From Ipomoea triloba (taxonomy: Eukaryota > Streptophyta > Magnoliopsida > Solanales > Convolvulaceae): 64,000 bases of DNA. The stretch lies in NCBI RefSeq assembly GCF_003576645.1, contig NC_044929.1, forward strand, positions 7,173,845-7,237,844, given 5' to 3'. The notes under the pieces are model-generated. The model was not told the DNA's origin and made no database searches. It worked only from the letters and a program-made list of their open reading frames with translations. Within the stretch, counting starts at the first letter, position 1. Every line of letters begins with the position of its first letter. The position numbers and the translations under genes are program-made. Positions 1 to 64,000 of the stretch are shown piece after piece.

Positions 1-1
1 A

Positions 2-3000
2 AAGTATCTTTTTTACATTTCAATTCAAATTTTGTAGTGATCTACAATGATATTGGGGATCCCAACAATATTTGTGATCATTGCCATGCAATTTTCTAGT
101 ATGGAGAACGTATTAATAAGGAGGTGCGGCACGCAATACCTAAGTATTCTACATGCTGTTTTCATGGCAAGATCAAGCTACCAAGATTGGGGGTACCGCC
201 AACAAGAATCTACAACTTATTTTTCGGTCAAGGAGAGAAACGTATTGAATTTTTGAAAAACATTAGGATGTATAATAACATGTTCTCTTTTACATCCTTA
301 GGAGCAAAAGTGGATACATCTATAAATATTGGGAATGCCCCACCAATATTTAGAATTAATGGTCAAAACTTCCATTTAATGGGAGGGTTGCTTCCTCAAG
401 ACGGTAGTAGTCCAAAATTTGCTCAATTGTACATACATGACACGGAGAATGAGGTGGAGAATCGCATCAACGCATTTAGGTAATAAACTTTAAAGATTCG
501 CATTTAAGTACTACCGTTCTTATATTTTAGTATCTAAGTGTAATAACTTATTTTCATTTCTTACAATTCTTAACGCTATTGATATAGGGGCGATCAACCG
601 AGTACCGAAACCCATGTTCAAATAGTGGAGGACATAAAACAAGATTTGGATGATCACAATGTCTTGGTCAAATGTTTCCGTTGGGCTCAAACGCATATAA
701 AATGCAATCCACAATCAGAGTTCAAGATGAGATTGATTGGTAAGCGGAATGGGGATGCGAGAACATACAATTTGCCCACTGTATCGGAAGTCGCTGCACT
801 TATAGTGGGGGATCTCGATCCGGCGCTTGGTCATAGGGATATTATAGTAGAGACAAACGCCGGATATCTAAAGCGGATAAACGAGTTGAACCCTGCGTAC
901 TTACCATTACAGTATCCGCTGTTGTTTCCTTTCAGAGAGGACGGATATAGGGAGGACATTCAATTCAATTTGGATAGGCTCAGACCCACCGGTGGCAGAA
1001 CTAAGGTCTCGCAGCGAGAATTCTTTGCGTACAGGATACATGAGCGGTTTGGTGAGCTGTCTACGTTACTACATGCAAAGAGACTTTTCCAACAGTTTCT
1101 GGTTGATGCATACACAATGGTGGAATCAAGCCGGCTTCTATATATTCGAAATAATCAAAGAGCGCTACGCTGTGAGGCATACAAAGGTCTTTCAGATGCT
1201 TTGACGCGAGGGGAAGTTGATACTAGCAATCAAGGAAAAAGAATCATTTTACCGTCAAGTTTCACAGGGGGGGCTCGATATATGATACAGAATTATCAGG
1301 ATGCGATGGCGATTTGTCGTGCCAAAGGTTATCCAAACTTATTTATAACATTCACATGTAACCCGAAGTGGCCAGAGATCCAAAGGTACATGCTAAGATC
1401 AAACCTCAAACCAGAAGATAGACCTGACATTTTGTGCAGGGTTTTCAAGATAAAGCTCGATGAATTGGTGAAGGAAATTCGTGCGGGAAAGCTTTTTGGA
1501 AAAGTTGTGGCAGGTGAATTAATTTTGTATTAATTTCAAAATATCTAATATTATACATCTTAATTTCCAATAGTCACTCTATAGATCAACATCTAATATC
1601 TATTTTGATTTTTTCGGTAATTTACATGCAGTTGTATACACCATAGAATTTCAAAAGAGAGGTCTACCACACGCTCACATTCTGATTTTCCTAGAAAGAC
1701 GGCCTCAATGCTTTACAGCAGATATGATTGACCAATTTATTTCAACCGAGATACCGGACCCAATAATGGACAACGCATATTTTAATGCTGTTGACGAGTT
1801 TATGATTCACGGGCCATGTGGTAGAGCAAGGCCTAAATCTCCATGCATGGCAAACAACAAGTGTTCTAAACACTTCCCTAAGAAATATGCAGATGTGTCA
1901 ACATTAGATGATGATGGATATCCAATCTACAGACGTCGTTCAAATGGTCGAACAATTGATAAGAATGGTATAAAGTTGGATAGTAGATATGTGGTGCCAC
2001 ATAATAGATACCTTCTTCTCAAATACAAAGCCCACATCAACGTAGAATGGTGTAACCAATCTAGATCAATCAAGTATCTGTTCAAGTATGTGAACAAAGG
2101 CAATGACAGGGTAACCGCAGAATTCTATAAGAGCACCGCAGATGACCATGCAAGTGAGCATGTTGACGAAATTACTATGTTCTACGATTGTAGATACGTG
2201 TCAGCATGCGAAGCTGCATGGAGATTGTTAAGCTTTGAGGTCCAGTACAGGCACCCGCCTGTGGAGAGGTTGAGCTTCCATTTGCCGGATTGTCAATCAG
2301 TGGTATTCCAGGACGATGACAGAATTGAGAATGTGTTAAGTCGACCAACTGTATACCAGAGTATGTTTACCGCGTGGTTTGATGCTAACAAGAAGTTTCA
2401 ATCGGCAAGGGAGTTAGCTTATATTGACATGCCAACAAGATTTGTATGGAAGAAGGATATTAGAGAATGGCATCCGAGGAAGAGGGGTTTCTCTATTGGA
2501 AGAATATTTTACGTACCGCCTGGCAGTGGAGAAATTTATTATTTGAGATGTCTCTTAAATGTAGTTCGTGGTCCTACTAATTTTGATGACATCAAGTCGT
2601 ATCAAGGTGTAGTATATCCATCATTTATGGATGCATGCTATGCAAGAGGGCTTTTAGATGATGACAGAGAATACATAGATGCAATCAATGAAGCAAGTCT
2701 TTGGTCTACTGCAACAGCAATGAGAAAATTTTTTGTAGTCTTATTAACATCCAACTTGGTTAACCGGCCCGAAAACGTATGGTGTCAAGTATGGCATCAC
2801 TTGGCAGAGGACGTACTATTTAATAGGCGGAGGTTATTCTCCAATGATGGTAAGTATTCTATTCTAAAATTATTGTGTTTTAATAATTATTTTAACTTAT
2901 GTACTATAGCGTTAATAGCATTTATTTTTTTTTAACAATGCACTCTGTAAAATGCAGATCTGAGTTTGTCTGATGATGAGAAGAAGGATTTAGCATTAAT

Positions 3001-4702
3001 TGAGATTGAGCGATTGTTACAAAAGTACAACAAGTCCTTGAAAGATTACCCTCATATGCCAATTCCAATTCTTGAAGAATCTTGGAACCACAACAATCGT
3101 TTGTTGTGTGATGAGCTTGGATATGATCGGGATGCTCTACTTATAGAGAGCGGCAGGTTAGAAAGTCAATTAACTGATGAGCAATCTTTGGTGTACAACA
3201 CGATCCTAAATGATGTACAAGAACAGAAGGGCGGCTTTTTCTTTGTTTATGGATATGGCGGCACCGGAAAGACATTTGTTTGGAAAGCACTCTCTGCAAA
3301 AATAAGGTCACAAGGAAAAGTGGTCCTTAATGTTGCATCTAGCGGTATTGCTTCTTTGCTCTTGCCAGGCGGTCGGACAGCTCACTCGCGGTTTGCTATA
3401 CCTATTGCCATTACAGAAGACTCGACATGCAACATATCTCAAGGTAGCCATCTTGCCCAACTATTGATAACTGCAAAGCTTATAATATGGGACGAAGCAC
3501 CAATGATGCACAAACATTACTTCGAATGTCTAGATAGAACTTTGAGAGATCTTATGCGGGTCTTCGAATGTCTAGATAGAACTTTGAGAGATCTTATGCG
3601 GGTCCAAGATTGCAATAGTGGTAGTAAGACATTTGTTATGCGGGTCCAAGATTGCAATAGTGGTAGTAAGACATTTGGTGGTAAAACGATGGTATTAGGA
3701 GGTGATTTTAGACAAATACTACCGGTTGTGCCGAAAGGATCAAGGCAAGATATTGTTTCTGCAACAATAAACTCTTCTTACTTGTGGGGATCATGTCAAG
3801 TCTTGAGGTTAACAAAGAATCTTCGCCTAAATACAGATGAACAAGGTGCTAATATTGAGGATATTAAAGATTTTGCCCAGTGGTTGGCCCAAATCGGCGA
3901 TGGTATCTTGGGAGGCCCTAATGACGGCTATGCCAAAGTTAAAATTCCTCAAGAAATGTTGTTGCCATCGACAGGGGACAACATAGCAACTATTGTGGAT
4001 AATATTTTTCCAAGGTTCAAAGAAGGGTGTTGTCACCAAGAGTACATGGAGAGTCGTGCGATATTAGCCCCCACGCTAGATGTTGTGAATGCAGTGAATG
4101 AATATATGACAGATCTCCATGTTGCTGAAAGCCGGACATACCTAAGTTGCGAGACGGTGTGTAAGGCGGATTCAAATAATGGCATCCTATCGGATATGCA
4201 CACTCCAGAATTCCTTAATGGATTAAAAGCATCTGGCATTCCTAATCATGCTTTAACTCTTAAAGTGGGATCTCCAGTCATGTTGTTGAGAAATATAGAT
4301 CACGCAATGGGACTTTGCAGTGGCACAAGGCTTATTATCACTAGATTATCAGAGCATGTTATCGAGGCAAAAATTGTCGTTGGTCATAACGCTGGACAAA
4401 TCGTCTTGATACCAAGGAAGTCAATGACGCCAACAAATACAAGGCTTCCATTCAATTTTCAAAGAAGACAATTTCCGTTAGTGTTGGCATATGCGATGAC
4501 CATTAACAAAAGCTAGGGTCAAACATTAAAGCATGTTGGGTTACTCTTAAAGAAACCTGTTTTTGTTCATGGCCAATTATATGTTGCTGCTTCACGTGTT
4601 AGTAACCCTAAAGGGTTTAGAATCTTAATATCAAATGATGATGCAGAGAGTAACAATTATACTACAAATGTTGTGTACCATGAGGTTTTCAATAATTTGT
4701 AA
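2..4702 (+). pseudogene. Helitron Rep/Pif1-like helicase, decayed
   Basis: The visible exons are (off left edge)-479, 588-1513, 1632-2849 and 2958-4515; their phases join correctly through GT-AG introns. Exon 1 holds the zinc-finger-like N-terminus, with an in-frame TAG near 98. The HUH nickase motif LPHAHIL spans the start of exon 3, and the tyrosine motif YLFKYVNKG lies near 2080. Exon 4 is the Pif1-like helicase: Walker A GGTGKT near 3259, Walker B IIWDEAP near 3483, and GGDFRQILPVVP near 3700. A TAG at 4514-4516 replaces the glutamine in the conserved NKSQGQT motif; reading through it continues about 62 codons to a natural end at 4702. Between Walker B and GGDFRQ there are 42-bp duplications (3520-3677). 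The two stops make this a pseudogene unless they are read through. Confidence 0.9.
3520..3677. repeat. 42-bp staircase tandem duplication in helicase exon
   Basis: A 42-nt block at 3520-3561 is repeated at 3562-3603. The next 42 nt (3604-3645) are 32 nt of downstream sequence followed by the last 10 nt of the first block, and then the downstream sequence starts again at 3646. Both steps are backward jumps of exactly 42 nt. The frame is kept (14 codons each), but the insertions fall between helicase motifs, where the family has no such repeat. Confidence 0.95.
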
Positions 4703-4956
4703 ACATGTAGTATAAATTTCTTTTTGCAGTACTGTAGTAAGTACATTGTATGAATGTTGTGTTCCATTAATGTTGTGTACCAAGAAGGTTGCAAATTTTT
4801 AATTGTTGTGTAATACTTAATAATATTTAATCATACGTACCATGAACTTTTTAATAATTGTTGAATGTTGATAATCATAATTTCCGTTCAATATACGTTT
4901 GGCATGCATGTAGTCCAAAGCAAATTAGTCATGCAACATAGTACACTTAAACACAG

Positions 4957-4983
4957 CCGTGCAACGCACGGGTACAATACTAG
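4957..4983 (+). other. Helitron 3' terminal hairpin and CTAG end
   Basis: A 6-bp stem CCGTGC/GCACGG with an AAC loop is followed 8 nt later by CTAG|T. The same stem and loop recur on the minus strand at 58448-58462, so both belong to one Helitron family. Confidence 0.92.
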
Positions 4984-5625
4984 TTTTATCTAGAAATAGC
5001 TTTGTTTTTCTAGATAAGAAAATTCGTTATCACAATCCAAAGAGTGTGCATTGACTAAACATCATTATTGTATAATAATAACTACAAATTACACATAAAA
5101 AATAATTGTACTAAGAAAAGTTATGTAACGGTTGACAAATTTGATGAAGAAAGTGTCGACTTTCAAAACCCTTGTCCAAGAGTTGGAAGAGATAAATCGC
5201 GAACCAGATACCATGTTCCTACCTCTTACATGTCTATGCACAAGAAATATTTATTACTTTTGATCGGTTAAAATCTTCTAAAAATGATTGATGGAATCAA
5301 CATTTCATGAGTTGAAGAAAAAGAAAAGAAAAGAAAAGAAAAAAAAAAGTAAATAAGGTCGTAGTTCTTCCCTCCATATCTATATCTGAAACCAAATTCC
5401 CTCGTTTTCATCTCCGTTCTCTCTCTTCCCGCTTTTCTATACATCAAACCCCAGATCTCATCAATTCTCATTCGTTTTCTTCCCAAGTTTCAATTCCCCT
5501 TTTTCCTTCCCGGGACCATTTCCGACTGCTTCAAGTTGAGTTCCCAGGATTCTGTAAGATCAAATTTCAAGTACCGACAAGGATTCCCTTACTTCTAAGG
5601 CAAAGGAATTTTTCCATATCAGATC
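4984..5625 (+). promoter_or_regulatory. Presumed E2F promoter and 5' leader
   Basis: This stretch lies between the Helitron end and the E2F start codon. The part from about 5360 to 5520 is pyrimidine-rich (runs of CTCTCT and TTCC), as in many plant leaders. TTCCCGC at 5426-5432 resembles the core of an E2F binding site, which could allow self-regulation. A purine-rich AAGAA/AAAAG tract lies at 5318-5350. I see no clear TATA box. The start of transcription cannot be placed from sequence alone. Confidence 0.45.
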
Positions 5626-8600
5626 ATGCAGCAAGACTTGAAGCGGCAGCAGCTGCCTTTCACGGTGGTGAAGCCTCCATCTGGGGACTTCCGCCGCTTC
5701 TCTGCCGACCACCCGCGTCACTCTCCTCCTCAACAGCCTGATGACATCATCGTCAACACTCCTGTGAGTCTTGGAATTATGTACGCTTGTTGACAAGTTC
5801 TTTTGTTGTTGTTGTTTTTACTGTATTTATTGTTATTTGCCTATACTTGGACTTTAGTGACTGTGTAAGTTAAAGTCTTTTTATTTTGTTTCCTTAAACA
5901 AAAAATCTGCTGTGAAAACTTTGAAAGTATAATTGAAATTGGATTTTTCTTTAGTGCATTCTTACTTTTTGATTGATAATAAGTAAAAATGTATGATCTT
6001 CTAGATTTTAATGTTATGGTTGGCAATGCGAGCTAGCTAGGTTAAGCTGGATTTTTTTTGGGTGACGAGGAAACCACAGCCACTACTAAGTGGTAAATCT
6101 TGCCTTGTGACCCTAGTCGGCCGGCAAATAACCACAATCAAGGTAAATCAGCTTAGGTTGCCCATAGCTGACCGACATAAATCAAGAGAGTTGGGATTCG
6201 AACTCGTGACCTTGTGGTTAAGCTGAATTCTTAATTTGGAAACTGCAGTCATTTACTCATTGATTATGTTCAATCTTAGGCCATAGCTATCCTCATTCTT
6301 GATTCTGGTTTGGATTATTAGCTTGTATTAACCATAATAAAGTTTGGATCTTTCTTGGATGTATACTTTCCTTGAATGTGAGTGATTTATGCTAGTCACC
6401 TTACTTTTGGAGACTTGTATCATCAGGACTGTGCCCATTGTTCCAATTGACTTAATTCACATATTTCTCTTGCCTCAACAAGCATTGTTAGTCATAACTT
6501 GAATCGTTTTATGTATATGTTACTGTGAAAACAGATGATTATAATACTCTGTATTGTTGTACATTCTTGTCGCTGTGAATCTTATTTCACAATGCACTGT
6601 TTACAACCTTTTAATGCTTGTTTGATTTAACCAGCCATTGAAGTGGAAGAGTGACATGGTGAGCCACAGTCAGGTACCTAGTGATCAGGATCCAAGTTTT
6701 GGATATGCTGTCAACAGTCCAATGCAAACGCCAGTTTCAGGAAAAGCTAGAAAGGCACAGAGAGTACCTAGGACGTCAAAATCCCGCAGATATGTATCCC
6801 AGAATGCAGTAGATGATGGTGAGAATTTCCAATAGAAATGTCTGTTATGGGAAGTGCATTAAGTTACAAAGTATTATTAATGGAAAAGAAATTGAACAAG
6901 AGCAGTTTTCTTTAAGGAAGAGGCAATAACTTTTGATTGCGGAATTACAGGATCACCTTCCGGCAACAATGTCACTCCAGTCGGTTCCTGTCGTTATGAT
7001 AGCTCCCTAGGTAATATGTACTTTCCAACATGAGTTATTTATTTATTTATTTTTTAAAGTGCTTCTGCCCCTCTTCTTCTCCTTCATCTCAATTTACAGT
7101 AGCTAAGACATTGACAACATTGTTTTTACTTTCATCCAGGCCTTTTAACAAAGAAGTTCATTAATCTGATCAGACATGCAGAAGATGGTATTCTTGATCT
7201 AAATAAAGCTGCTGATACATTAGAGGTGATAACTTCCTAGTTGATTATTTAATATGCGTAGCTGATGAAGTTTTAAAAACTGAAAAAATGAAAATTTCTT
7301 CTTCAACCAGGTTCAAAAGAGACGTATCTATGACATAACGAATGTCCTAGAAGGCATTGGTCTAATAGAAAAGAAACTCAAGAACAGAATTCAATGGAAG
7401 TAAGAACTATCTCATATCTACATAAATGGGTCTCAGTTTTCTCTTTATTTAATGTGTACTTGCCTCAACATTTTTTTCATCACAAGGAAAGTGACTAATA
7501 AAGAGCGACATGGTTATGCAGGGGTCTAGATGTGTCGAGAACAAGCGATTTTGATGGAGTTTCAAATTTACAGGTAAAAGGACATTTCTATCATTATGCG
7601 TGTGCTCTTTCTTATTGCATTGATTACATACTTTTTGTTTTCTAAATCTCATAGCTAATCTTTTCTTCATTTCTTTCTTGAGGAAGCTATGCTTAGACAA
7701 CACTTCTTGACCTCCCAAATGCACTAATTAGGTGGCATGAGTGATAGAGAAAACTTTTACTCATTAGGAATCAGCACTGAATTTCCTCTACAATGCATAA
7801 GTCAAGTAAATGTAATATAGTTCTGTTAAGAGTGGCCTACAAGATCTGCTTAGGTTATATCCACTGGCCACAGCATTGTGGGTCCCTTTCAATTGTTAGA
7901 TGAGCTGTTCATAGACTTATTCTCATGTACTCTGCACTCTTTTGCAGGCCGAAGTGGAGAAATTGATGTTAAAAGAGCGTAGAATAGATGAACAAATCAG
8001 GTTTAGTATAATAACTTTAAGAAACACATTCATTCAACCATGGTTATTCTGATTTTATGTTTCATACAATTGTTTTAGAGAAATGCAAGACAGGCTGAGG
8101 GACCTGAGTGAAGATGAAAACAATAAAGGGTATTGTGTTCTTGGATGTTCTTCAAGCCTGTAATTTGAATTTTAAGTGGATTTTTTATTTGATCTAGCTG
8201 CTAATGTTTTTATACGTGGGCTTTCAATATGATCATACCAGATGGCTTTTTGTAACTGAAGAAGATATTAAGGGCTTACCTTGTTTTCAGGTACAAAGAA
8301 CTTTATTAAAAAATTAGTCTGCTTTCATTTTCTTCTGTGTTCTTTTAGTCATGTTGCTTTTATCACTTGGACTATATGTTGAATTATAAATATTGCATTT
8401 TTCAGAACGAAACACTTTTAGCAATTAAAGCTCCCCATGGCACAACTTTAGAAGTCCCAGATCCTGATGAGGTTGTTGCCTATACTTCTCAACAATTGAA
8501 GTTTTTGCTTCTCATCTTTTCACTTCTAAACTTTTCTTATCTAATTTAATATTCTCTTTAATAACTTTCAAACAGGCTGTTGATTATCTGCAAAGAAGGT

Positions 8601-9834
8601 ACCGAATAATTCTAAGGAGCACCATGGGACCAATAGATGTCTACCTCGTCAGGTACTTGTTTTTCTTGACACAAATAAAACACATCATCTAAACCCCCCA
8701 CACTGACTAAGAGTGTTATTGATTGCCCTTAAAGATGCTTCTTCTTTTATCGTTTTTTGAGTGACGAAAGAAACTCGCAGCCACTACTCGAGGGTGTGCA
8801 TTGGGTAAATCTCGCCTTGTGACCCTAGTCGGCAAAGGACCACAAGGAAGTAAACCAGTCTAAGTTGCCTATAGCTGAGCGGCTCAAACCAAGGAGGCCA
8901 ATAGGCCGCTCCCGTTGGGAGTTGAACTTGTAACCTTGTAATAACCACATCAACAACCTGACTAACTTGGTTGGGGTTGTCCCAAGATGCTTCTTCTTGA
9001 TAAGTGAAGTGGTATACTATCTCATTGTCGTTTGCTTATGATTAAATTGTTTGAACTTCAACCATCAAGTCAATTTGAGAAAAAACTCGAGGAGATAAAT
9101 GCTGTGGATGTGGCACCTAGCATTCATTCAACATCAGGAGCGAATGAGAATGCAACTGCGATGGTAGAAACTGAGGAGAGTAGAGGAAATGAAGTATTGC
9201 AGGAAAAAGAAACAGAAAGAGCGTCCTCCAATGTTGGCACATCACAGGATTTCACGAGTGGAATCATGAAAATCGTTCCCGATGTTGATGTAAGTCCATT
9301 CTTACAAGTCTACAAAATTAGTAGCTTTTGTTTGGCGTCATTGAAATGCCCCAATTGCATTAGGATCTTATGGACTGTTATAAGATCTAAGTTAACAGAA
9401 TAACAGATCATTATTTTTGAATGATCACGTCATTATGATGATTTCCACTTTCTAAATCTATATTCTTTCCAGAATGAAGCAGATTACTGGCTCTTGTCAG
9501 ATGCGGATGTCAGCATCACTGATATGTGGACGACAGAGCGTATCCTAATTCCTAATGCTTTTCAGAACTTCTAAAGTTTTTCAATTTCTCTTTTCCTCCT
9601 AACCCCACTCCCCAACACAGACACCCCCAATTTTCCTTTCAATTTCACAATATTATTATTAGAATAAACAGATTCCCTGACTCTCACATAGCTAAAGTTA
9701 ATTGGAGTGCCTTGAATTTAGTTCATGAAGATTACACTACGGCAAACATCAGTACTCCTCGTGCCCAAACTCCACCCGTTGCAGCTGAAACGCCATCTGC
9801 TGCCAACACTGCTGTGAGCTTGCCCGCGGTCTGA
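5626..9834 (+). CDS. E2F: E2F transcription factor, activator (E2FA/E2FB) class
   Basis: Fourteen exons join in frame into 444 aa: 5626-5763, 6635-6818, 6951-7010, 7140-7225, 7311-7399, 7522-7573, 7948-8000, 8079-8129, 8242-8290, 8406-8471, 8576-8652, 9070-9289, 9473-9539, 9692-9834. Residues ~121-187 are the winged-helix DNA-binding domain ([23 protein letters not shown]). Residues ~200-245 form the leucine-zipper/coiled-coil dimerisation region for a DP partner. Residues ~250-305 are the marked box ([14 protein letters not shown]). Residues 380-394 ([15 protein letters not shown]) are the retinoblastoma-related (RBR) binding/activation motif. In plants this class switches on S-phase genes with DP in the nucleus and is held by RBR. 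The DP-independent DEL/E2Fd-f class is excluded because it has two DNA-binding domains and no RBR motif. The start ATG is the first in frame. AATAAA at 9985-9990 could be the polyA signal. SINEs sit in introns 1 and 11. Confidence 0.95.
6050..6215 (-). mobile_element. tRNA-derived SINE (family A), 5'-truncated
   Basis: It lies in E2F intron 1 and is flanked by the 10-bp direct repeat GGTTAAGCTG at 6040-6049 and 6216-6225. On the minus strand it begins with a pol III B-box-like GAGTTCGAATCCC, and its body matches the SINEs at 8747-8983 and about 27279-27540 (shared ACCCTAGTCGGC). The tRNA A-box part is missing. Confidence 0.85.
8747..8983 (-). mobile_element. tRNA-derived SINE (family A), full length
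   Basis: This 237-bp insertion in E2F intron 11 has a perfect 15-bp target duplication, AAGATGCTTCTTCTT, at 8732-8746 and 8984-8998. Read on the minus strand it has an A-box-like AAGTTAGTCAGGTTG, a B-box-like AAGTTCAACTCCC and an A-rich 3' tail (T-run near 8752-8758 on +). It is the best reference copy of the family in this window. Confidence 0.9.
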
Positions 9835-10340
9835 AGTGCTGATCAGGCTTCTTCGTTTAGAACACAACTTCACCAGGTACACCCTTTACGAATAACCCAG
9901 AATGAAGAGGAAAGGAATAGCATGCAAGAGTTTTTTTATGTTTCTTTTACAGTATATTCATTAGCCTGTTTTGCTACATGTAGCAATAAAAGTAATAGTT
10001 TAAGCCCTTTTTCCAAATTTAGCTTTGTATTATTCCTATTTGCTTCTGCTTCAAACTTGATGAGTTAATGTTGTCTTTGGATTGCACAACTAGAACATAA
10101 TGTATAGGATAGAGCTTCATAGAGAGCATACTGCACACTATGTTGTTGCTAAACTTAATTTTGTGGAAATTTTTTCAAATTTGTATAGTTTCATTAACAA
10201 AATTTGAATAATTCATCACATCATTTATAAAGAAGATCAATTTCTTTTCACTTAAATCACAACATATCATCAGCATACTGAATACTATTGCATACACAAA
10301 AAAGTGTCCATTGCTCATAAGTCACAACACTTGAAGAATG
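9835..10340. other. E2F 3' flank, no gene seen
   Basis: It contains the presumed E2F 3' UTR with AATAAA at 9985-9990, then AT-rich sequence without a coding signal or a recognised repeat. Confidence 0.5.
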
Positions 10341-10349
10341 TGTTCTAGA

Positions 10350-10580
10350 TCTAATAGGGGTGTCCGAGTGTGTGGAGTATGATTCTTGTACCAGGCCACA
10401 AGTTTGATTCTTGCTAATAATATTCTTGGTTAACTTATCGAGTTATTGTACATGATCTTTCTAGTGCGGTTTGCCCCTCTTATGTGATTTTCGAGGTTTA
10501 CCTCTTTTATATGATTTGTGGGTTATTACACAGAATCTTCATAGTGCGATTTACATCTCTTATGTGGTTTTTGGGTTATT
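10350..10580 (+). mobile_element. Possible SINE with tRNA-Ser/Leu-like head
   Basis: GTGTCCGAGTG near 10361 resembles the A box of a tRNA-Ser/Leu, and AAGTTTGATTCTTGC near 10401 is a degenerate B box. Downstream, about 60-bp degenerate units ending in GGGTTATTAC recur two to three times. No target duplication was found. Confidence 0.4.
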
Positions 10581-10582
10581 AC

Positions 10583-11605
10583 AAATGGGTGGAATTTACT
10601 TTGTTTGGTTCATGGGATTAGACATAATGAATGAGAATGAAAATCGTTGACATTGTTTGGTTGATAACTTTTTAAAACGCAACTATATAAGATTTAGTTA
10701 CTCTTCTACCTACAAAATCCATTACCTAATTTAAATTAGGTATCATTCTTAAATTGCAGTCCATCCCTCAACCTCCTCATCTCTTTTGCCTTCTCTAATA
10801 ATTTTTCATGCTTAAAGAAATGTGAAATATATTGAAAGAAATAAACTTAATGAATGAAGAAGAAAAATTATAACAGTAGAGCTTACTTTGACCACAAAAT
10901 AAAATAATATAAATTTCTTTCTTTATATATAGTTAGCATTAACATGAATAATCCGATTATTATTACCAAATTGTTCTCTTCATTACAAGGAAAAGTAATA
11001 GACACTACTTTTTAGGTTGAAAAGATAAATCAAAATTGTCCAAGGACATTTTCTCAAAAACTCAAATAAATTACATAATACGTACACATTTTTTAAATGT
11101 AAAAATACGGATTATATTTATACTAATTTAAACATACATTTTCAATGGGGAATAGATTCTTTTCTAAAACACTTTCAACTTCTTTTTTCTCAGTTATCAT
11201 TTTGAATGTATAAATATATCAAATTTATCTCATCATTTAAGAAAGTTCACTCAAAATAATATTTGTAAAATCTTTATTTCAATTATATAGAGTAGAGTCA
11301 TTCTACATCGGTAATCATTCTTTTATGAGTACTATTGACTCTGATTTTGTTACAATGTAGTATCTGTTCATAACTACTTTCTCAACCAAATGAAGCACAA
11401 ATAGCCAATATCGCCTCGACTGATGCTCGAACCCACACTCCCATGTGGGGTGCAATCGGGTGCCACTAGACCACAAGGTCTTTGGCACATCGGTAATCAT
11501 TCTATTCCAACATATTACCAAACATGCAAAATATTTTTATCAAAACCATTCCAATTACCAAGTATTTGATTCTCATTCTCATTTCGATTCTCATGTTCGA
11601 ACCAA
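10583..11605. mobile_element. Candidate MITE-like element containing a nested SINE
   Basis: The left end (TTTGGTTCATGGGATTAG... GAATGAGAATG near 10607-10640) and the right end (CATTCTCATTTC... GAACCAAATACACCC near 11573-11612) are imperfect inverted repeats of the GTTTGGTTC type seen in Tourist/Harbinger MITEs. The inside is AT-rich with no ORF. Exact ends and target duplication are not clear. Confidence 0.35.
11322..11486 (-). mobile_element. tRNA-derived SINE (family B)
   Basis: A perfect 17-bp target duplication (ACATCGGTAATCATTCT) flanks it at 11305-11321 and 11487-11503. On the minus strand it opens with the A-box-like TTGTGGTCTAGTGGC, then the B box GGGTTCGAGCATC, and ends in a 3' unit reading TTGAGAAAGTA...ACTACATTGTAAC. 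The same 3' unit recurs at about 12098, 24285 and 52735. Confidence 0.92.
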
Positions 11606-11757
11606 ATACACCCTTTGTACACACTTTCGAGTAGTCGTTGTAGGTTTCCTTCGTCATTCACCGTAGGTTTTCCTCATCATCTAAAAAAAAAGAATAATGT
11701 GTTCTATCTCAACTAAAAGGTTGAGCTAATAGTCGAATTGCACGTTTATTATTTATA

Positions 11758-11783
11758 CTAGTTCTTTCTACGCGCTTTGCGCG
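11758..11783 (-). other. Helitron 3' terminus, second family
   Basis: Read on the minus strand, a hairpin CGCGCAAAGCGCG (+ 11771-11783) is followed 9 nt later by CTAG|T (+ 11758-11761). The body would extend rightward on +, but no 5' end or coding remnant is recognisable before the copia element. Confidence 0.75.
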
Positions 11784-12097
11784 AAAACGTGTGTCCAATA
11801 TCTAAACTCAATTAGCAAATCATTTTGAAATAGATAAAACACATTTGTAAATTTTTTTTCTTTTTTTTTGAGTTGAAAGAAGGTTCATAAATATCTATGT
11901 AAGGTTTATTTTTTGGATGTATTTGAAATTAACACAAGAAATATAATTTCATTGTGATGAATATATAGGACTATGATTTTAAGTAAGGATACTCATCGTT
12001 GTATTGTAACTATTTTCTCCTTTGTTATTTAGTTAACATGTAGCTTCTATTGTTTCCCGTCTCACATAAATGCAATTGGAAATGACTTTTTTGTAGT

Positions 12098-12226
12098 ACT
12101 ACTAACTCTATTACAATGTAGTATATGTGCATATGTACTTTCTCAACCTATTGAAGCACAAAGAGTCGATACCCCATTCGGGTTTCAACCGGTGACATCC
12201 CTATCAGATCATGTCTTCGAATAAGT
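12098..12226 (-). mobile_element. SINE family B, degenerate copy
   Basis: It matches the 3' unit of the 11322-11486 SINE (TATTACAATGTAGTAT, ACTTTCTCAACCTATTGAAGC), followed by a worn tRNA-like head containing GGTTTCAACC. No target duplication is visible. Confidence 0.65.
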
Positions 12227-12460
12227 TTGAATACCTTGTAGGTTCTTGTACTTTTATTATCAATTGTAAAATTAGACTAAATTTTGAAAGTAAGATATAT
12301 ACCACTCATGTTCTATATGAACAATTGTATCCATAAAGAAATTTGCATCTAATATAGTAAAATCAAGGTCTAAATGTCAAGGATGAGGAACATGTGATAT
12401 CAACGAACTGTAATTTTGACCTCTGAGTCGTTTCATACATTTGGTATACATATTTCACGC

Positions 12461-12595
12461 AATTAGAGAAGTTGTTGTGATTGATTAGCAAGAGAAACAG
12501 TACAGGGAAATAATAATATATGGCAACCTATACAGTAGGCTAAAGAATATGAAATAACTTCTAACCTACTGGACTTATTCTCATTATATCTAACA
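12461..12595 (-). repeat. 3' LTR of the copia element
   Basis: On the minus strand it starts TGTTAGATATAATG and matches 21657-21791. The polypurine tract adjoins it at about 12598-12606. Confidence 0.93.
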
Positions 12596-12602
12596 CACCC
12601 CC

Positions 12603-14528
12603 TCAAGCACAAGGTGGGTGGAACACAACATTGAGCTTGGACCGTAGAGCAGCAAAGCGAGTAGACGGCAGCGGCTTTGTGAAGATATCTGCAAGTTGCT
12701 CCTTAGTGGAGACGTAGTTAACCTGGAAGTCACCTGACGCGACCTTGTCCCGAACAAAGTGGTAATCAATCTCCACATGTTTTGTGCGAGCGTGGAACAC
12801 AGGGTTAGCACACATGTAAGTAGCCCCGAGATTGTCGCACCATAACGTAGCCGGACGTCCTGAGTGTAGTCCTAGCTCCTGTAACAAAGACACAACCCAT
12901 GTGACCTCGGCCGAGACGTCTGCCAAACCCTTGTACTCAGCTTCTGTCGAAGAACGAGCAATAGTGCGTTGCTTGCGAGAAACCAAGGAGATGAGGTTTG
13001 ACCCTTGGAAAACTGCATACCCGCTTGTAGACTTGCAATCAGTCGGACACCCAGCCCAGTCCGAGTCAGAGAAAGCATGAATATGTGCTGATGGTGATGG
13101 TGCCAGCCGTAACCCATAATCAAGAGTCCCTTTGACGTATCGCATGACCCGCTTCAGGATACCCCAATGCTCAGTAGTGGGAGTGTGCATAAACTGACAA
13201 AGACGATTGACGGCATAAGAAAGATCAGGCCGTGTTATAGTCAAGTACTGTAGAGCTCCAGCGAGACGCCTGTACTGAGTGGGATTATCAAAAACTTCAT
13301 CTGACGAAGTTACAACTTGAGTGACCGCCGCGGGAGTTGTGAGTGGCTTGCAATCTGTCATACCTGCCCTGTTTAATAGATCACTCATATACCGACGTTG
13401 AGACAAAATTAGACCGCCATCTACCGAGAGAGTCTCGATGCCTAAAAAGAAGCTCGGTGTGCCAAGATCTCGAATCTTGAAGGCCATCGAAAGCCGCTTA
13501 AGGAGTGAGTCAATGAGGGACGAATCATCTCCCATCATGATGATGTCGTCTACGTAAACCAACAGGTATACTTTAGCAGTGCCACGTGAATAGTGAAAAA
13601 GAGAGACGTCGATTTTTGAAGCCGAGAAACCACTTGTCAGTAGAAAATCATGGAGCCATTTGAACCATGCCCGCGGAGCCTGCTTTAGCCCATACAAGGA
13701 GCGCTGTAGGTGGCACACATGGTCTGGATGAGCAGGGTCCTCATAACCCGGGGGCTGTTTCATGTAAACAGTTTCGGCTAAGAACCCATTTAGGAACGCA
13801 TTATGGACGTCAAGTTGGCGTAGAGTCCATCCTCGTGATACGGCTAAAGAAAAGAGTAAATGAACCGTCGTGGGTTTCACCACCGGGCTAAACGTGTCAA
13901 AGAAGTCCTCCCCTGCAACTTGATTGAACCCCTTGGCAACTAAACGGGCATTGTATCGCTCCACACTGCCATCAGCTTTCTGCTTGGTTCGGTATACCCA
14001 TTTGCACCTGATAATATTCATGCCAGGTTTCGGCGGTACCAACACCCAAGTATTGTTGTGGAGTAGGGCGTTGAACTCCTGGTCCATAGCATCGCGCCAC
14101 TGTGAATGTCCAACTGCTTGAGTATAACAGGTGGGATCAACAAGAGTGGAAACGACAGTAAGTGCGTGAAATTGTTCACCTGTGTCCCTAGTCATGTGCC
14201 GAAGACGCATGGTATGCTCTCTTTGCGGAGGATCACCGAAACCACGGTGCTGCTTGTGTCGGACTAGGACTGATACTGGAGCCACTTTAGAGGAGGATGA
14301 GGGTATAGGAGGTGCAGCTGTTATAGCCGGTGGGATCACAAGACTAGATGCCCATGGCTTTAGTGGAGTTGTGTGGCGTTGCTTATCCTGTAACAAAGTG
14401 GCAAAAGGAAAAACAGCCTCGTCAAATCGGACATGACGACAGATAAAGGTTTTCCGGTATTGATATTTAAGCAACGATAGCCTCGGAATGACGGAGGATA
14501 ACCTAGGAAGACACACGGGGCGGAACAA
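12603..14528 (-). pseudogene. Copia pol C-terminal part: reverse transcriptase and RNase H
   Basis: A 641-codon open frame. RT_copia begins with the EFNALLHNNTWVLVPP-like lead-in, then CKWVYRTK, LDVHNAFLNG and the catalytic YVDDIIM. RNase H follows with SDSDWAG, STEAEY and WCDN, and the C-terminus keeps HVEIDYHFVRD and LADIFTKPLP. These catalytic residues look intact. The upstream end runs out of frame with the integrase: the true frame shifts near 14455, so the first ~60 residues of this open frame are partly artificial. It is part of the 12461-21791 element. Confidence 0.92.
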
Positions 14529-14893
14529 AACTCAATTTTGTGACGGTTGTAAGGGCGTAAGTAGGGAAAACACAGGCACCCGAAGACTCGAAGGGAGGTG
14601 TATGTGGGTTTAGTTTTGTAAAGCCGATTAAATGGGGTGTCAAATTGCAGGACTAAAGATGGTAATCGGTTTATAAGATAGGTGGCTGTTTCAAAAGCCG
14701 AATCCCAGTGCCGTAATGGGACAGAACTCTCAACGAGTAGAGCTAAACCAGTCTCAACGATGTGTCGATGCCGGCGCTCAACACGCCCGTTTTGTTCATG
14801 CGTGTATGCACACGACTGCATGTGTACAATACCTAAGGAATGAAACAGGAGTTGGAGACGTTTGTACTCACCCCCTAGATCAGACTGTATAGC
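14360..14893 (-). pseudogene. Copia integrase C-terminal half, cut by CACTA
   Basis: It starts at the CACTA junction with the integrase second-Asp motif (QSDLGGEY) and continues with QNGRVERRHRHIVE, which carries the catalytic Glu, and then the copia-type LRVFGCLCFPY and FLGYP motifs. A frameshift near 14455 separates it from the reverse transcriptase frame. Its N-terminal half lies on the far side of the CACTA, at 19873-20328. Confidence 0.9.
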
Positions 14894-15599
14894 CACTACA
14901 AGAATGTTAACATTTAGTGACGTTTTTTAAACGTCGATAAAAATAAAAATGTGTCGCCAAATGTCTTTACTGACGAAATAAAAACGTCACCCGGACCGTC
15001 GGGTTAGCGGCGTATGGGAAGGTATTAGTGACGAAGTTAATTTTTCGTCACAAAATATTACCATTACTGACGTTTTTGCATGATATTAATAATGTCATGG
15101 TATACATACTTTTTGAAACGAAATATTAAAAAACGTCGGTAATAGTTTGCGACGAAGTAAAATATTTCGTCAGCAAATGTTTTTTTACTTTTGTTTTTCA
15201 TACAATTATTTTTGTCATGAATAAATTTAATTGGTGACAAAAAATGAAATGCGTCAATAAAATAACATTTATTGACGATTGTTTACATTATTATGTTGTC
15301 ATTAAAAAAATTAATTGATGACAAAATAATAATTTTCAATAAAAAAAAAGACATTTACTGACGTTTTTTCCATATTCGTTGTTATCGCAAAATTTTATAT
15401 TTGGAGATATTTGTAATCTTTTAATAATTGATGATATATACATATACTTGTATATAAAAAGGTTTACACAAGAGTTTCATGTAATTGAAAATAAAATATT
15501 TTAGCATCAATTAAATGTTCAAAATAGAAGATTATTTTTCATAGTATAATATTGAATTACAAGGATGTAATGTGATACAAATATACAATTTCATAAAAA

Positions 15600-16620
15600 C
15601 TATTGATGTTGGCACTTTGGAACTCCTTCGTCTTGGCAATGTCTGATTTGATGAGTGCATCTAGGTATGCAATAATTCCCTGCCACTAAAAAACATAAAT
15701 ATTTTTCAAGCATAAGTAATAAATTATTCAAAAGTATATGTTCAACTCAATGAAATAGTTAATTTACATAGCTTTTATATTTTGTTGTGATTATATTTAA
15801 TTTCTAACATAACTTGCTTAGAGCACATAATCTAGCTAATTCCATTCCAGCAAAACTTTGGTTATACCAAAATTTATATAACAAAGAAATGAAAAATAAA
15901 ATTCTAAACTTATTGGAAAAGAAAAGGACATGCATCTGATTTCAAAAAAAAAAGAAAAAAAAAAGGACATGCATCTCAAACCAGCAACCTCTATTGCACT
16001 ATGCATTGTTCTGTATCCTCTCTAAGCTCCAAGTGACTTGATGAATAAATAAATAAACTCTTTGAACTATAGAAAACAACAAAAGCAAAATATGGGCCAG
16101 AGTTTCACAAATTTCTAGTTGTGTGAATTCTCAATTATTTTAGGGAAGTATGAAATATCTAGATTATTAGATGCACATCAGAAAATTGCATATCTGTCTG
16201 TGTTAATATTGAAAGATACCATACAAATAACTGCTTATAGTGCTTATGAATTCTAAAATGTGCCTATGAATTCTAAAATGTGAAAATGAAATAAGCAATT
16301 AACAAAAAGTATAAATACCAATCTATAAGGTAATCAAATAAGCAAGGATCATCTATTTTGAAGATGAACAGAAGATACCCCTATATGCAAAGCAAGGATG
16401 ACATGGCAACTATAGAAACATTGTTAGAGTGATTATCGGCAATGTGGCCATACGTCACAGGAAATTGCATTAAACCAATCTGCAAGGTAATCAAATAAAA
16501 TAAAATAAAATAAAAAGAAAGACATCAAAAGTTCTGACCTCTTTAAGGGTAGCACCATCCAGATACATTCTTGTGTGAACATGAAAACACCCATCTTTCT
16601 TGGTTTCTTGCACTAAAGCA
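15600..16620 (-). pseudogene. Unidentified captured gene fragment in CACTA
   Basis: Two exon-like stretches on the minus strand read as coherent protein: about 16620-16545 (GCFHVHTRMYLDGATLKE) and about 15690-15600 (GIIAYLDALIKSDIAKTKEF). They lie downstream of the UBX-like fragment in the same orientation and could be further exons of the same captured gene or of another. I do not recognise the family. Confidence 0.4.
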
Positions 16621-17470
16621 TATGTCAAGACAAAGCAAGATATGCTGTTAGATGTAAAATAAGAACAGGGGCAGCTGTTAATGCTTCGGCCACTTGTTCA
16701 GAACTTAAAAAATCTGTCTACAGAATTTTGGATATAAAATTCACTTCTAAGATAGATGACTAAATTTTAAGAATCATTTCTGAAGGGAAAGATGAGAGTA
16801 ATTACTTTCTTTTGATCAAGTTATGTTAAGAACTGTTAATTTTTCCATTTCTCTTGAATTAGGAGCTCGAGTTCTTAGAGGCATCTCTAAAGTCAAAGGA
16901 AGTTCTCACTGATGTCTTTCTACGGAAGCAATGGCTCTTTACTGAGGTGGAACACCTGACATGAAATTAAAATTCTTAAAATACTTTTTATTGTGAACTA
17001 TAAAAAGTTGAAATTTTTCAACTACTTACCTCTTTGATCAATTGAAACCTGGGACACGATTTATTTCTCAAGGGAAAAGATGCAAGTAATAACTTTATTC
17101 TCATCTTGTGATCTTATGATCGAATTTATTTATTTCTATTTGAACAGTTTACTTGATCTCATTCCCTGTCTGTCTCTCATTTTGCTCTTTCTTCACTCAT
17201 CTCCCTCTTGATAAATCTTTGTCTTTCCTTTTATTACCCTCTTCCCTGTCTGTCTCTCATCTACCAAAAGGGACACAGAAAATGGAAATCATACAAACTT
17301 GAAACAGTCTGTAATTCATCCTTACAATAACTTCATAACATGAAACATATATTCAAGGAGAAAATGAAATGTGGCATATCATTTCTTTGATGTATCTCAC
17401 AAGATCTAAAGGCCACATTCAGAGCCTCAGAGGTGAGACAACAAATTGAACAAACAGTAAGGAAAGAGAA

Positions 17471-18399
17471 CATTTAAAAAAAAAAGCTTTGAACATTTAA
17501 GCATTACCAATCTGTAGGTGCCAGGCTTCACCACCCTTCCCACAGGCCACATCAATGAAATAAAAAAGACACTGCAATGTAAATAATAATAATCAAGTCA
17601 CATCATAATCCAGCAAACTGAATAGATTTATTTTCAGAGCATACACACCTACAGTCTATCAAATTTAAGAAATTGCCGACCTCCCCGGATGCCATCAGAC
17701 ATCCTTATAACAAGGTTAACAGCATTCTCATCGTCAAGGGTCGGCTCCTGAGGCAAGGAACCTTCTTTGGCTGCTAATTGTCTCTCAGGTTCCTGATCAA
17801 TTATTAGACAACACTCTCATGAATGATTAAGGCCAAGTATAAGGGGAACTATCTAAATAGTGAATCTGATGCAAAGTCACCACTATACACAGATTGATGA
17901 TGTGCATTTCATAAGTTAACAAATTGATGATGTGNAAAAAAAAGCTTTGAACATTTAAGCATTACCAATCTGTAGGTGCCAGGCTTCACCACCCTTCCCA
18001 CAGGCCACATCAATGAAATAAAAAAGACACTGCAATGTAAATAATAATAATCAAGTCACATCATAATCCAGCAAACTGAATAGATTTATTTTCAGAGCAT
18101 ACACACCTACAGTCTATCAAATTTAAGAAATTGCCGACCTCCCCGGATGCCATCAGACATCCTTATAACAAGGTTAACAGCATTCTCATCGTCAAGGGTC
18201 GGCTCCTGAGGCAAGGAACCTTCTTTGGCTGCTAATTGTCTCTCAGGTTCCTGATCAATTATTAGACAACACTCTCATGAATGATTAAGGCCAAGTATAA
18301 GGGGAACTATCTAAATAGTGAATCTGATGCAAAGTCACCACTATACACAGATTGATGATGTGCATTTCATAAGTTAACAAATTGATGATGTGCATTTCA
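17471..18399. repeat. ~460-bp direct duplication around a single N
   Basis: About 17474-17934 is repeated essentially identically at 17936-18396, with the only N of the window (17935) exactly between the copies. Overlapping contig ends joined through a gap would produce this. Confidence 0.93.
17510..17800 (-). pseudogene. Captured UBX-domain (PUX-like) gene fragment
   Basis: Minus-strand exon 1 (about 17797-17650) encodes a PUX-like stretch: LPQEPTLDDENAVNLVIRMS, then DGIRGGRQFLKFDRL. Exon 2 (about 17572-17513) continues CLFYFIDV and then, after what looks like a 7-bp insertion (GCCTGTG), reads VVKPGTYRL in another frame. Plant UBX proteins are cofactors of the AAA ATPase CDC48. A TAG sits where the last exon-1 codon would be CAG, so the fragment is broken twice. 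The same block is repeated at about 17975-18262 across the N. Confidence 0.65.
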
Positions 18400-18678
18400 T
18401 TTCATTATTCAATAAGAATTCACAGTCAGGGATAAAATTCTTTATAGAGAATGCTTAGTAAGTAATCTAACTTTTGGATTGGAAACTCAGTATCCAAGTA
18501 TAAAAAAACCTCTGTAGAACTTTGAAATAATACAATAAATAGCATGTTTCAACTTTCTGCAAGAAAATAATTAGGTGAAGAAAGATTCATCAGGAATGGG
18601 TTTGCAAGAAAAATATTGATAATATGCATACAAATAGAACATGGGACATTGGGACCCGATGTTATCTCCTGTCAAGTA

Positions 18679-18961
18679 ACAGAACAGATGAGATACTATC
18701 AAACTAAAACAATCATTTAAAGAAAGGAGGCAAGAAAAGGGAATGAACAGAGGACAACTAGGTCATACATCAACAAATTTTCACTACCATATTTGAGCAT
18801 AAACCTCAAGTCCCTATGAAACAGAACAGATGAGATACTATCAAACTAAAACAATCATTTAAAGAAAGGAGGCAAGAAAAGGAATGAACAGAGGACAACT
18901 AGGTCATACATCAACAAATTTTCACTACCATATTTGAGCATAAACCTCAAGTCCCTATGAA
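18679..18961. repeat. 142-bp tandem duplication in CACTA
   Basis: 18679-18820 and 18821-18961 are nearly identical (one G fewer in the second copy). No coding content is seen. Confidence 0.9.
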
Positions 18962-19872
18962 ATACTGAAAAGTGAAAATCAGACATGAAAAATTCACTAC
19001 AGCCTCACCTCAAAACCACCTGCAAAAACCCAAATCTACTACATCCCACAGCCAAAACTGCTAGAGAGAAAGTTATTCTATTCTAACTAATGAGAGCAAA
19101 AATCACCAAATGATACCAAAAATAGAGTTTATACATGAATGCTTGGGTGGAGATTAATTGATTAGGGTTTGTATTTACCTAGACATGAATCTTCTCTTGT
19201 AAGCTTGGATTCTTTGGAAGACTTCCATTGGGATTTTGCAGAGATTAAGCCTACGTATTATGATGAAATAGTGAGATTAGAAGCAGAGAAAAATCTATTG
19301 TAGTGTAGTGTAGTGAGATGAGGGGAAAACCGGAGATGCAAAGTGCAATGCTACTGTGGAAACTACGGTCTTCTCGCAGTGGAATCAGCGGTGGTGTCAT
19401 GGAGCAGTCGCAGTGGAAACGACGGTGTGTCTTGGAGCGGTGCTAAATGGCTATGGAAACCTTTCTCTCTCTCTCTTCTCAAAGGCTATGAAAACTTTCT
19501 TTACCCAAATGATAGTGCAGTGAGATCATTAGACTTTTTTTTTTTCTGAAGATATTGTTTCTTAATGCGGCTACGGCGCCAAATGATAAAACTTTCCCAC
19601 TAAATAATTTCACTTTTCCTGACGTTTTATGCTAAAATTGATTTTTAAAACAAAACATTTAAGGACGTTTATTATACAACGTCATTGATTCTAAATCTTT
19701 ACTGACAAAAAAGTTATATTTCGTCGGCAAATATTATAAAAATTTGTATTGTCTCTACCAAAATATATAGTGACGTTATTTAATATAACGTCGCAAATTG
19801 TTATATTTAACGACGTTTTTTAGAGCGTCGTTAAAATTTTCATCGGGAAATGAAATATTTCTTGTAGTGAGC

Positions 19873-20328
19873 CTTGATAGAACGGGAAAACAGTCATTCT
19901 ACCATGGCCCTAAAGAGATCAAAGACTTTATATATATCTGTTTTTACACGTAGGGGGTAAAACCAACAAAAACGAGTACTATCATCTACGAATAAAACAA
20001 AGTAACGAAAACCCCCGGCTGAAATAACAGGCGCCGGGCCCCAAATGTCCGTGTAAATGAGATCTAACACATTGCTACTAGAAGTACTTATTTTATCTAA
20101 TGGAAAGCGAGACGACTTTCCAAGTTGACATGCTGGACAAAGATGTGGTAGACTCGATTTATGAGGAATAACTAGACACTCCTTTAGGATGCGGTGTAAT
20201 GCACGGTTGTGAGGATGACCTAATCGCCGATGCCAGACTACGGGAGACGCACGAGCTGTTAAATAAGCCATATGACACCGCGGGACCGGAAGCTGATACA
20301 GACCACCCGAACTAAGACCTTTAAGCAA
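19873..20328 (-). pseudogene. Copia GAG-pre-integrase and integrase N-terminal half
   Basis: It contains the zinc-binding HHCC region (WHRRLGHPHNRAL ... CPACQLGKSSR) and the first catalytic Asp of the integrase core (LDLIYTDIWGPAP), then VDDSTRFCWFYPLR up to the CACTA junction. It continues at 14893 on the other side. Removing the CACTA plus one AGC copy would rejoin the frame region, which proves the nesting order. Confidence 0.92.
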
Positions 20329-20700
20329 AATTGTTTTGGTGATGCAATCCTTAGCAACAAAAAAACTCGGATGAAATTAAAAAAATACTTGATTGTCCCG
20401 GGCAAACTGATTGACAGATAACAAAGGTACAGATAATTAAGGCAATGCAGAACATTGGATAGTTTAAGAGATTTTGAAACGGAGGGAATCGTTGCACTAC
20501 CAATACTGGAAATAACCAAATCTGTGCCATTACCGACGCGGAGAACGTCTGAACCAGTGTACTCCTCAAAGTGTGACAGCATTGCGGAGTCAGGTGTGGC
20601 ATGCAAAGTTGCCCCCGTGTCCGGGAACCAGGGCGCGGCATCCTGTTGCTGAGCGGTAACGTCTCCGGCTACGGCCATATGCGCTTCCGCCGGTGGCTGA
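20329..20700 (-). pseudogene. Copia protease region, frameshifted
   Basis: The aspartic protease motif WFPDTGATLHAT (about 20620-20640 region, minus strand) marks the N-terminus of pol, followed by VGNGTDLVISSIGSATIP. Several frameshifts break the link between it and the GAG-pre-integrase part. Confidence 0.8.
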
Positions 20701-21603
20701 TCCGAATAGCAGCGATAGCAGAAGACCGTAGTATGACCATGCGCACGGCCTTGACCGCCTCTGCCTCGTGACTGCCACTGATTGTCGCGACCACCACCGC
20801 CGCGCTGATGTCTCCCTAATGAGCCTTCGTCGCCGGATTCGATTTGCAACCATTGCCGTCGGATATCCAGAGGGCAAGGCAGAGTCACCGACAGCAAAGT
20901 CATCTGAATAGATAAACTGTTGCGCTTGGAGACAATCGGAAAGCTGGGGAATCGAAACGGGATTACCTGAGACCACCAATGACGCAACCATTGCCCGGAA
21001 TTCCGGCCGGAGCCCTATGAACACATAGAGGTTCTACTCGTCAAGAGAGATCGGTCGCCCCGCCAACACCAGGTCTTCGATGAGAAGTTGCGCCCTACCA
21101 AGATATTCGGCCGGTGTGGAGTCGCCTTGACGCAATGACTGGAACTGGGCAAGCAGATTGAGGCAACGGGCTCGTGCGGATGAACTCAGCGCCGCTTCGA
21201 TCGATTGCAAAACCTCTTGCGCGGTGGAGCAGCCAACCGCGAGATACATCACCTCTTCCGACAGAGATGAGATGAGCATCGAGAGGATGCTTTGGTCTTG
21301 CTGCACCCAAACAGCATACGCCAGATTGGCGGCGCCGGAGGCTGCTTCGTCTGTCGCACGATCGGCAGGAGACGGCGTCGGAGACAATGTAGGCCGAGGG
21401 CATGGCGTGGCTCCAACGACAAAGCCGAGAAGATTCTGACCTTTGAGGAATGGGACCAATTGAGTGCGCCAAAATAGATAGTTACGTGTCGTCAATTTGA
21501 TCGACACAAAGTGATGGGCTGAATTGAGAGGGTTGAGGTGGGTGGTGGCCGGTGCCGGAGCAATAGCGGCGGATACCGTACGCTCGGAATCGTTTGCGGC
21601 CAT
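20700..21603 (-). pseudogene. Copia gag, interrupted
   Basis: The ATG at 21603 opens a UBN2-type gag (189 codons). It contains the copia gag lead-in (LTTRNYLFWRTQLVPFLKG) and the QDQSILSMLISSLSEEV helix region. A TAG at about 21032 interrupts it; the same frame region resumes as NLYVFIGLRPEFRAMVASL. The expected CCHC zinc knuckle is worn (only CYRC is plain). The ATG lies about 54 bp inside the 5' LTR. Confidence 0.88.
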
Positions 21604-21656
21604 CGTAGGTTAGGGAGAGAGAGAGGATCGGGAAACCTAACGCTAATCTGATACCA

Positions 21657-21791
21657 AATTAGGGAAGTTGTTGTGATTGATTAGCAAGAGAAATAGTACA
21701 GGGAAATAATAATATATGGCAACCTATACAGTAGGCTAAAGAATAGGAAATAACTTCTAATCTACTGGACTTATTCTCATTATATCTAACA
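21657..21791 (-). repeat. 5' LTR of the copia element, with PBS
   Basis: It matches 12461-12595. The primer-binding site TGGTATCAGAT adjoins its inner end (about 21645-21656 on +). Confidence 0.93.
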
Positions 21792-21796
21792 CACGC

Positions 21797-23352
21797 TTTT
21801 TTTTTTTTTTTCTATACTACATGGAATGAATATTTTTTTGGAATAATAACAAATTTACATTATATTTCATCAAATTAAACACTTAAAAATTCTTGAAAGT
21901 TATTTTTTGGATTCATAAACCAACCCCTTTAGTTCTTATATGATCAAACCTAAAATTATATATATGAAATATTGGTGCAAATTATTGTAAACATTAAAAT
22001 TTATAAAATTAAAATAAGAAATTTCATTTTCTTGTCCCAAAAAGAAATTTCATTTTCTTCTCCCAAAAAGAAATTCCATTTTCTCATTTGATCAATACAT
22101 TAGCATCAAAGAGTTATTGTTATATATCTCACCCACCAATGCCACCATATATATAGAAACATTTTTAATATAGCAGAGGAGAAGTGATTAATATAGTATT
22201 TAATGGAAACAGATTAGGAAACGGGATTACATATTACTTAATGACAGATTAGGAAAAGATGGAAATAGATTATACTTAACCGTAACGGAATATCCTGGGG
22301 TATTTTTGTCTACAAAAAAATTATGTACAACATTAAAAACAAAATGTACAAACAGATCAGCACTAAAAACACGGACATAAACTGAGAACATAACCTGGAT
22401 TCAAACTTATTATGTTTTTAGATATTATTATATGCTCAATAACTAAAGGTGTGTATTCAGTTGTTTTCGTCAATGACTGATCGAAATTTGAAATAGTTGG
22501 CTAAAATAAAGCAATAGCACTTTAGGGATGTGTGTCATGTTCATACTAAGTAAAATTTCATTTGTTTAAACAAAAAAAGACTCACATCATCTTATTCATA
22601 ACTCATCAACACTAGTGTTAGGGAAGTTAAGAAATGAAAAGACAAGTACAATGAACAATGGTGTTAAGTACTCCGTAATAGCTAATTGATAAAATATTCA
22701 GATACAACTAACATGTTTGCACGAAATTGAATTGATAGATTAAATGTTTGCATATGACAACAATAAATGCACACACACAAAAAAAATGTTTTTAATATGG
22801 TGGGCAAAGCTCAAATTGCGATATTGATTTCCCTCTGAGCTGCCCAGTAATAATACTGCAATTTCTTAAATGGTTCTTCTGGCAAAAACATTTAAACAAA
22901 TAATAAAAATTAATACAAGCTGGACAGTTGGTGAACAATTTATGTTGCTCTCAAATCATAAAAAGAATTTGTACCTTTTTGTTTTCTTTTTTAGAAATTA
23001 GTACGACCTCGTATTTTACTTTCAAGTTGAAAACAATTACTCCGTATAGTTTATCTCTTACTTGATACGAACACATTTAATTTTGGTGTATATTTTTTGC
23101 TGAATTTAAAAAGAAAAAAAAATCGTTTTTTTCTTTTGAAAGTTCACTTACTAACAAGTGAAAATATTTATATATTAGTCAGTCCAAATTGTTAATAGGT
23201 CCACCCAAAATGATTGTTGCATGCCAATTTTTTAACTGTAACAAGCAAACACACTTTGACATGTACTCTTACTTTTTATTTCATTTATCTTTATTGACCT
23301 GATTGATCCAAAACGAATCTGACTTGTAATTATTATTATTATTTTTTCTTAG
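21797..23352. other. AT-rich intergenic sequence, no gene seen
   Basis: It holds homopolymer runs and short local repeats (AAAAGAAATTTCATTTTCT at about 22015-22085). I see no ORF with coding character and no recognisable element ends. Confidence 0.5.
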
Positions 23353-23650
23353 GAAAACTTTCACTTTTCATCCATAAATTATAGAATAATTGTAAAATTC
23401 GTCTCTAAGTGTTAGTTTTACTCACTTTTTGTCCCTAAGAATATTATTGGTGTTGCACTTTTCATCCCTTTACTAACAAAACATTAGGAACAAAAAGTGA
23501 GCACGAGAAATTAACTTAAGGACGACAAGTGAGCACGAGAAGTTAGCTTAGGACGTAGCGCCAATGATAGTATAGGGGCGAAAAGTGAGCAAGACCAACA
23601 TTTAGAGATGAATTCTACAATTATCCTATAATTTAAGGACGAAAATATAA
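23353..23650. mobile_element. Foldback MITE
   Basis: The left ~75 bp (TTTTCATCCATAAATTATAG, AATTGTAAAATTCGTCTCTAA, TTTACTCACTTTTTGTCCC) reappear inverted at the right end (GGGGCGAAAAGTGAGC ... CTATAATTTAAGGACGAAAA). There is no ORF. Family and target duplication are undetermined. Confidence 0.75.
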
Positions 23651-24709
23651 TTTCTTTTTTTTTTCTTTCTTCTAATATACGTAGTAATTTTCTTGCCAAT
23701 ACTGTCTCGCTTAAATTTATTGCATAATTTTTTTTAATTCAATTTACCTATATAATTTATAAATTATTATAATCTATATCCTCAAATAATAGTAGCGAAT
23801 TTCTTTGGTTAATCCACATGAACAGTTCAACTGGTCACAAGAGGAGAAGTTTGGGAGAAGAGAAGAATTTCTCTGGTTATTAAACCAACCTTTCATATCT
23901 GTTACAGAAATAACTTTGAGACAACACTAGCTTTTACACTTTTACAACAAAGAGGATCCACCGCTATAAATATTGCACCGCAACAGAAGACAAGACAGTG
24001 TAATTAATTCAACAAATACAACCTTAAAAGAGACCAAAAAAAAAAAAAAAAAAACTCATCAAATACAACACCCACCGCACCGTACAAATCTTCTACACAA
24101 AACACATTTATGTGTTTTATTTGATTGGTCTTGAATGAAATTTTTCTTGTAAAATAAATCTTAAATATATAATATATTTTAATAAAAATAAATTTTTTTG
24201 TGATATAAAAGACAAAAATTTGACTTTTACCAATACCTTTTTCATGTCTCATAGGTTTTGTCTTTTTTTTTTTTTAATAGAATTGACCCAATTACATTGT
24301 AATATCTGTTCATTTATACTTTTTCAATCTATGTTGTCAAACACCTTGTGCTTAGATGGCATGTAGCGACTCTATAATATAGAAGGTCAGGAGACTGAGT
24401 TTCAGTGGAGGTCATAACAAACATCTTCTTATTCCTATACCTCTACAAATTATACTATTAAAAGATCTAACAAATTGAAACTCGAGATAAAGGTCACAAT
24501 TGTTGCATCTCCCCATAATATTTTGCTTTAGAGATATACCAAACAATAACTTTCAACTTAAATTTATGTGTAGTAATAGAAAAGAAATTTATTTCATTTG
24601 GACCGGCTATACACCCTGCTACTTATTACTCCGTAATATAATAAAACAACTTATATTTGTGTACAAATACACTTTATCGTTTTCTTTACTCACCTCAGAA
24701 ATTCGAAAA
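23651..24709. other. AT-rich sequence with a SINE remnant
   Basis: About 24285-24365 matches the 3' unit of SINE family B (TTACATTGTAATATCTGTTC, ACTTTTTCAATCTATG). The rest is AT-rich without coding signal. Confidence 0.5.
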
Positions 24710-25190
24710 ATGATTCTTAAAATATTTTTTAATTTTTAGTGTTTGACAAGAGAGAAAATATTAAAGTTAATGAAAATCGATTTTCTGTAAAGGAAAACAA
24801 AGTCAATTTTTTAAACAATGACTTTTCCTTTCTTTAGAAAAGTCATTTTTCAGGCACGCTCATTAATTTTCAAGAAACGACTTCTTCTCTGAGATGGGAG
24901 TAGTCGCCTTTCGTCGGAGAAGGTGACCGGTAGTCGCCTTCTCTGAATCAGTCGCGTTCCATCTCTGGTAGAATGCGACCGGCGACGGTTCGACTATTGT
25001 TGTAGCGAATTTTGTCTTCGGAGTTGACTTGATAAAGTTTAGGGTATTTGACCATTTTCTTTTCTGCCTATTAGAAAGTTTTTTTTAGATTGCAACTAAA
25101 CACTATAAATGGAAATATTTTTGTAAAAATAACTCTTTTTTCAAAAAATATTTTCAAAAGTCATTTTCTTGGTTTTCAAACCCCCTTAAT
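24710..25190. mobile_element. Candidate MITE with GC-rich core
   Basis: The AT-rich flanks are imperfect inverted repeats (GTGTTTGACAAGAGAGAAAAT on the left; ATTTTCTTGGTTTTCAAACCCCC on the right). A markedly GC-richer core (about 24885-25015, with repeated GTCGCCTT and GGCGACGG motifs) sits between them. Confidence 0.45.
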
Positions 25191-25374
25191 AATTTAATTA
25201 AAATAAAACGAAAATCAATTTAAAGATAGAAGGAGCAAATTTATGGAACAACATTTTATGCACTTGCATTCACAGTCGTACAACAGGAAATCCTCTCAAT
25301 ATATTTTGAAGATTATTTGATTTTGCTGTAATATAGGATGGTGGTGATCCAAATATAATACGGAGAATTTCAAT

Positions 25375-26671
25375 TCAAGATGGATCACTGTGTTTATCAT
25401 CATTATTATTATGATTATTGTTATCGGGTGCAGAGGAGAGGAGAGAAAAGCACACATCCACAAACGCAGAAACGATGAAATCATGGATCCCCTTGCTGTT
25501 AACCCTCAAGTACCAAGCCAGCAAATTCTCCAAACACTCCCAATCCAACTTATTATTCCCTTCATCATCTCCCTTCACCCCATAAACCTCCAACATCTCT
25601 TCCATGGAGGTTACCAGCTCCCTGTACGGATCCGCAGTCTCCATCGCCACCACCTCACACTCCTTGAACGGGAACCCCGCCGCCGTCGCCAAAATCGAAC
25701 ACGATTCCTCTAGCTCGAACGAGAGCCTCCTTGACGCCAACGCCTGGTTCACCTGCGGTTTACCATATAATATATAAAATATTGGTGGATGGAGGCTTGA
25801 AAAGTCAAATTCAGTAACAAATGGTTAGAGGTGGTTAGCCAAAGATTTAAAGGTTAAGTCTAACATCTTAGGCAAAGGTTTGAAGCGCCAAATCCAGTAT
25901 CAAGTTACTAAGGATTACTAGGGGAGGTGTAAAGGGCCAAGTCAAGTGACTAGGGATGCTGGGTAGAGGTGTAAAGTGTCAAGTCCAGCATCAAGTGGTT
26001 AGGAGTTGTTAGTAGGAGGCCTAAAAAGTCAAGTCCAGCACCTGGACAGAGGCTTAAAAAGCTAAGTTCTGTTATTAGTGGAAGGCCTAAAGGGTCAAAT
26101 CCAACACCTAGGAAGAGATCTGAAAAGTTAAATTCGGTTTTTAGTCGGAAGCTTAAAGGGTCAAGTCTAACATATAGCTAACATATAGGTAGAAACTTAA
26201 AGAGCTATGTCTAGTATCAGGCAGCTAAGTGTTGTTGGATACAACTTAAAGGGCTAAATCTAACCTATTGTCTTTTGAAATGTGAAATTAATTGCTATGC
26301 AAGTATAAGGAAATAAAGTTGTGTCTTGAACTCCTAATTATAACTTTTAGCTCAGTGATAAGAGCTTTATCATAACAAATATAAACGTATATGAGAGTTC
26401 TAGGTTGGGGTTTACTACTCACCTGAATCTTCATTGTCTCCTCTCCCTGGGCAAGAAGGGGAGAAGCCCATTCCGGGGTTGCAGCCAAACGGTGATGAGT
26501 AGTGGTGTGTGCAGCTTGGATTAGCTTGTTCTTGTGCAGAGAAAAAAAGGGTTTGGGGATTAATCGCCATTTCCACAATAAGTGTGAGTGGTGGTTGTTT
26601 CTGCAGAATAGGGAGAGAGGATTCCAGGTCCTCTTGGTATTCGAGGTTTTCCGGCTGCCCCTGCCCATCAA
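25375..26671 (-). CDS. OFP: OVATE family protein
   Basis: Two exons on the minus strand: 26671-26423 (83 codons) and 25752-25375 (125 codons plus stop), 208 aa in all. The donor is CAG|GTGAGT and the acceptor CGCAG|GT. Residues ~118-187 match the C-terminal OVATE domain: VAMETADPYREL, SMEEMLEVYG, ENLLAWYLRVNSKGIHDFIV, SAFVDV. The N-terminal exon is basic and low in recognisable motifs; the C-terminus is Asn/Asp-rich. OVATE proteins act mainly as transcriptional repressors, with KNOX/BELL homeodomain partners, and shape fruit, leaf and cell-wall growth. A second Met is the next codon, so the start could be one residue later. An intron is less usual in this family, but both splice sites are good. 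Which OFP subgroup it belongs to cannot be settled. Confidence 0.85.
25785..26270. repeat. Degenerate tandem repeat in OFP intron
   Basis: Units of roughly 50-60 bp recur about eight times. Each has a core like AGGCTTAAAGGGTCAAGTCC with variable spacing. It fills most of the 670-bp OFP intron. Confidence 0.75.
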
Positions 26672-26718
26672 GAATATTAAGCTCTGCAGGGTGGAGAGCT
26701 TTTTGTCTTTTGTTTAAC

Positions 26719-26726
26719 TATTTATA
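26719..26726 (-). promoter_or_regulatory. Candidate TATA box of OFP
   Basis: Read on the minus strand this is TATAAATA, about 48 nt upstream of the OFP start codon. It would imply a leader of only about 20 nt, so it may be the box of a minor start or coincidental. Confidence 0.4.
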
Positions 26727-26759
26727 ATACATGTAAAGAATTTTTGGTGCTGCTTTGAT

Positions 26760-27278
26760 TTAATGACCATGGGAGATTTTATGATATTAGCTTCACACCT
26801 TCAATGCATGAGCTAATTAACGTGGCTGGTTTAATGGAAATGATGATGTACACTGCATAATTTCTATAGATGGTGTTGGACCGTTGGTATTATTTTGTGT
26901 ATATATATATAATTGATACTTTTACCAGGTAAGATTCACATGCGTGTTTATCAGCATCTAGAGTTTTTCTAAATTATAATATGATTTTTTAATATAATAT
27001 TATAAAATATGACACTTTTAAGCTCTGGGGTAACTAATGTATATATATTTAATTTAGTAATTCAATTACTTAATTTAATCTCTCAGTTAATATTAAAGTA
27101 GTGGATTTGATCATGAAGAACCAAAAGTTCAAATCTAATATCAATATGTCACTTAATAAAATGGTTAATTCTATCACTTTACGGATAATTGAAAGACTAA
27201 ATTTATACAATAGTCACAATTGCGATACTAAAAGTGGTATTTTTCCTTAATATTATTATATGAATAATTTTGAATGAA
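26760..27278. other. AT-rich sequence, no gene seen
   Basis: No coding signal or recognised element. Confidence 0.5.
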
Positions 27279-27540
27279 TGATGAGGAAAACCTACAACTA
27301 CCCGAGAGTGTGCGTTAGGTAAACCTCGCCTTGTAAGTTGTGACCCTAGCCGATAAAGAACCAAAAAAAGATAAATCAGCTTAAATTACAAATAGTTGAC
27401 TGACAAATTATACTGTGAACCAAATAATGAACCCACACTAAAAATGAATCATTAATATACTAAAAATATACCTTATGTCAGTGGTCTATACTCTATAGTA
27501 TAATGATTTGTCAACCATTTAACCAACTTGGTTATACAAG
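27279..27540 (-). mobile_element. tRNA-derived SINE (family A), diverged
   Basis: It shares the family A body (GTGACCCTAGCCGATAAAG; compare GTGACCCTAGTCGGCAAAGG at about 8820). Its minus-strand start is A-box-like (ACCAAGTTGGTTAAATGG). A family-unlike insertion near 27395-27500 makes it longer. Confidence 0.7.
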
Positions 27541-27629
27541 CAAATAAATTTTCTCTCTTAATTATTGTATGACTTTTTAAAACAGTATATATTTAGTAGA
27601 TTCACTAATAGGGAAGTTGTTTAAAAAAA

Positions 27630-28105
27630 GAAAATTTTTACTATTAACTATTACATACATGCATGTATCAAATTTGATCCTTAACTATTAATATTTTCAA
27701 ATTAGGTGCATAACTATGTAATTTATATTACATTTGGTCCATGACTATTAATATTTTCAAATTAGGTGCATATATGACTATGTAATTGTATCACATGTAG
27801 TCCAACCGTTCAATTTTCCGGCCAAGCTTTCGGTCAATTATTGCCGGAATTTCAACGAGAAAAATAATATGTTCTAATTAAAATGGTATTTCTGCCAACT
27901 ATAGTCTAAAAAGTTTTTTTTTTTTTTTTGATGAAATTTTGGCAATAGTTGATTGAAAACTTGGTCAGAAAATTATATGACATGATCAAATATGATATAA
28001 ATTACATAGTCATGCACCTAATTAATTTAAAAATATTTACAGTCAAGAATCAAAATTGATACATATACAATAGTCAAAGGATCAAAAGCGAACCCTTTTT
28101 AAAGA
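27630..28105. mobile_element. Foldback MITE
   Basis: The left arm (TTTGATCCTTAACTATTAAT, AATTAGGTGCATAACTATG) reappears inverted in the right arm (CATAGTCATGCACCTAATT, AGTCAAAGGATCAAAA), with arms of about 150 bp. An extra near-copy of the left-arm segment lies at 27718-27780. No ORF. Confidence 0.75.
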
Positions 28106-28148
28106 AGTAATAGGAAAGTTACGAAATTTTTAGAAACAAATGATTTTA

Positions 28149-28608
28149 TATATATATATATATATATATAATGGGTTCCCATGTTGTTGCCCTTCTCAGA
28201 TGCGATTGTGTGGTTGCTTAGGTGCGTAGCTTTCCTTTTAAGGTGCATCGTTTTCCTTCTTAAAATGCGTGGTTTGTGTGCTTAATATGCGTCAGTGATG
28301 AAACTTAAGGTGCGTCAACCTAAAGCTTTAGATGCGTGGGTTTCCTTCTTAAGGTACGCTGTTTTCCTTCTTAATGTGCGTGATTTGTATGCTTATGGTG
28401 CCCCATTTTAAAACTTTAGGTGTGTGATTTGTGTTCTTAAGGTGTTTTGTTTGTGCGCTTAAGGTGCGTGAGTTGTGTATTGAAGGTGCACCATTTAAAA
28501 TCTTTAAGTGCGTGATTTGTGTTCTTAAGTGCTTTGTTTGTATACTTAAGGTGCGTAGTTCATGTACTTCAGGTGCGTCATTTTAAAGCTTAAGGTGAGT
28601 AACTGAAC

Positions 28609-28650
<42 letters not shown>
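28149..28650. repeat. Minisatellite block between (TA)n tracts
   Basis: (TA)n at 28149-28171 and 28612-28650 bracket about 25 degenerate copies of CTTAAGGTGCGT-N(8-12). It opens ATGGGTTCCC and closes CTGAACCCTTATATA, so its outer edges are short inverted GGGTTC/GAACCC repeats. A related block lies at 30120-30478. Confidence 0.8.
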
Positions 28651-28657
<7 letters not shown>

Positions 28658-29400
28658 GATGGTTTACGTGCGAAGTAAACTCTCATGTGAAAAATAGGGT
28701 GAGATCTAAGCCATTGATATAATCTAGATTAACTGTCCAGAATGTAGGAAAATTAAAACACAAAAAGCGCGCTTACTGGAGTTATTTTCATTTAGTTTTT
28801 AGAGCAATGCAAAGTTCAATGTTATGTACCTAAAGGCTGAAAGTTACGCATCTGTAGTTCAAAAAGTATGCACCTAAGGCAACAAAGTTATGCACCTAAT
28901 AGTTAAAATGTATTCACTCGTAGGCTAAACTCTATGCACCTTACAATATGCACCCAACGAAGGAAAAAAAGTAAATATTTACTTGAAGATAAATCATGCA
29001 CTCGAACAAGGAACAATATGCATACAAAGAAGGAATAATATGCACCCAACGAAGGAAAATAATACACCTAAAGAAAAAATTAAATATTCACTAGAAGATA
29101 AACCATGTACTCGAAGAAGGAACAATACGCACTCACTCAACAAAGGAAAATAATGCACAAAAAAAAAATAATGTTCACTAAAAGATAAACCATGCACTCG
29201 AAGAAGGAACAATATGCCCCAAAGAAAAAAAAACCTGAACTTAGCTTACACTACATTACCATAATGCCACCGCGTTTTTTAAAAATTTTCTTCATTCTGA
29301 ACACTAGATATGAACGAAATCAATGGTTGTGATTTAACCTCATTTTTTCACCTAAGACATCATTCGCAGCTAATCTTGTGTGTGTGCGTGTGTATGCATG
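28651..29400. mobile_element. TIR element with GCACYTKAAG minisatellite core
   Basis: Inverted ends of ~100 bp (GTGAAAAATAGGGTGAGATC, CCATTGAT, AGAATGTAGG on the left; CACAACCATTGATTTCG and GTGAAAAAATGAGG inverted on the right at about 29270-29380). The core is tandem copies of GCACTCGAAGAAGGAACAAT and similar. (TA)n tracts lie on both outer sides. Confidence 0.65.
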
Positions 29401-29409
29401 TGTGTGTAT

Positions 29410-30119
29410 ATATATAACGACTTCTCTTTTTAAAAGCATCATTTTAGCCAACCACTATGTAGTGTGATAACATCTCTTATTCTCGGTTATTATTCTAAAT
29501 GAGTGGTTACAAGATCAAACTCCCGTGGTGGAACATTGATTCTTTGGGTTGGTATAGAACATATACTAGTCTTTGAATTAGTATAGAATAAATACTACTT
29601 TGTAAATAATTATTGTTTAAAAAAAATGCCTCATTTTATAAGTACAACATTGTCACATTAAAAAATCAACTTTTAAAAAGTAAATTTAAGATACGAAAAT
29701 GCACAATATTTTTTTAAACCATAAAATTAAAGTTGTTTAACTAATTTGTATATGAATTAATGAATGATCCAATACGTATTGTATGGCACTCTGATATGAT
29801 TTATGACTAGACACCAAGGATATTGGTGAGATTATAATTAGTACATTAATTAGTGTGAATCCAGCCTCACATACTTAATGAATATTGTATTAGTTGTGAA
29901 TTTGTGATGAATATTTACTTGTTCTGTGAAAATAATAAATATTGTTCGAAAAAAATTTATATTAATATTACATTGCAACATTGTTCAGATTATTTAAGTT
30001 AAGTTTCCATCTAAATAATGTCGCTATTAAAGTTGATGATCTAATAATATCAAAATATTTAATATGGATTTAATTTAACAAATTTTTAATTTTTAATTCA
30101 ACTCAAACTTAGCATTATT
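29410..30119. other. AT-rich sequence, no gene seen
   Basis: No coding signal and no clear element ends. Confidence 0.5.
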
Positions 30120-30447
30120 TGATCCCACATAATTGAGTTTCGTGTTGTTGAAGTTGGTCTTCTCTTGTGCGGTTGTTTAGGTGTGTAGTTTTCCTTCTTA
30201 AGGTGCATGATTTTCCTTTTTAAAGTGTGTTGTTTGTGTGCTTAATGCGTCAGTGTTGAAACTTAAGTTGTGTCAACCTAAAGCTTAGGTGTGTGGTTTT
30301 TCTTCTTAAGGTGCGTGATTTGTATGCTTAAGGCGCGTCAATGATGAAACTTAAGGTGCATGGTTTGTGTACTTCATGTGCGTCATTTTAATGCTTATAA
30401 GGTGTGTAACCGCACAACTGCACAAAAAGCTATACTCGCACCTGAAC

Positions 30448-30478
<31 letters not shown>
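30120..30478. repeat. Second CTTAAGGTGC minisatellite block
   Basis: It has the same layout as 28149-28650: a CTTCTCTTGTGCGGTTG opening, a CTTAAGGTGCGT-type array, a close reading GCACCTGAACCCTT, and (TA)n at about 30453-30478. Confidence 0.75.
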
Positions 30479-31390
30479 GGTCAAGGGTCATGTGCGGATG
30501 ACTCCCTAGATTGGATGTTCTTTAAAAAAAAATCATTTTGAATTAATAAAAAATGTGCACTTGAAAGCACAAAACTATGCACTTGAAAGCACAAAAGTGT
30601 GCACTTAAAGGCTAAAATTTTGTACACGAAGGCACAAAAATGTGCAATCGAAACAATTTATAGTACAAAAAAAAGTTATTGAACTTAAGTGTTATTGAAG
30701 CAATTAACCATATAATTCGTTTGTAAATCTCAAAAACTTTTATTAGAAAGCTAGTTATATGTTGTTGAAAAGAATGCAATATATATAACAAATACGCCAA
30801 GAATCGTGCACTTGAAGACAAAAAATTATGCACTTGAAGACATAAAAAGTGTACTTGAAGGCCAAAATTCTGCATTTGAATGCAAATAGATGTGCAATTG
30901 ATGCAATTTATGGTACCAAAAAGGGAAGTTATTCAACTTAAGTGTTATTGAAGCAATTACACTTGCAAATCAGTTGTAAATCCAAATTTTGCACTCAAAG
31001 GCACAAAGATATGTAGACTCAAAGGAGAAATTATGTATTGAAATGTGAAACAAAACAGAAGCACTAGAAGGCGTAAAAAGATGCACTTGAAGGCATAAAA
31101 AGATGCACTTGAAGAAGAAAAATGTGCACTCAAAGGGAAATTTGTATTGAAGTGTGAAACAAAACATATGCACTTGAATGCATAAAAAGATGCACTTCAA
31201 GAAGGAAAAATGTGCACTCGAATACAAAGACAATATGACTTACTCAAAATTACAAGAATGCCACCGCGCATTTTTTAAATTCATTTTCAATCTGGGCTGT
31301 AGATTTAGACTATATCTATGGTTGAGACTTATCCCTATTTTTTATTTTTTTTTTATCTAAAGGCTTCCTTTGCATATGTTCCAAATTACA
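30479..31390. mobile_element. TIR/minisatellite element, second copy
   Basis: The core (about 30550-31220) is an array of GCACTTGAAGGCACAAAA-type units in the orientation opposite to the preceding block. The right part (31250-31370) matches the right arm of the 28651-29400 element (ATGCCACCGCG...TTTT, TATGGTTGAGAC). It ends at a (CA)n run, 31390-31408. Confidence 0.6.
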
Positions 31391-32275
31391 CACACACACA
31401 CACACACACCCACTAAGGTGTGTAAGTTCATAGCTTAAGGTGCTATATATGTTTAAAACTTAAGGTGCGTCACTTTCTAGTTTAAGGTGCATCAGTTTAA
31501 CTCTTAAAGAGCGTATGTTTAAAACTTAAATTGCATTATTTTCCAGCTTAATAAGGTGAATAAGTTCGAAGTTGTAGGTGCCTAAGTTTAAAGCTTAAGG
31601 TGCTTAAGTTTAAAGCTTAAGGTGCATAAGTTTAAAGATTAAGGTGTATAAGTTTATAGCTTAAGATGCGTATGTTTAAAGCTTAAGGTGTGTCACTTTC
31701 TAGCTTAAAGCTTAAGGTGCATTATTTTCTAGCTTAAGGTGCATAAATTCCAGCATAAGGTGCATAAGTTCGACACTTAAGGTGCATAAGTTCGAGACAC
31801 TTAAAATCATTCGCATCCATGCTGCCAGGAAGCGTGTTTTTTTTTTTTTTTTTTTGTTTAAAAAACTTTCTTCAGTATGAGACGTTGATCTAGATTAGAT
31901 CAACGGCTCAGATCTCACCTTATTTTTCACCTGGGAGAAGATTCACATGTGAACCATCTCCTAGAGAGTGATGCACATTAAGCTTTAAGCATACACACCT
32001 TAAATTATAAACTTACGCACCTTAAGCTATAAACTTACGCACCTTAAACTTTAAGTAAAGTTATAAACTTACGCACCTTAAACTTTAAACTTAGACACTT
32101 AAAGTTATAAACTTACGCACCTTAAGCTTTAGACTTACACAAAATTACCATAATGCCACTGCATTTTTTATAAAATTTTTCTTCATTTTAGGCTGTTGGT
32201 TTTGGCTACATCAATGACCAAGATTTCACCCTATTTTTTATTTGAGAACTCTTTCGCATTTGATCTCTAGTAGAA
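31391..32275. mobile_element. TIR/minisatellite element, third copy
   Basis: Array CTTAAGGTGCATAAGTT at about 31410-31800, an inverted arm at 31855-31965 (GATCAACGGCTCAGATCTCACC, TTCACATGTGAACCATC), an opposite-strand array ACTTACGCACCTTAAGC at 31975-32140, then the right arm again at 32150-32260. Several nested or recombined copies may be present. Confidence 0.6.
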
Positions 32276-32599
32276 ATGGGAGGTAATGACAAATGTGAGA
32301 ATGTTACTAGAAAACGAAAAGGAAAAGAATAAGAAAATGTTGTTGAGGAGGGGGAAGGAAGAGTGATAAGTAAAGGCAAAGGAGTTTTGGAAGAAGAGGT
32401 TTGCAGGGCAAGAGAAATTCAACCAACTGACGCCCCAATTATTGAAGGGAGAGAAGGAGAAAGAAGAAGCTTGAAAATTACCTATCCCATTGAGATCCCC
32501 CTACATTTCACGGAAGATAAACATATATCAACAATTGTCGGTTGTTGAGAAAGCTTTTCAAGAGTGGATTTTGCAGAACCAAGATTCTGACGAGTAAGA
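32276..32599 (+). pseudogene. Transposon-type ORF, first exon remnant
   Basis: The ATG near 32277 opens a Lys/Glu-rich reading (MGGNDKCENVTRKRKGKE) that meets TAA after 18 codons and continues in frame as a charged stretch to about 32547. A short coherent segment in another frame (VVEKAFQEWILQNQ) leads to a GA|GTAAG donor at the LINE insertion point. The continuation is at 38877-39440, beyond the LINE. Confidence 0.5.
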
Positions 32600-32627
32600 A
32601 TTTTTTTTTTTTTTTGAAATAAAAAGC

Positions 32628-33668
32628 TTAGTGCATTAAATCATTATAAAGACAATCAACAAGAAAAGAGGGAGGACTACCAAACCATTCCCCACAACCT
32701 GACTCAGAAACGGCCTCCTGAGCAACAATGTGGGCGGCATGATTCGCAGATCGCTTAGCAAAGTAGAAGACTACATCATTAATCATAGATGCGACTTCTT
32801 TAACATCATCAACAATAAAACCAAAAGCAGAAGTAAATGAGTTTGAACGTAAAGCATAATAAACTAATTGTGAATCAGTTTCAACATCAACTTCTCCCAT
32901 TCCTGTTCCTTTTAGCCAGCTCAAAGTTTCACGAACACATAGTGCCTTGGCCACCTTAACATCAAGACAACCCAAAACACGCGTACCTTTACAAGCGAGG
33001 AATCGTCCCTCTTCATCACGAAGGATCCAACCGAGCCCCATGGCATTGTGATCAATATCAAAACCAACATCAGTATTTAGTTTGATCCTCCCAGAATTCG
33101 GCCTTCTCCATTTGCTCGTAATATGTCTGCTAGGAACACTTGTGCTATCCCCTTCATGCGCAGCCTTCCAATTCTCCAGAAAGGTGAGCGCCGAATTAAC
33201 AACATTACGAACAAAGGGAACACCATTCCACACATTATCGTTTCTGCTACTCCAAATTCCCCAGCACAACATAACAACACGACTCATTATATCCGCACTG
33301 AGGGTGGCAAATAAAGCATAAAGCCAGGAAACAAAATTACCTTGTTCATGTGTCACTGTTGGCAAACCAAGCATAGTCCACATAGCAACCACTTCCGGAC
33401 AGGTCACAAACAAATGATAAGCTGACTCATCCACTCCCCTACACATGTGGCATACTTGAGAGCATGGAATATGTTTCATGAGTAATGCATCTCTAGTGGG
33501 TAAAAAAGAAGAAGCTAATTGCCAGCAAAAAACCTTGACCTTTGGAGGGATATTGAGCTGCCAAATCTTAGGCCATTCGAAGGTGTCGTGAATCTCACCA
33601 ATTAACATTCTGTAGCAAGACTTCACTGAATAATTTTTTTGTTGGTTCCCAAAACCAAATCCATGCAT
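32628..33668 (-). pseudogene. LINE ORF2 C-terminus: zf-RVT and RNase H
   Basis: A 346-codon open frame. The N-terminal part has the zf-RVT pattern (WQLNIPPKVKVFCWQLAS, CSQVCHMCRGVDESAYHLFV, C). The C-terminal part is a plant LINE RNase H: LNTDVGFD, VRETLSW, VETDSQLV and ANHAAHIVAQ supply the acidic and His residues. It was cut from the rest of ORF2 by the LTR insertion upstream (33779-34915). Confidence 0.92.
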
Positions 33669-33778
33669 CAGGAAGCTTGCGCAAGCTCACAGGAATATTT
33701 AAGATAATATTAGAATCACGGCATTAAAAACCTCATTCACATAATCCTCATTCCAGCCGGTTGATATCTACTATGTTG

Positions 33779-34915
33779 TACAATAATTCACCCCTTATTT
33801 TAGTTGTTTTGATGCTTATTTTCTTTATCCTAATGAAATTGAGAATTGTTTGTGTGTTATATTATCCCAAAAGTTGAATTATCCACAAGGAGCAGCAAAG
33901 GAAGAATTTTGGAACAGTTTGGACAAGTTCTAGAAGAAAAGGAAATTACCAAGAAAGAATTGGAAATTGTCTCATGGGCCCAAGGTCCATCTATCTCCTA
34001 TATATTCTACATATTCTCTACAATTGAAGGAGACCCCCTTACAGAGTTCCCAACCCTAGTTAGTTTTAGTTTATTTTTCCCTTCTCTTTATATTTCCCTA
34101 GAATAGTTTAGATTAGTTTTATATTAAATTATTTAATTTCAAGCTTGGAATCTCGGATTGAAGTTGGATTTGTTGTTTATCAGTTAAGTTCTCTTATTCC
34201 TTTATTTACTTTCTTATCAGATTTCTTGCAATGTTTATGGTTATTTATTATTGCTTTGTTTTGTTTACTTTTATGATGCATGAGTAGTTAGCTGTTGGGT
34301 TTGGATTAGGGTCCTATTGCTATTCTTGATGCTAGATTTGTGATTATTGCATAAAGGGAAATAATTGTTTACCTAGGGTTTATGTTTGAGTTGGATTATA
34401 TTTTCCTCTTATTAATAATTGATGCGCAGCTTTTATTGATTTGTTTTGGAGAGGATTTCATCACAACGAAAGTTGGGTGAAAGACTCAGCCTAACCAATT
34501 TCAATCCAATTTTTCCTACTATGAGAATAGGGGTAATTTGGGGGCTTATAGTGCTTTTGTGTTTAAGGTTATGATTGATGCATCACGAAAGTGGGCAATC
34601 TTAGCCTAATTCTTGTTATTGATTACGAAAGTAGCGAACTTGAATTCTTGAGTGCATTGCCAATAAATCCCTTGGTTAATTGTTTTTCCCTAATTCTGAG
34701 TTGTTAGAGCATCAATATTGCAATATCCCTAATCTGACCCATTCTTTTATCATATAGTTTTCCCTTATTTTATTTGTATATTTTATTTTATTTTAATTCC
34801 TAAATCATATTTTCCTTGGATTCTAGTGAATTCCAATACTTTAGTGCCTAGGATTTAATAATTCACACAATACGTGCCATAGCCCCAATACTCAGCGGAA
34901 CGACATTTACACCCT
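33779..34915. mobile_element. Solo LTR-like insertion in the LINE
   Basis: The LINE protein breaks after VSSLFNNQATGDEV (34932) and resumes with WNEDYVNEVFNAV near 33750. The insert starts TGTTGTACAATAATTC and has no coding capacity. Its first ~400 bp are clearly related to 39610-40200 (shared TTTAGTTGTTTT, GAGAATTGTTTGTGTGTTAT, CCCTAGTTAGTTTTAGTTTA, TTTCCC), so both are copies of one LTR family. The exact right end and target duplication are not certain. Confidence 0.65.
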
Positions 34916-34931
34916 CTTTTTACACTCACTA

Positions 34932-36687
34932 TTATACTTCATCACCGGTGGCCTGATTATTAAATAATGAGGAGACTGGGGCATTTCGTACGGACTCATG
35001 TAGAGCTGTACTAACAAAAGGTTCACCAGCTGTAGGAAGCCACGGATCACATCCAATAATAGTGCTATTTCCATCACCAATACATCGTTTACATCCCAAT
35101 CTCACAGCATTCTGAACTTCAAGCATACCCCTCCAAATAAACGACGAGTTACTCCCAGCAGTGGCCTAAAAAACGAACAGTTAGGATAAAACCTACTCTT
35201 GTAGACCCGGGCAACAAGTGACGAGGGCCTAGTGACTAAACGCAACGCTTGTTTTTCTAATAATGCAAGATTCATCTCACAGAGCCGTCTAAATCCCATG
35301 CCGCCTTTTTCCTTTGGGATACTCAAACCGGTCCACGACTTCCATTTCAACCCCTTACCATCGCCTACTGTTCCCGTCCACCAAAACTTGTTCAGAATTG
35401 CTTCAATTTCCTTACATAACCCTATTGCCATCAAAAAGACCATCATAGCGTAGCATGGCATAGCTTGTAGAACATTCTTTAATAATACTTCACGACCAGC
35501 ACGGGAAAGGAATCTTGAGTTCCAGCTTCTCACACGGTTCAGAATGTTATCTTTAATGAATCCCAAAATTACTTTCTTGTTTCGGCCCACCATCGATGGT
35601 AATCCCAAATATTTGCCAACCATATCTTCTTGACCAACGCCTAAGATATTAATAACATCAGAACGGGTTTCTTGTTGGACATTAGAATTGAAACATACTA
35701 GGGATTTATCAAAATGGATCCTTTGACCCGAGGCAGCCGCATAAGTATCAAGCACCTGCTCCATTTGCACACTTTCATCCCTATTCGCGCGAAGAAATAA
35801 GAAACAATCGTCAGCAAATAAAAGATGTGAAATAGAAGGGGCTCCTCTCGCCACACACAGCCCATGTAATAAACCACGCCTCATTCTGTTGTTGATTAGC
35901 GCACTCAGTCCCTCAGCAACAAATAAAAATAGGTACGGTGAGAGCGGACCACCTTGACGGAGGCCCCTACCTGGCACAATAGGACCCAAATGATCCTGCT
36001 CAAAAAGAATATGATATTTAACGCTCCTAAGTGTTTCATAAATTATGTCCACCCACCGTTGCCCGATCCCCATCTTAGCCATTACCGCCTTAACAAAGCA
36101 CCATTCTACACGATCGTAGGCCTTGCTCATATTCACTTTAAGAGCTGCACCCCTTCCTTACCTTGAGTTTTTCTCTTCAGATAATGGTGTGCTTCATAGG
36201 CAAGCAAGATATTATCTGTTATTAAACGGCTAGGCACAAATGCACTTTGGGCATGAGAAATAAGTCCTTCTAAGAGCGGCTTCATTCGGTTGGCACACAC
36301 TTTTGCAGCAACCTTGTATAGCACATTACAAAGGGAAATCGGTCGTAGATCCTTCATAGACTCAGGTTGTGCTTTCTTCGGAACCAAAACGATAAAGGTG
36401 CCATTTGCCTTATCTAGTAATCGGCTAGTCTCCACGAACTGCCGACAAAACATAGTCACATCGCCCCTTACTACTTCCCAGAAATGTTGATAAAACCCCG
36501 GGCCAAATCCATTTGGGCTAGGCGATTTATCTGGGTGCATTTGAAATACCGCTTTGCGCACCTCTTCTGCACTTATTGGCTGAACAAGTCTCGCATTATC
36601 CTCATCATTAATATGACAACTTATGCATGAGATTACTTCCTCCATGTTACCATTTTGTTGCAGTAAATAGCAATTGGAAGTAGTCAA
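34932..36687 (-). pseudogene. LINE ORF2 reverse transcriptase
   Basis: Two overlapping frames. 36687-36133 holds the N-terminal RT motifs (PDKSPSPNGFGPGFYQ, LRPISLCNVLYK, SAFVPSRLITDN). 36136-35102 holds the first catalytic Asp (NMSKAYDRVEW), LRQGGPLSPYLF and the catalytic FADD (LLFADDCF, near 35820). A third frame, 35126-34932, carries the connector. Single frameshifts near 36140 and 35110 break it. Confidence 0.93.
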
Positions 36688-36846
36688 CCATTACACTGCC
36701 AATTGCATCTGCATTGTCAATCCAAACCCCATCCTCATTCTGCAACTTATGCACCTTATTTCTCCTCTTCCTCATCTTAACTGAGTTGTGAAAATATTTT
36801 GTGTTCGAGTCACCTCCCTTCCACCAGTGCTCCTTGGCTCTCTGTT

Positions 36847-37483
36847 CTAGTATAAATGTTGCTGTTCAAGCAAAATAATGAGTTCCTTTTCCGTACTTGC
36901 ATATTCGGATATACCCACAGAATCCCTTCTTGTTCGAAGCCTTTCGAACTTAGCTTTAGTCCCTTCAATTTTCCTTAGAAAGTCTCTGTTATACTCATGC
37001 CCCCATCTCCAAATGTCCTGACTACACACCGTGATCCTTAGTAGAACATCCATCCCAATCGTTTTATCCCAGCTATGCTTAACCATTTCTCTATAATTCA
37101 CCTCCTTGAGCCACATGTTATCAAAACAGAATCTGCGTCGTCGACGAACAGTATTGACCACTTCTGGCGTGATCAAGATGGGAAGATGATTGCTGTACGG
37201 ACTAATCAGAGAGCATGCCTTTGCACCTTCAAAAAGAGAAAGCCAAGTATCTGTAATAAGTATTCTGTCAAGTTTTTCCTCAACCATTGCAGGTGTACCA
37301 CGGGACCTCTCCCAAGTAAACTGATTGCCCGAGAAAAGAAAGTCTTGTAAACCAAGCTATGATACTCATAGCTTGCAAACCATTGCAGGTGTACCACGGC
37401 CTCTTAGCGCGGACCATGTCCGCAAGTACACGAATCGCCGTCGGGTTGCCAAGCCCACGACAATTCCAAGCTATGATACTCAT
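36847..37483 (-). pseudogene. LINE ORF2 endonuclease, scrambled
   Basis: The ORF2 start (MSIIAWNCRGLGNP, ATG near 37483) is an APE-type endonuclease N-terminus, and SPYSNHLPIL near 37200 is a worn form of its C-terminal SDH motif. The middle (about 150 residues) is missing. In its place the start region and a PWYTCNG-coding segment are duplicated: CCATTGCAGGTGTACCACGG recurs 96 bp apart and CAAGCTATGATACTCATA 114 bp apart. Confidence 0.85.
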
Positions 37484-37507
37484 AATTCCGGGCGGGCTTG
37501 CGCAGCA

Positions 37508-37573
37508 GGTAAATTATTGCATGGACCATGGTCCACATAGCTGTGTGGATCATGGTCCATGCAATAATGATTG
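37508..37573. mobile_element. 66-bp foldback element, MULE-type
   Basis: It is an almost perfect palindrome (arms about 28 bp, TTATTGCATGGACCATGGTC inverted), flanked by the 9-bp direct repeat TGCGCAGCA at 37499-37507 and 37574-37582. Nine-bp duplications are typical of Mutator-like elements. Its arms match the ends of the 52921-53197 MITE. Confidence 0.85.
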
Positions 37574-37889
37574 TGCGCAGCAAGACCCGCCATTAACAAG
37601 TTTTTTGAACCATCTGCATCAAGGTCCATAACAGTAGCAAAAGAATCAGAGGCAGTTCCTTCATCAACAAATCATCGCTTTTTCTGCTCAATGCACACAA
37701 TCTCAGTACAGTCATTTGACACATTAGCTTCATGCACTGGAACGCAAAGCTGTACCACGTCCTTCCCCCTACTTGAACAGCCACTGTCATATTTCCTTGG
37801 CATTTCTTTACCCATCTTAGAAAGTGCAGCAGTACCCTCATTGGCTGGTGCAGTCTAATTGCGGCGTTCCACAGTCAAAGCAGGCGCCA

Positions 37890-38735
37890 CCCAGCAGATG
37901 GCACACCCCTTCGCAAACCTGCCCTGAGCCACGAGCCGAATGGTTTTTCTGCTTTAGGATCAAAACCTCGGGACACCTTATGGCATGCCCTATAATTCTA
38001 CAAAGGAAACAAAAAGTAGGAAATCGTTCGTATCGAAAATCACTGACTCGGTTACATTGTCAACAATTGCCTCCACTGAGGCTCGAACCCACTCCCATCA
38101 TCCGTGAGAGTGTTAACCGGGACACCGAATGCCACTAGACTACAAGGTCATTGGCAATCCCTTTTCAACTTCATTTGTTTTTTTAATGGTTTTGCAACAG
38201 CGATAGCAACTCGCACCCAGTAGAACGTATGCATGGATCCGTCAAAGTTCGGATCATCAGTTTTAATTAACGTACCAAGGAAAGAACCAATAACCGAGAC
38301 CACCGCATCAGATCGGAATCCCACTGGTAGAATATGAATTTGAACCCAGAACTCCGCCTGGTCAAGAACCACTTCCTCTGGATCCTCCGTTGGTAGCAGA
38401 CGGCGCATCACCAGCAGACTTTGTTCGAACGTCCAAGGCCCATCTTCCAAGATTTTGTTGAAGTCGGTTTCATTATAGAAACGTATCAAGAAACAATGGG
38501 GTTGTAGTTGACGCATAGTAACACCAAATCCAGGTCTCCATACTCCAGCCATTGTGTCTTGAAAAAATTGGAATTTGATTGATATGTCAGTGACCAATCT
38601 GCCAAACGCATAAAACTCATTGTTATCCTCATTCTGATCAACGGGAACATTAGGAAGTTGCATGGGGGCCTCATCATCATCAATATCAGCAAGGGTAAAC
38701 TGGGCACACATGCCAGCTATGTCGGAATCCGCCAT
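37890..38735 (-). pseudogene. LINE ORF1: DUF4283 and CCHC zinc knuckle
   Basis: The ATG at 38735 opens a DUF4283 domain (FQDTMAGVW, HCFLIRFYNETDFNKILEDG, PWTFEQSLLVMRR, FWVQIHILPVGF). The frame is cut near 38150 by a SINE. After the SINE, a knuckle of the form CxxCxxxGHxxxxC is read at about 38015-37965 (CFLCRIIGHAIRCPEV). ORF1 proteins bind the element RNA. Confidence 0.85.
38056..38150 (-). mobile_element. SINE fragment (tRNA-like head) in LINE ORF1
   Basis: On the minus strand: ACCTTGTAGTCTAGTGGC (A box) then GTGGGTTCGAGCCTCAG (B box). It closely resembles the head of SINE family B. The 3' unit is absent or diverged, and no target duplication was found. Confidence 0.7.
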
Positions 38736-38876
38736 TAGACACGGCGGCTAGATGCGGCAGAAACCCTAAAGTTGCGCAAAAGGAAGGAAAGGCTAAAGAC
38801 TCGCGAAAATAGCGAGAGAGAAAAAAGTATTCGACTTATAATCGTGAAAATATATCATTATTAGTTGCTCGACTAT

Positions 38877-39440
38877 ATTCTGACGAGTAAGATTTATTTA
38901 TATTCTTTTTCATGTATAATTGCATAGTTAGCCTTAAAGTGTATTGGTATCAATCATAAAGTGTACAGTTATATAACTTCAAATGCATTGTTATATTTGA
39001 TAAAGTGCACATTTATATATTTTTATTCAATCTGCATGTTGTTTATATATATTACATGTTTAATTTGAAAATGTAGTGCTGAGATTATCTTTCAATCGAA
39101 GGGAAGAGTCTTGATGAGAGAGGAATGTTGTCTCTGAAGGAACATCAATACGTAATTGCATATGTTCTTGATGTTTGGGCAATTATCTTGGTCAACTTAG
39201 AGAAGTATAGAGATCTAACCTCTCTTGCAAGGTTCTTTGCTACAACATATCTATGTGTAAGTCCATAAAACAAAATGAATTAAGAAATTAAGAGTATCAT
39301 GCACTTTTTAATAATATTTAAATCATGCAGACCTACACCGTGGTGGAGCCCATAGGAGATGAAGAAACCAGGCTTGGAAGATTTCAAGAAAGGCTAGATT
39401 TTGAAATTGATTATATCCCACACATGTAATTGAGGACCAC
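38877..39440 (+). pseudogene. Ulp1-like (C48) transposon ORF, continuation
   Basis: After the LINE, an exon-like stretch at about 39077-39257 reads SLDERGMLSLKEHQYVIAYV, then LDVWAIILVN and YRDLTSLARFFATTYLC, and ends at a GTAAGT-like donor. A second stretch at 39330-39428 follows. The style resembles Ulp1-type peptidase ORFs carried by plant MULE and CACTA elements, but no catalytic His/Asp/Cys triad is visible, so the family call is tentative. Confidence 0.4.
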
Positions 39441-39609
39441 TGACTTGGTAAATTATATTCTGAACACATGCAATTTAAATTCTTTAAACAACTGGTAACA
39501 TATGATGTCAATTGTCCTAATGTAGTTCTTTTTCCCCATTATTACATCAGAGCACTCCTATGTTCATTGTATGCATCAATGTCAAACACTACAGAATAGA
39601 TATAATTGA

Positions 39610-40330
39610 CTAATATCTCTAATTCTGAACCATTATTACTCCTTAGTTTAGTTGTTTTTGGTACAAAATGTCTATATCTTAATGGGAATTGAGACTCGTT
39701 TGTGTGTTATGTGTTCAAAGGTGTAATTGTCCGCAACGAGTTGCAAAGGAAGTATTTTAAAGTTTATTGGATCGATTTTGGAAGCAAGGATCCCACTTAA
39801 GGAGGATAGGAGAAGCGGATATCAAACCGGAAGAAAAAACAAAGAAAGAAGCAATCACACGACCACCCACATGACCGTGAGGCCCCGATTTCACACTGCT
39901 CAGGCTGCGACCCCACATGGCCAGGTACACAACTGTGTGGTAGGCCGTGGGGCTCTACTTTGTCCAGTATAAAGGTGTCCTTTTCTATAGTTTTTGAGGA
40001 AATTCGGACCCTAGTTAGCTTTAGCTTATTTTTCCCCTTTGATCTCTTCAGACTTCTGTAGCATAGATTAGTATAGTCTTACATAGATTACTTACTTTTA
40101 AAGCTTTTAATCATGGATTGGAGTTGATTACTACCAAGATTTCTTCATCCTCAATAGATAAGTTTTCTTTACTCTTTATTTATCTCCTTTTCATAGTTTT
40201 TGGTAGTTTTTTAACATTGAGACTTGTACCCATCTTATTTCTATTCTAATTTTCTAAGTTCCATTCTGCGTAAAAATTTAGCCCACATGCAATTTTTATG
40301 GCATTCGGATCTATGATATGCATCATTTAC
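39610..40330. repeat. LTR fragment related to 33779-34915
   Basis: Shared order of motifs with the LTR inside the LINE (TTTAGTTGTTTT, GGGAATTGAGACTCGTTTGTG, CGGACCCTAGTTAGCTTTAG, TTTTTCCCC, AAGCTTTTAATCATGGATTGG). It lies directly upstream of the copia gag at 40397 but is unrelated to that element's 3' LTR. Confidence 0.6.
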
Positions 40331-40396
40331 ATTGGTAATGTATGCAATTCAGTTCTATCTATGCCTCAAAATTCTAATCCAAACCTTTACCTTTAC

Positions 40397-41230
40397 AGCA
40401 TCTCAATCCGTTACTCACACAGATTTGAACATCGAAGTTCCTGAACTTAGGGGCGACAACTATAAGATGTGGAAGGAAACTATTCTTCTTAATTTATGGT
40501 GGAAAGACTTAGACTACGCTATTCACAATGAGAAACCGCCAGTTCCCACTAAAGAAAGTACCCAAGATGAGGTTGCGCTATATGAGCGATGGGATAGATC
40601 CAATCGGCTTAGCACAATGTACATCAAGGTGAAAATATTTAATGGGATTCGGGGTTCCGTTAGTGAGAAGCATAAGGATGTCCGAGCAATGCTCAAGGCT
40701 ATTGACGACCAGTTCGTCACTTCAGAAAAAGCTTTAGCAAGCACCCTCATCATAAGATTCTCCTCTCTTCGTCTCACTTCTGTTAAAGGTGTGTGTTAGC
40801 ATATCGTGGAATTGCGTGACATTGTTGCTCAACTTAAGACTCTTGGGGTAGATATGTCGGATGACTTTCTCGTGTATTATGCTTTGTATACCCTACCATC
40901 ATTGTACGGACCTTTTAAAATCTCTTACAACACACATAAGGAAAAATGATCTATAAATGATTTAATGACCATGTGTGTTCAAGAAGAAGGTAGATTGGTG
41001 ATGGAGATGGGTGAAACTGCTATGCTGGCTACGACACAAGACAAGTCTAAATCTGGCAAATCTCAAGGTTCCACTTCTAAGGCTAAGGGGAAAGGAAACA
41101 TTCCATCTCAAGCTGACATAAAGAAGGTGCATAAGTGTTTCTTCTGTAAAAAGAAGGGACACATGAAGAAAGATTGCATCAAGTACAAGAAGTGGGTCGA
41201 GAAAAAAGGTAATCTATCCTCATTCGTTTG
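40397..41230 (+). pseudogene. Copia gag with CCHC knuckle
   Basis: UBN2-type gag: VPELRGDNYKMWKETILLNL, YIKVKIFNGIRGSV, then after a stop at 40797 the frame continues with LRDIVAQLKTLGVDMSDDFL. The zinc knuckle CFFCKKKGHMKKDC lies at about 41137-41178. Confidence 0.88.
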
Positions 41231-42795
41231 TAATGAATCTAATATGTCTGAAGTTAACGCTAATACTTGGTGGATTGATTCTGGTTCAACAATCCACATT
41301 GCAAACTCTTTACAGGGAATGCAAAATCCGAGGAAGCCAGTGGGAAATGAGCGGACCATCTTATCAAGAAACAAGATGGGGTCGCAAGTGGAAGCAATTG
41401 GAAAATGCAAGATGGTTCTAAGTAGTGGTTTTGTTTTGGTTTTGAATAAGACATTTTTTGTACCAAGTTTCTCCCGAAACTTGATTTCAATATCACGACT
41501 TGTGCCGTTGGGTTTCTCCTTTAATTTTCAAGACAAGCGTTTTGATATTTTTAATAAATAACCTGCTGTTGGATACGGTACAATGTCTGATGGTCTTTAT
41601 CGTTTGCATTTACAAGACAGTACCACTTACAGTTCATTGCATGTTCATTCCGGTTCCAAAAGATCAAGTAATAGTGAGAACTCCTCCATGTTATGGCATC
41701 GGAGATTAGGCCATATCTTCCTTGAACGTATAAAGAGATTGGTAAATGATGGGGTACTTAGTACTCTTGATTATACTGATTTCGAGACTTGTATAGACTG
41801 CATTAAGCGAAAGCAAACGAACAAGTCTAAATTGGAAACCATACACACTGACATTTGTTGTCTAGATATGGATATGCCTGGTTAGAAGTATTTCATCACC
41901 TTCATTGTTGATTACTCGCGATTTACTTATGTGCATTTGATTCATAATAAAAATGAAGCATTGGATGTCTTCAAGTCTTTTAAGGCTAAAGTTGAGAACC
42001 AATGTGGGAAACAAATACAGATAGTAAGATCTGACAGAGGTAGTGAATACTATGGTAGGTACACTAAAAGCGGACAAGCACCTGGTCCATTTGCTAAGTT
42101 TCTTCAAGAACATGGACAAGCACCTGGTCCATTTGCTAAGTTTCTTCAAGAACATGGGATTGCACCTGGTCCATTTGCTAAGTTTCTTCAAGAACATGGG
42201 ATTGTTGCCCAATATACCGCTAAGTTTCTTCAAGAACATGGGATTGTTGCCCAATATACCATGCCTGGTTCTCCGGACCAAAATGGTGTTGCTGAAAGAA
42301 GAAACCGAACGCTTAATTGACATGGTGCGGAGTATGCTTATCAACTCCAAACTTCCTAAGTTTTTGTGGGCCGAAGCGCTTAAGATGGCAACATATATAT
42401 TAAACCGTGTTCCAACCAAGGCTGTCCCAAAGACACCATTTGAGTTCTTTAAATGTTGGAAACCGAGTTTGCAACATATGCGTGTTTGGGGATGCCCGTC
42501 TAAGGTAAGGATATATAACCCACACGAAAAGAAGTTGGACCCAAGGACTATTAGTGGTTTCTTTATCGGATACGCACAGTACTCCAAAGGGTATAGATTT
42601 TATTGTCCATCTCATTCGACTAGGATCGTGGAATCAAGAAATGCTAAGTTTCTTGAAAATGACATGATTAGTGGGAGGGATAGATTCAATTATTTGATTT
42701 CTAATCATGACCATATTGAATCATGTCCTTCTACATCATCACATAGGTTGATAATGGATTCAAGCACCATTCAAGATCAAACGGGTATTGAATAA
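41231..42795 (+). pseudogene. Copia protease and integrase, broken
   Basis: Protease WWIDSGSTIHIAN near 41270. GAG-pre-integrase LWHRRLGHI near 41695. Integrase core fragments: IHTDICCLDMDMPG with a following stop at 41883, FIVDYSRFTYVH, VRSDRGSEYYG near 42030, and QNGVAERRNRTL near 42280. A staircase of 42-bp units (42072-42239) is inserted between the second Asp and the catalytic Glu, and the frame shifts near 42310. Confidence 0.88.
42072..42239. repeat. 42-bp staircase repeat in copia integrase
   Basis: Four 42-nt units (42072, 42114, 42156, 42198). Each later unit carries more downstream sequence at its front (0, 7 and 21 nt), exactly as if the copy had jumped back 42 nt three times. 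The frame is kept. The reading outside the array joins smoothly if the extra units are dropped. Confidence 0.95.
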
Positions 42796-42942
42796 CCTAT
42801 TGAAGAAATTCCACGATATGCTGATATTATCTCAACCAATCAACCAATTCAGGAAATTCCTGAAGCGATAGTTGAACCACTAACTTCTCAAGGAGATGGT
42901 AGTTCAACTTTAAGGCAATCTGTTCGAGATAGAAGATCAGCA

Positions 42943-44420
42943 ATGCCTAGTGATTACATAGTGTATATGCAAGAGTCTTATGCTGGAGTTGAAAATGATC
43001 CAGAAACGTTTTCACAAGGCATAAATTATAAAGAGTCTGATTTATGGTTTGAAGCCATGAAGGATGAAATGAATTCTATGCGGAGCAATGGGGTTTGGGA
43101 CCTTGTTGAGTTGCCTAATGGGGCCAAGGCCATTGGCTGTAAATGGGTCTATAAGACTAAAAAGGACTCATTAGGCAACATCGAGCGATACAAGGCTAGG
43201 CTCATTGCTAAAAGATTCAATCAAAAAGAAGGAATCGATTACATGGAAACCTTTTCTCTTGTATCAAAGAAAGATTCACTTCGCATAATCTTGGCTTTGG
43301 TTGCACATTTCAATCTTGAATTGTAACAAATAGATGTGAAAACAGCATTCCTTAATGGTGATCTAGAAGAGGTGGTTTATATGAAACAACCTGAAGGATT
43401 CTCTTCTAATGAAGGCAATCTTTTGGTTTGCAAGCTCAAAAAGTCCATTTATGGTTTAAAACAAGCCTACCGCCAATGGTATATCAAGTTTGACGAAGTC
43501 ATTTCATCATATGATTTTGTTGAAAGTATCATAGATCATTGTATATACCAAAAGACAAGTGGGAGTAAAATTTGTTTTCTTGTTTTATATGAGGATGATA
43601 TTTTGCTTGCATCAAATGATAAGGGAATGCTGCACGAGGTTTAACAATTCCTTTCTAAAAACTTTGATATGAAAGATATGGGTGAGGCATCATTGGCATA
43701 AAGATACATAGGGATAGATCCCGGGGCATTCTGGGACTATCGCAGGAAACCTATATCAACAAAGTCTTAAAAAGATTTCGGATGAAGGATTGTTCACCAA
43801 GTCCAGCTCCTATCGTGAGAGGTGATAAATTCAGTTTGGACCAATGTCCAAAGAATTATTTTGAAAGAGAATCAATGAAGAATATTCCCTATGCTTCGGT
43901 TGTCGGCTGTCTCGGGTATGTTCAAGTTTGTACTAGGTCGGACATCGCCTTTGCTGTTGGAATGCTAGGACGATATCAAAGTGATCCGGGTTTAGACCAC
44001 TGGAGAGCTGGAAAGAAGGTTTTGAGGTATCTCAAAGGTACCAAGGATTATAAGCGTGTGTTCAGGAAGATGAAGACTTTGAACATTGTTGGGTACTCTA
44101 ACGCGGACTTTTCCGGTTGCGTTGATTATCGGAAATCAACTTCGGGAAACATTTTCATTATGGCCAGTGGAGCTATTTCATGGAGAAGTGTTAAACAAAC
44201 TCTTGTCACCACTTCAACCATGGAAGCCGAGTTCGTTTCTTATTTTGAGGCTACATCTCAAGGTGTATGTCTTAAGAATTTCATTTCAAGACTTAGAATT
44301 ATGGATTATATTTCTAAGCTGTTAAAGTTTATTGTGACAACTCAACTGCCGTCTTCCTGGCTAAGAACAATAAGAGTGGGAGTCAAAACAAGCATATCGA
44401 CACCAAGTACTTAGCCATAA
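42943..44420 (+). pseudogene. Copia reverse transcriptase and RNase H, broken
   Basis: RT: KWVYKTKKDSLGNIERYKARL, then TAA at 43324, VKTAFLNGDLEEVVYMKQPEG, and an active site read as LYEDDILLAS where copia elements have YVDD. RNase H: NADFSGCVDYRKSTSGN, TSTMEAEF, followed by frameshifted VCDNSTAV-like and IAIRERV-like remnants to 44560. The frame ends in FVEKMGLAPTL. Confidence 0.88.
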
Positions 44421-44836
44421 GGGAGCGTGTTAAAGATAAGAAAGTTGTCATTGAGTACATAAGCACTGAGTTGATGATTGTTGATCCCCTAACTAAAGGC
44501 CTGCCACCATTCAAGTTTAGGGATTTTGTTGAGAAAATGGGACTTGCGCCCACTTTGTAAAATTTGTATACATACAGTTATTATTATATGAAATCCTTAA
44601 AGCATTCAGATATTTTCTCGTTATTGTATTGTGCACACATTTTGTTGAGAAAATATATTTTTGTACCTGGATTAAACATAAGGTTTATCCATTAAGTTTT
44701 GATTACCACAAGAAATGCTTAGAGAACAAATTACATTGTGATTATAGTAGATGCTACTCACATTAAGAGGATGTATCACTATAGTTCATGTTTCTTTGTT
44801 TTCTTTGAGTTTGTACTTGCACCAAGTGGGAGAATG

Positions 44837-45110
44837 TAACATTTTTTCATTAAGGAAAAGTAAATGGTGTAAGTTATGATGGCTTTCAATAGCCATTATG
44901 TGGTGCCATGTAACGGAAACCATTACATGACCTATATTGATGGTTCTATAGGTATATAAGCTATAGGTCCCCCACTGCTCAGGTTACTGCCTACACCATC
45001 TATACTAAGGTACCTGAGAACAAATGGGAGACACTCTACAGGAATCTACCACTACCAACACAATCAACAGCTTCAAACAAAGGCAATCCTAAGGACAACT
45101 ATGGCTAGAG
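44837..45110 (+). repeat. 3' LTR of the + copia element
   Basis: It starts TGTAACATTTTTTC just after the polypurine-like CAAGTGGGAGAA. It has a TATA-like GGTATATAAGC near 44950. The right end is estimated because no 5' LTR is available for comparison. Confidence 0.6.
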
Positions 45111-45359
45111 GTTAGTCTAAAGTGTTATATACGTACATTACCAACCAAAGGTTTGCTCCCATCTTCACAATGAGGAATCCAATATTGAGTCATACCTGGA
45201 TATATATGTAAACAATAACCATCTTCGTTGTAACTAGAATTTTTCTAAAAAAATATTCAAGTTGTTGCAAGAGGTTAAGTCATTGAGTAATGGTGTTGGA
45301 ACTAAAACATATAAAACACCATGTAAGTGCATGAATTGCATTATTTGACTTCACATTGT

Positions 45360-45623
45360 TGTGTCTTCAAATGCACAATTTTGTGTATTTGAGTGCACAT
45401 TATTGTAACTTCCAGTGTAAATTGTTGTGTCTTTGGACGGCACAATGTTGTGCCTTCTATTGCACACTGTTGTGTTTTTCAGTGTAAATTGTTGTGCCTT
45501 TAAAGTACACAATATTATACCTTCTAGTGCACAATGTTATGTGATTACTAGTGTGTGTATGTATGTATATATGTATGCATATGTATGTATACATATGTAT
45601 ATGTACATGTACATGTATACACG

Positions 45624-45692
<69 letters not shown>

Positions 45693-45720
45693 AAGTACGT
45701 ACGTACATACATACATATTT
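45360..45720. repeat. Minisatellite and (TG)n microsatellite
   Basis: About 45360-45540: degenerate units of TTGTGCCTTCTAGTGCACAA type. 45545-45635: ATGTATAC-rich repeats. 45634-45688: (TG)n. 45689-45717: ACGT/ATAC tail. No gene. Confidence 0.85.
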
Positions 45721-46830
45721 AAATGGGTTCTCGTGCGATTGTGCTGTTAAATATGAATCATTAATCTTACCTAAGTCAACGTTCAAGATTAACAGTGATT
45801 AAAAAAATGTGCGGTGACAATTTGATATTTTTGCATTTAGGTCGAATTTCAGGTACATGAATTTCCTTCTTAAGGTGCGTGGTTTTCCTTCTTAAGATGC
45901 GTGATTTTTGTGATTAAGGTGAGTCAGTTGTTGAAACTTAGGCGCTTGGTTGGATGGAAGAAATCATGTGGGAAAAGAATTGCAATTCCATGAGAAAAGA
46001 ATAATGCGGGAATAAGATGAGAGTTTAAACTCCAGTGTTTGGTTTGCAGGAATAAAATTACTCAGAATTTCAATTCCAATGTTTGGTATACATGGAAATT
46101 GAGAGGGAATAAGCAGTATAAAGTCCAAAATGCCCATTGTTGTTGTAGTAGTAGTAGTAGTAGTAGTTGTTGTTGTTATTATTATTATTATTATTATTTA
46201 TAATTATATTGACAAATTAATTCACAAATTGTTATAGTTGTTGCATATAAAGAATGCAAATTTTGAAGAGTTCTGCATATAAAGAATTCACAGGAACATA
46301 CACGAAAGTTGCTCTATATAAATAATGCATATTTTGAATAGTTGTTGCATATAAAGATTTAAATGAACATACACAAAGGGAAGTCGAAGAATAATACACA
46401 CTATAATTTAGAAGGGAATGTCAGAAATCAATTTTAGGTTATAAAAAGATGGGTAATTTTGTCTCAAGATTATCTTTTTTTCTCATAAAATCCACGGAAT
46501 TAAAATCATAGGGGAGGCCATGGGATTCTAATTCCATGAAAATAAGCGAATTGCAATTCCTTCCAACCAAACAAAAGAATTTAGTTGCATTTGGAATTAT
46601 GTGGGAATTAAGTGGGAATGGAATTGTAATTTCCTCTAACCAAACACCTTATTAAGGTGTGTGAATTTCCTTCTTAAGGTGGATGAGCTTCCTTCTTAAG
46701 GTGCGCAATTTGTATGTTAAGGTGCGTGGTTTGTGTACTAAAGGTGTGACATTTTAAACCTTTAGATACGTGGTGTGTGTGCTTAAGGTGCGTGGTTTGT
46801 GTACTTAAGGTGCACCATTTTGGATAGAGT
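45717..46830. repeat. CTTAAGGTGCGT minisatellite split by a MITE
   Basis: The family opening AAATGGGTTCTCGTGCGATTGTG at about 45720 is the same as at 28172 and 30150. Array copies lie at 45855-45940 and 46649-46830, on either side of the MITE at 45941-46648. Confidence 0.75.
45941..46648. mobile_element. Tourist/Harbinger-type MITE
   Basis: Inverted ends (GGCGCTTGGTTGGATGGAAG; GGTGTTTGGTTAGAGGAA on the other strand) with TTA at 45938-45940 and 46649-46651, the duplication typical of PIF/Harbinger. Inner repeats include ATTCCATG and GAATTGCAATTCC. No ORF; (GTA)n and (ATT)n runs sit near 46145-46200. Confidence 0.8.
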
Positions 46831-47534
46831 AAATACGCAAATATGGTAAAAAAATATTCTTTATTAATGTAAAGGTCGTGTACAAGGTTGTTATACCCTA
46901 AGGGAGTCCGATCAACGTGACAGTGGGTTAGAGGTTCCAAGCTCCTTGACTATTATAAATAGAAAACAGCCAAAAGTCATTTTCGTAACATTAAATGCGG
47001 TATATATAAACTACCAGGGGACAGGTACCGGGTCAGCGGCATGACAAACGTGTGGCGAGCATGCACCGGTCCAAAGGTAGGTCCCGTACTTGGAGGCCAG
47101 TTGTTGCATAATCAAAGGGTTTGGGCATCAAGGGAGATGTCCAAGGCCAATAGGGCATCCGGTTATTCCGAGCTCTAGGCGGTTGACCGGGATTCGTTCT
47201 CAGTCGACTACGGGCAGTCCGGGAAGGTCGGTTGGACCGCTCAAGTGATAAAAGACCGGTCAGCGAAATAGACTAGGAATAGAGTATGGTGATCGGGGAA
47301 TAATCCCTATCAACTAGCACCCCCAGCCTAGTCTCCGACAATGCTCGAGGAGGAAGAAGTCGAGGTGTCTATTAGGCCTGGTCACGGTCATGTCGTACCA
47401 TTGGCGCAAAAGGGTGACATCTAGGTGACGTAGCTGTGACCTTTGGTTCCGGGACACGTGTCGCATGCAGAGAGCTCCTCAGGATCGGCACTAGGGCTTT
47501 GGGATCTGAAATGTTGCGTTCGCCTCGTGCCGCG

Positions 47535-47540
47535 TATAAA
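47535..47540 (+). promoter_or_regulatory. TATA box of the antisense gypsy ORF
   Basis: TATAAA within GCGTATAAAATAAGGACC, about 250 bp upstream of the ATG at 47793, suggests the antisense ORF has its own promoter, possibly bidirectional LTR activity. Confidence 0.5.
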
Positions 47541-47792
47541 ATAAGGACCCCGGACCGGAATTCGCTTTACGAATCCTCACTTCTTGTAGACCGGAGCATC
47601 CCGAACTACTCGTTAATCTTTGCGACGGTTTACCGGTCTCGCGCACGTTTTCAAGCAGCAAGCAGCGACTTTCGTAGGTAAACCTCTCCCGCCTTTCATT
47701 TTTAGTTAATTTTTAATGTAGGCTTGTGTAGGTTTCGAACTTCCGGGCTTCCCTTGAACTGAGTCGCATTCCCTTACATGTAAGGTAAAGAA

Positions 47793-49940
47793 ATGTCCGA
47801 CTCCGATAGCCAAAATGCCTCGGCTCGGAGCTACAGTGGCTCGATTAAGGTGGGCTCCTTCACAATGTCCTCTTACAACTCGGTCATCAATGCGGTCGAG
47901 ACGTATTCGGACCGACCGGCCGGACTCTCCCAATCTGCTTGTGATGACCCAGTCGACAGGCCAGAACCTGCCATCACCGAAGACGAACCCCGACCTGTAA
48001 CAGAGCCGCTAGTGCTCGAAGAAGCAAGCACCTCTGGTCGGGGTCGGGGTAAACCTCCTCGGGCCGCATTCTGGGCTAGGGACTGGTTAGTCGACCTCCC
48101 CACCGACTCCACTCCTCCTGCGGTGGCGAGGAAAAAGTTTTTAAGTAGCGTCGGTCTGAGGAAACACACTAGTCTTCTTACCCGGGGCAAAATCAAAGAG
48201 GTCTTCGCACTATTATCCGGGAGTGTAAAATTCAACACCCAGCGGTCCCTGTGGAACATAGTAGAGACGACGCAAGGAAACTAGCTTGGAGTTCACTTTG
48301 ACTTCCTCAAAGCCCCGCTCACTTTCCCGTTTCACCCCTTCCTACTAGGGTTCATGAAATACTATGGCGTCCTACCTGGGTAGATAAGCCCTAATGGACA
48401 CCGGATACTGGCATTCTTTTCGCAGATTTACAATCGCCACGGCCTTCTGGTCACAATGGAGCTATTCTGCTTCATTTTTTCTGTTCGACCTCTGTCCCCC
48501 AAACACGGGGGGCGGCGTTATGTGCATACAGTCGCGGGGTCACTTTTGCTCGATCCCCGACCTCCCTGACAATAACAAAGGTTAGAAAGATAGAATTTTG
48601 TCGATTGAGTATCCTTGGCCCCTCCCGATTCCTCGTGGATGGCGGAGGCTCAAACCCGGGCTCTCAATGACGGGGCCATTAAGATCTCTGCCGAGACATA
48701 CGAGTACAACATCTTCAGGACTGCCAAGTATTACTCCGACGCTAAACTCGAGTCCCCCGGGTATGACCTAAATGAGAAGTACACCCCCAAGAAAGCAGTC
48801 ATGACCATAGCAGTCAGCCCCCCTACGCACGAGTCTAGCTCGGCAGGTTTGTTCTAATTGGTTAAAGCGGCGACCTGGTTCCTACATCGCGGGACCGAAC
48901 CAGAGCCATAAATAATCTAACGTCGCCATTCCTTTTGCAAGTATGAGGAGTTTTCCGATCTCTGCACGTTCGCTGGCCCTAGTGACTAAAATAAGTTTGC
49001 GCTCCAAAAAGGACGAGGCCTCCAAACCAGACGCTCAAAAGGTTGACGCGTCCATTCCTACTGGTTTGCCCTTGAAGACCACACAAGCAGTTAGGAGGAC
49101 GCCCCAACTGTCCGCTCCTCGGCGAAGAGGGGTAAGGAGAAAGTTTCCGAGTCGGAGGTCGAGGAGATCAGGCCGCTCAAGGGCCAACGTCTACCTAGCC
49201 CATCCTCAGCGACTCCTGTGGTTGACATCCTGTTGAAGCACGGGGATGATCCGCCGGCCGCCCTGTTGAGCAAGATCTTCGCGGCCGCCCCACCGCCCGA
49301 GAACACCGGCGGGTGGTCAACTAACCAAGTCGGGGGAAAAATAGCTTGGGACCTGATGTAGGTAACTCTTTTCCCGGTCTGATTCAAATTCATTAACCAT
49401 TCATATGCTTTCCACGACTAAACCCTTTGTTTATGTTTCAGATGGCACACTCAGTGAGCGATCCCTTTGTCTGGGCAAGGGAAGGTGACGAGATACATCA
49501 AAAGAAGATCCTCCCGCTCAAGAAGGCTCTGAGTAAGAGAGACGCGAAGATCAAGGAGCTAGAGCTAGAGCTACAGCTGGCGGCCGCCAACCTTCGAGCT
49601 GAGAACGCCGAGAACCTTCTCACTGATCCTCTACTCTTAGCCGATCATGTTTGCAAAGAGATTAAGGTGGCTGAGGTTTTTCTTAGTACTGTCTCGAAGA
49701 CACCAGTCGGAAAAGACTTGTTATACACTTATGGAACTTGGGCGTTCAACGGTGGTTGGAAGGCCATGTAGACAGATGTCCAGGCCGCGCTTAAAGCATC
49801 CTTTGACGAAGACGACCTTCCCAAGCTTTTGGCAGTGCTCCCGGAAGAGGTTCCAGACCCCGGGCTGGCTCCCTTCTCGAGTGAGGCTACAAGGCAAGCA
49901 CCAGAGAAGGCTTCGGAAGAAAAGAAAGGCAGTGACTAAG
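47793..49940 (+). pseudogene. Antisense ORF, 'putative gypsy type transposon' domain
   Basis: Segments read: 47793-48284 (Ser-rich, acidic N-terminus, then a stop); 48285-48560 (FLLGFMKYYGVLPG, stop, ISPNGHRILAFFSQIYNRHG, LLVTMELFCFIFSVRPL), which resembles the Pfam-type putative gypsy transposon domain; 48615-48857; 48943-49236 (basic); and 49440-49940, a coiled coil (LKKALSKRDAKIKELELELQ). Stops and shifts break it. Introns may explain some gaps (a CAG acceptor precedes 49440). Its function in Tat elements is unknown. Confidence 0.65.
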
Positions 49941-50089
49941 CCTTGCAACTATGCGCGGGAGCCCGGCCCCGTTGTGCCAGGCCAATAAAAACTGGCAACG
50001 ATGTTAGCCTCCGGGCTTTATCTATATTTCCATTATAGTTTTTCGCTCGCCTTCAATTTTTACTCATCGTACACCATTAGGTACCCACC

Positions 50090-50590
50090 AAATTAAGGTA
50101 CGAGTACTGTTTAGACCGAGCACCTTGCTCCCGGGGTGGGCACCTTGCTCCCACCGAATTAAGGTCTGATGACCGTTTAGACCGGGCACCTTGCTCTCAG
50201 GGTGGGCACCTTGCTCCCACCAAACTAAGGTCCGGGAACCGATTTCACTGGGCACCTTGCTCCCATCAAACTAAGGTCCGAGGACCGATTTGACCGAGCA
50301 CCTTGCTCTCGGGGTGGACACCTTGCTCCCACCGAATTAAGGTTTGAGGACCGTTTAGACCGGGCACCTTACTCTTGGGGTGGACACCTTGCTCCCACCA
50401 AACTAAGGTCTGAGGACCGATTTGACCTGACACCTTGCTCTCGGGGTGGGCACCTTGCTCCCACTGAATTAATGTCCGAGGACCGTTTAGACCAGACACC
50501 TTGCTCCCAACAAACTAAGGTCCGAGGACCGTTTAGACCAGGCACCTTGCTCCCACCGAATTAAGGTCCGAGGACCGTCTAGACCAGAAT
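50090..50590. repeat. Tandem repeat block of the gypsy 3' region
   Basis: About 8 units of roughly 60-66 bp, built on CACCTTGCTCCCACCGAATT, then AAGGTCCGAGGACCGTTTAG. Units vary by loss of the CTCGGGGTGGG half. Confidence 0.92.
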
Positions 50591-50989
50591 TAGCTTCTAA
50601 AACCAAAGAACATTACAACGGAAAAGGTTTACAAACTACATCGACCATACAAAAACTCAGGCCCTAAACATTACAACCAGTCTACTGATAAAAATGAACC
50701 AAATGGTGGGAATGCCATATCTAATCAACTAGTCTACCGGTAGTGGTTTCGAGCCGATACGTCCCCGGCCTGATAACGGCCGAGACGACGTATGGGCCTT
50801 CCTAGCTCTGCACTAGTTTCCCCCCTTCAAGCAGCTTGTTGGCTTTTCTTTCTCGCAAAACATAATCCCCCACTTGGAAATAACGTGGTCGGACCCGAAC
50901 GTCTTGATAGGCCTTCACCTTCCTTTGATACTCTTCAATCCTCCGGGCTGCTATCTCCCTCTTTTCGTCCTAACAATCTAGATCGGTAA

Positions 50990-51575
50990 CTAACAGTGCA
51001 TTGTTTTCATCTTCATTAAAAGCTCTTTCACGGGTAATCGGGCTTCCGCTCCGTAGACCAAAGCGAACGGGGTTTCCTTCGTGGCTTCCCGCAGGGTCGT
51101 CCGGTAAGTCCATAGAATATAGGGGAGCTCATTGGCCCAACTATATCCAGCGGAATGCAGTTTCTTCTTCTGTCCTTCCAAGATGGTCCGGTTAGCGTTC
51201 TCGACCTGGTCGTTGCCTTGAGGATACACCACCGATGCTCGGACAGACCTCGTGTCGACAGTCACCAAAAAATTCTGGACTGTTGGGACGTCACAATAGC
51301 GAGTGGCTCAGCTTAAACCCATTTGGAAAAGTAATCTATGGCAACGATGATGAACCTCTTCCGTCCGACCAGTTGAGGGAACGGTCCCAGTATATCCACC
51401 TGCCATTTTGCAAATGGGATGGCTGAGCTAACTGGGTGATAAAATGTTGTCGGTCTTCCCAGTGTACGTGCATACAACTGGCATGATTCGCAGGTCTTGG
51501 CGAGCCACTCACAGTCCAATTGGATCGAAGGCCAGTAATACCCGATCAACAGAATTCGTCCGCATCTCTCAGTGG
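50990..51575 (-). pseudogene. Gypsy integrase fragment
   Basis: The N-terminal part (51549-51313) has LIGYYWPSIQLDCEWL, the zinc-binding CESCQLYA and the core start WQVDILGPFPQLVG (first Asp) with AIDYFSKWV. The C-terminal part (51268-50990) has YPQGNDQVENANRTIL (catalytic Glu), WANELPYILWTYRTT and ETPFALVYGAEA. A frameshift separates them near 51290. Confidence 0.93.
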
Positions 51576-51689
51576 ATTAGACCCGTTAAGCCCACATTTT
51601 TGGGAGACTACTTTCCTCTGGCCCTAGCCCGCCCCACCGTGGGGCAGATGTGGACCGACCCGCGAATTTTGACCCACTTTGACACTCTT

Positions 51690-52130
51690 TAAAAAGGGGC
51701 AGAAGGACGAGATTAGAGATAATGATGGCCAAAATTTTAAGATATTTCTTTCCTTAGCGAGATAGTTTCCTTTTTCTAGATTTGAAAAGTAATCTTGTAA
51801 TTTTAGCAAGTGGTTAGTACCAAATTTGGGCTAGATTGGTCAGAGATTTGAAAATTGGAATTTAGGAGTTTTATTTCTTAATTTGGAATTTAGGAGTTTT
51901 ATTTCTTAATTTGGACCGAGAGCCTGTGTATAAATACCCCGAGAAAGAGTGATAAAGAAGCTCTAAATTTTCTCAAGCTTAAGGCATTTTTTGTGAGTTG
52001 TTTGCTTTATGTTTTGGTTTTTGAGTTTATCGTTTACTTTGTTTCTTATACATTTTATCCAAGTGATTGTGTTGGCTAATAGGCGATCAATCTTAGTTTG
52101 TAAAACCAACGCCATCTTTAATGACAATTA
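51690..52130 (+). repeat. Possible solo LTR or LTR fragment
   Basis: GTATAAATACCCCGAG near 51931 followed by a CTCTAAATTTTCTCAAGC leader looks like an LTR promoter and R region. A perfect 28-bp tandem duplication (GGAATTTAGGAGTTTTATTT...) lies at about 51854-51909. No partner LTR was found. Confidence 0.4.
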
Positions 52131-52730
52131 TCATATACTATGATCATAATATTTATATTTATTCTATATTATTATAATCATAAGAGTTAATTTTACCAGA
52201 AGTCCCTTGTCTTTCGTGGGCACTTTTAAATTTAGTCTCAGACTATCACTTTTGCTATTTAACATCTCAACTTATTATTTTTTGAACACTAGTCCTTTTC
52301 ATGACTTTTCCTAATTTTAGTAAGGTCATTTTTGTCTTTTCATATTTTTCTTTTATTATCTTTCCGATTTCAATCGATTTAATTGGTTTAAGATTTTACT
52401 AAAAACTTGTTTAAAATATGATTACTAAAAATCAGAAGTTACATCATATCTATTTTAATTTATTCTGTAATAGATTAATAATGTTTCTTGTATATGTTCA
52501 TAAAAAATTAATGTACTGCACCGATAAATTTATTTTTTAAGAATAAAAATAAAAATATATCAATATGAATATCATTTAAAAAATATCAGTTGGAGTTTTT
52601 TATTGATATATTCTCTATAAATTATTTTTATTTGTATAAAAAGAAAAAAAAATAAGTTAGAAAACAAAATTAAGGAGAAAAAGTAAGCATGTCAGTACAA
52701 GTATTGCTTCCCAATCTTCTCTAGAACAAA
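52131..52730. other. AT-rich sequence, no gene seen
   Basis: No coding signal. The stretch 52200-52350 (AGTCCCTTGTCTTTCG) has the wording of one arm of a MITE, but no second arm was found. Confidence 0.45.
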
Positions 52731-52734
52731 CTCT

Positions 52735-52880
52735 ATTAGAGTGTAGTATATGCTCATACATTGGCTCTATTACAATGTAATATCTGTCCATACATACTTT
52801 CTCAACCTATTGAAGCACAAAGAGTGACCTCTCATTTGAGAAAGCCACAAATGTCTCATTGAGCTACAAGCTATTTGATT
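52735..52880 (-). mobile_element. SINE family B copy
   Basis: It has the 3' unit (TATTACAATGTAATATCTGT, ACTTTCTCAACCTATTGAAG) and a degenerate tRNA-like head. Part of the 3' unit is doubled (52738-52760 and 52765-52790). Confidence 0.7.
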
Positions 52881-52920
52881 ATAGTCGTCTTTTATTTGCA
52901 ATGCTTTTGTTGTATATTAT

Positions 52921-53197
52921 CAATTGTTATACTATGGACTAAGGTCCATATTGCATTGTGAACTCGGATACAAAAATTTTGTACCTTCAATTAGCATATT
53001 TTGTACATACAGTTAATAATTTCTGTACATATAAACAAATATAACTTGATAATTGTTGACACATAGTATAATAGCTACTGGTACAAAAATTGTCAAATTG
53101 CAAGTACAGAATGTGACTACATATACAGAATCTGAAGGTTATTTTTGGACCACGGTCTACAATGCAAGGTAGACCAAGGTCCATGGTATAATTTGCC
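52921..53197. mobile_element. MULE-type MITE
   Basis: 277 bp, flanked by the 9-bp duplication GTATATTAT (52912-52920 and 53198-53206). Inverted ends include TATACTATGGACTAAGGTCC and TATACCATGGACCTTGGTC. Same family as the 66-bp foldback at 37508-37573. Confidence 0.85.
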
Positions 53198-53206
53198 GTA
53201 TATTAT

Positions 53207-53616
53207 GTTGTCTACTGTCTAGTATCCTTCGATATGGATTTGAAAGCAATTGTTTTCACTTGAATATTTTTTATATACTCCGTTACATTTGCACTGTTAC
53301 TAAGACAGATCTACCAAGTACCAAGAACATTAGGAGGATGGTTTGCCATAGAATGCAGGCCACGTACGAGGTTATAGGGTGGGGAGAATCACAAAAAGGA
53401 GCAAAAACATAAGAACAACATAATCATAGTACCAATCTACTTCAACATTGGTGCAACCGAACATAACATAAAACATCAAGAGTCAGAAGAGAGTAATGAA
53501 ACATGTTCCAAGACCCATGGAGGTCCATAATCTTAACTTTGACTAGGGGTCACATATGAAACTATTTACGGGTGTATGAGAAACCGTGCAGCTTTTCTAG
53601 CTTGCAGCTTAAGTGA
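53207..53616. other. UEV1 3' flank
   Basis: Downstream of the UEV1 stop codon on the minus strand. It should contain the UEV1 3' UTR; no other feature is recognised. Confidence 0.45.
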
Positions 53617-56600
53617 TCAGAAAAAGGTACCTTCTGGGGGCTGAACAAGCTTTCGGTTATGTGGCGCAGCCATCTCTTTTCTCAACTGACTCAAGATGTC
53701 TTCCATCGTGCACTCTCGCTGCCAATTCGCCAGCATACCAAACTTCTTGGCTTCAACCTGTCATAAACGGGCAACTGTTAGTTCTTGCATGCATCATTAT
53801 GTTCCCCCAACTTATGGTAAGAGCATCCTCAATAGTCATAAATTTTTCTTGGTTTTTGTCGGTCCATGTAGGGGAGAGGGGAAGAGAGAAGAGGGAAATT
53901 AAAATAAAATAAAATAATTGTGCATGGCGGGTGCAATGCTGGCGCGACCCAGTCTTTCTCCCATTTCCCCAACCAATGGGTTCCACAAAGATTTTTAATT
54001 TGCAAGAGAAAAGTTTCCGAAAAAAAAAAAAAAAAACCTCACATCCCCATTTGTTCAAAAAACCCCTCCCAAGTTTTTTCTCCTGAAAAAACTCTCCCAA
54101 AATGCACAAATGGGGATGCCTTAAAAGTGCTAAAATGTTTCATAAGAAACAACTTGAAAACGTAAGACCACAAAGGAAGGACCACATTTCTTAATCTTTT
54201 TGCATATAGCATCCAGTTTCCCCATCCCAAGTTGTGCCCACATGGTCCCGAGCTCTTTAACACTACGCACACATACAAGAGTCAATTTTCGACCTTGCAA
54301 ATGCATTAGCAGCTCGTTTACCAACTACCCGTTGTTGGGTTAGATTTCTTTATCTTTGATAATTAATGCTTATACAAATTCCATTCAAATCCTCGAATGC
54401 TATTAAAATCAGTAGTTTAATCTTTTCCTCTGAATGTACTTAATAATCAAAACAAATTCTCCATACTAGAAATCTTGAATTCTACACTTCAAAATATATT
54501 AATAAAATAAGAAAATGAAGGAAAAGAAATCAAAACATGAATAAGATTATAACCAAGTTAACAGTATGAAATGCCTTATTACCACTCCAGTCTCAGGGTT
54601 CACACAGGTCAAGTTAATGCGTGAGTGAAAACGGACAGATGGTGGCTTTTCTGGATAGTCTTTGTCACAAAACAGCTTCAGTTGATAAATACGTCCCTCA
54701 TGTACAGTCTGGGAGGAAAGAGTTAATAAATTTCTATCAGCACAAATGTATAATACCCCAGAAACCAAGACCTAGACTGCTACATTGTTTCATAAATCCT
54801 CACTCTCTGCTAATAACGAGAATAAAATCATCATTACGGAAAATTTTGTTATCATCATAAAAGATGAAAAGTAGTAAATATCTAAGGACAACTTGGTATA
54901 ACTGAAAATAAACTATCAATGGGAACAGTTAAATAGCTTTACATCCATCCTCGATCTCAAGCCATGTGCACAAACCTCCAACAACATTCCTATTTCCTTA
55001 ATCCTTTGCGGTACTCACTCCCACGAGGCCACAACTCACACATTGACAATGCACATACCAAACAAAAATTGATGAAAAGAAATAGAAAAGGACAGTACAA
55101 ATTGTCCCGAAATTTTGGCTGGAGAGCCTAAAAAATTTATAACCCAACGTACTGACAGACGTGGAAAAAAAAAACAAGCAAATAAACAAAAAATACCACT
55201 TTAGAAACATAGGAGTTTAAACAAACAACTTACATTGTGCGGACCAATTATGGTACCCGTCCAAGAACGCATGTAAATATCATCAGCATCATCCATTCCA
55301 TAACTAACAGAACCATCTCCAATACCTTTCTCCCCACGTTCAAGCTCCTCAAGCAACCTAAAATTCCGAGGGACTGCAAATAGGGAACAGCCCACAATGT
55401 AAATGATGCAAAGCTTTTAGAGGATGCCAAAAAGTCAGGCATCAGGAAAGAAACTTTCCCAGAATACTAGCAAATCAGAAATTAGCACCAAATTAAGTGA
55501 GTCCCAGAAATCATGTGTAAGCTACTGATAAAAAACTACTACTGGAATTGGAAAGTAACATGGACACCAAGTAATGTTATCAAAGTCTTTAACTTTAATA
55601 TATGCAAAAGGAGTAGAACTACAAGCAGTGCAAATCTACAATATGGGAAAAATGCAATTGGGCTGATTGCATACTTAACAAGTAAATTGCATTTTAACAT
55701 TGAACTGAAGGAAAAAAAAAATCTATTTAAAAAGTTTCCTTATACATATTGATGGTGAAACCTCAAGCTTATCTTTTCAACTAGCATGATATAAGAATCG
55801 CAGCTTTGTATCAGCACTTTCAAATGCTAAACATTTTTCAAGGTTCCCAATGATCATGATATAAGCCAATACATCAAGCGTTTCTAAATGCTAGGGGAGC
55901 CTATTTAGTAACTGAAAAGTTCTCCAATTTTAAAGAAAAATGTAAGAGAAAAATAGTTTTAAATCAACTATTTTTAAAATTAGAAAATAAAAAATAAAAT
56001 AAAATAAAAAATAAAAAAGAAAGCACTATCTCCAACTTAACACAGAAATTTAGAAATTTCCAAACACACAAAAACATATATACCTTCACCTACCACCTAA
56101 CCCTGTAAGGTACCTACCCACCCACCACAAAATTTCTATTTACCCTTACCACTACCCACCTATGGCCTCACTAAGGCCTCCATTGCTATCATACTTCCAC
56201 CACCAGTAATTATCTACCCTCACATCCATCTAGCTATCCCTACCACAACCAACCTACCCCATGACTACAATTACTCAATACAATTGTCACCTACCAGTGA
56301 AGACAACAATTGGATTTCAAACCTTCATATTTTATAAATTGGAAAATAGTTAAATTTGAACATATTTTCTAAGTGTTCAATAGAAAATGAAGCTTAGATT
56401 TGTGGAAAAACTGGAAATAAAAAACGGAAAACATTTTCCATAACTAAATAGGCCAAAAACTTGTCCAATAAATTTTTCTCATCACCAGAAACGCTTATAC
56501 TATTACAAGAATTGAAATCAAATTACCAAATCCACCTGCTCTATAATAAATGTACCTAGTTAGCTCAATATTATATTTTCTATAAACATTACCATTTAAT

Positions 56601-58224
56601 CTCCTCCATATGTTTTTTAATTTTCACTTTTTACAGATTCAGCCAGGTTGTCTCTGCCTCTCTCCGATTAGGATTATTATACCGATTTACTAATGATATT
56701 GACCAATATTTGTTTTCTATCCCTTTAGTTTTTCATATTGATTAATCTCATTAGAAGTCTCAGAAGCTATTTCTGGAGGTTGTGCAAAAAACGATCTTTT
56801 ATAAGTCAAACCCATACATTTTTCTTCACGAATAACTATCCATACACATCATAATCAGTTAAGATAATTAGGTCAAGTATCCTAAATTGCAGAAAGGCTA
56901 GCATTCTCTCTTTCCAAAATGACTTTTCAATTAGTTTTAGAATTTATAAAATAAAAAAGTCTACACACAAATAAAAGAAAAAAAAATTATATCTACTATA
57001 GATTTTGTTGCTTTTAGACATTATTAGATCATTTCTTGATTTCTATATCTCTCTACTTTTTCACCCATGTACTTCTAGCCTGGCATTTACCCATTAGTAA
57101 AACAATTTAAAAAAAAATAAATAAAGGATGGCATCATTCAGCAGTCCTGGCATAGCAGAACGCTTAGTTGAAAAGCACATTTTTCTTATGGAATTAGGTT
57201 CAATTCATTAAACCAAAAATTGGGGAACATAGTTAGAAAACTTCATTTTGAGGATTTAGTTGTTGGAGTCATTATATTCCCACCATTTCTAAAGTTTATT
57301 GTTTTTGTTCTCATTCCTTTCTGCTCAGGTGACATAACAATAGAACTCCATCCACCCAAGCTGGATTAGTTATCATTAGCTATTATTAGTAGTTACGAGA
57401 CGAAAGGAACCGTGAACGCAATTTGATCTAGCTCTCTTAATCTCTCTAGTGCCAGTCCTGGTTCCTCAGCTTTCTGAAATCCTTCTGTTTTGCTGCACTT
57501 CAGTTCTTCATCCCCTTACTAAAATCTTTGATTCCTTTAAGTTGAATCCTTTACAGAGTACCTCGACAAGGTAATATATTCACATCAAAACATTCATTCA
57601 AGCCTGATTTCTGGCTCATCTTGCAAAAGTACACATACAATTCAAAATAACCAAGATACCAACAAAAAGTACATATAAGCCACTCCAAATAAGTGTCTTT
57701 TTTTTTTTATTAACATGAAAAATGGGGAGCCAACAAACTAATCCCCACGAAGCACATCTTCACTCCAAATAGTAGTAATGCAATGGCTAGCCATATCTCA
57801 AAGAATCAAGATCAAAGACCTCCGTACTAGCTCAATTTTTCCCCAAGACAAAATATACCTTAAAAGCTCCAAACATCCGTATATCTAGGATTAAACCAAA
57901 CAGAAAATTCATTCAAAAAGGGAAAAAAGAATAGACCTATAACAAAAACCATCATAGGAAAAACCCTAAGGCTTTAGCGACGGTAGAGCTGAGAGCAAAG
58001 CATCAAATAATGGAAATGGCACATACCCAAAACTGGATTTCATGAACCCATTGATAATTCACAGAAAGAATTCATAGCCATATCATGTAATTCACAAGAT
58101 TAAGACTGACTCGTGCAACCACCAAACATTTAGTTATACTTAAAAATAAGCTCAAAGGAAAAACGAACGAAAACTGAGATGAGTATTTACCAACAACCCT
58201 AGATCCTCCTGCACCGAGTGTCAT
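53617..58224 (-). CDS. UEV1: Ubiquitin-conjugating enzyme variant UEV1 (MMS2-like)
   Basis: Four exons on the minus strand: 58224-58191, 55373-55234, 54708-54583 and 53757-53617, giving 146 aa, the normal UEV1 length. Exons join in frame at GT-AG sites. Motifs in order: [79 protein letters not shown] and the C-terminal [12 protein letters not shown]. It has the E2 fold but no active-site cysteine at the expected place. UEV1 pairs with UBC13 to build K63-linked ubiquitin chains in DNA-damage tolerance and signalling. Exon 1 is tiny (34 nt), and intron 1 is 2.8 kb with a MITE. Two residues (VEAKKF for the usual VDPKKF) are slightly unusual. Confidence 0.96.
53818..54126. mobile_element. MITE in UEV1 intron 3
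   Basis: Inverted ends TAAGAGCATCCTCAATAG and, on the other strand, TAAGGCATCCCCATTTG. No ORF. Common plant MITE wording (GAGCATCC/GGGGATGC). Confidence 0.65.
55897..56454. mobile_element. Candidate MITE in UEV1 intron 1
   Basis: Inverted ends GAGCCTATTTAGTAACTGAAAA and GGCCTATTTAGTTATGGAAAA. The core at 56090-56290 is rich in CCACC/CTACC. No clear target duplication. Confidence 0.55.
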
Positions 58225-58434
58225 TATCTGGAATATAGAGATTACAGATATAAAGATCAAATCTTTGAAGAGTTTCCTGGAGATAACGCAATACAAAATT
58301 GACTTCTGAGGAAGAATGATATAAAGAGGGAGATGTATTTCCAATAAATTTAATACGGAGTATGATGTATTTACTGTCTCCGTAAAAAAACATATTCACC
58401 TTATTGAAATGTTAATAAAAAATTATTCAGTATA

Positions 58435-58462
58435 CTAGTATTTTCGCCCGTGCGTTGCACGG
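58435..58462 (-). other. Helitron 3' terminus upstream of UEV1
   Basis: On the minus strand the hairpin CCGTGCAACGCACGG (+ 58448-58462) is identical to 4957-4971 and is followed by CTAG (+ 58435-58438). The Helitron body would extend to the right. The terminus lies 211 bp from the UEV1 ATG. Confidence 0.88.
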
Positions 58463-60417
58463 AATAGATTTACTATAATATGTTAAGAATATTTAGATTG
58501 ATATACAATTATGTACATTATAACGTGGAATATTATATAGTACAATTGAATAATTGAGTTTGATCGATTATGTTTTCTGATGTTATCATTAGTTGAATTT
58601 GAGCAAATAATTTTCCAATTAATAGCCAACGTGTATATATATGCATTCAGTGCTGAAACTTTAGACATTTTATATATCAATGTTTATGATTTGTATTAAT
58701 TAGGCTAATTATTTCGTTGTCTAGCAACCCAGTTATAGAAATTATTTGTACGAATGATATATTTTATATGTAGATATATAGCAATTTTGTCGCATCTTTG
58801 TATAAAAAGAAGACATAACATAACTGTTTTGAATTACACGTTATTGAAAACCTTTTTGTAGACGATCGACATTGGTAGTATATTGTATATTGTTATTGTA
58901 AATTTTTATACTTATTTTACATCACTAATGACGTAAATTATCTAAAATTATAGCTTTTTAGTGCTCTATTTCAGAATGACTGTAGTAAATTATCCAGGAC
59001 TTTAGTACTTCATTGATTATAAGATATTTCTAAAGCATGTATGTATAGATTAGCTATGCTTTCTTTTAAGTGTATAGATTAACCTTATTTCATGAATGTT
59101 ATGTTTGATTTATGAGCATGTTTTATTTGTGGTGTATTTTTGTCTAATAGTTGGGCTGTATAATGTATTAAGAGTTATAACTCCACCTAAACATGTCAAA
59201 CTTAATTTGGCTCTTTAGGGTATACTTTATATTTATCCATAAGGTTTTATTTGTGTAATTAATTTGATTTTTTTAAAATGTAGGTGTTATAGTTAGAGTT
59301 CTTAGATTAAGATAACGATGTTTAGAAATTTATTAGTAATTCCAATAAAAATGAGGTCATTTTATTATAATTACTATATAGTAATTAAGGAGTTACATTA
59401 CTCTTAATTAATATTCTGCTAATTATGATGTCCGTTTAATTATGAACGTAATATGTGTATGTTTAATTTCCTTTAATTATGTCTGTAATATTTGTATGTT
59501 TAATTTCCGTTAATTATGTCCGTTATATGTGTACGATAAATTTCCTTAATTGATTATATAAAATTCATATTACGTCAAATATAAAAAATAGATTAATAAA
59601 AGTATAATGTGTGAATTAATTTCTTACTTATCATAATTATTAAGATTTTATTCAAAAATAATCATTGGCATAATTTTATATGTGTAATAATTTACATAAT
59701 TATATGGCGTAATTCACAAGCATAATAATATGTGAGTTGGAATAATTATCATAATTTTTTTAATCTAGTTTAATTATGGACGCAATATGTGTATTACCAA
59801 TTTCCTTAATTTATTAGATAAAATTTATATTACGGAAAGTATTAATTTTCTAATTGTCATAATTTTAAGATTTTATTTAAAAGTAGTCAAAAGAAGTGCA
59901 CGGATAATTGATATTATTTAAAGTAAAAAATAAATAAAATCTAAGAAAGTATTCTCTATGTTTAATTACCATAATAAATTTAGATGTTAAATACAATAAG
60001 TAATTACCAAGGGTTATTTAAATGGTAAATACTATATGCTTATTACCTATATAGATTACCATAATAAACGGATTGACATATGGATTAATATTATAGAAAA
60101 GGGATGAAGCTTTTTAGGAAAGATATATTAGGAAAAATATCAATTAATTAAAATATGATAGAAAATTATATTAGGAAATTGATTAGCTAGTATCAATTAT
60201 GCTAAAATTATATTAGGAAATTGATTAGCTAGTATCAATTATGCTAATTTTTTCTTAGGAAATTGATTAGCTAGTATCAATTATGCTAATTTTTTCTAAG
60301 GAAATTGATTAGCTAGTATCAATTATGCTAATTTTTTCTAATTTTATATTTGTAATTAATGTTATAAACGAATTTAATAGGAAAATTTAATTAGGAACTT
60401 TTATTAAATAGTTTTGG

Positions 60418-60454
<37 letters not shown>

Positions 60455-60674
60455 AATATTATGAAAATTATTTTAGGAAATTATATTTAGAATTTTGGAT
60501 TATTATTATTATTATTACGGCGTATTATATTATTATTATTATTATTATTATTAACGCGTTGATGAGTGCATCCCTGTTGAAATCTTCCTAGCCTTACGTG
60601 ACGACTGCATAGGTATTCTTTGCCCACAAAGAACTATTGAGAGACATGCTAAGTTGTTTGGATTGACCCCTCAA
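58463..60674. other. AT-rich Helitron-like filler, no gene seen
   Basis: Repeats of TTTAATTATG(T/G)CCG-type units lie near 59430-59530 and 59765. (ATT)n runs lie at about 60420-60450 and 60500-60553. No ORF with coding character, and no matching minus-strand 5' end was recognised. Confidence 0.5.
60163..60341. repeat. 42-bp staircase tandem repeat
   Basis: Four copies of a block containing AGGAAATTGATTAGCTAGTA spaced exactly 42 nt apart. The joints differ (ATATT|AGG, TTTTCTT|AGG, TTTTCTA|AGG), each fitting a backward jump of exactly 42 nt at a different point. Confidence 0.93.
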
Positions 60675-61790
60675 TCTATACTATTAATAAAAACAATATT
60701 CTCAGTTTTAACTTCCCGCCCAAAACAGAGCTATAATATTTTGGTGTGCGTAATATTGTATAATATGGTAATACAATTCCTATCCCTAATACAATTGTAA
60801 ATTAAAATAAAATTCCTAATAAAATATATTCTTCCCTACGTTCCTATTCGTAATACAATTTTAAACTAGAATTACTAATGGTAATAATTCAGTATATATA
60901 TTTCTCTGCAATGCAATCTATACTATTAATAAAAACAATATCCCCAGTTTTAACTTCCCGCCCAAAACAGACCTATAATATTTTGGCAGTTTTAACTTCC
61001 CGCCCAAAACAGACCTATAATATTTTGGTGTTCGTAATTTCCCGCCCAAAACAGACCTATAATATTTTGGTGTTCGTAATATCCCGCCCAAAACAGACCT
61101 ATAATATTTTGGTGTTCGTAATATTCCGCCCAAAACAGACCTATAATATTTTGGTGTTCGTAATATTGTACCCAAAACAGACCTATAATATTTTGGTGTT
61201 CGTAATATTGTAAAATATGGTAATACAATTCCTATCCCTAATACAATTGTAAATTCAAATAGAATTCATAATAAAAAATATTCTTCCCTACGTTCCTATT
61301 CCTAATACAATTCTAGACTAGAATTACTAATGGTAATAATTCAGTATATATATTTCTCTGCAATGCAATCTATACTATTAATAAAAACAATATCCTCAGT
61401 TTTAACTTCCCGCCCAAAACAGACCTATAATATTATGGTTTGCGTAATATTGTAAAATATGGTAATACAATTCCTATCCCTAATACAATTGTAAATTCAA
61501 ATAGAATTCATAATAAAATATATTCTTCCCTACGTTGCTATTCGTAATACAATTCTAGACTAGAATTACTAATGGTAATAATTCAGTATATATATTTCTC
61601 TGTAATGCAATCTATACTATTAATAAAAACAATATCCTCAGTTTTAACTTCCCTCCCAAAACATACCTATAATATTATGGTTTGCGTAATATTGTAAAAT
61701 ATGGTAATACAATTCCTATCCCTAATACAATTGTAAATTCAAATAGAATTCCTAATATTATGGTTTGCGTAATCTTTATATATATAAAAA
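60675..61790 (+). repeat. Four tandem Helitron 5' ends
   Basis: The Helitron-type 5' end TCTATACTATTAATAAAAAC, each after an A, occurs at 60675, 60917, 61369 and 61611. The units are 242 bp long except the second, which is 452 bp (242 plus 5 x 42). All units share the following CCCGCCCAAAACAGA and TTCAGTATATATATTTCTCT segments. The last unit leads into the Helitron body with the RPA remnant. Confidence 0.88.
60945..61196. repeat. 42-bp staircase repeat inside a Helitron 5' end
   Basis: Six 42-nt units from CAGTTTTAACTTCCCGCCC onward. Measured from 60945, the jumps back occur after unit positions 42, 52, 53, 55 and 58, each by exactly 42 nt. Sister units at 60675, 61369 and 61611 lack the expansion. 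Confidence 0.95.
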
Positions 61791-62225
61791 CAAAATCCTC
61801 CAAAACGAAATCTTCCTTCTCGCCCAAAATATTGTACATTAAAACAATTAAAATAATAGAATAATATTAAAACAATACAATTCCTATACTACAATTCCAA
61901 TACAATTCGTATAAACAATAGAATAATATTAAAACAATACAATTCCTATACTACAATTCCAATACAATTCGTATCAAATAAATCTGCTATTAAAACACGA
62001 AATCCAATACTACAAAATGAAGTCTACTATTCTACAATTCCTATACTACAATTCCAATACAATTCGTATACTACAATTCCTCTACAATTCCTATACTACA
62101 ATTCCTCCGTCAATTCGTATTATAAATACATTCATCAATTAGAAATTTTATAACCTACTTACACAAATCGAAATAGTAAAACGATATTGTCACGCAAATC
62201 TTTCAACAATATTGTTCTTTCACTA
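61791..62225. repeat. Short A/T-rich direct repeats
   Basis: A 61-bp direct repeat (AGAATAATATTAAAACAATA...) at about 61859-61919 and 61920-61980, then degenerate ACAATTCCTATACT units to about 62110. Confidence 0.8.
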
Positions 62226-63251
62226 ATGGGGTCTGTTTTTATCTCTGCTTCCGACCTATCTCCCAAGACGAGAAGGAGTTGTATTAGACTCCGGCTACTG
62301 CGTTGTTATTTGTCAAGGGAATATCCACATTCCACAATCAACCAACACACTCTAGAGTGCTTACTCCATGACTCCCAGGTAAATGCTATTAAGTTTAAAA
62401 GTGTATATAAATTAGGGAGAGCAGATTGTGACTATATCGTGACCGAATTTTGTTCTATGAATTAGAGGAAAAAAGGTTGTGTAAATTTTGCGGTGGTTGG
62501 CATTTTGTAGTGAACACTGTAGCCATATTTAATATTTGCACCTGGAGAGCATTACAATATTTTTTTTTCTTTCTTCAGAGAACTTGTATCCATTTACAAA
62601 TCCCTAAAGAGTTTGTGGTTAAGTTCAAGAAACATTGAAGGCTCCCGGAGGAGTGGATAGCAATATGCTAAATTGCTAATTGGTAAATTCTTCTTTAAAT
62701 CTTATTCTATACTAGATGTGTTTTTATTTCTTTTTTTTTTTTGGTGTTTTTATTTCTTTTTGTTATACTAAATTTCTAATAGTATACATTCATGAATGCC
62801 AATTTTAAATCTTTTGTCAAGAAACATTTTATCAGACCAAAATAATATTAAATATACATGCATCCTTATTAATACTTTAAATATTTAGTTTCTACAAAAT
62901 ATATAAATTTTAGTTTCGCAATATAGGATACAAAAGGTCATTTATTGCAAATCTTTTGTTTGGTTTTTTGCAGATTTGATTGGTCGTGTTGTTTTCATTA
63001 ATGAGCAAAAAGTTGTCCAAGTTAATTCAAATCCTCAAAGGTTGATTGATTTTGTCATTGAAGACTCTCGGTATGTGTTTGTTTGGATGTCTTTTTGATT
63101 TGTTTAAGTATAAATTTAGGCATCATCATGCTCATTGTTGTTTTCACTACTCAGGGGTAGTCGGCTCACTGTTACTCTATGGGAGGAGCACGTGGATTCT
63201 GTCTTGCCTTACTATAATGTTGATTTGGCAGAACCACTGATTGTCCTTTAA
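62226..63251 (+). pseudogene. RPA1-like OB-fold gene remnant (Helitron-associated)
   Basis: Exon-like pieces: 62226-62378 (DLSPKTRRSCIRLRLLRCYL, EYPHSTINQHTLECLLHD), 62974-63070 (DLIGRVVFINEQKVVQVN, FVIEDS) and 63154-63251 (RLTVTLWEEHVDSVLPYYN). Joined by GT-AG sites they read as RPA1-type OB-folds: DUF223-like first, then the DLIGRV...LTLWEE pattern. Plant Helitrons often carry such single-stranded DNA-binding genes. No complete protein is left. Confidence 0.75.
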
Positions 63252-63425
63252 GTTCCAGCATAAACAATTCTCATTGATATTTGCATATGCCATGACTATA
63301 AACAAAAGCTAAGGCCAAACACAAACTCACGTTTGGTTATTGCTAAAAAAATCGGTCTTTAGTCAGGGTCAATTGTATGTGGCTTTCTCCCGAGTCAGTC
63401 ATCCTTTGTGAAATTCCGCCCAGAC
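63252..63425 (+). pseudogene. Helitron helicase C-terminal remnant
   Basis: It reads QFSLIFAYAMTINKS, TAA at 63310, GQTQTHVWLLLKKSV, FSQGQLYVAFSRVSHP. This matches the end of the helicase at 4480-4620. It directly abuts the RPA remnant, so most of the helicase has been deleted. The stop replaces the same glutamine codon as in the first Helitron. Confidence 0.88.
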
Positions 63426-64000
63426 AATATTAAAGAGAAAATGAAAAAGAAAACTGATTTTACTAATTGATTGAAAATATAAAAAAAATCATAATGGAAA
63501 AGGAAAATTAGGCAAATTGAAAAAGGGAATGGATATTACTAATTGACTGAAAATTATTTAAAAACTTTAAAAAAATTAATTAAACATGACTGTTAGATTT
63601 TTTATAATAGTTACAATTAATTCATTCAAATATGAAGGAGGAAGAAAAACTAAATGCGATAGGGTGAAAATTAATATACTTAAGGTATAAAAGTATAATT
63701 GCACATATATTAGTGTAATTGACTAATAATAGTTGCCTAATAATTATTATGATAATAACACTGGTCGTTGAATTTATTTTTATAATAATTATAATTAAAT
63801 TATTTCTCATTTTTCTCATAATTATTTTAGTAATAATATAATTACATAAGTCATATTACATATCGATCTTTTAAAGATAATTGTAGACAAACAAGTCATA
63901 TATATTTCAATTAATTGAGTTATACTTTTGCACTAATCTTATAATCAAATAAATGTACACGTTCAATATTAGAATTTTTTAAATAATTTTCTTTATTTTT
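63426..64000. other. AT-rich sequence to the window edge
   Basis: No gene. GAAAATTAGGC and AATTGA-type short repeats follow the helicase remnant; no Helitron 3' hairpin is seen before the window ends. Confidence 0.5.

What the first reader, a model, noticed from the sequence alone, without database searches (positions are those of the whole stretch)
3520..61196. Backward jumps of exactly 42 nt at four unrelated loci
At 3520-3677 (Helitron helicase exon), 42072-42239 (copia integrase), 60163-60341 (AT-rich DNA) and 60945-61196 (Helitron 5' end), the sequence repeatedly returns exactly 42 nt and then reads on, each time a little further (2, 3, 3 and 5 jumps). The sequences share no homology and three are in different element types, so the constant is the step length, not the sequence. 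The leading explanation is a read-correction or gap-filling artefact with a fixed step. If real, it would be a repeat-making process with a fixed 42-nt period, close to four helical turns (that link is speculation).
Basis: seen in the sequence. Interest (0 to 1): 0.78.

Follow-up and report, generated by a model that had tools for sequence, protein, structure and literature searches.

The report
Assembly stutter: untrimmed 42-base overlaps
The repeated 42-base "backward jumps" are almost certainly a computer error made when this plant genome was pieced together (overlapping fragments were glued end to end without removing the shared 42 bases), not a biological repeat-making process.

Summary
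In detail: 13 of 14 exact two-copy tandem duplications in the window have period 42, in staircases of 2, 3, 3 and 5 jumps. The step recurs elsewhere: 17 of 28 exact duplications in 25 sampled stretches, and other copies of the 61-kb repeat at other phases. In 64 jumps the repeated stretch is 42 nt plus chance extension, never shorter, without diverged copies. Within staircases 1-39 new letters separate jumps, as when de Bruijn unitigs sharing 42 nt are laid end to end untrimmed; a simulation gives the same pattern. Repeated 42-mers are branching words more often than neighbours (15 of 28, about 6 expected). The helicase jumps break a conserved domain, and none of 12 close copies matches across the second. 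Sequence lengths identify the Ipomoea triloba short-read assembly of 2018, gap-filled twice. Verdict: artefact. The responsible program is unidentified; no raw reads were available.

The parts
3520..3604 (.). jump 1 of 2 at the Helitron helicase ORF: exact 42-nt duplication (run 43)
3594..3677 (.). jump 2 of 2 at the Helitron helicase ORF (run 42); 32 new letters between jumps
42072..42157 (.). jump 1 of 3 in the copia-type element (run 44)
42120..42204 (.). jump 2 of 3 in the copia-type element (run 43)
42177..42260 (.). jump 3 of 3 in the copia-type element (run 42)
60162..60247 (.). jump 1 of 3 in AT-rich DNA (run 44)
60213..60297 (.). jump 2 of 3 in AT-rich DNA (run 43)
60257..60341 (.). 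jump 3 of 3 in AT-rich DNA (run 43)
60945..61028 (.). jump 1 of 5 in the 242-bp-spaced repeat (run 42)
60997..61080 (.). jump 2 of 5 (run 42)
61040..61124 (.). jump 3 of 5 (run 43)
61084..61167 (.). jump 4 of 5 (run 42)
61129..61212 (.). jump 5 of 5 (run 42)
2951..4516 (+). open frame with PIF1 helicase domain that carries the two jumps at 3.5 kb in frame (42 nt = 14 codons)
   Evidence: ORF; Pfam PF05970 E 1.7e-91 in two stretches; alignment to Helraiser broken at the jumps
17478..18392 (.). second kind of unmerged overlap: 457 nt, one N (17935), the same 457 nt again

Best explanation
The staircases are an assembly artefact. In a tangled (repeat or variant-rich) part of a short-read de Bruijn graph whose neighbouring pieces share 42 nt (k = 43 in the usual counting), a gap was bridged by a path of very short unitigs. 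The program wrote each unitig out in full without trimming the 42 nt it shares with the one before. The output therefore reads on, returns exactly 42 nt, and reads on again by the few new letters of each unitig. Shown: constant repeated length of 42 plus chance; steps of at least 1 and at most 39 new letters inside a staircase; presence at unrelated loci on several chromosomes; excess of branching words at the jumps that could be tested; no slightly diverged duplications of this period; source assembly made from short reads with gap filling. Inferred: that the template in the plant is single-copy here, that the pieces are graph unitigs, and that a gap-filling or long-read-correction step wrote them.
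For: (1) 13 of 14 exact duplications in the window (periods 9-2999) and 17 of 28 in 25 sampled 10-kb stretches (periods 12-299) have period 42; in the 25 stretches no other period occurs more than twice. (2) Of 64 jumps, 41 repeat exactly 42 nt and 23 repeat 43-46, close to chance extension, with none at 28-41. (3) New letters between successive jumps: 41 values from 1 to 39, median 6, then nothing until 144. A simulated repeat family in a k = 43 graph with untrimmed unitigs gives minimum 1, medians 4, 5, 11 and 9 at four divergences, 65-95% at 39 or less, and mostly the same run lengths. (4) 15 of 28 testable repeated words have a different neighbouring base in another copy, against 6.1-6.3 expected from nearby words, P = 0.0004 by resampling, words not fully independent. 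(5) Seven of the seven other fetched copies of the 61-kb repeat carry exact 42-nt jumps too, at other phases; see evidence against for how they were chosen. (6) For the second helicase jump, none of the 12 other copies at 90-100% identity matches across the duplication; the matches start at query base 43 or 45. (7) Helraiser aligns to residues 53-204 and 241-521, with 36 query residues facing 2; the two jumps account for 28. (8) No period-42 duplication with 1-6 mismatches, against 15 exact groups. (9) Other overlaps are left unmerged in the same assembly: 4 of 20 N gaps are flanked by identical ends of 457, 207, 68 and 59 nt. (10) The total length matches the I. triloba assembly to the base (with table), made with SOAPdenovo2, GapCloser, PBJelly and Pilon.
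Against: No raw reads or second assembly were available. From recall, default settings of the named tools would not give 42 (Pilon K 47, GapCloser 25-31, odd K in SOAPdenovo2). In the branch test 13 of 28 words showed no branch in the 0.06% of the genome held, and 23 of the 28 come from the 61-kb cluster and the loci fetched for it, so the words are not independent and the P value is optimistic; the window's other three clusters were not testable that way. In held DNA, 5 of 11 jump clusters show 0-3% repeated 21-mers, so a repeat tangle is not directly seen there. The seven copies were the best matches to a query that itself contains jumps, which favours copies with jumps; most listed rows cover only about query 227-306, a single unit. 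The simulation also gave some runs of about 85 nt, where two jumps abut; the longest real run is 46. Copies of the copia and AT-rich loci could not be searched because the service was busy.
Confidence: 0.96

Rival explanations
1. A real biological process (for example polymerase slippage or break repair with a fixed step) makes tandem duplications of exactly 42 nt at many loci.
For: The duplications are exact and have one period at unrelated loci, as a process with a fixed ruler would leave.
Against: Repeated length is 42 plus chance only, with no slightly diverged duplications of this period. Close copies of the helicase exon do not match across the second jump. Testable jumps favour words that branch between copies, which a ruler process would not see. 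The genome is a gap-filled short-read assembly that elsewhere fails to merge overlaps.
Confidence: 0.015
2. A sub-case of the best explanation: the stutter arose before gap filling, in hybrid error correction of the PacBio reads (graph path written without trimming), and PBJelly then pasted those corrected reads into gaps.
For: The paper says that error-corrected PacBio reads (5x for I. triloba) were used by PBJelly. A de Bruijn-based corrector would give the same signature. N gaps of exactly 25 bases occur, which from recall is typical of PBJelly.
Against: The corrector is not named in the passages I read. The signature is equally expected from a gap filler working on short-read unitigs.
Confidence: 0.35
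3. Ordinary minisatellites or recent tandem duplications that happen to have a 42-nt unit.
For: The window is rich in short-period repeats.
Against: The four loci share no 11-mer, each jump repeats the unit once only, and the neighbouring periods examined (38-41 and 43-47) have no full two-copy run in the held DNA.
Confidence: 0.005

Closest known systems
Untrimmed overlap between neighbouring unitigs of a de Bruijn graph (k-1 overlap; recalled textbook property)
   Same: Constant overlap, pieces longer than the overlap by at least one letter, jumps at branching words, independent of sequence content
   Different: The exact program that wrote the pieces out untrimmed is not known here; overlap 42 implies k = 43 (or nodes of 42)
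False duplications from mis-assembly (Kelley and Salzberg 2010, PMC2864568; abstract start in a listing, and outline)
   Same: Apparent recent duplication created by assembly software
   Different: That abstract speaks of two copies of polymorphic regions of divergent chromosomes built by mistake; here the size is fixed at 42 nt and the duplications form staircases
Replication slippage / minisatellite growth (recalled)
   Same: Head-to-tail exact copies
   Different: Unit length would vary between loci and copies would show a range of ages; neither is seen

Membership tests
Untrimmed de Bruijn unitig overlaps | Repeated stretch has one fixed length at all loci | tested here: met
   64 of 64 jumps 42-46 nt, distribution close to 42 plus chance extension; none 28-41
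Untrimmed de Bruijn unitig overlaps | Every piece adds at least one new letter, and within a tangle few | tested here: met
   41 within-staircase steps of 1-39 letters; simulation similar, but with some longer steps and some runs of about 85 nt that the real data lack
Untrimmed de Bruijn unitig overlaps | Repeated words are branching words of the genome's k-mer graph | tested here: met
   Excess: 15 of 28 against 6.1-6.3 expected, P = 0.0004. Not met word by word: 13 of 28 show no branch in the 0.06% of the genome held. Left out: 13 of 41 exact-42 words without another copy, and 23 of 64 jumps with ambiguous register. 23 of the 28 belong to the 61-kb repeat set
Untrimmed de Bruijn unitig overlaps | Absent from raw reads and from an independent assembly | not testable with these tools
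   No reads or second assembly held
Untrimmed de Bruijn unitig overlaps | Pipeline used a graph step with k = 43 (or 42-nt nodes) | tested here: inconclusive
Biological tandem duplication (slippage, minisatellite) | Unit length varies between loci | tested here: not met
   Periods other than 42 occur at most twice each in 25 sampled stretches; 42 occurs 17 times
Biological tandem duplication (slippage, minisatellite) | Copies diverge with age | tested here: not met
   Window and 25 stretches, at least 80% identity: period 42 has 15 exact groups, 0 with 1-6 mismatches, 1 with 7; other periods 25-120 pooled have 8 exact, 12 with 1-2, 53 with 3 or more

The most novel reading that the evidence does not exclude
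Ipomoea triloba has an active repeat-making process that copies exactly 42 nt backwards at branching repeat sequences across its genome, recently enough that no copy has diverged.
Probability: 0.01. Interest if true: 0.9.

Novelty: not a real feature. Interest (0 to 1): 0.12.

Why it matters
As biology it does not. As a warning it does: the step is a multiple of three, so false 14-residue repeats can sit in open frames without breaking them, as in the helicase frame here. The sampled density (17 jumps in 243.8 kb of non-N sequence, in 3 of 25 stretches) would extrapolate to roughly 30,000 jumps in this assembly. That figure is very rough because jumps are clustered. Studies of tandem repeats, gene models or transposon copies that rely on this assembly should filter exact period-42 duplications.

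Tried and rejected
Species guesses that failed: globe artichoke (526 Mb anchored, 32% GC; PMC4726258, passages), Callicarpa americana (493.7 Mb in pseudochromosomes; PMC7476102, passages), I. trifida NCNSP0306 (462.0 Mb looked right, but its pseudomolecules are 373.4 Mb and no very large unplaced contig exists here), and I. trifida Y22 (460.9 Mb; PMC6444543, passages). I. triloba fits to the base. A first search by chromosome number found nothing. Paper searches that might have turned up a published description of this stutter showed none that I recognised among the rows listed; I saw listings only, passages of PMC7476103 (no 'tandem', no 'duplicat') and the outline of PMC2864568. A Platanus parameter search became irrelevant. 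A repeat-content comparison (36% of 21-mers near jumps seen in another 1-kb bin of held DNA, 5% far away) is partly circular, because staircases repeat their own words across bin borders, and it is carried by some clusters only: 5 of 11 clusters, three of them the window's first three, show 0-3%. It is not used as support. The Rfam scan of L024, L028 and the window found nothing.

A count in my notebook (28 duplications in the first 20 stretches) was wrong: one search lists 27; with the five further stretches the total is 28. A notebook guess (I. trifida) was also wrong.

Full report
The observation. A mechanical scan of the window for exact two-copy tandem duplications of period 9 to 2999 found 14, of which 13 have period 42 and one period 28. 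The four loci share no 11-mer.

It is found elsewhere in the genome. The window lies in a 462-Mb genome of 17 sequences. Seven of the seven other fetched copies of the 61-kb repeat (L002-L008; L001 overlaps the window and was dropped) also contain exact 42-nt duplications, at different phases of the same repeat. These seven were the best of 236 matches to a query that itself contains jumps, so they are not an unbiased sample; most listed rows cover only about query 227-306, one unit. For an unbiased view I drew random 10-kb stretches (on some contigs only the first 12-15 Mb were eligible, because lengths were not yet known). In the first 20 of the shuffled list, 17 of 27 exact duplications (periods 12-299) have period 42, lying in 3 stretches. 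Five further stretches, picked by me from the second batch of that list, held one duplication, of period 28. In the 25, no other period occurs more than twice.

Shape of the jumps. In the window, L002-L008 and the first 20 stretches there are 64 jumps (13, 34 and 17). The repeated stretch is 42 nt in 41, 43 in 13, 44 in 6, 45 in 1 and 46 in 3. If the true length is always 42, chance matches at the ends predict 34, 18, 7, 3 and 1. A scan that allowed shorter runs found nothing between 28 and 41. Between successive jumps of one staircase 1 to 39 new letters are read (41 values, median 6, uncertain by the chance extension); the next larger distance is 144. There is no trace of older events: period 42 has 15 exact groups, none with 1-6 mismatches and one with 7, whereas other periods from 25 to 120 together have 8 exact, 12 with 1-2 and 53 with 3 or more.

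What makes such a pattern. If pieces that overlap by exactly 42 nt are laid end to end without trimming, the result reads on, returns 42 nt, and reads on. Fixed overlap and variable piece length (43 to 81 nt here) is what unitigs of a de Bruijn graph would give, not reads, which would have fixed length and variable overlap (inference). In a simulated diverged repeat family with k = 43 and untrimmed unitigs, each of the four divergence levels gave period 42 as the only period among those printed, run lengths of mostly 42 plus chance, a minimum step of 1 and medians of 4, 5, 11 and 9. It also gave some runs of about 85 nt, where two jumps abut; the longest real run is 46. The model further predicts that the repeated 42-mers are branching words. 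Of the 41 jumps with unambiguous register, 28 repeated words occur elsewhere in the DNA then held (286 kb, 0.06% of the genome), and 15 of these have a different preceding or following base there. Nearby control words predict 6.1 (matched for copy number) or 6.3 (matched for locus), P = 0.0004 by 20,000 resamplings. Limits: 23 of the 28 come from the 61-kb cluster and the loci fetched for it, so they are not independent; 13 of 28 show no branch in what is held; and the window's other three clusters could not be tested. In a cruder test 5 of 11 clusters, the window's first three among them, showed almost no repeated 21-mers in held DNA.

Homologues. For the second helicase jump I searched the genome with window 3594-3800. 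Of the best 40 matches, 12 besides the window itself have 90-100% identity, and all 12 begin at query base 43 or 45, so none matches across the duplication. The first jump was not tested in this way. The 521-residue frame at 2951-4516 stays open because 42 is 14 codons; Pfam finds PIF1 helicase in two stretches, the better ending at residue 203. Helraiser (7lcc) aligns to residues 53-204 and 241-521, so that 36 residues of the query face 2 of Helraiser where the two jumps add 28. The extra copies thus sit in a conserved helicase domain. Copies of the copia and AT-rich loci could not be searched because the service stayed busy.

Source. C1-C16 plus C17 (161,750 bases, with frames that I take, by recall, for accD and ycf4, hence chloroplast) add up to 461,989,178, the stated genome size. 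Without C17 this is 461,827,428. The published I. triloba NCNSP0323 assembly has 457,835,428 bp in 4008 scaffolds (PMC6797701, passages). The difference is 3,992,000, that is 3992 spacers of 1000, which is exactly what joining 4008 scaffolds into 16 sequences needs; two 1000-N gaps lie in the one sampled stretch of C16. The paper (PMC6214957, passages) says that I. [quoted passage not shown] The window also shows another unmerged overlap: 457 nt, a single N at 17935, and the same 457 nt again. Four of 20 N gaps examined have such identical ends (457, 207, 68, 59 nt).

Verdict. The duplications are best explained as an artefact of a graph step with 42-nt overlaps, probably in gap filling or in hybrid correction of the long reads. 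The step itself is not identified. The defaults of the named tools that I recall do not give 42, and the supplement with the parameters could not be read. A biological process with a 42-nt ruler would need to leave only identical copies, prefer words that branch between repeat copies, be missing from near-identical copies elsewhere, and coincide with a gap-filled short-read assembly. I give it about 1%.

Noticed in passing
window 17478-18392: An identical 457-nt stretch on both sides of a single N (17935): contig ends that overlap but were joined with one N instead of being merged. A near-perfect 141-nt pair lies at 18678-18962 without an N.
   Followed up: partly
window 60.7-61.7 kb and one search matches: The 'Helitron 5' end' region belongs to arrays with units spaced about 242 bp, at many places in the genome (236 matches reported, not all listed).
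   Followed up: partly
window 28.2-32.1 kb and 45.3-46.8 kb: Several diverged minisatellites of about 22 bp (CTTAAGGTGCGTG-like units and their complements), with TA and TG microsatellites beside them.
   Followed up: no
window 50084-50588: Array with nested 46-, 66- and 112-bp units (CACCTTGCTCCCACC...) that have diverged from each other, a contrast to the 42-nt staircases.
   Followed up: no
L024 and L028: Two random stretches with high GC (about 0.49) carry 9 and 4 jumps; what repeats they are was not determined (no Rfam match).
   Followed up: partly
L027 6603 and L033 4640: N gaps of 861 and 516 flanked by identical ends of 59 and 68 nt, so the gap estimates may be wrong there.
   Followed up: no
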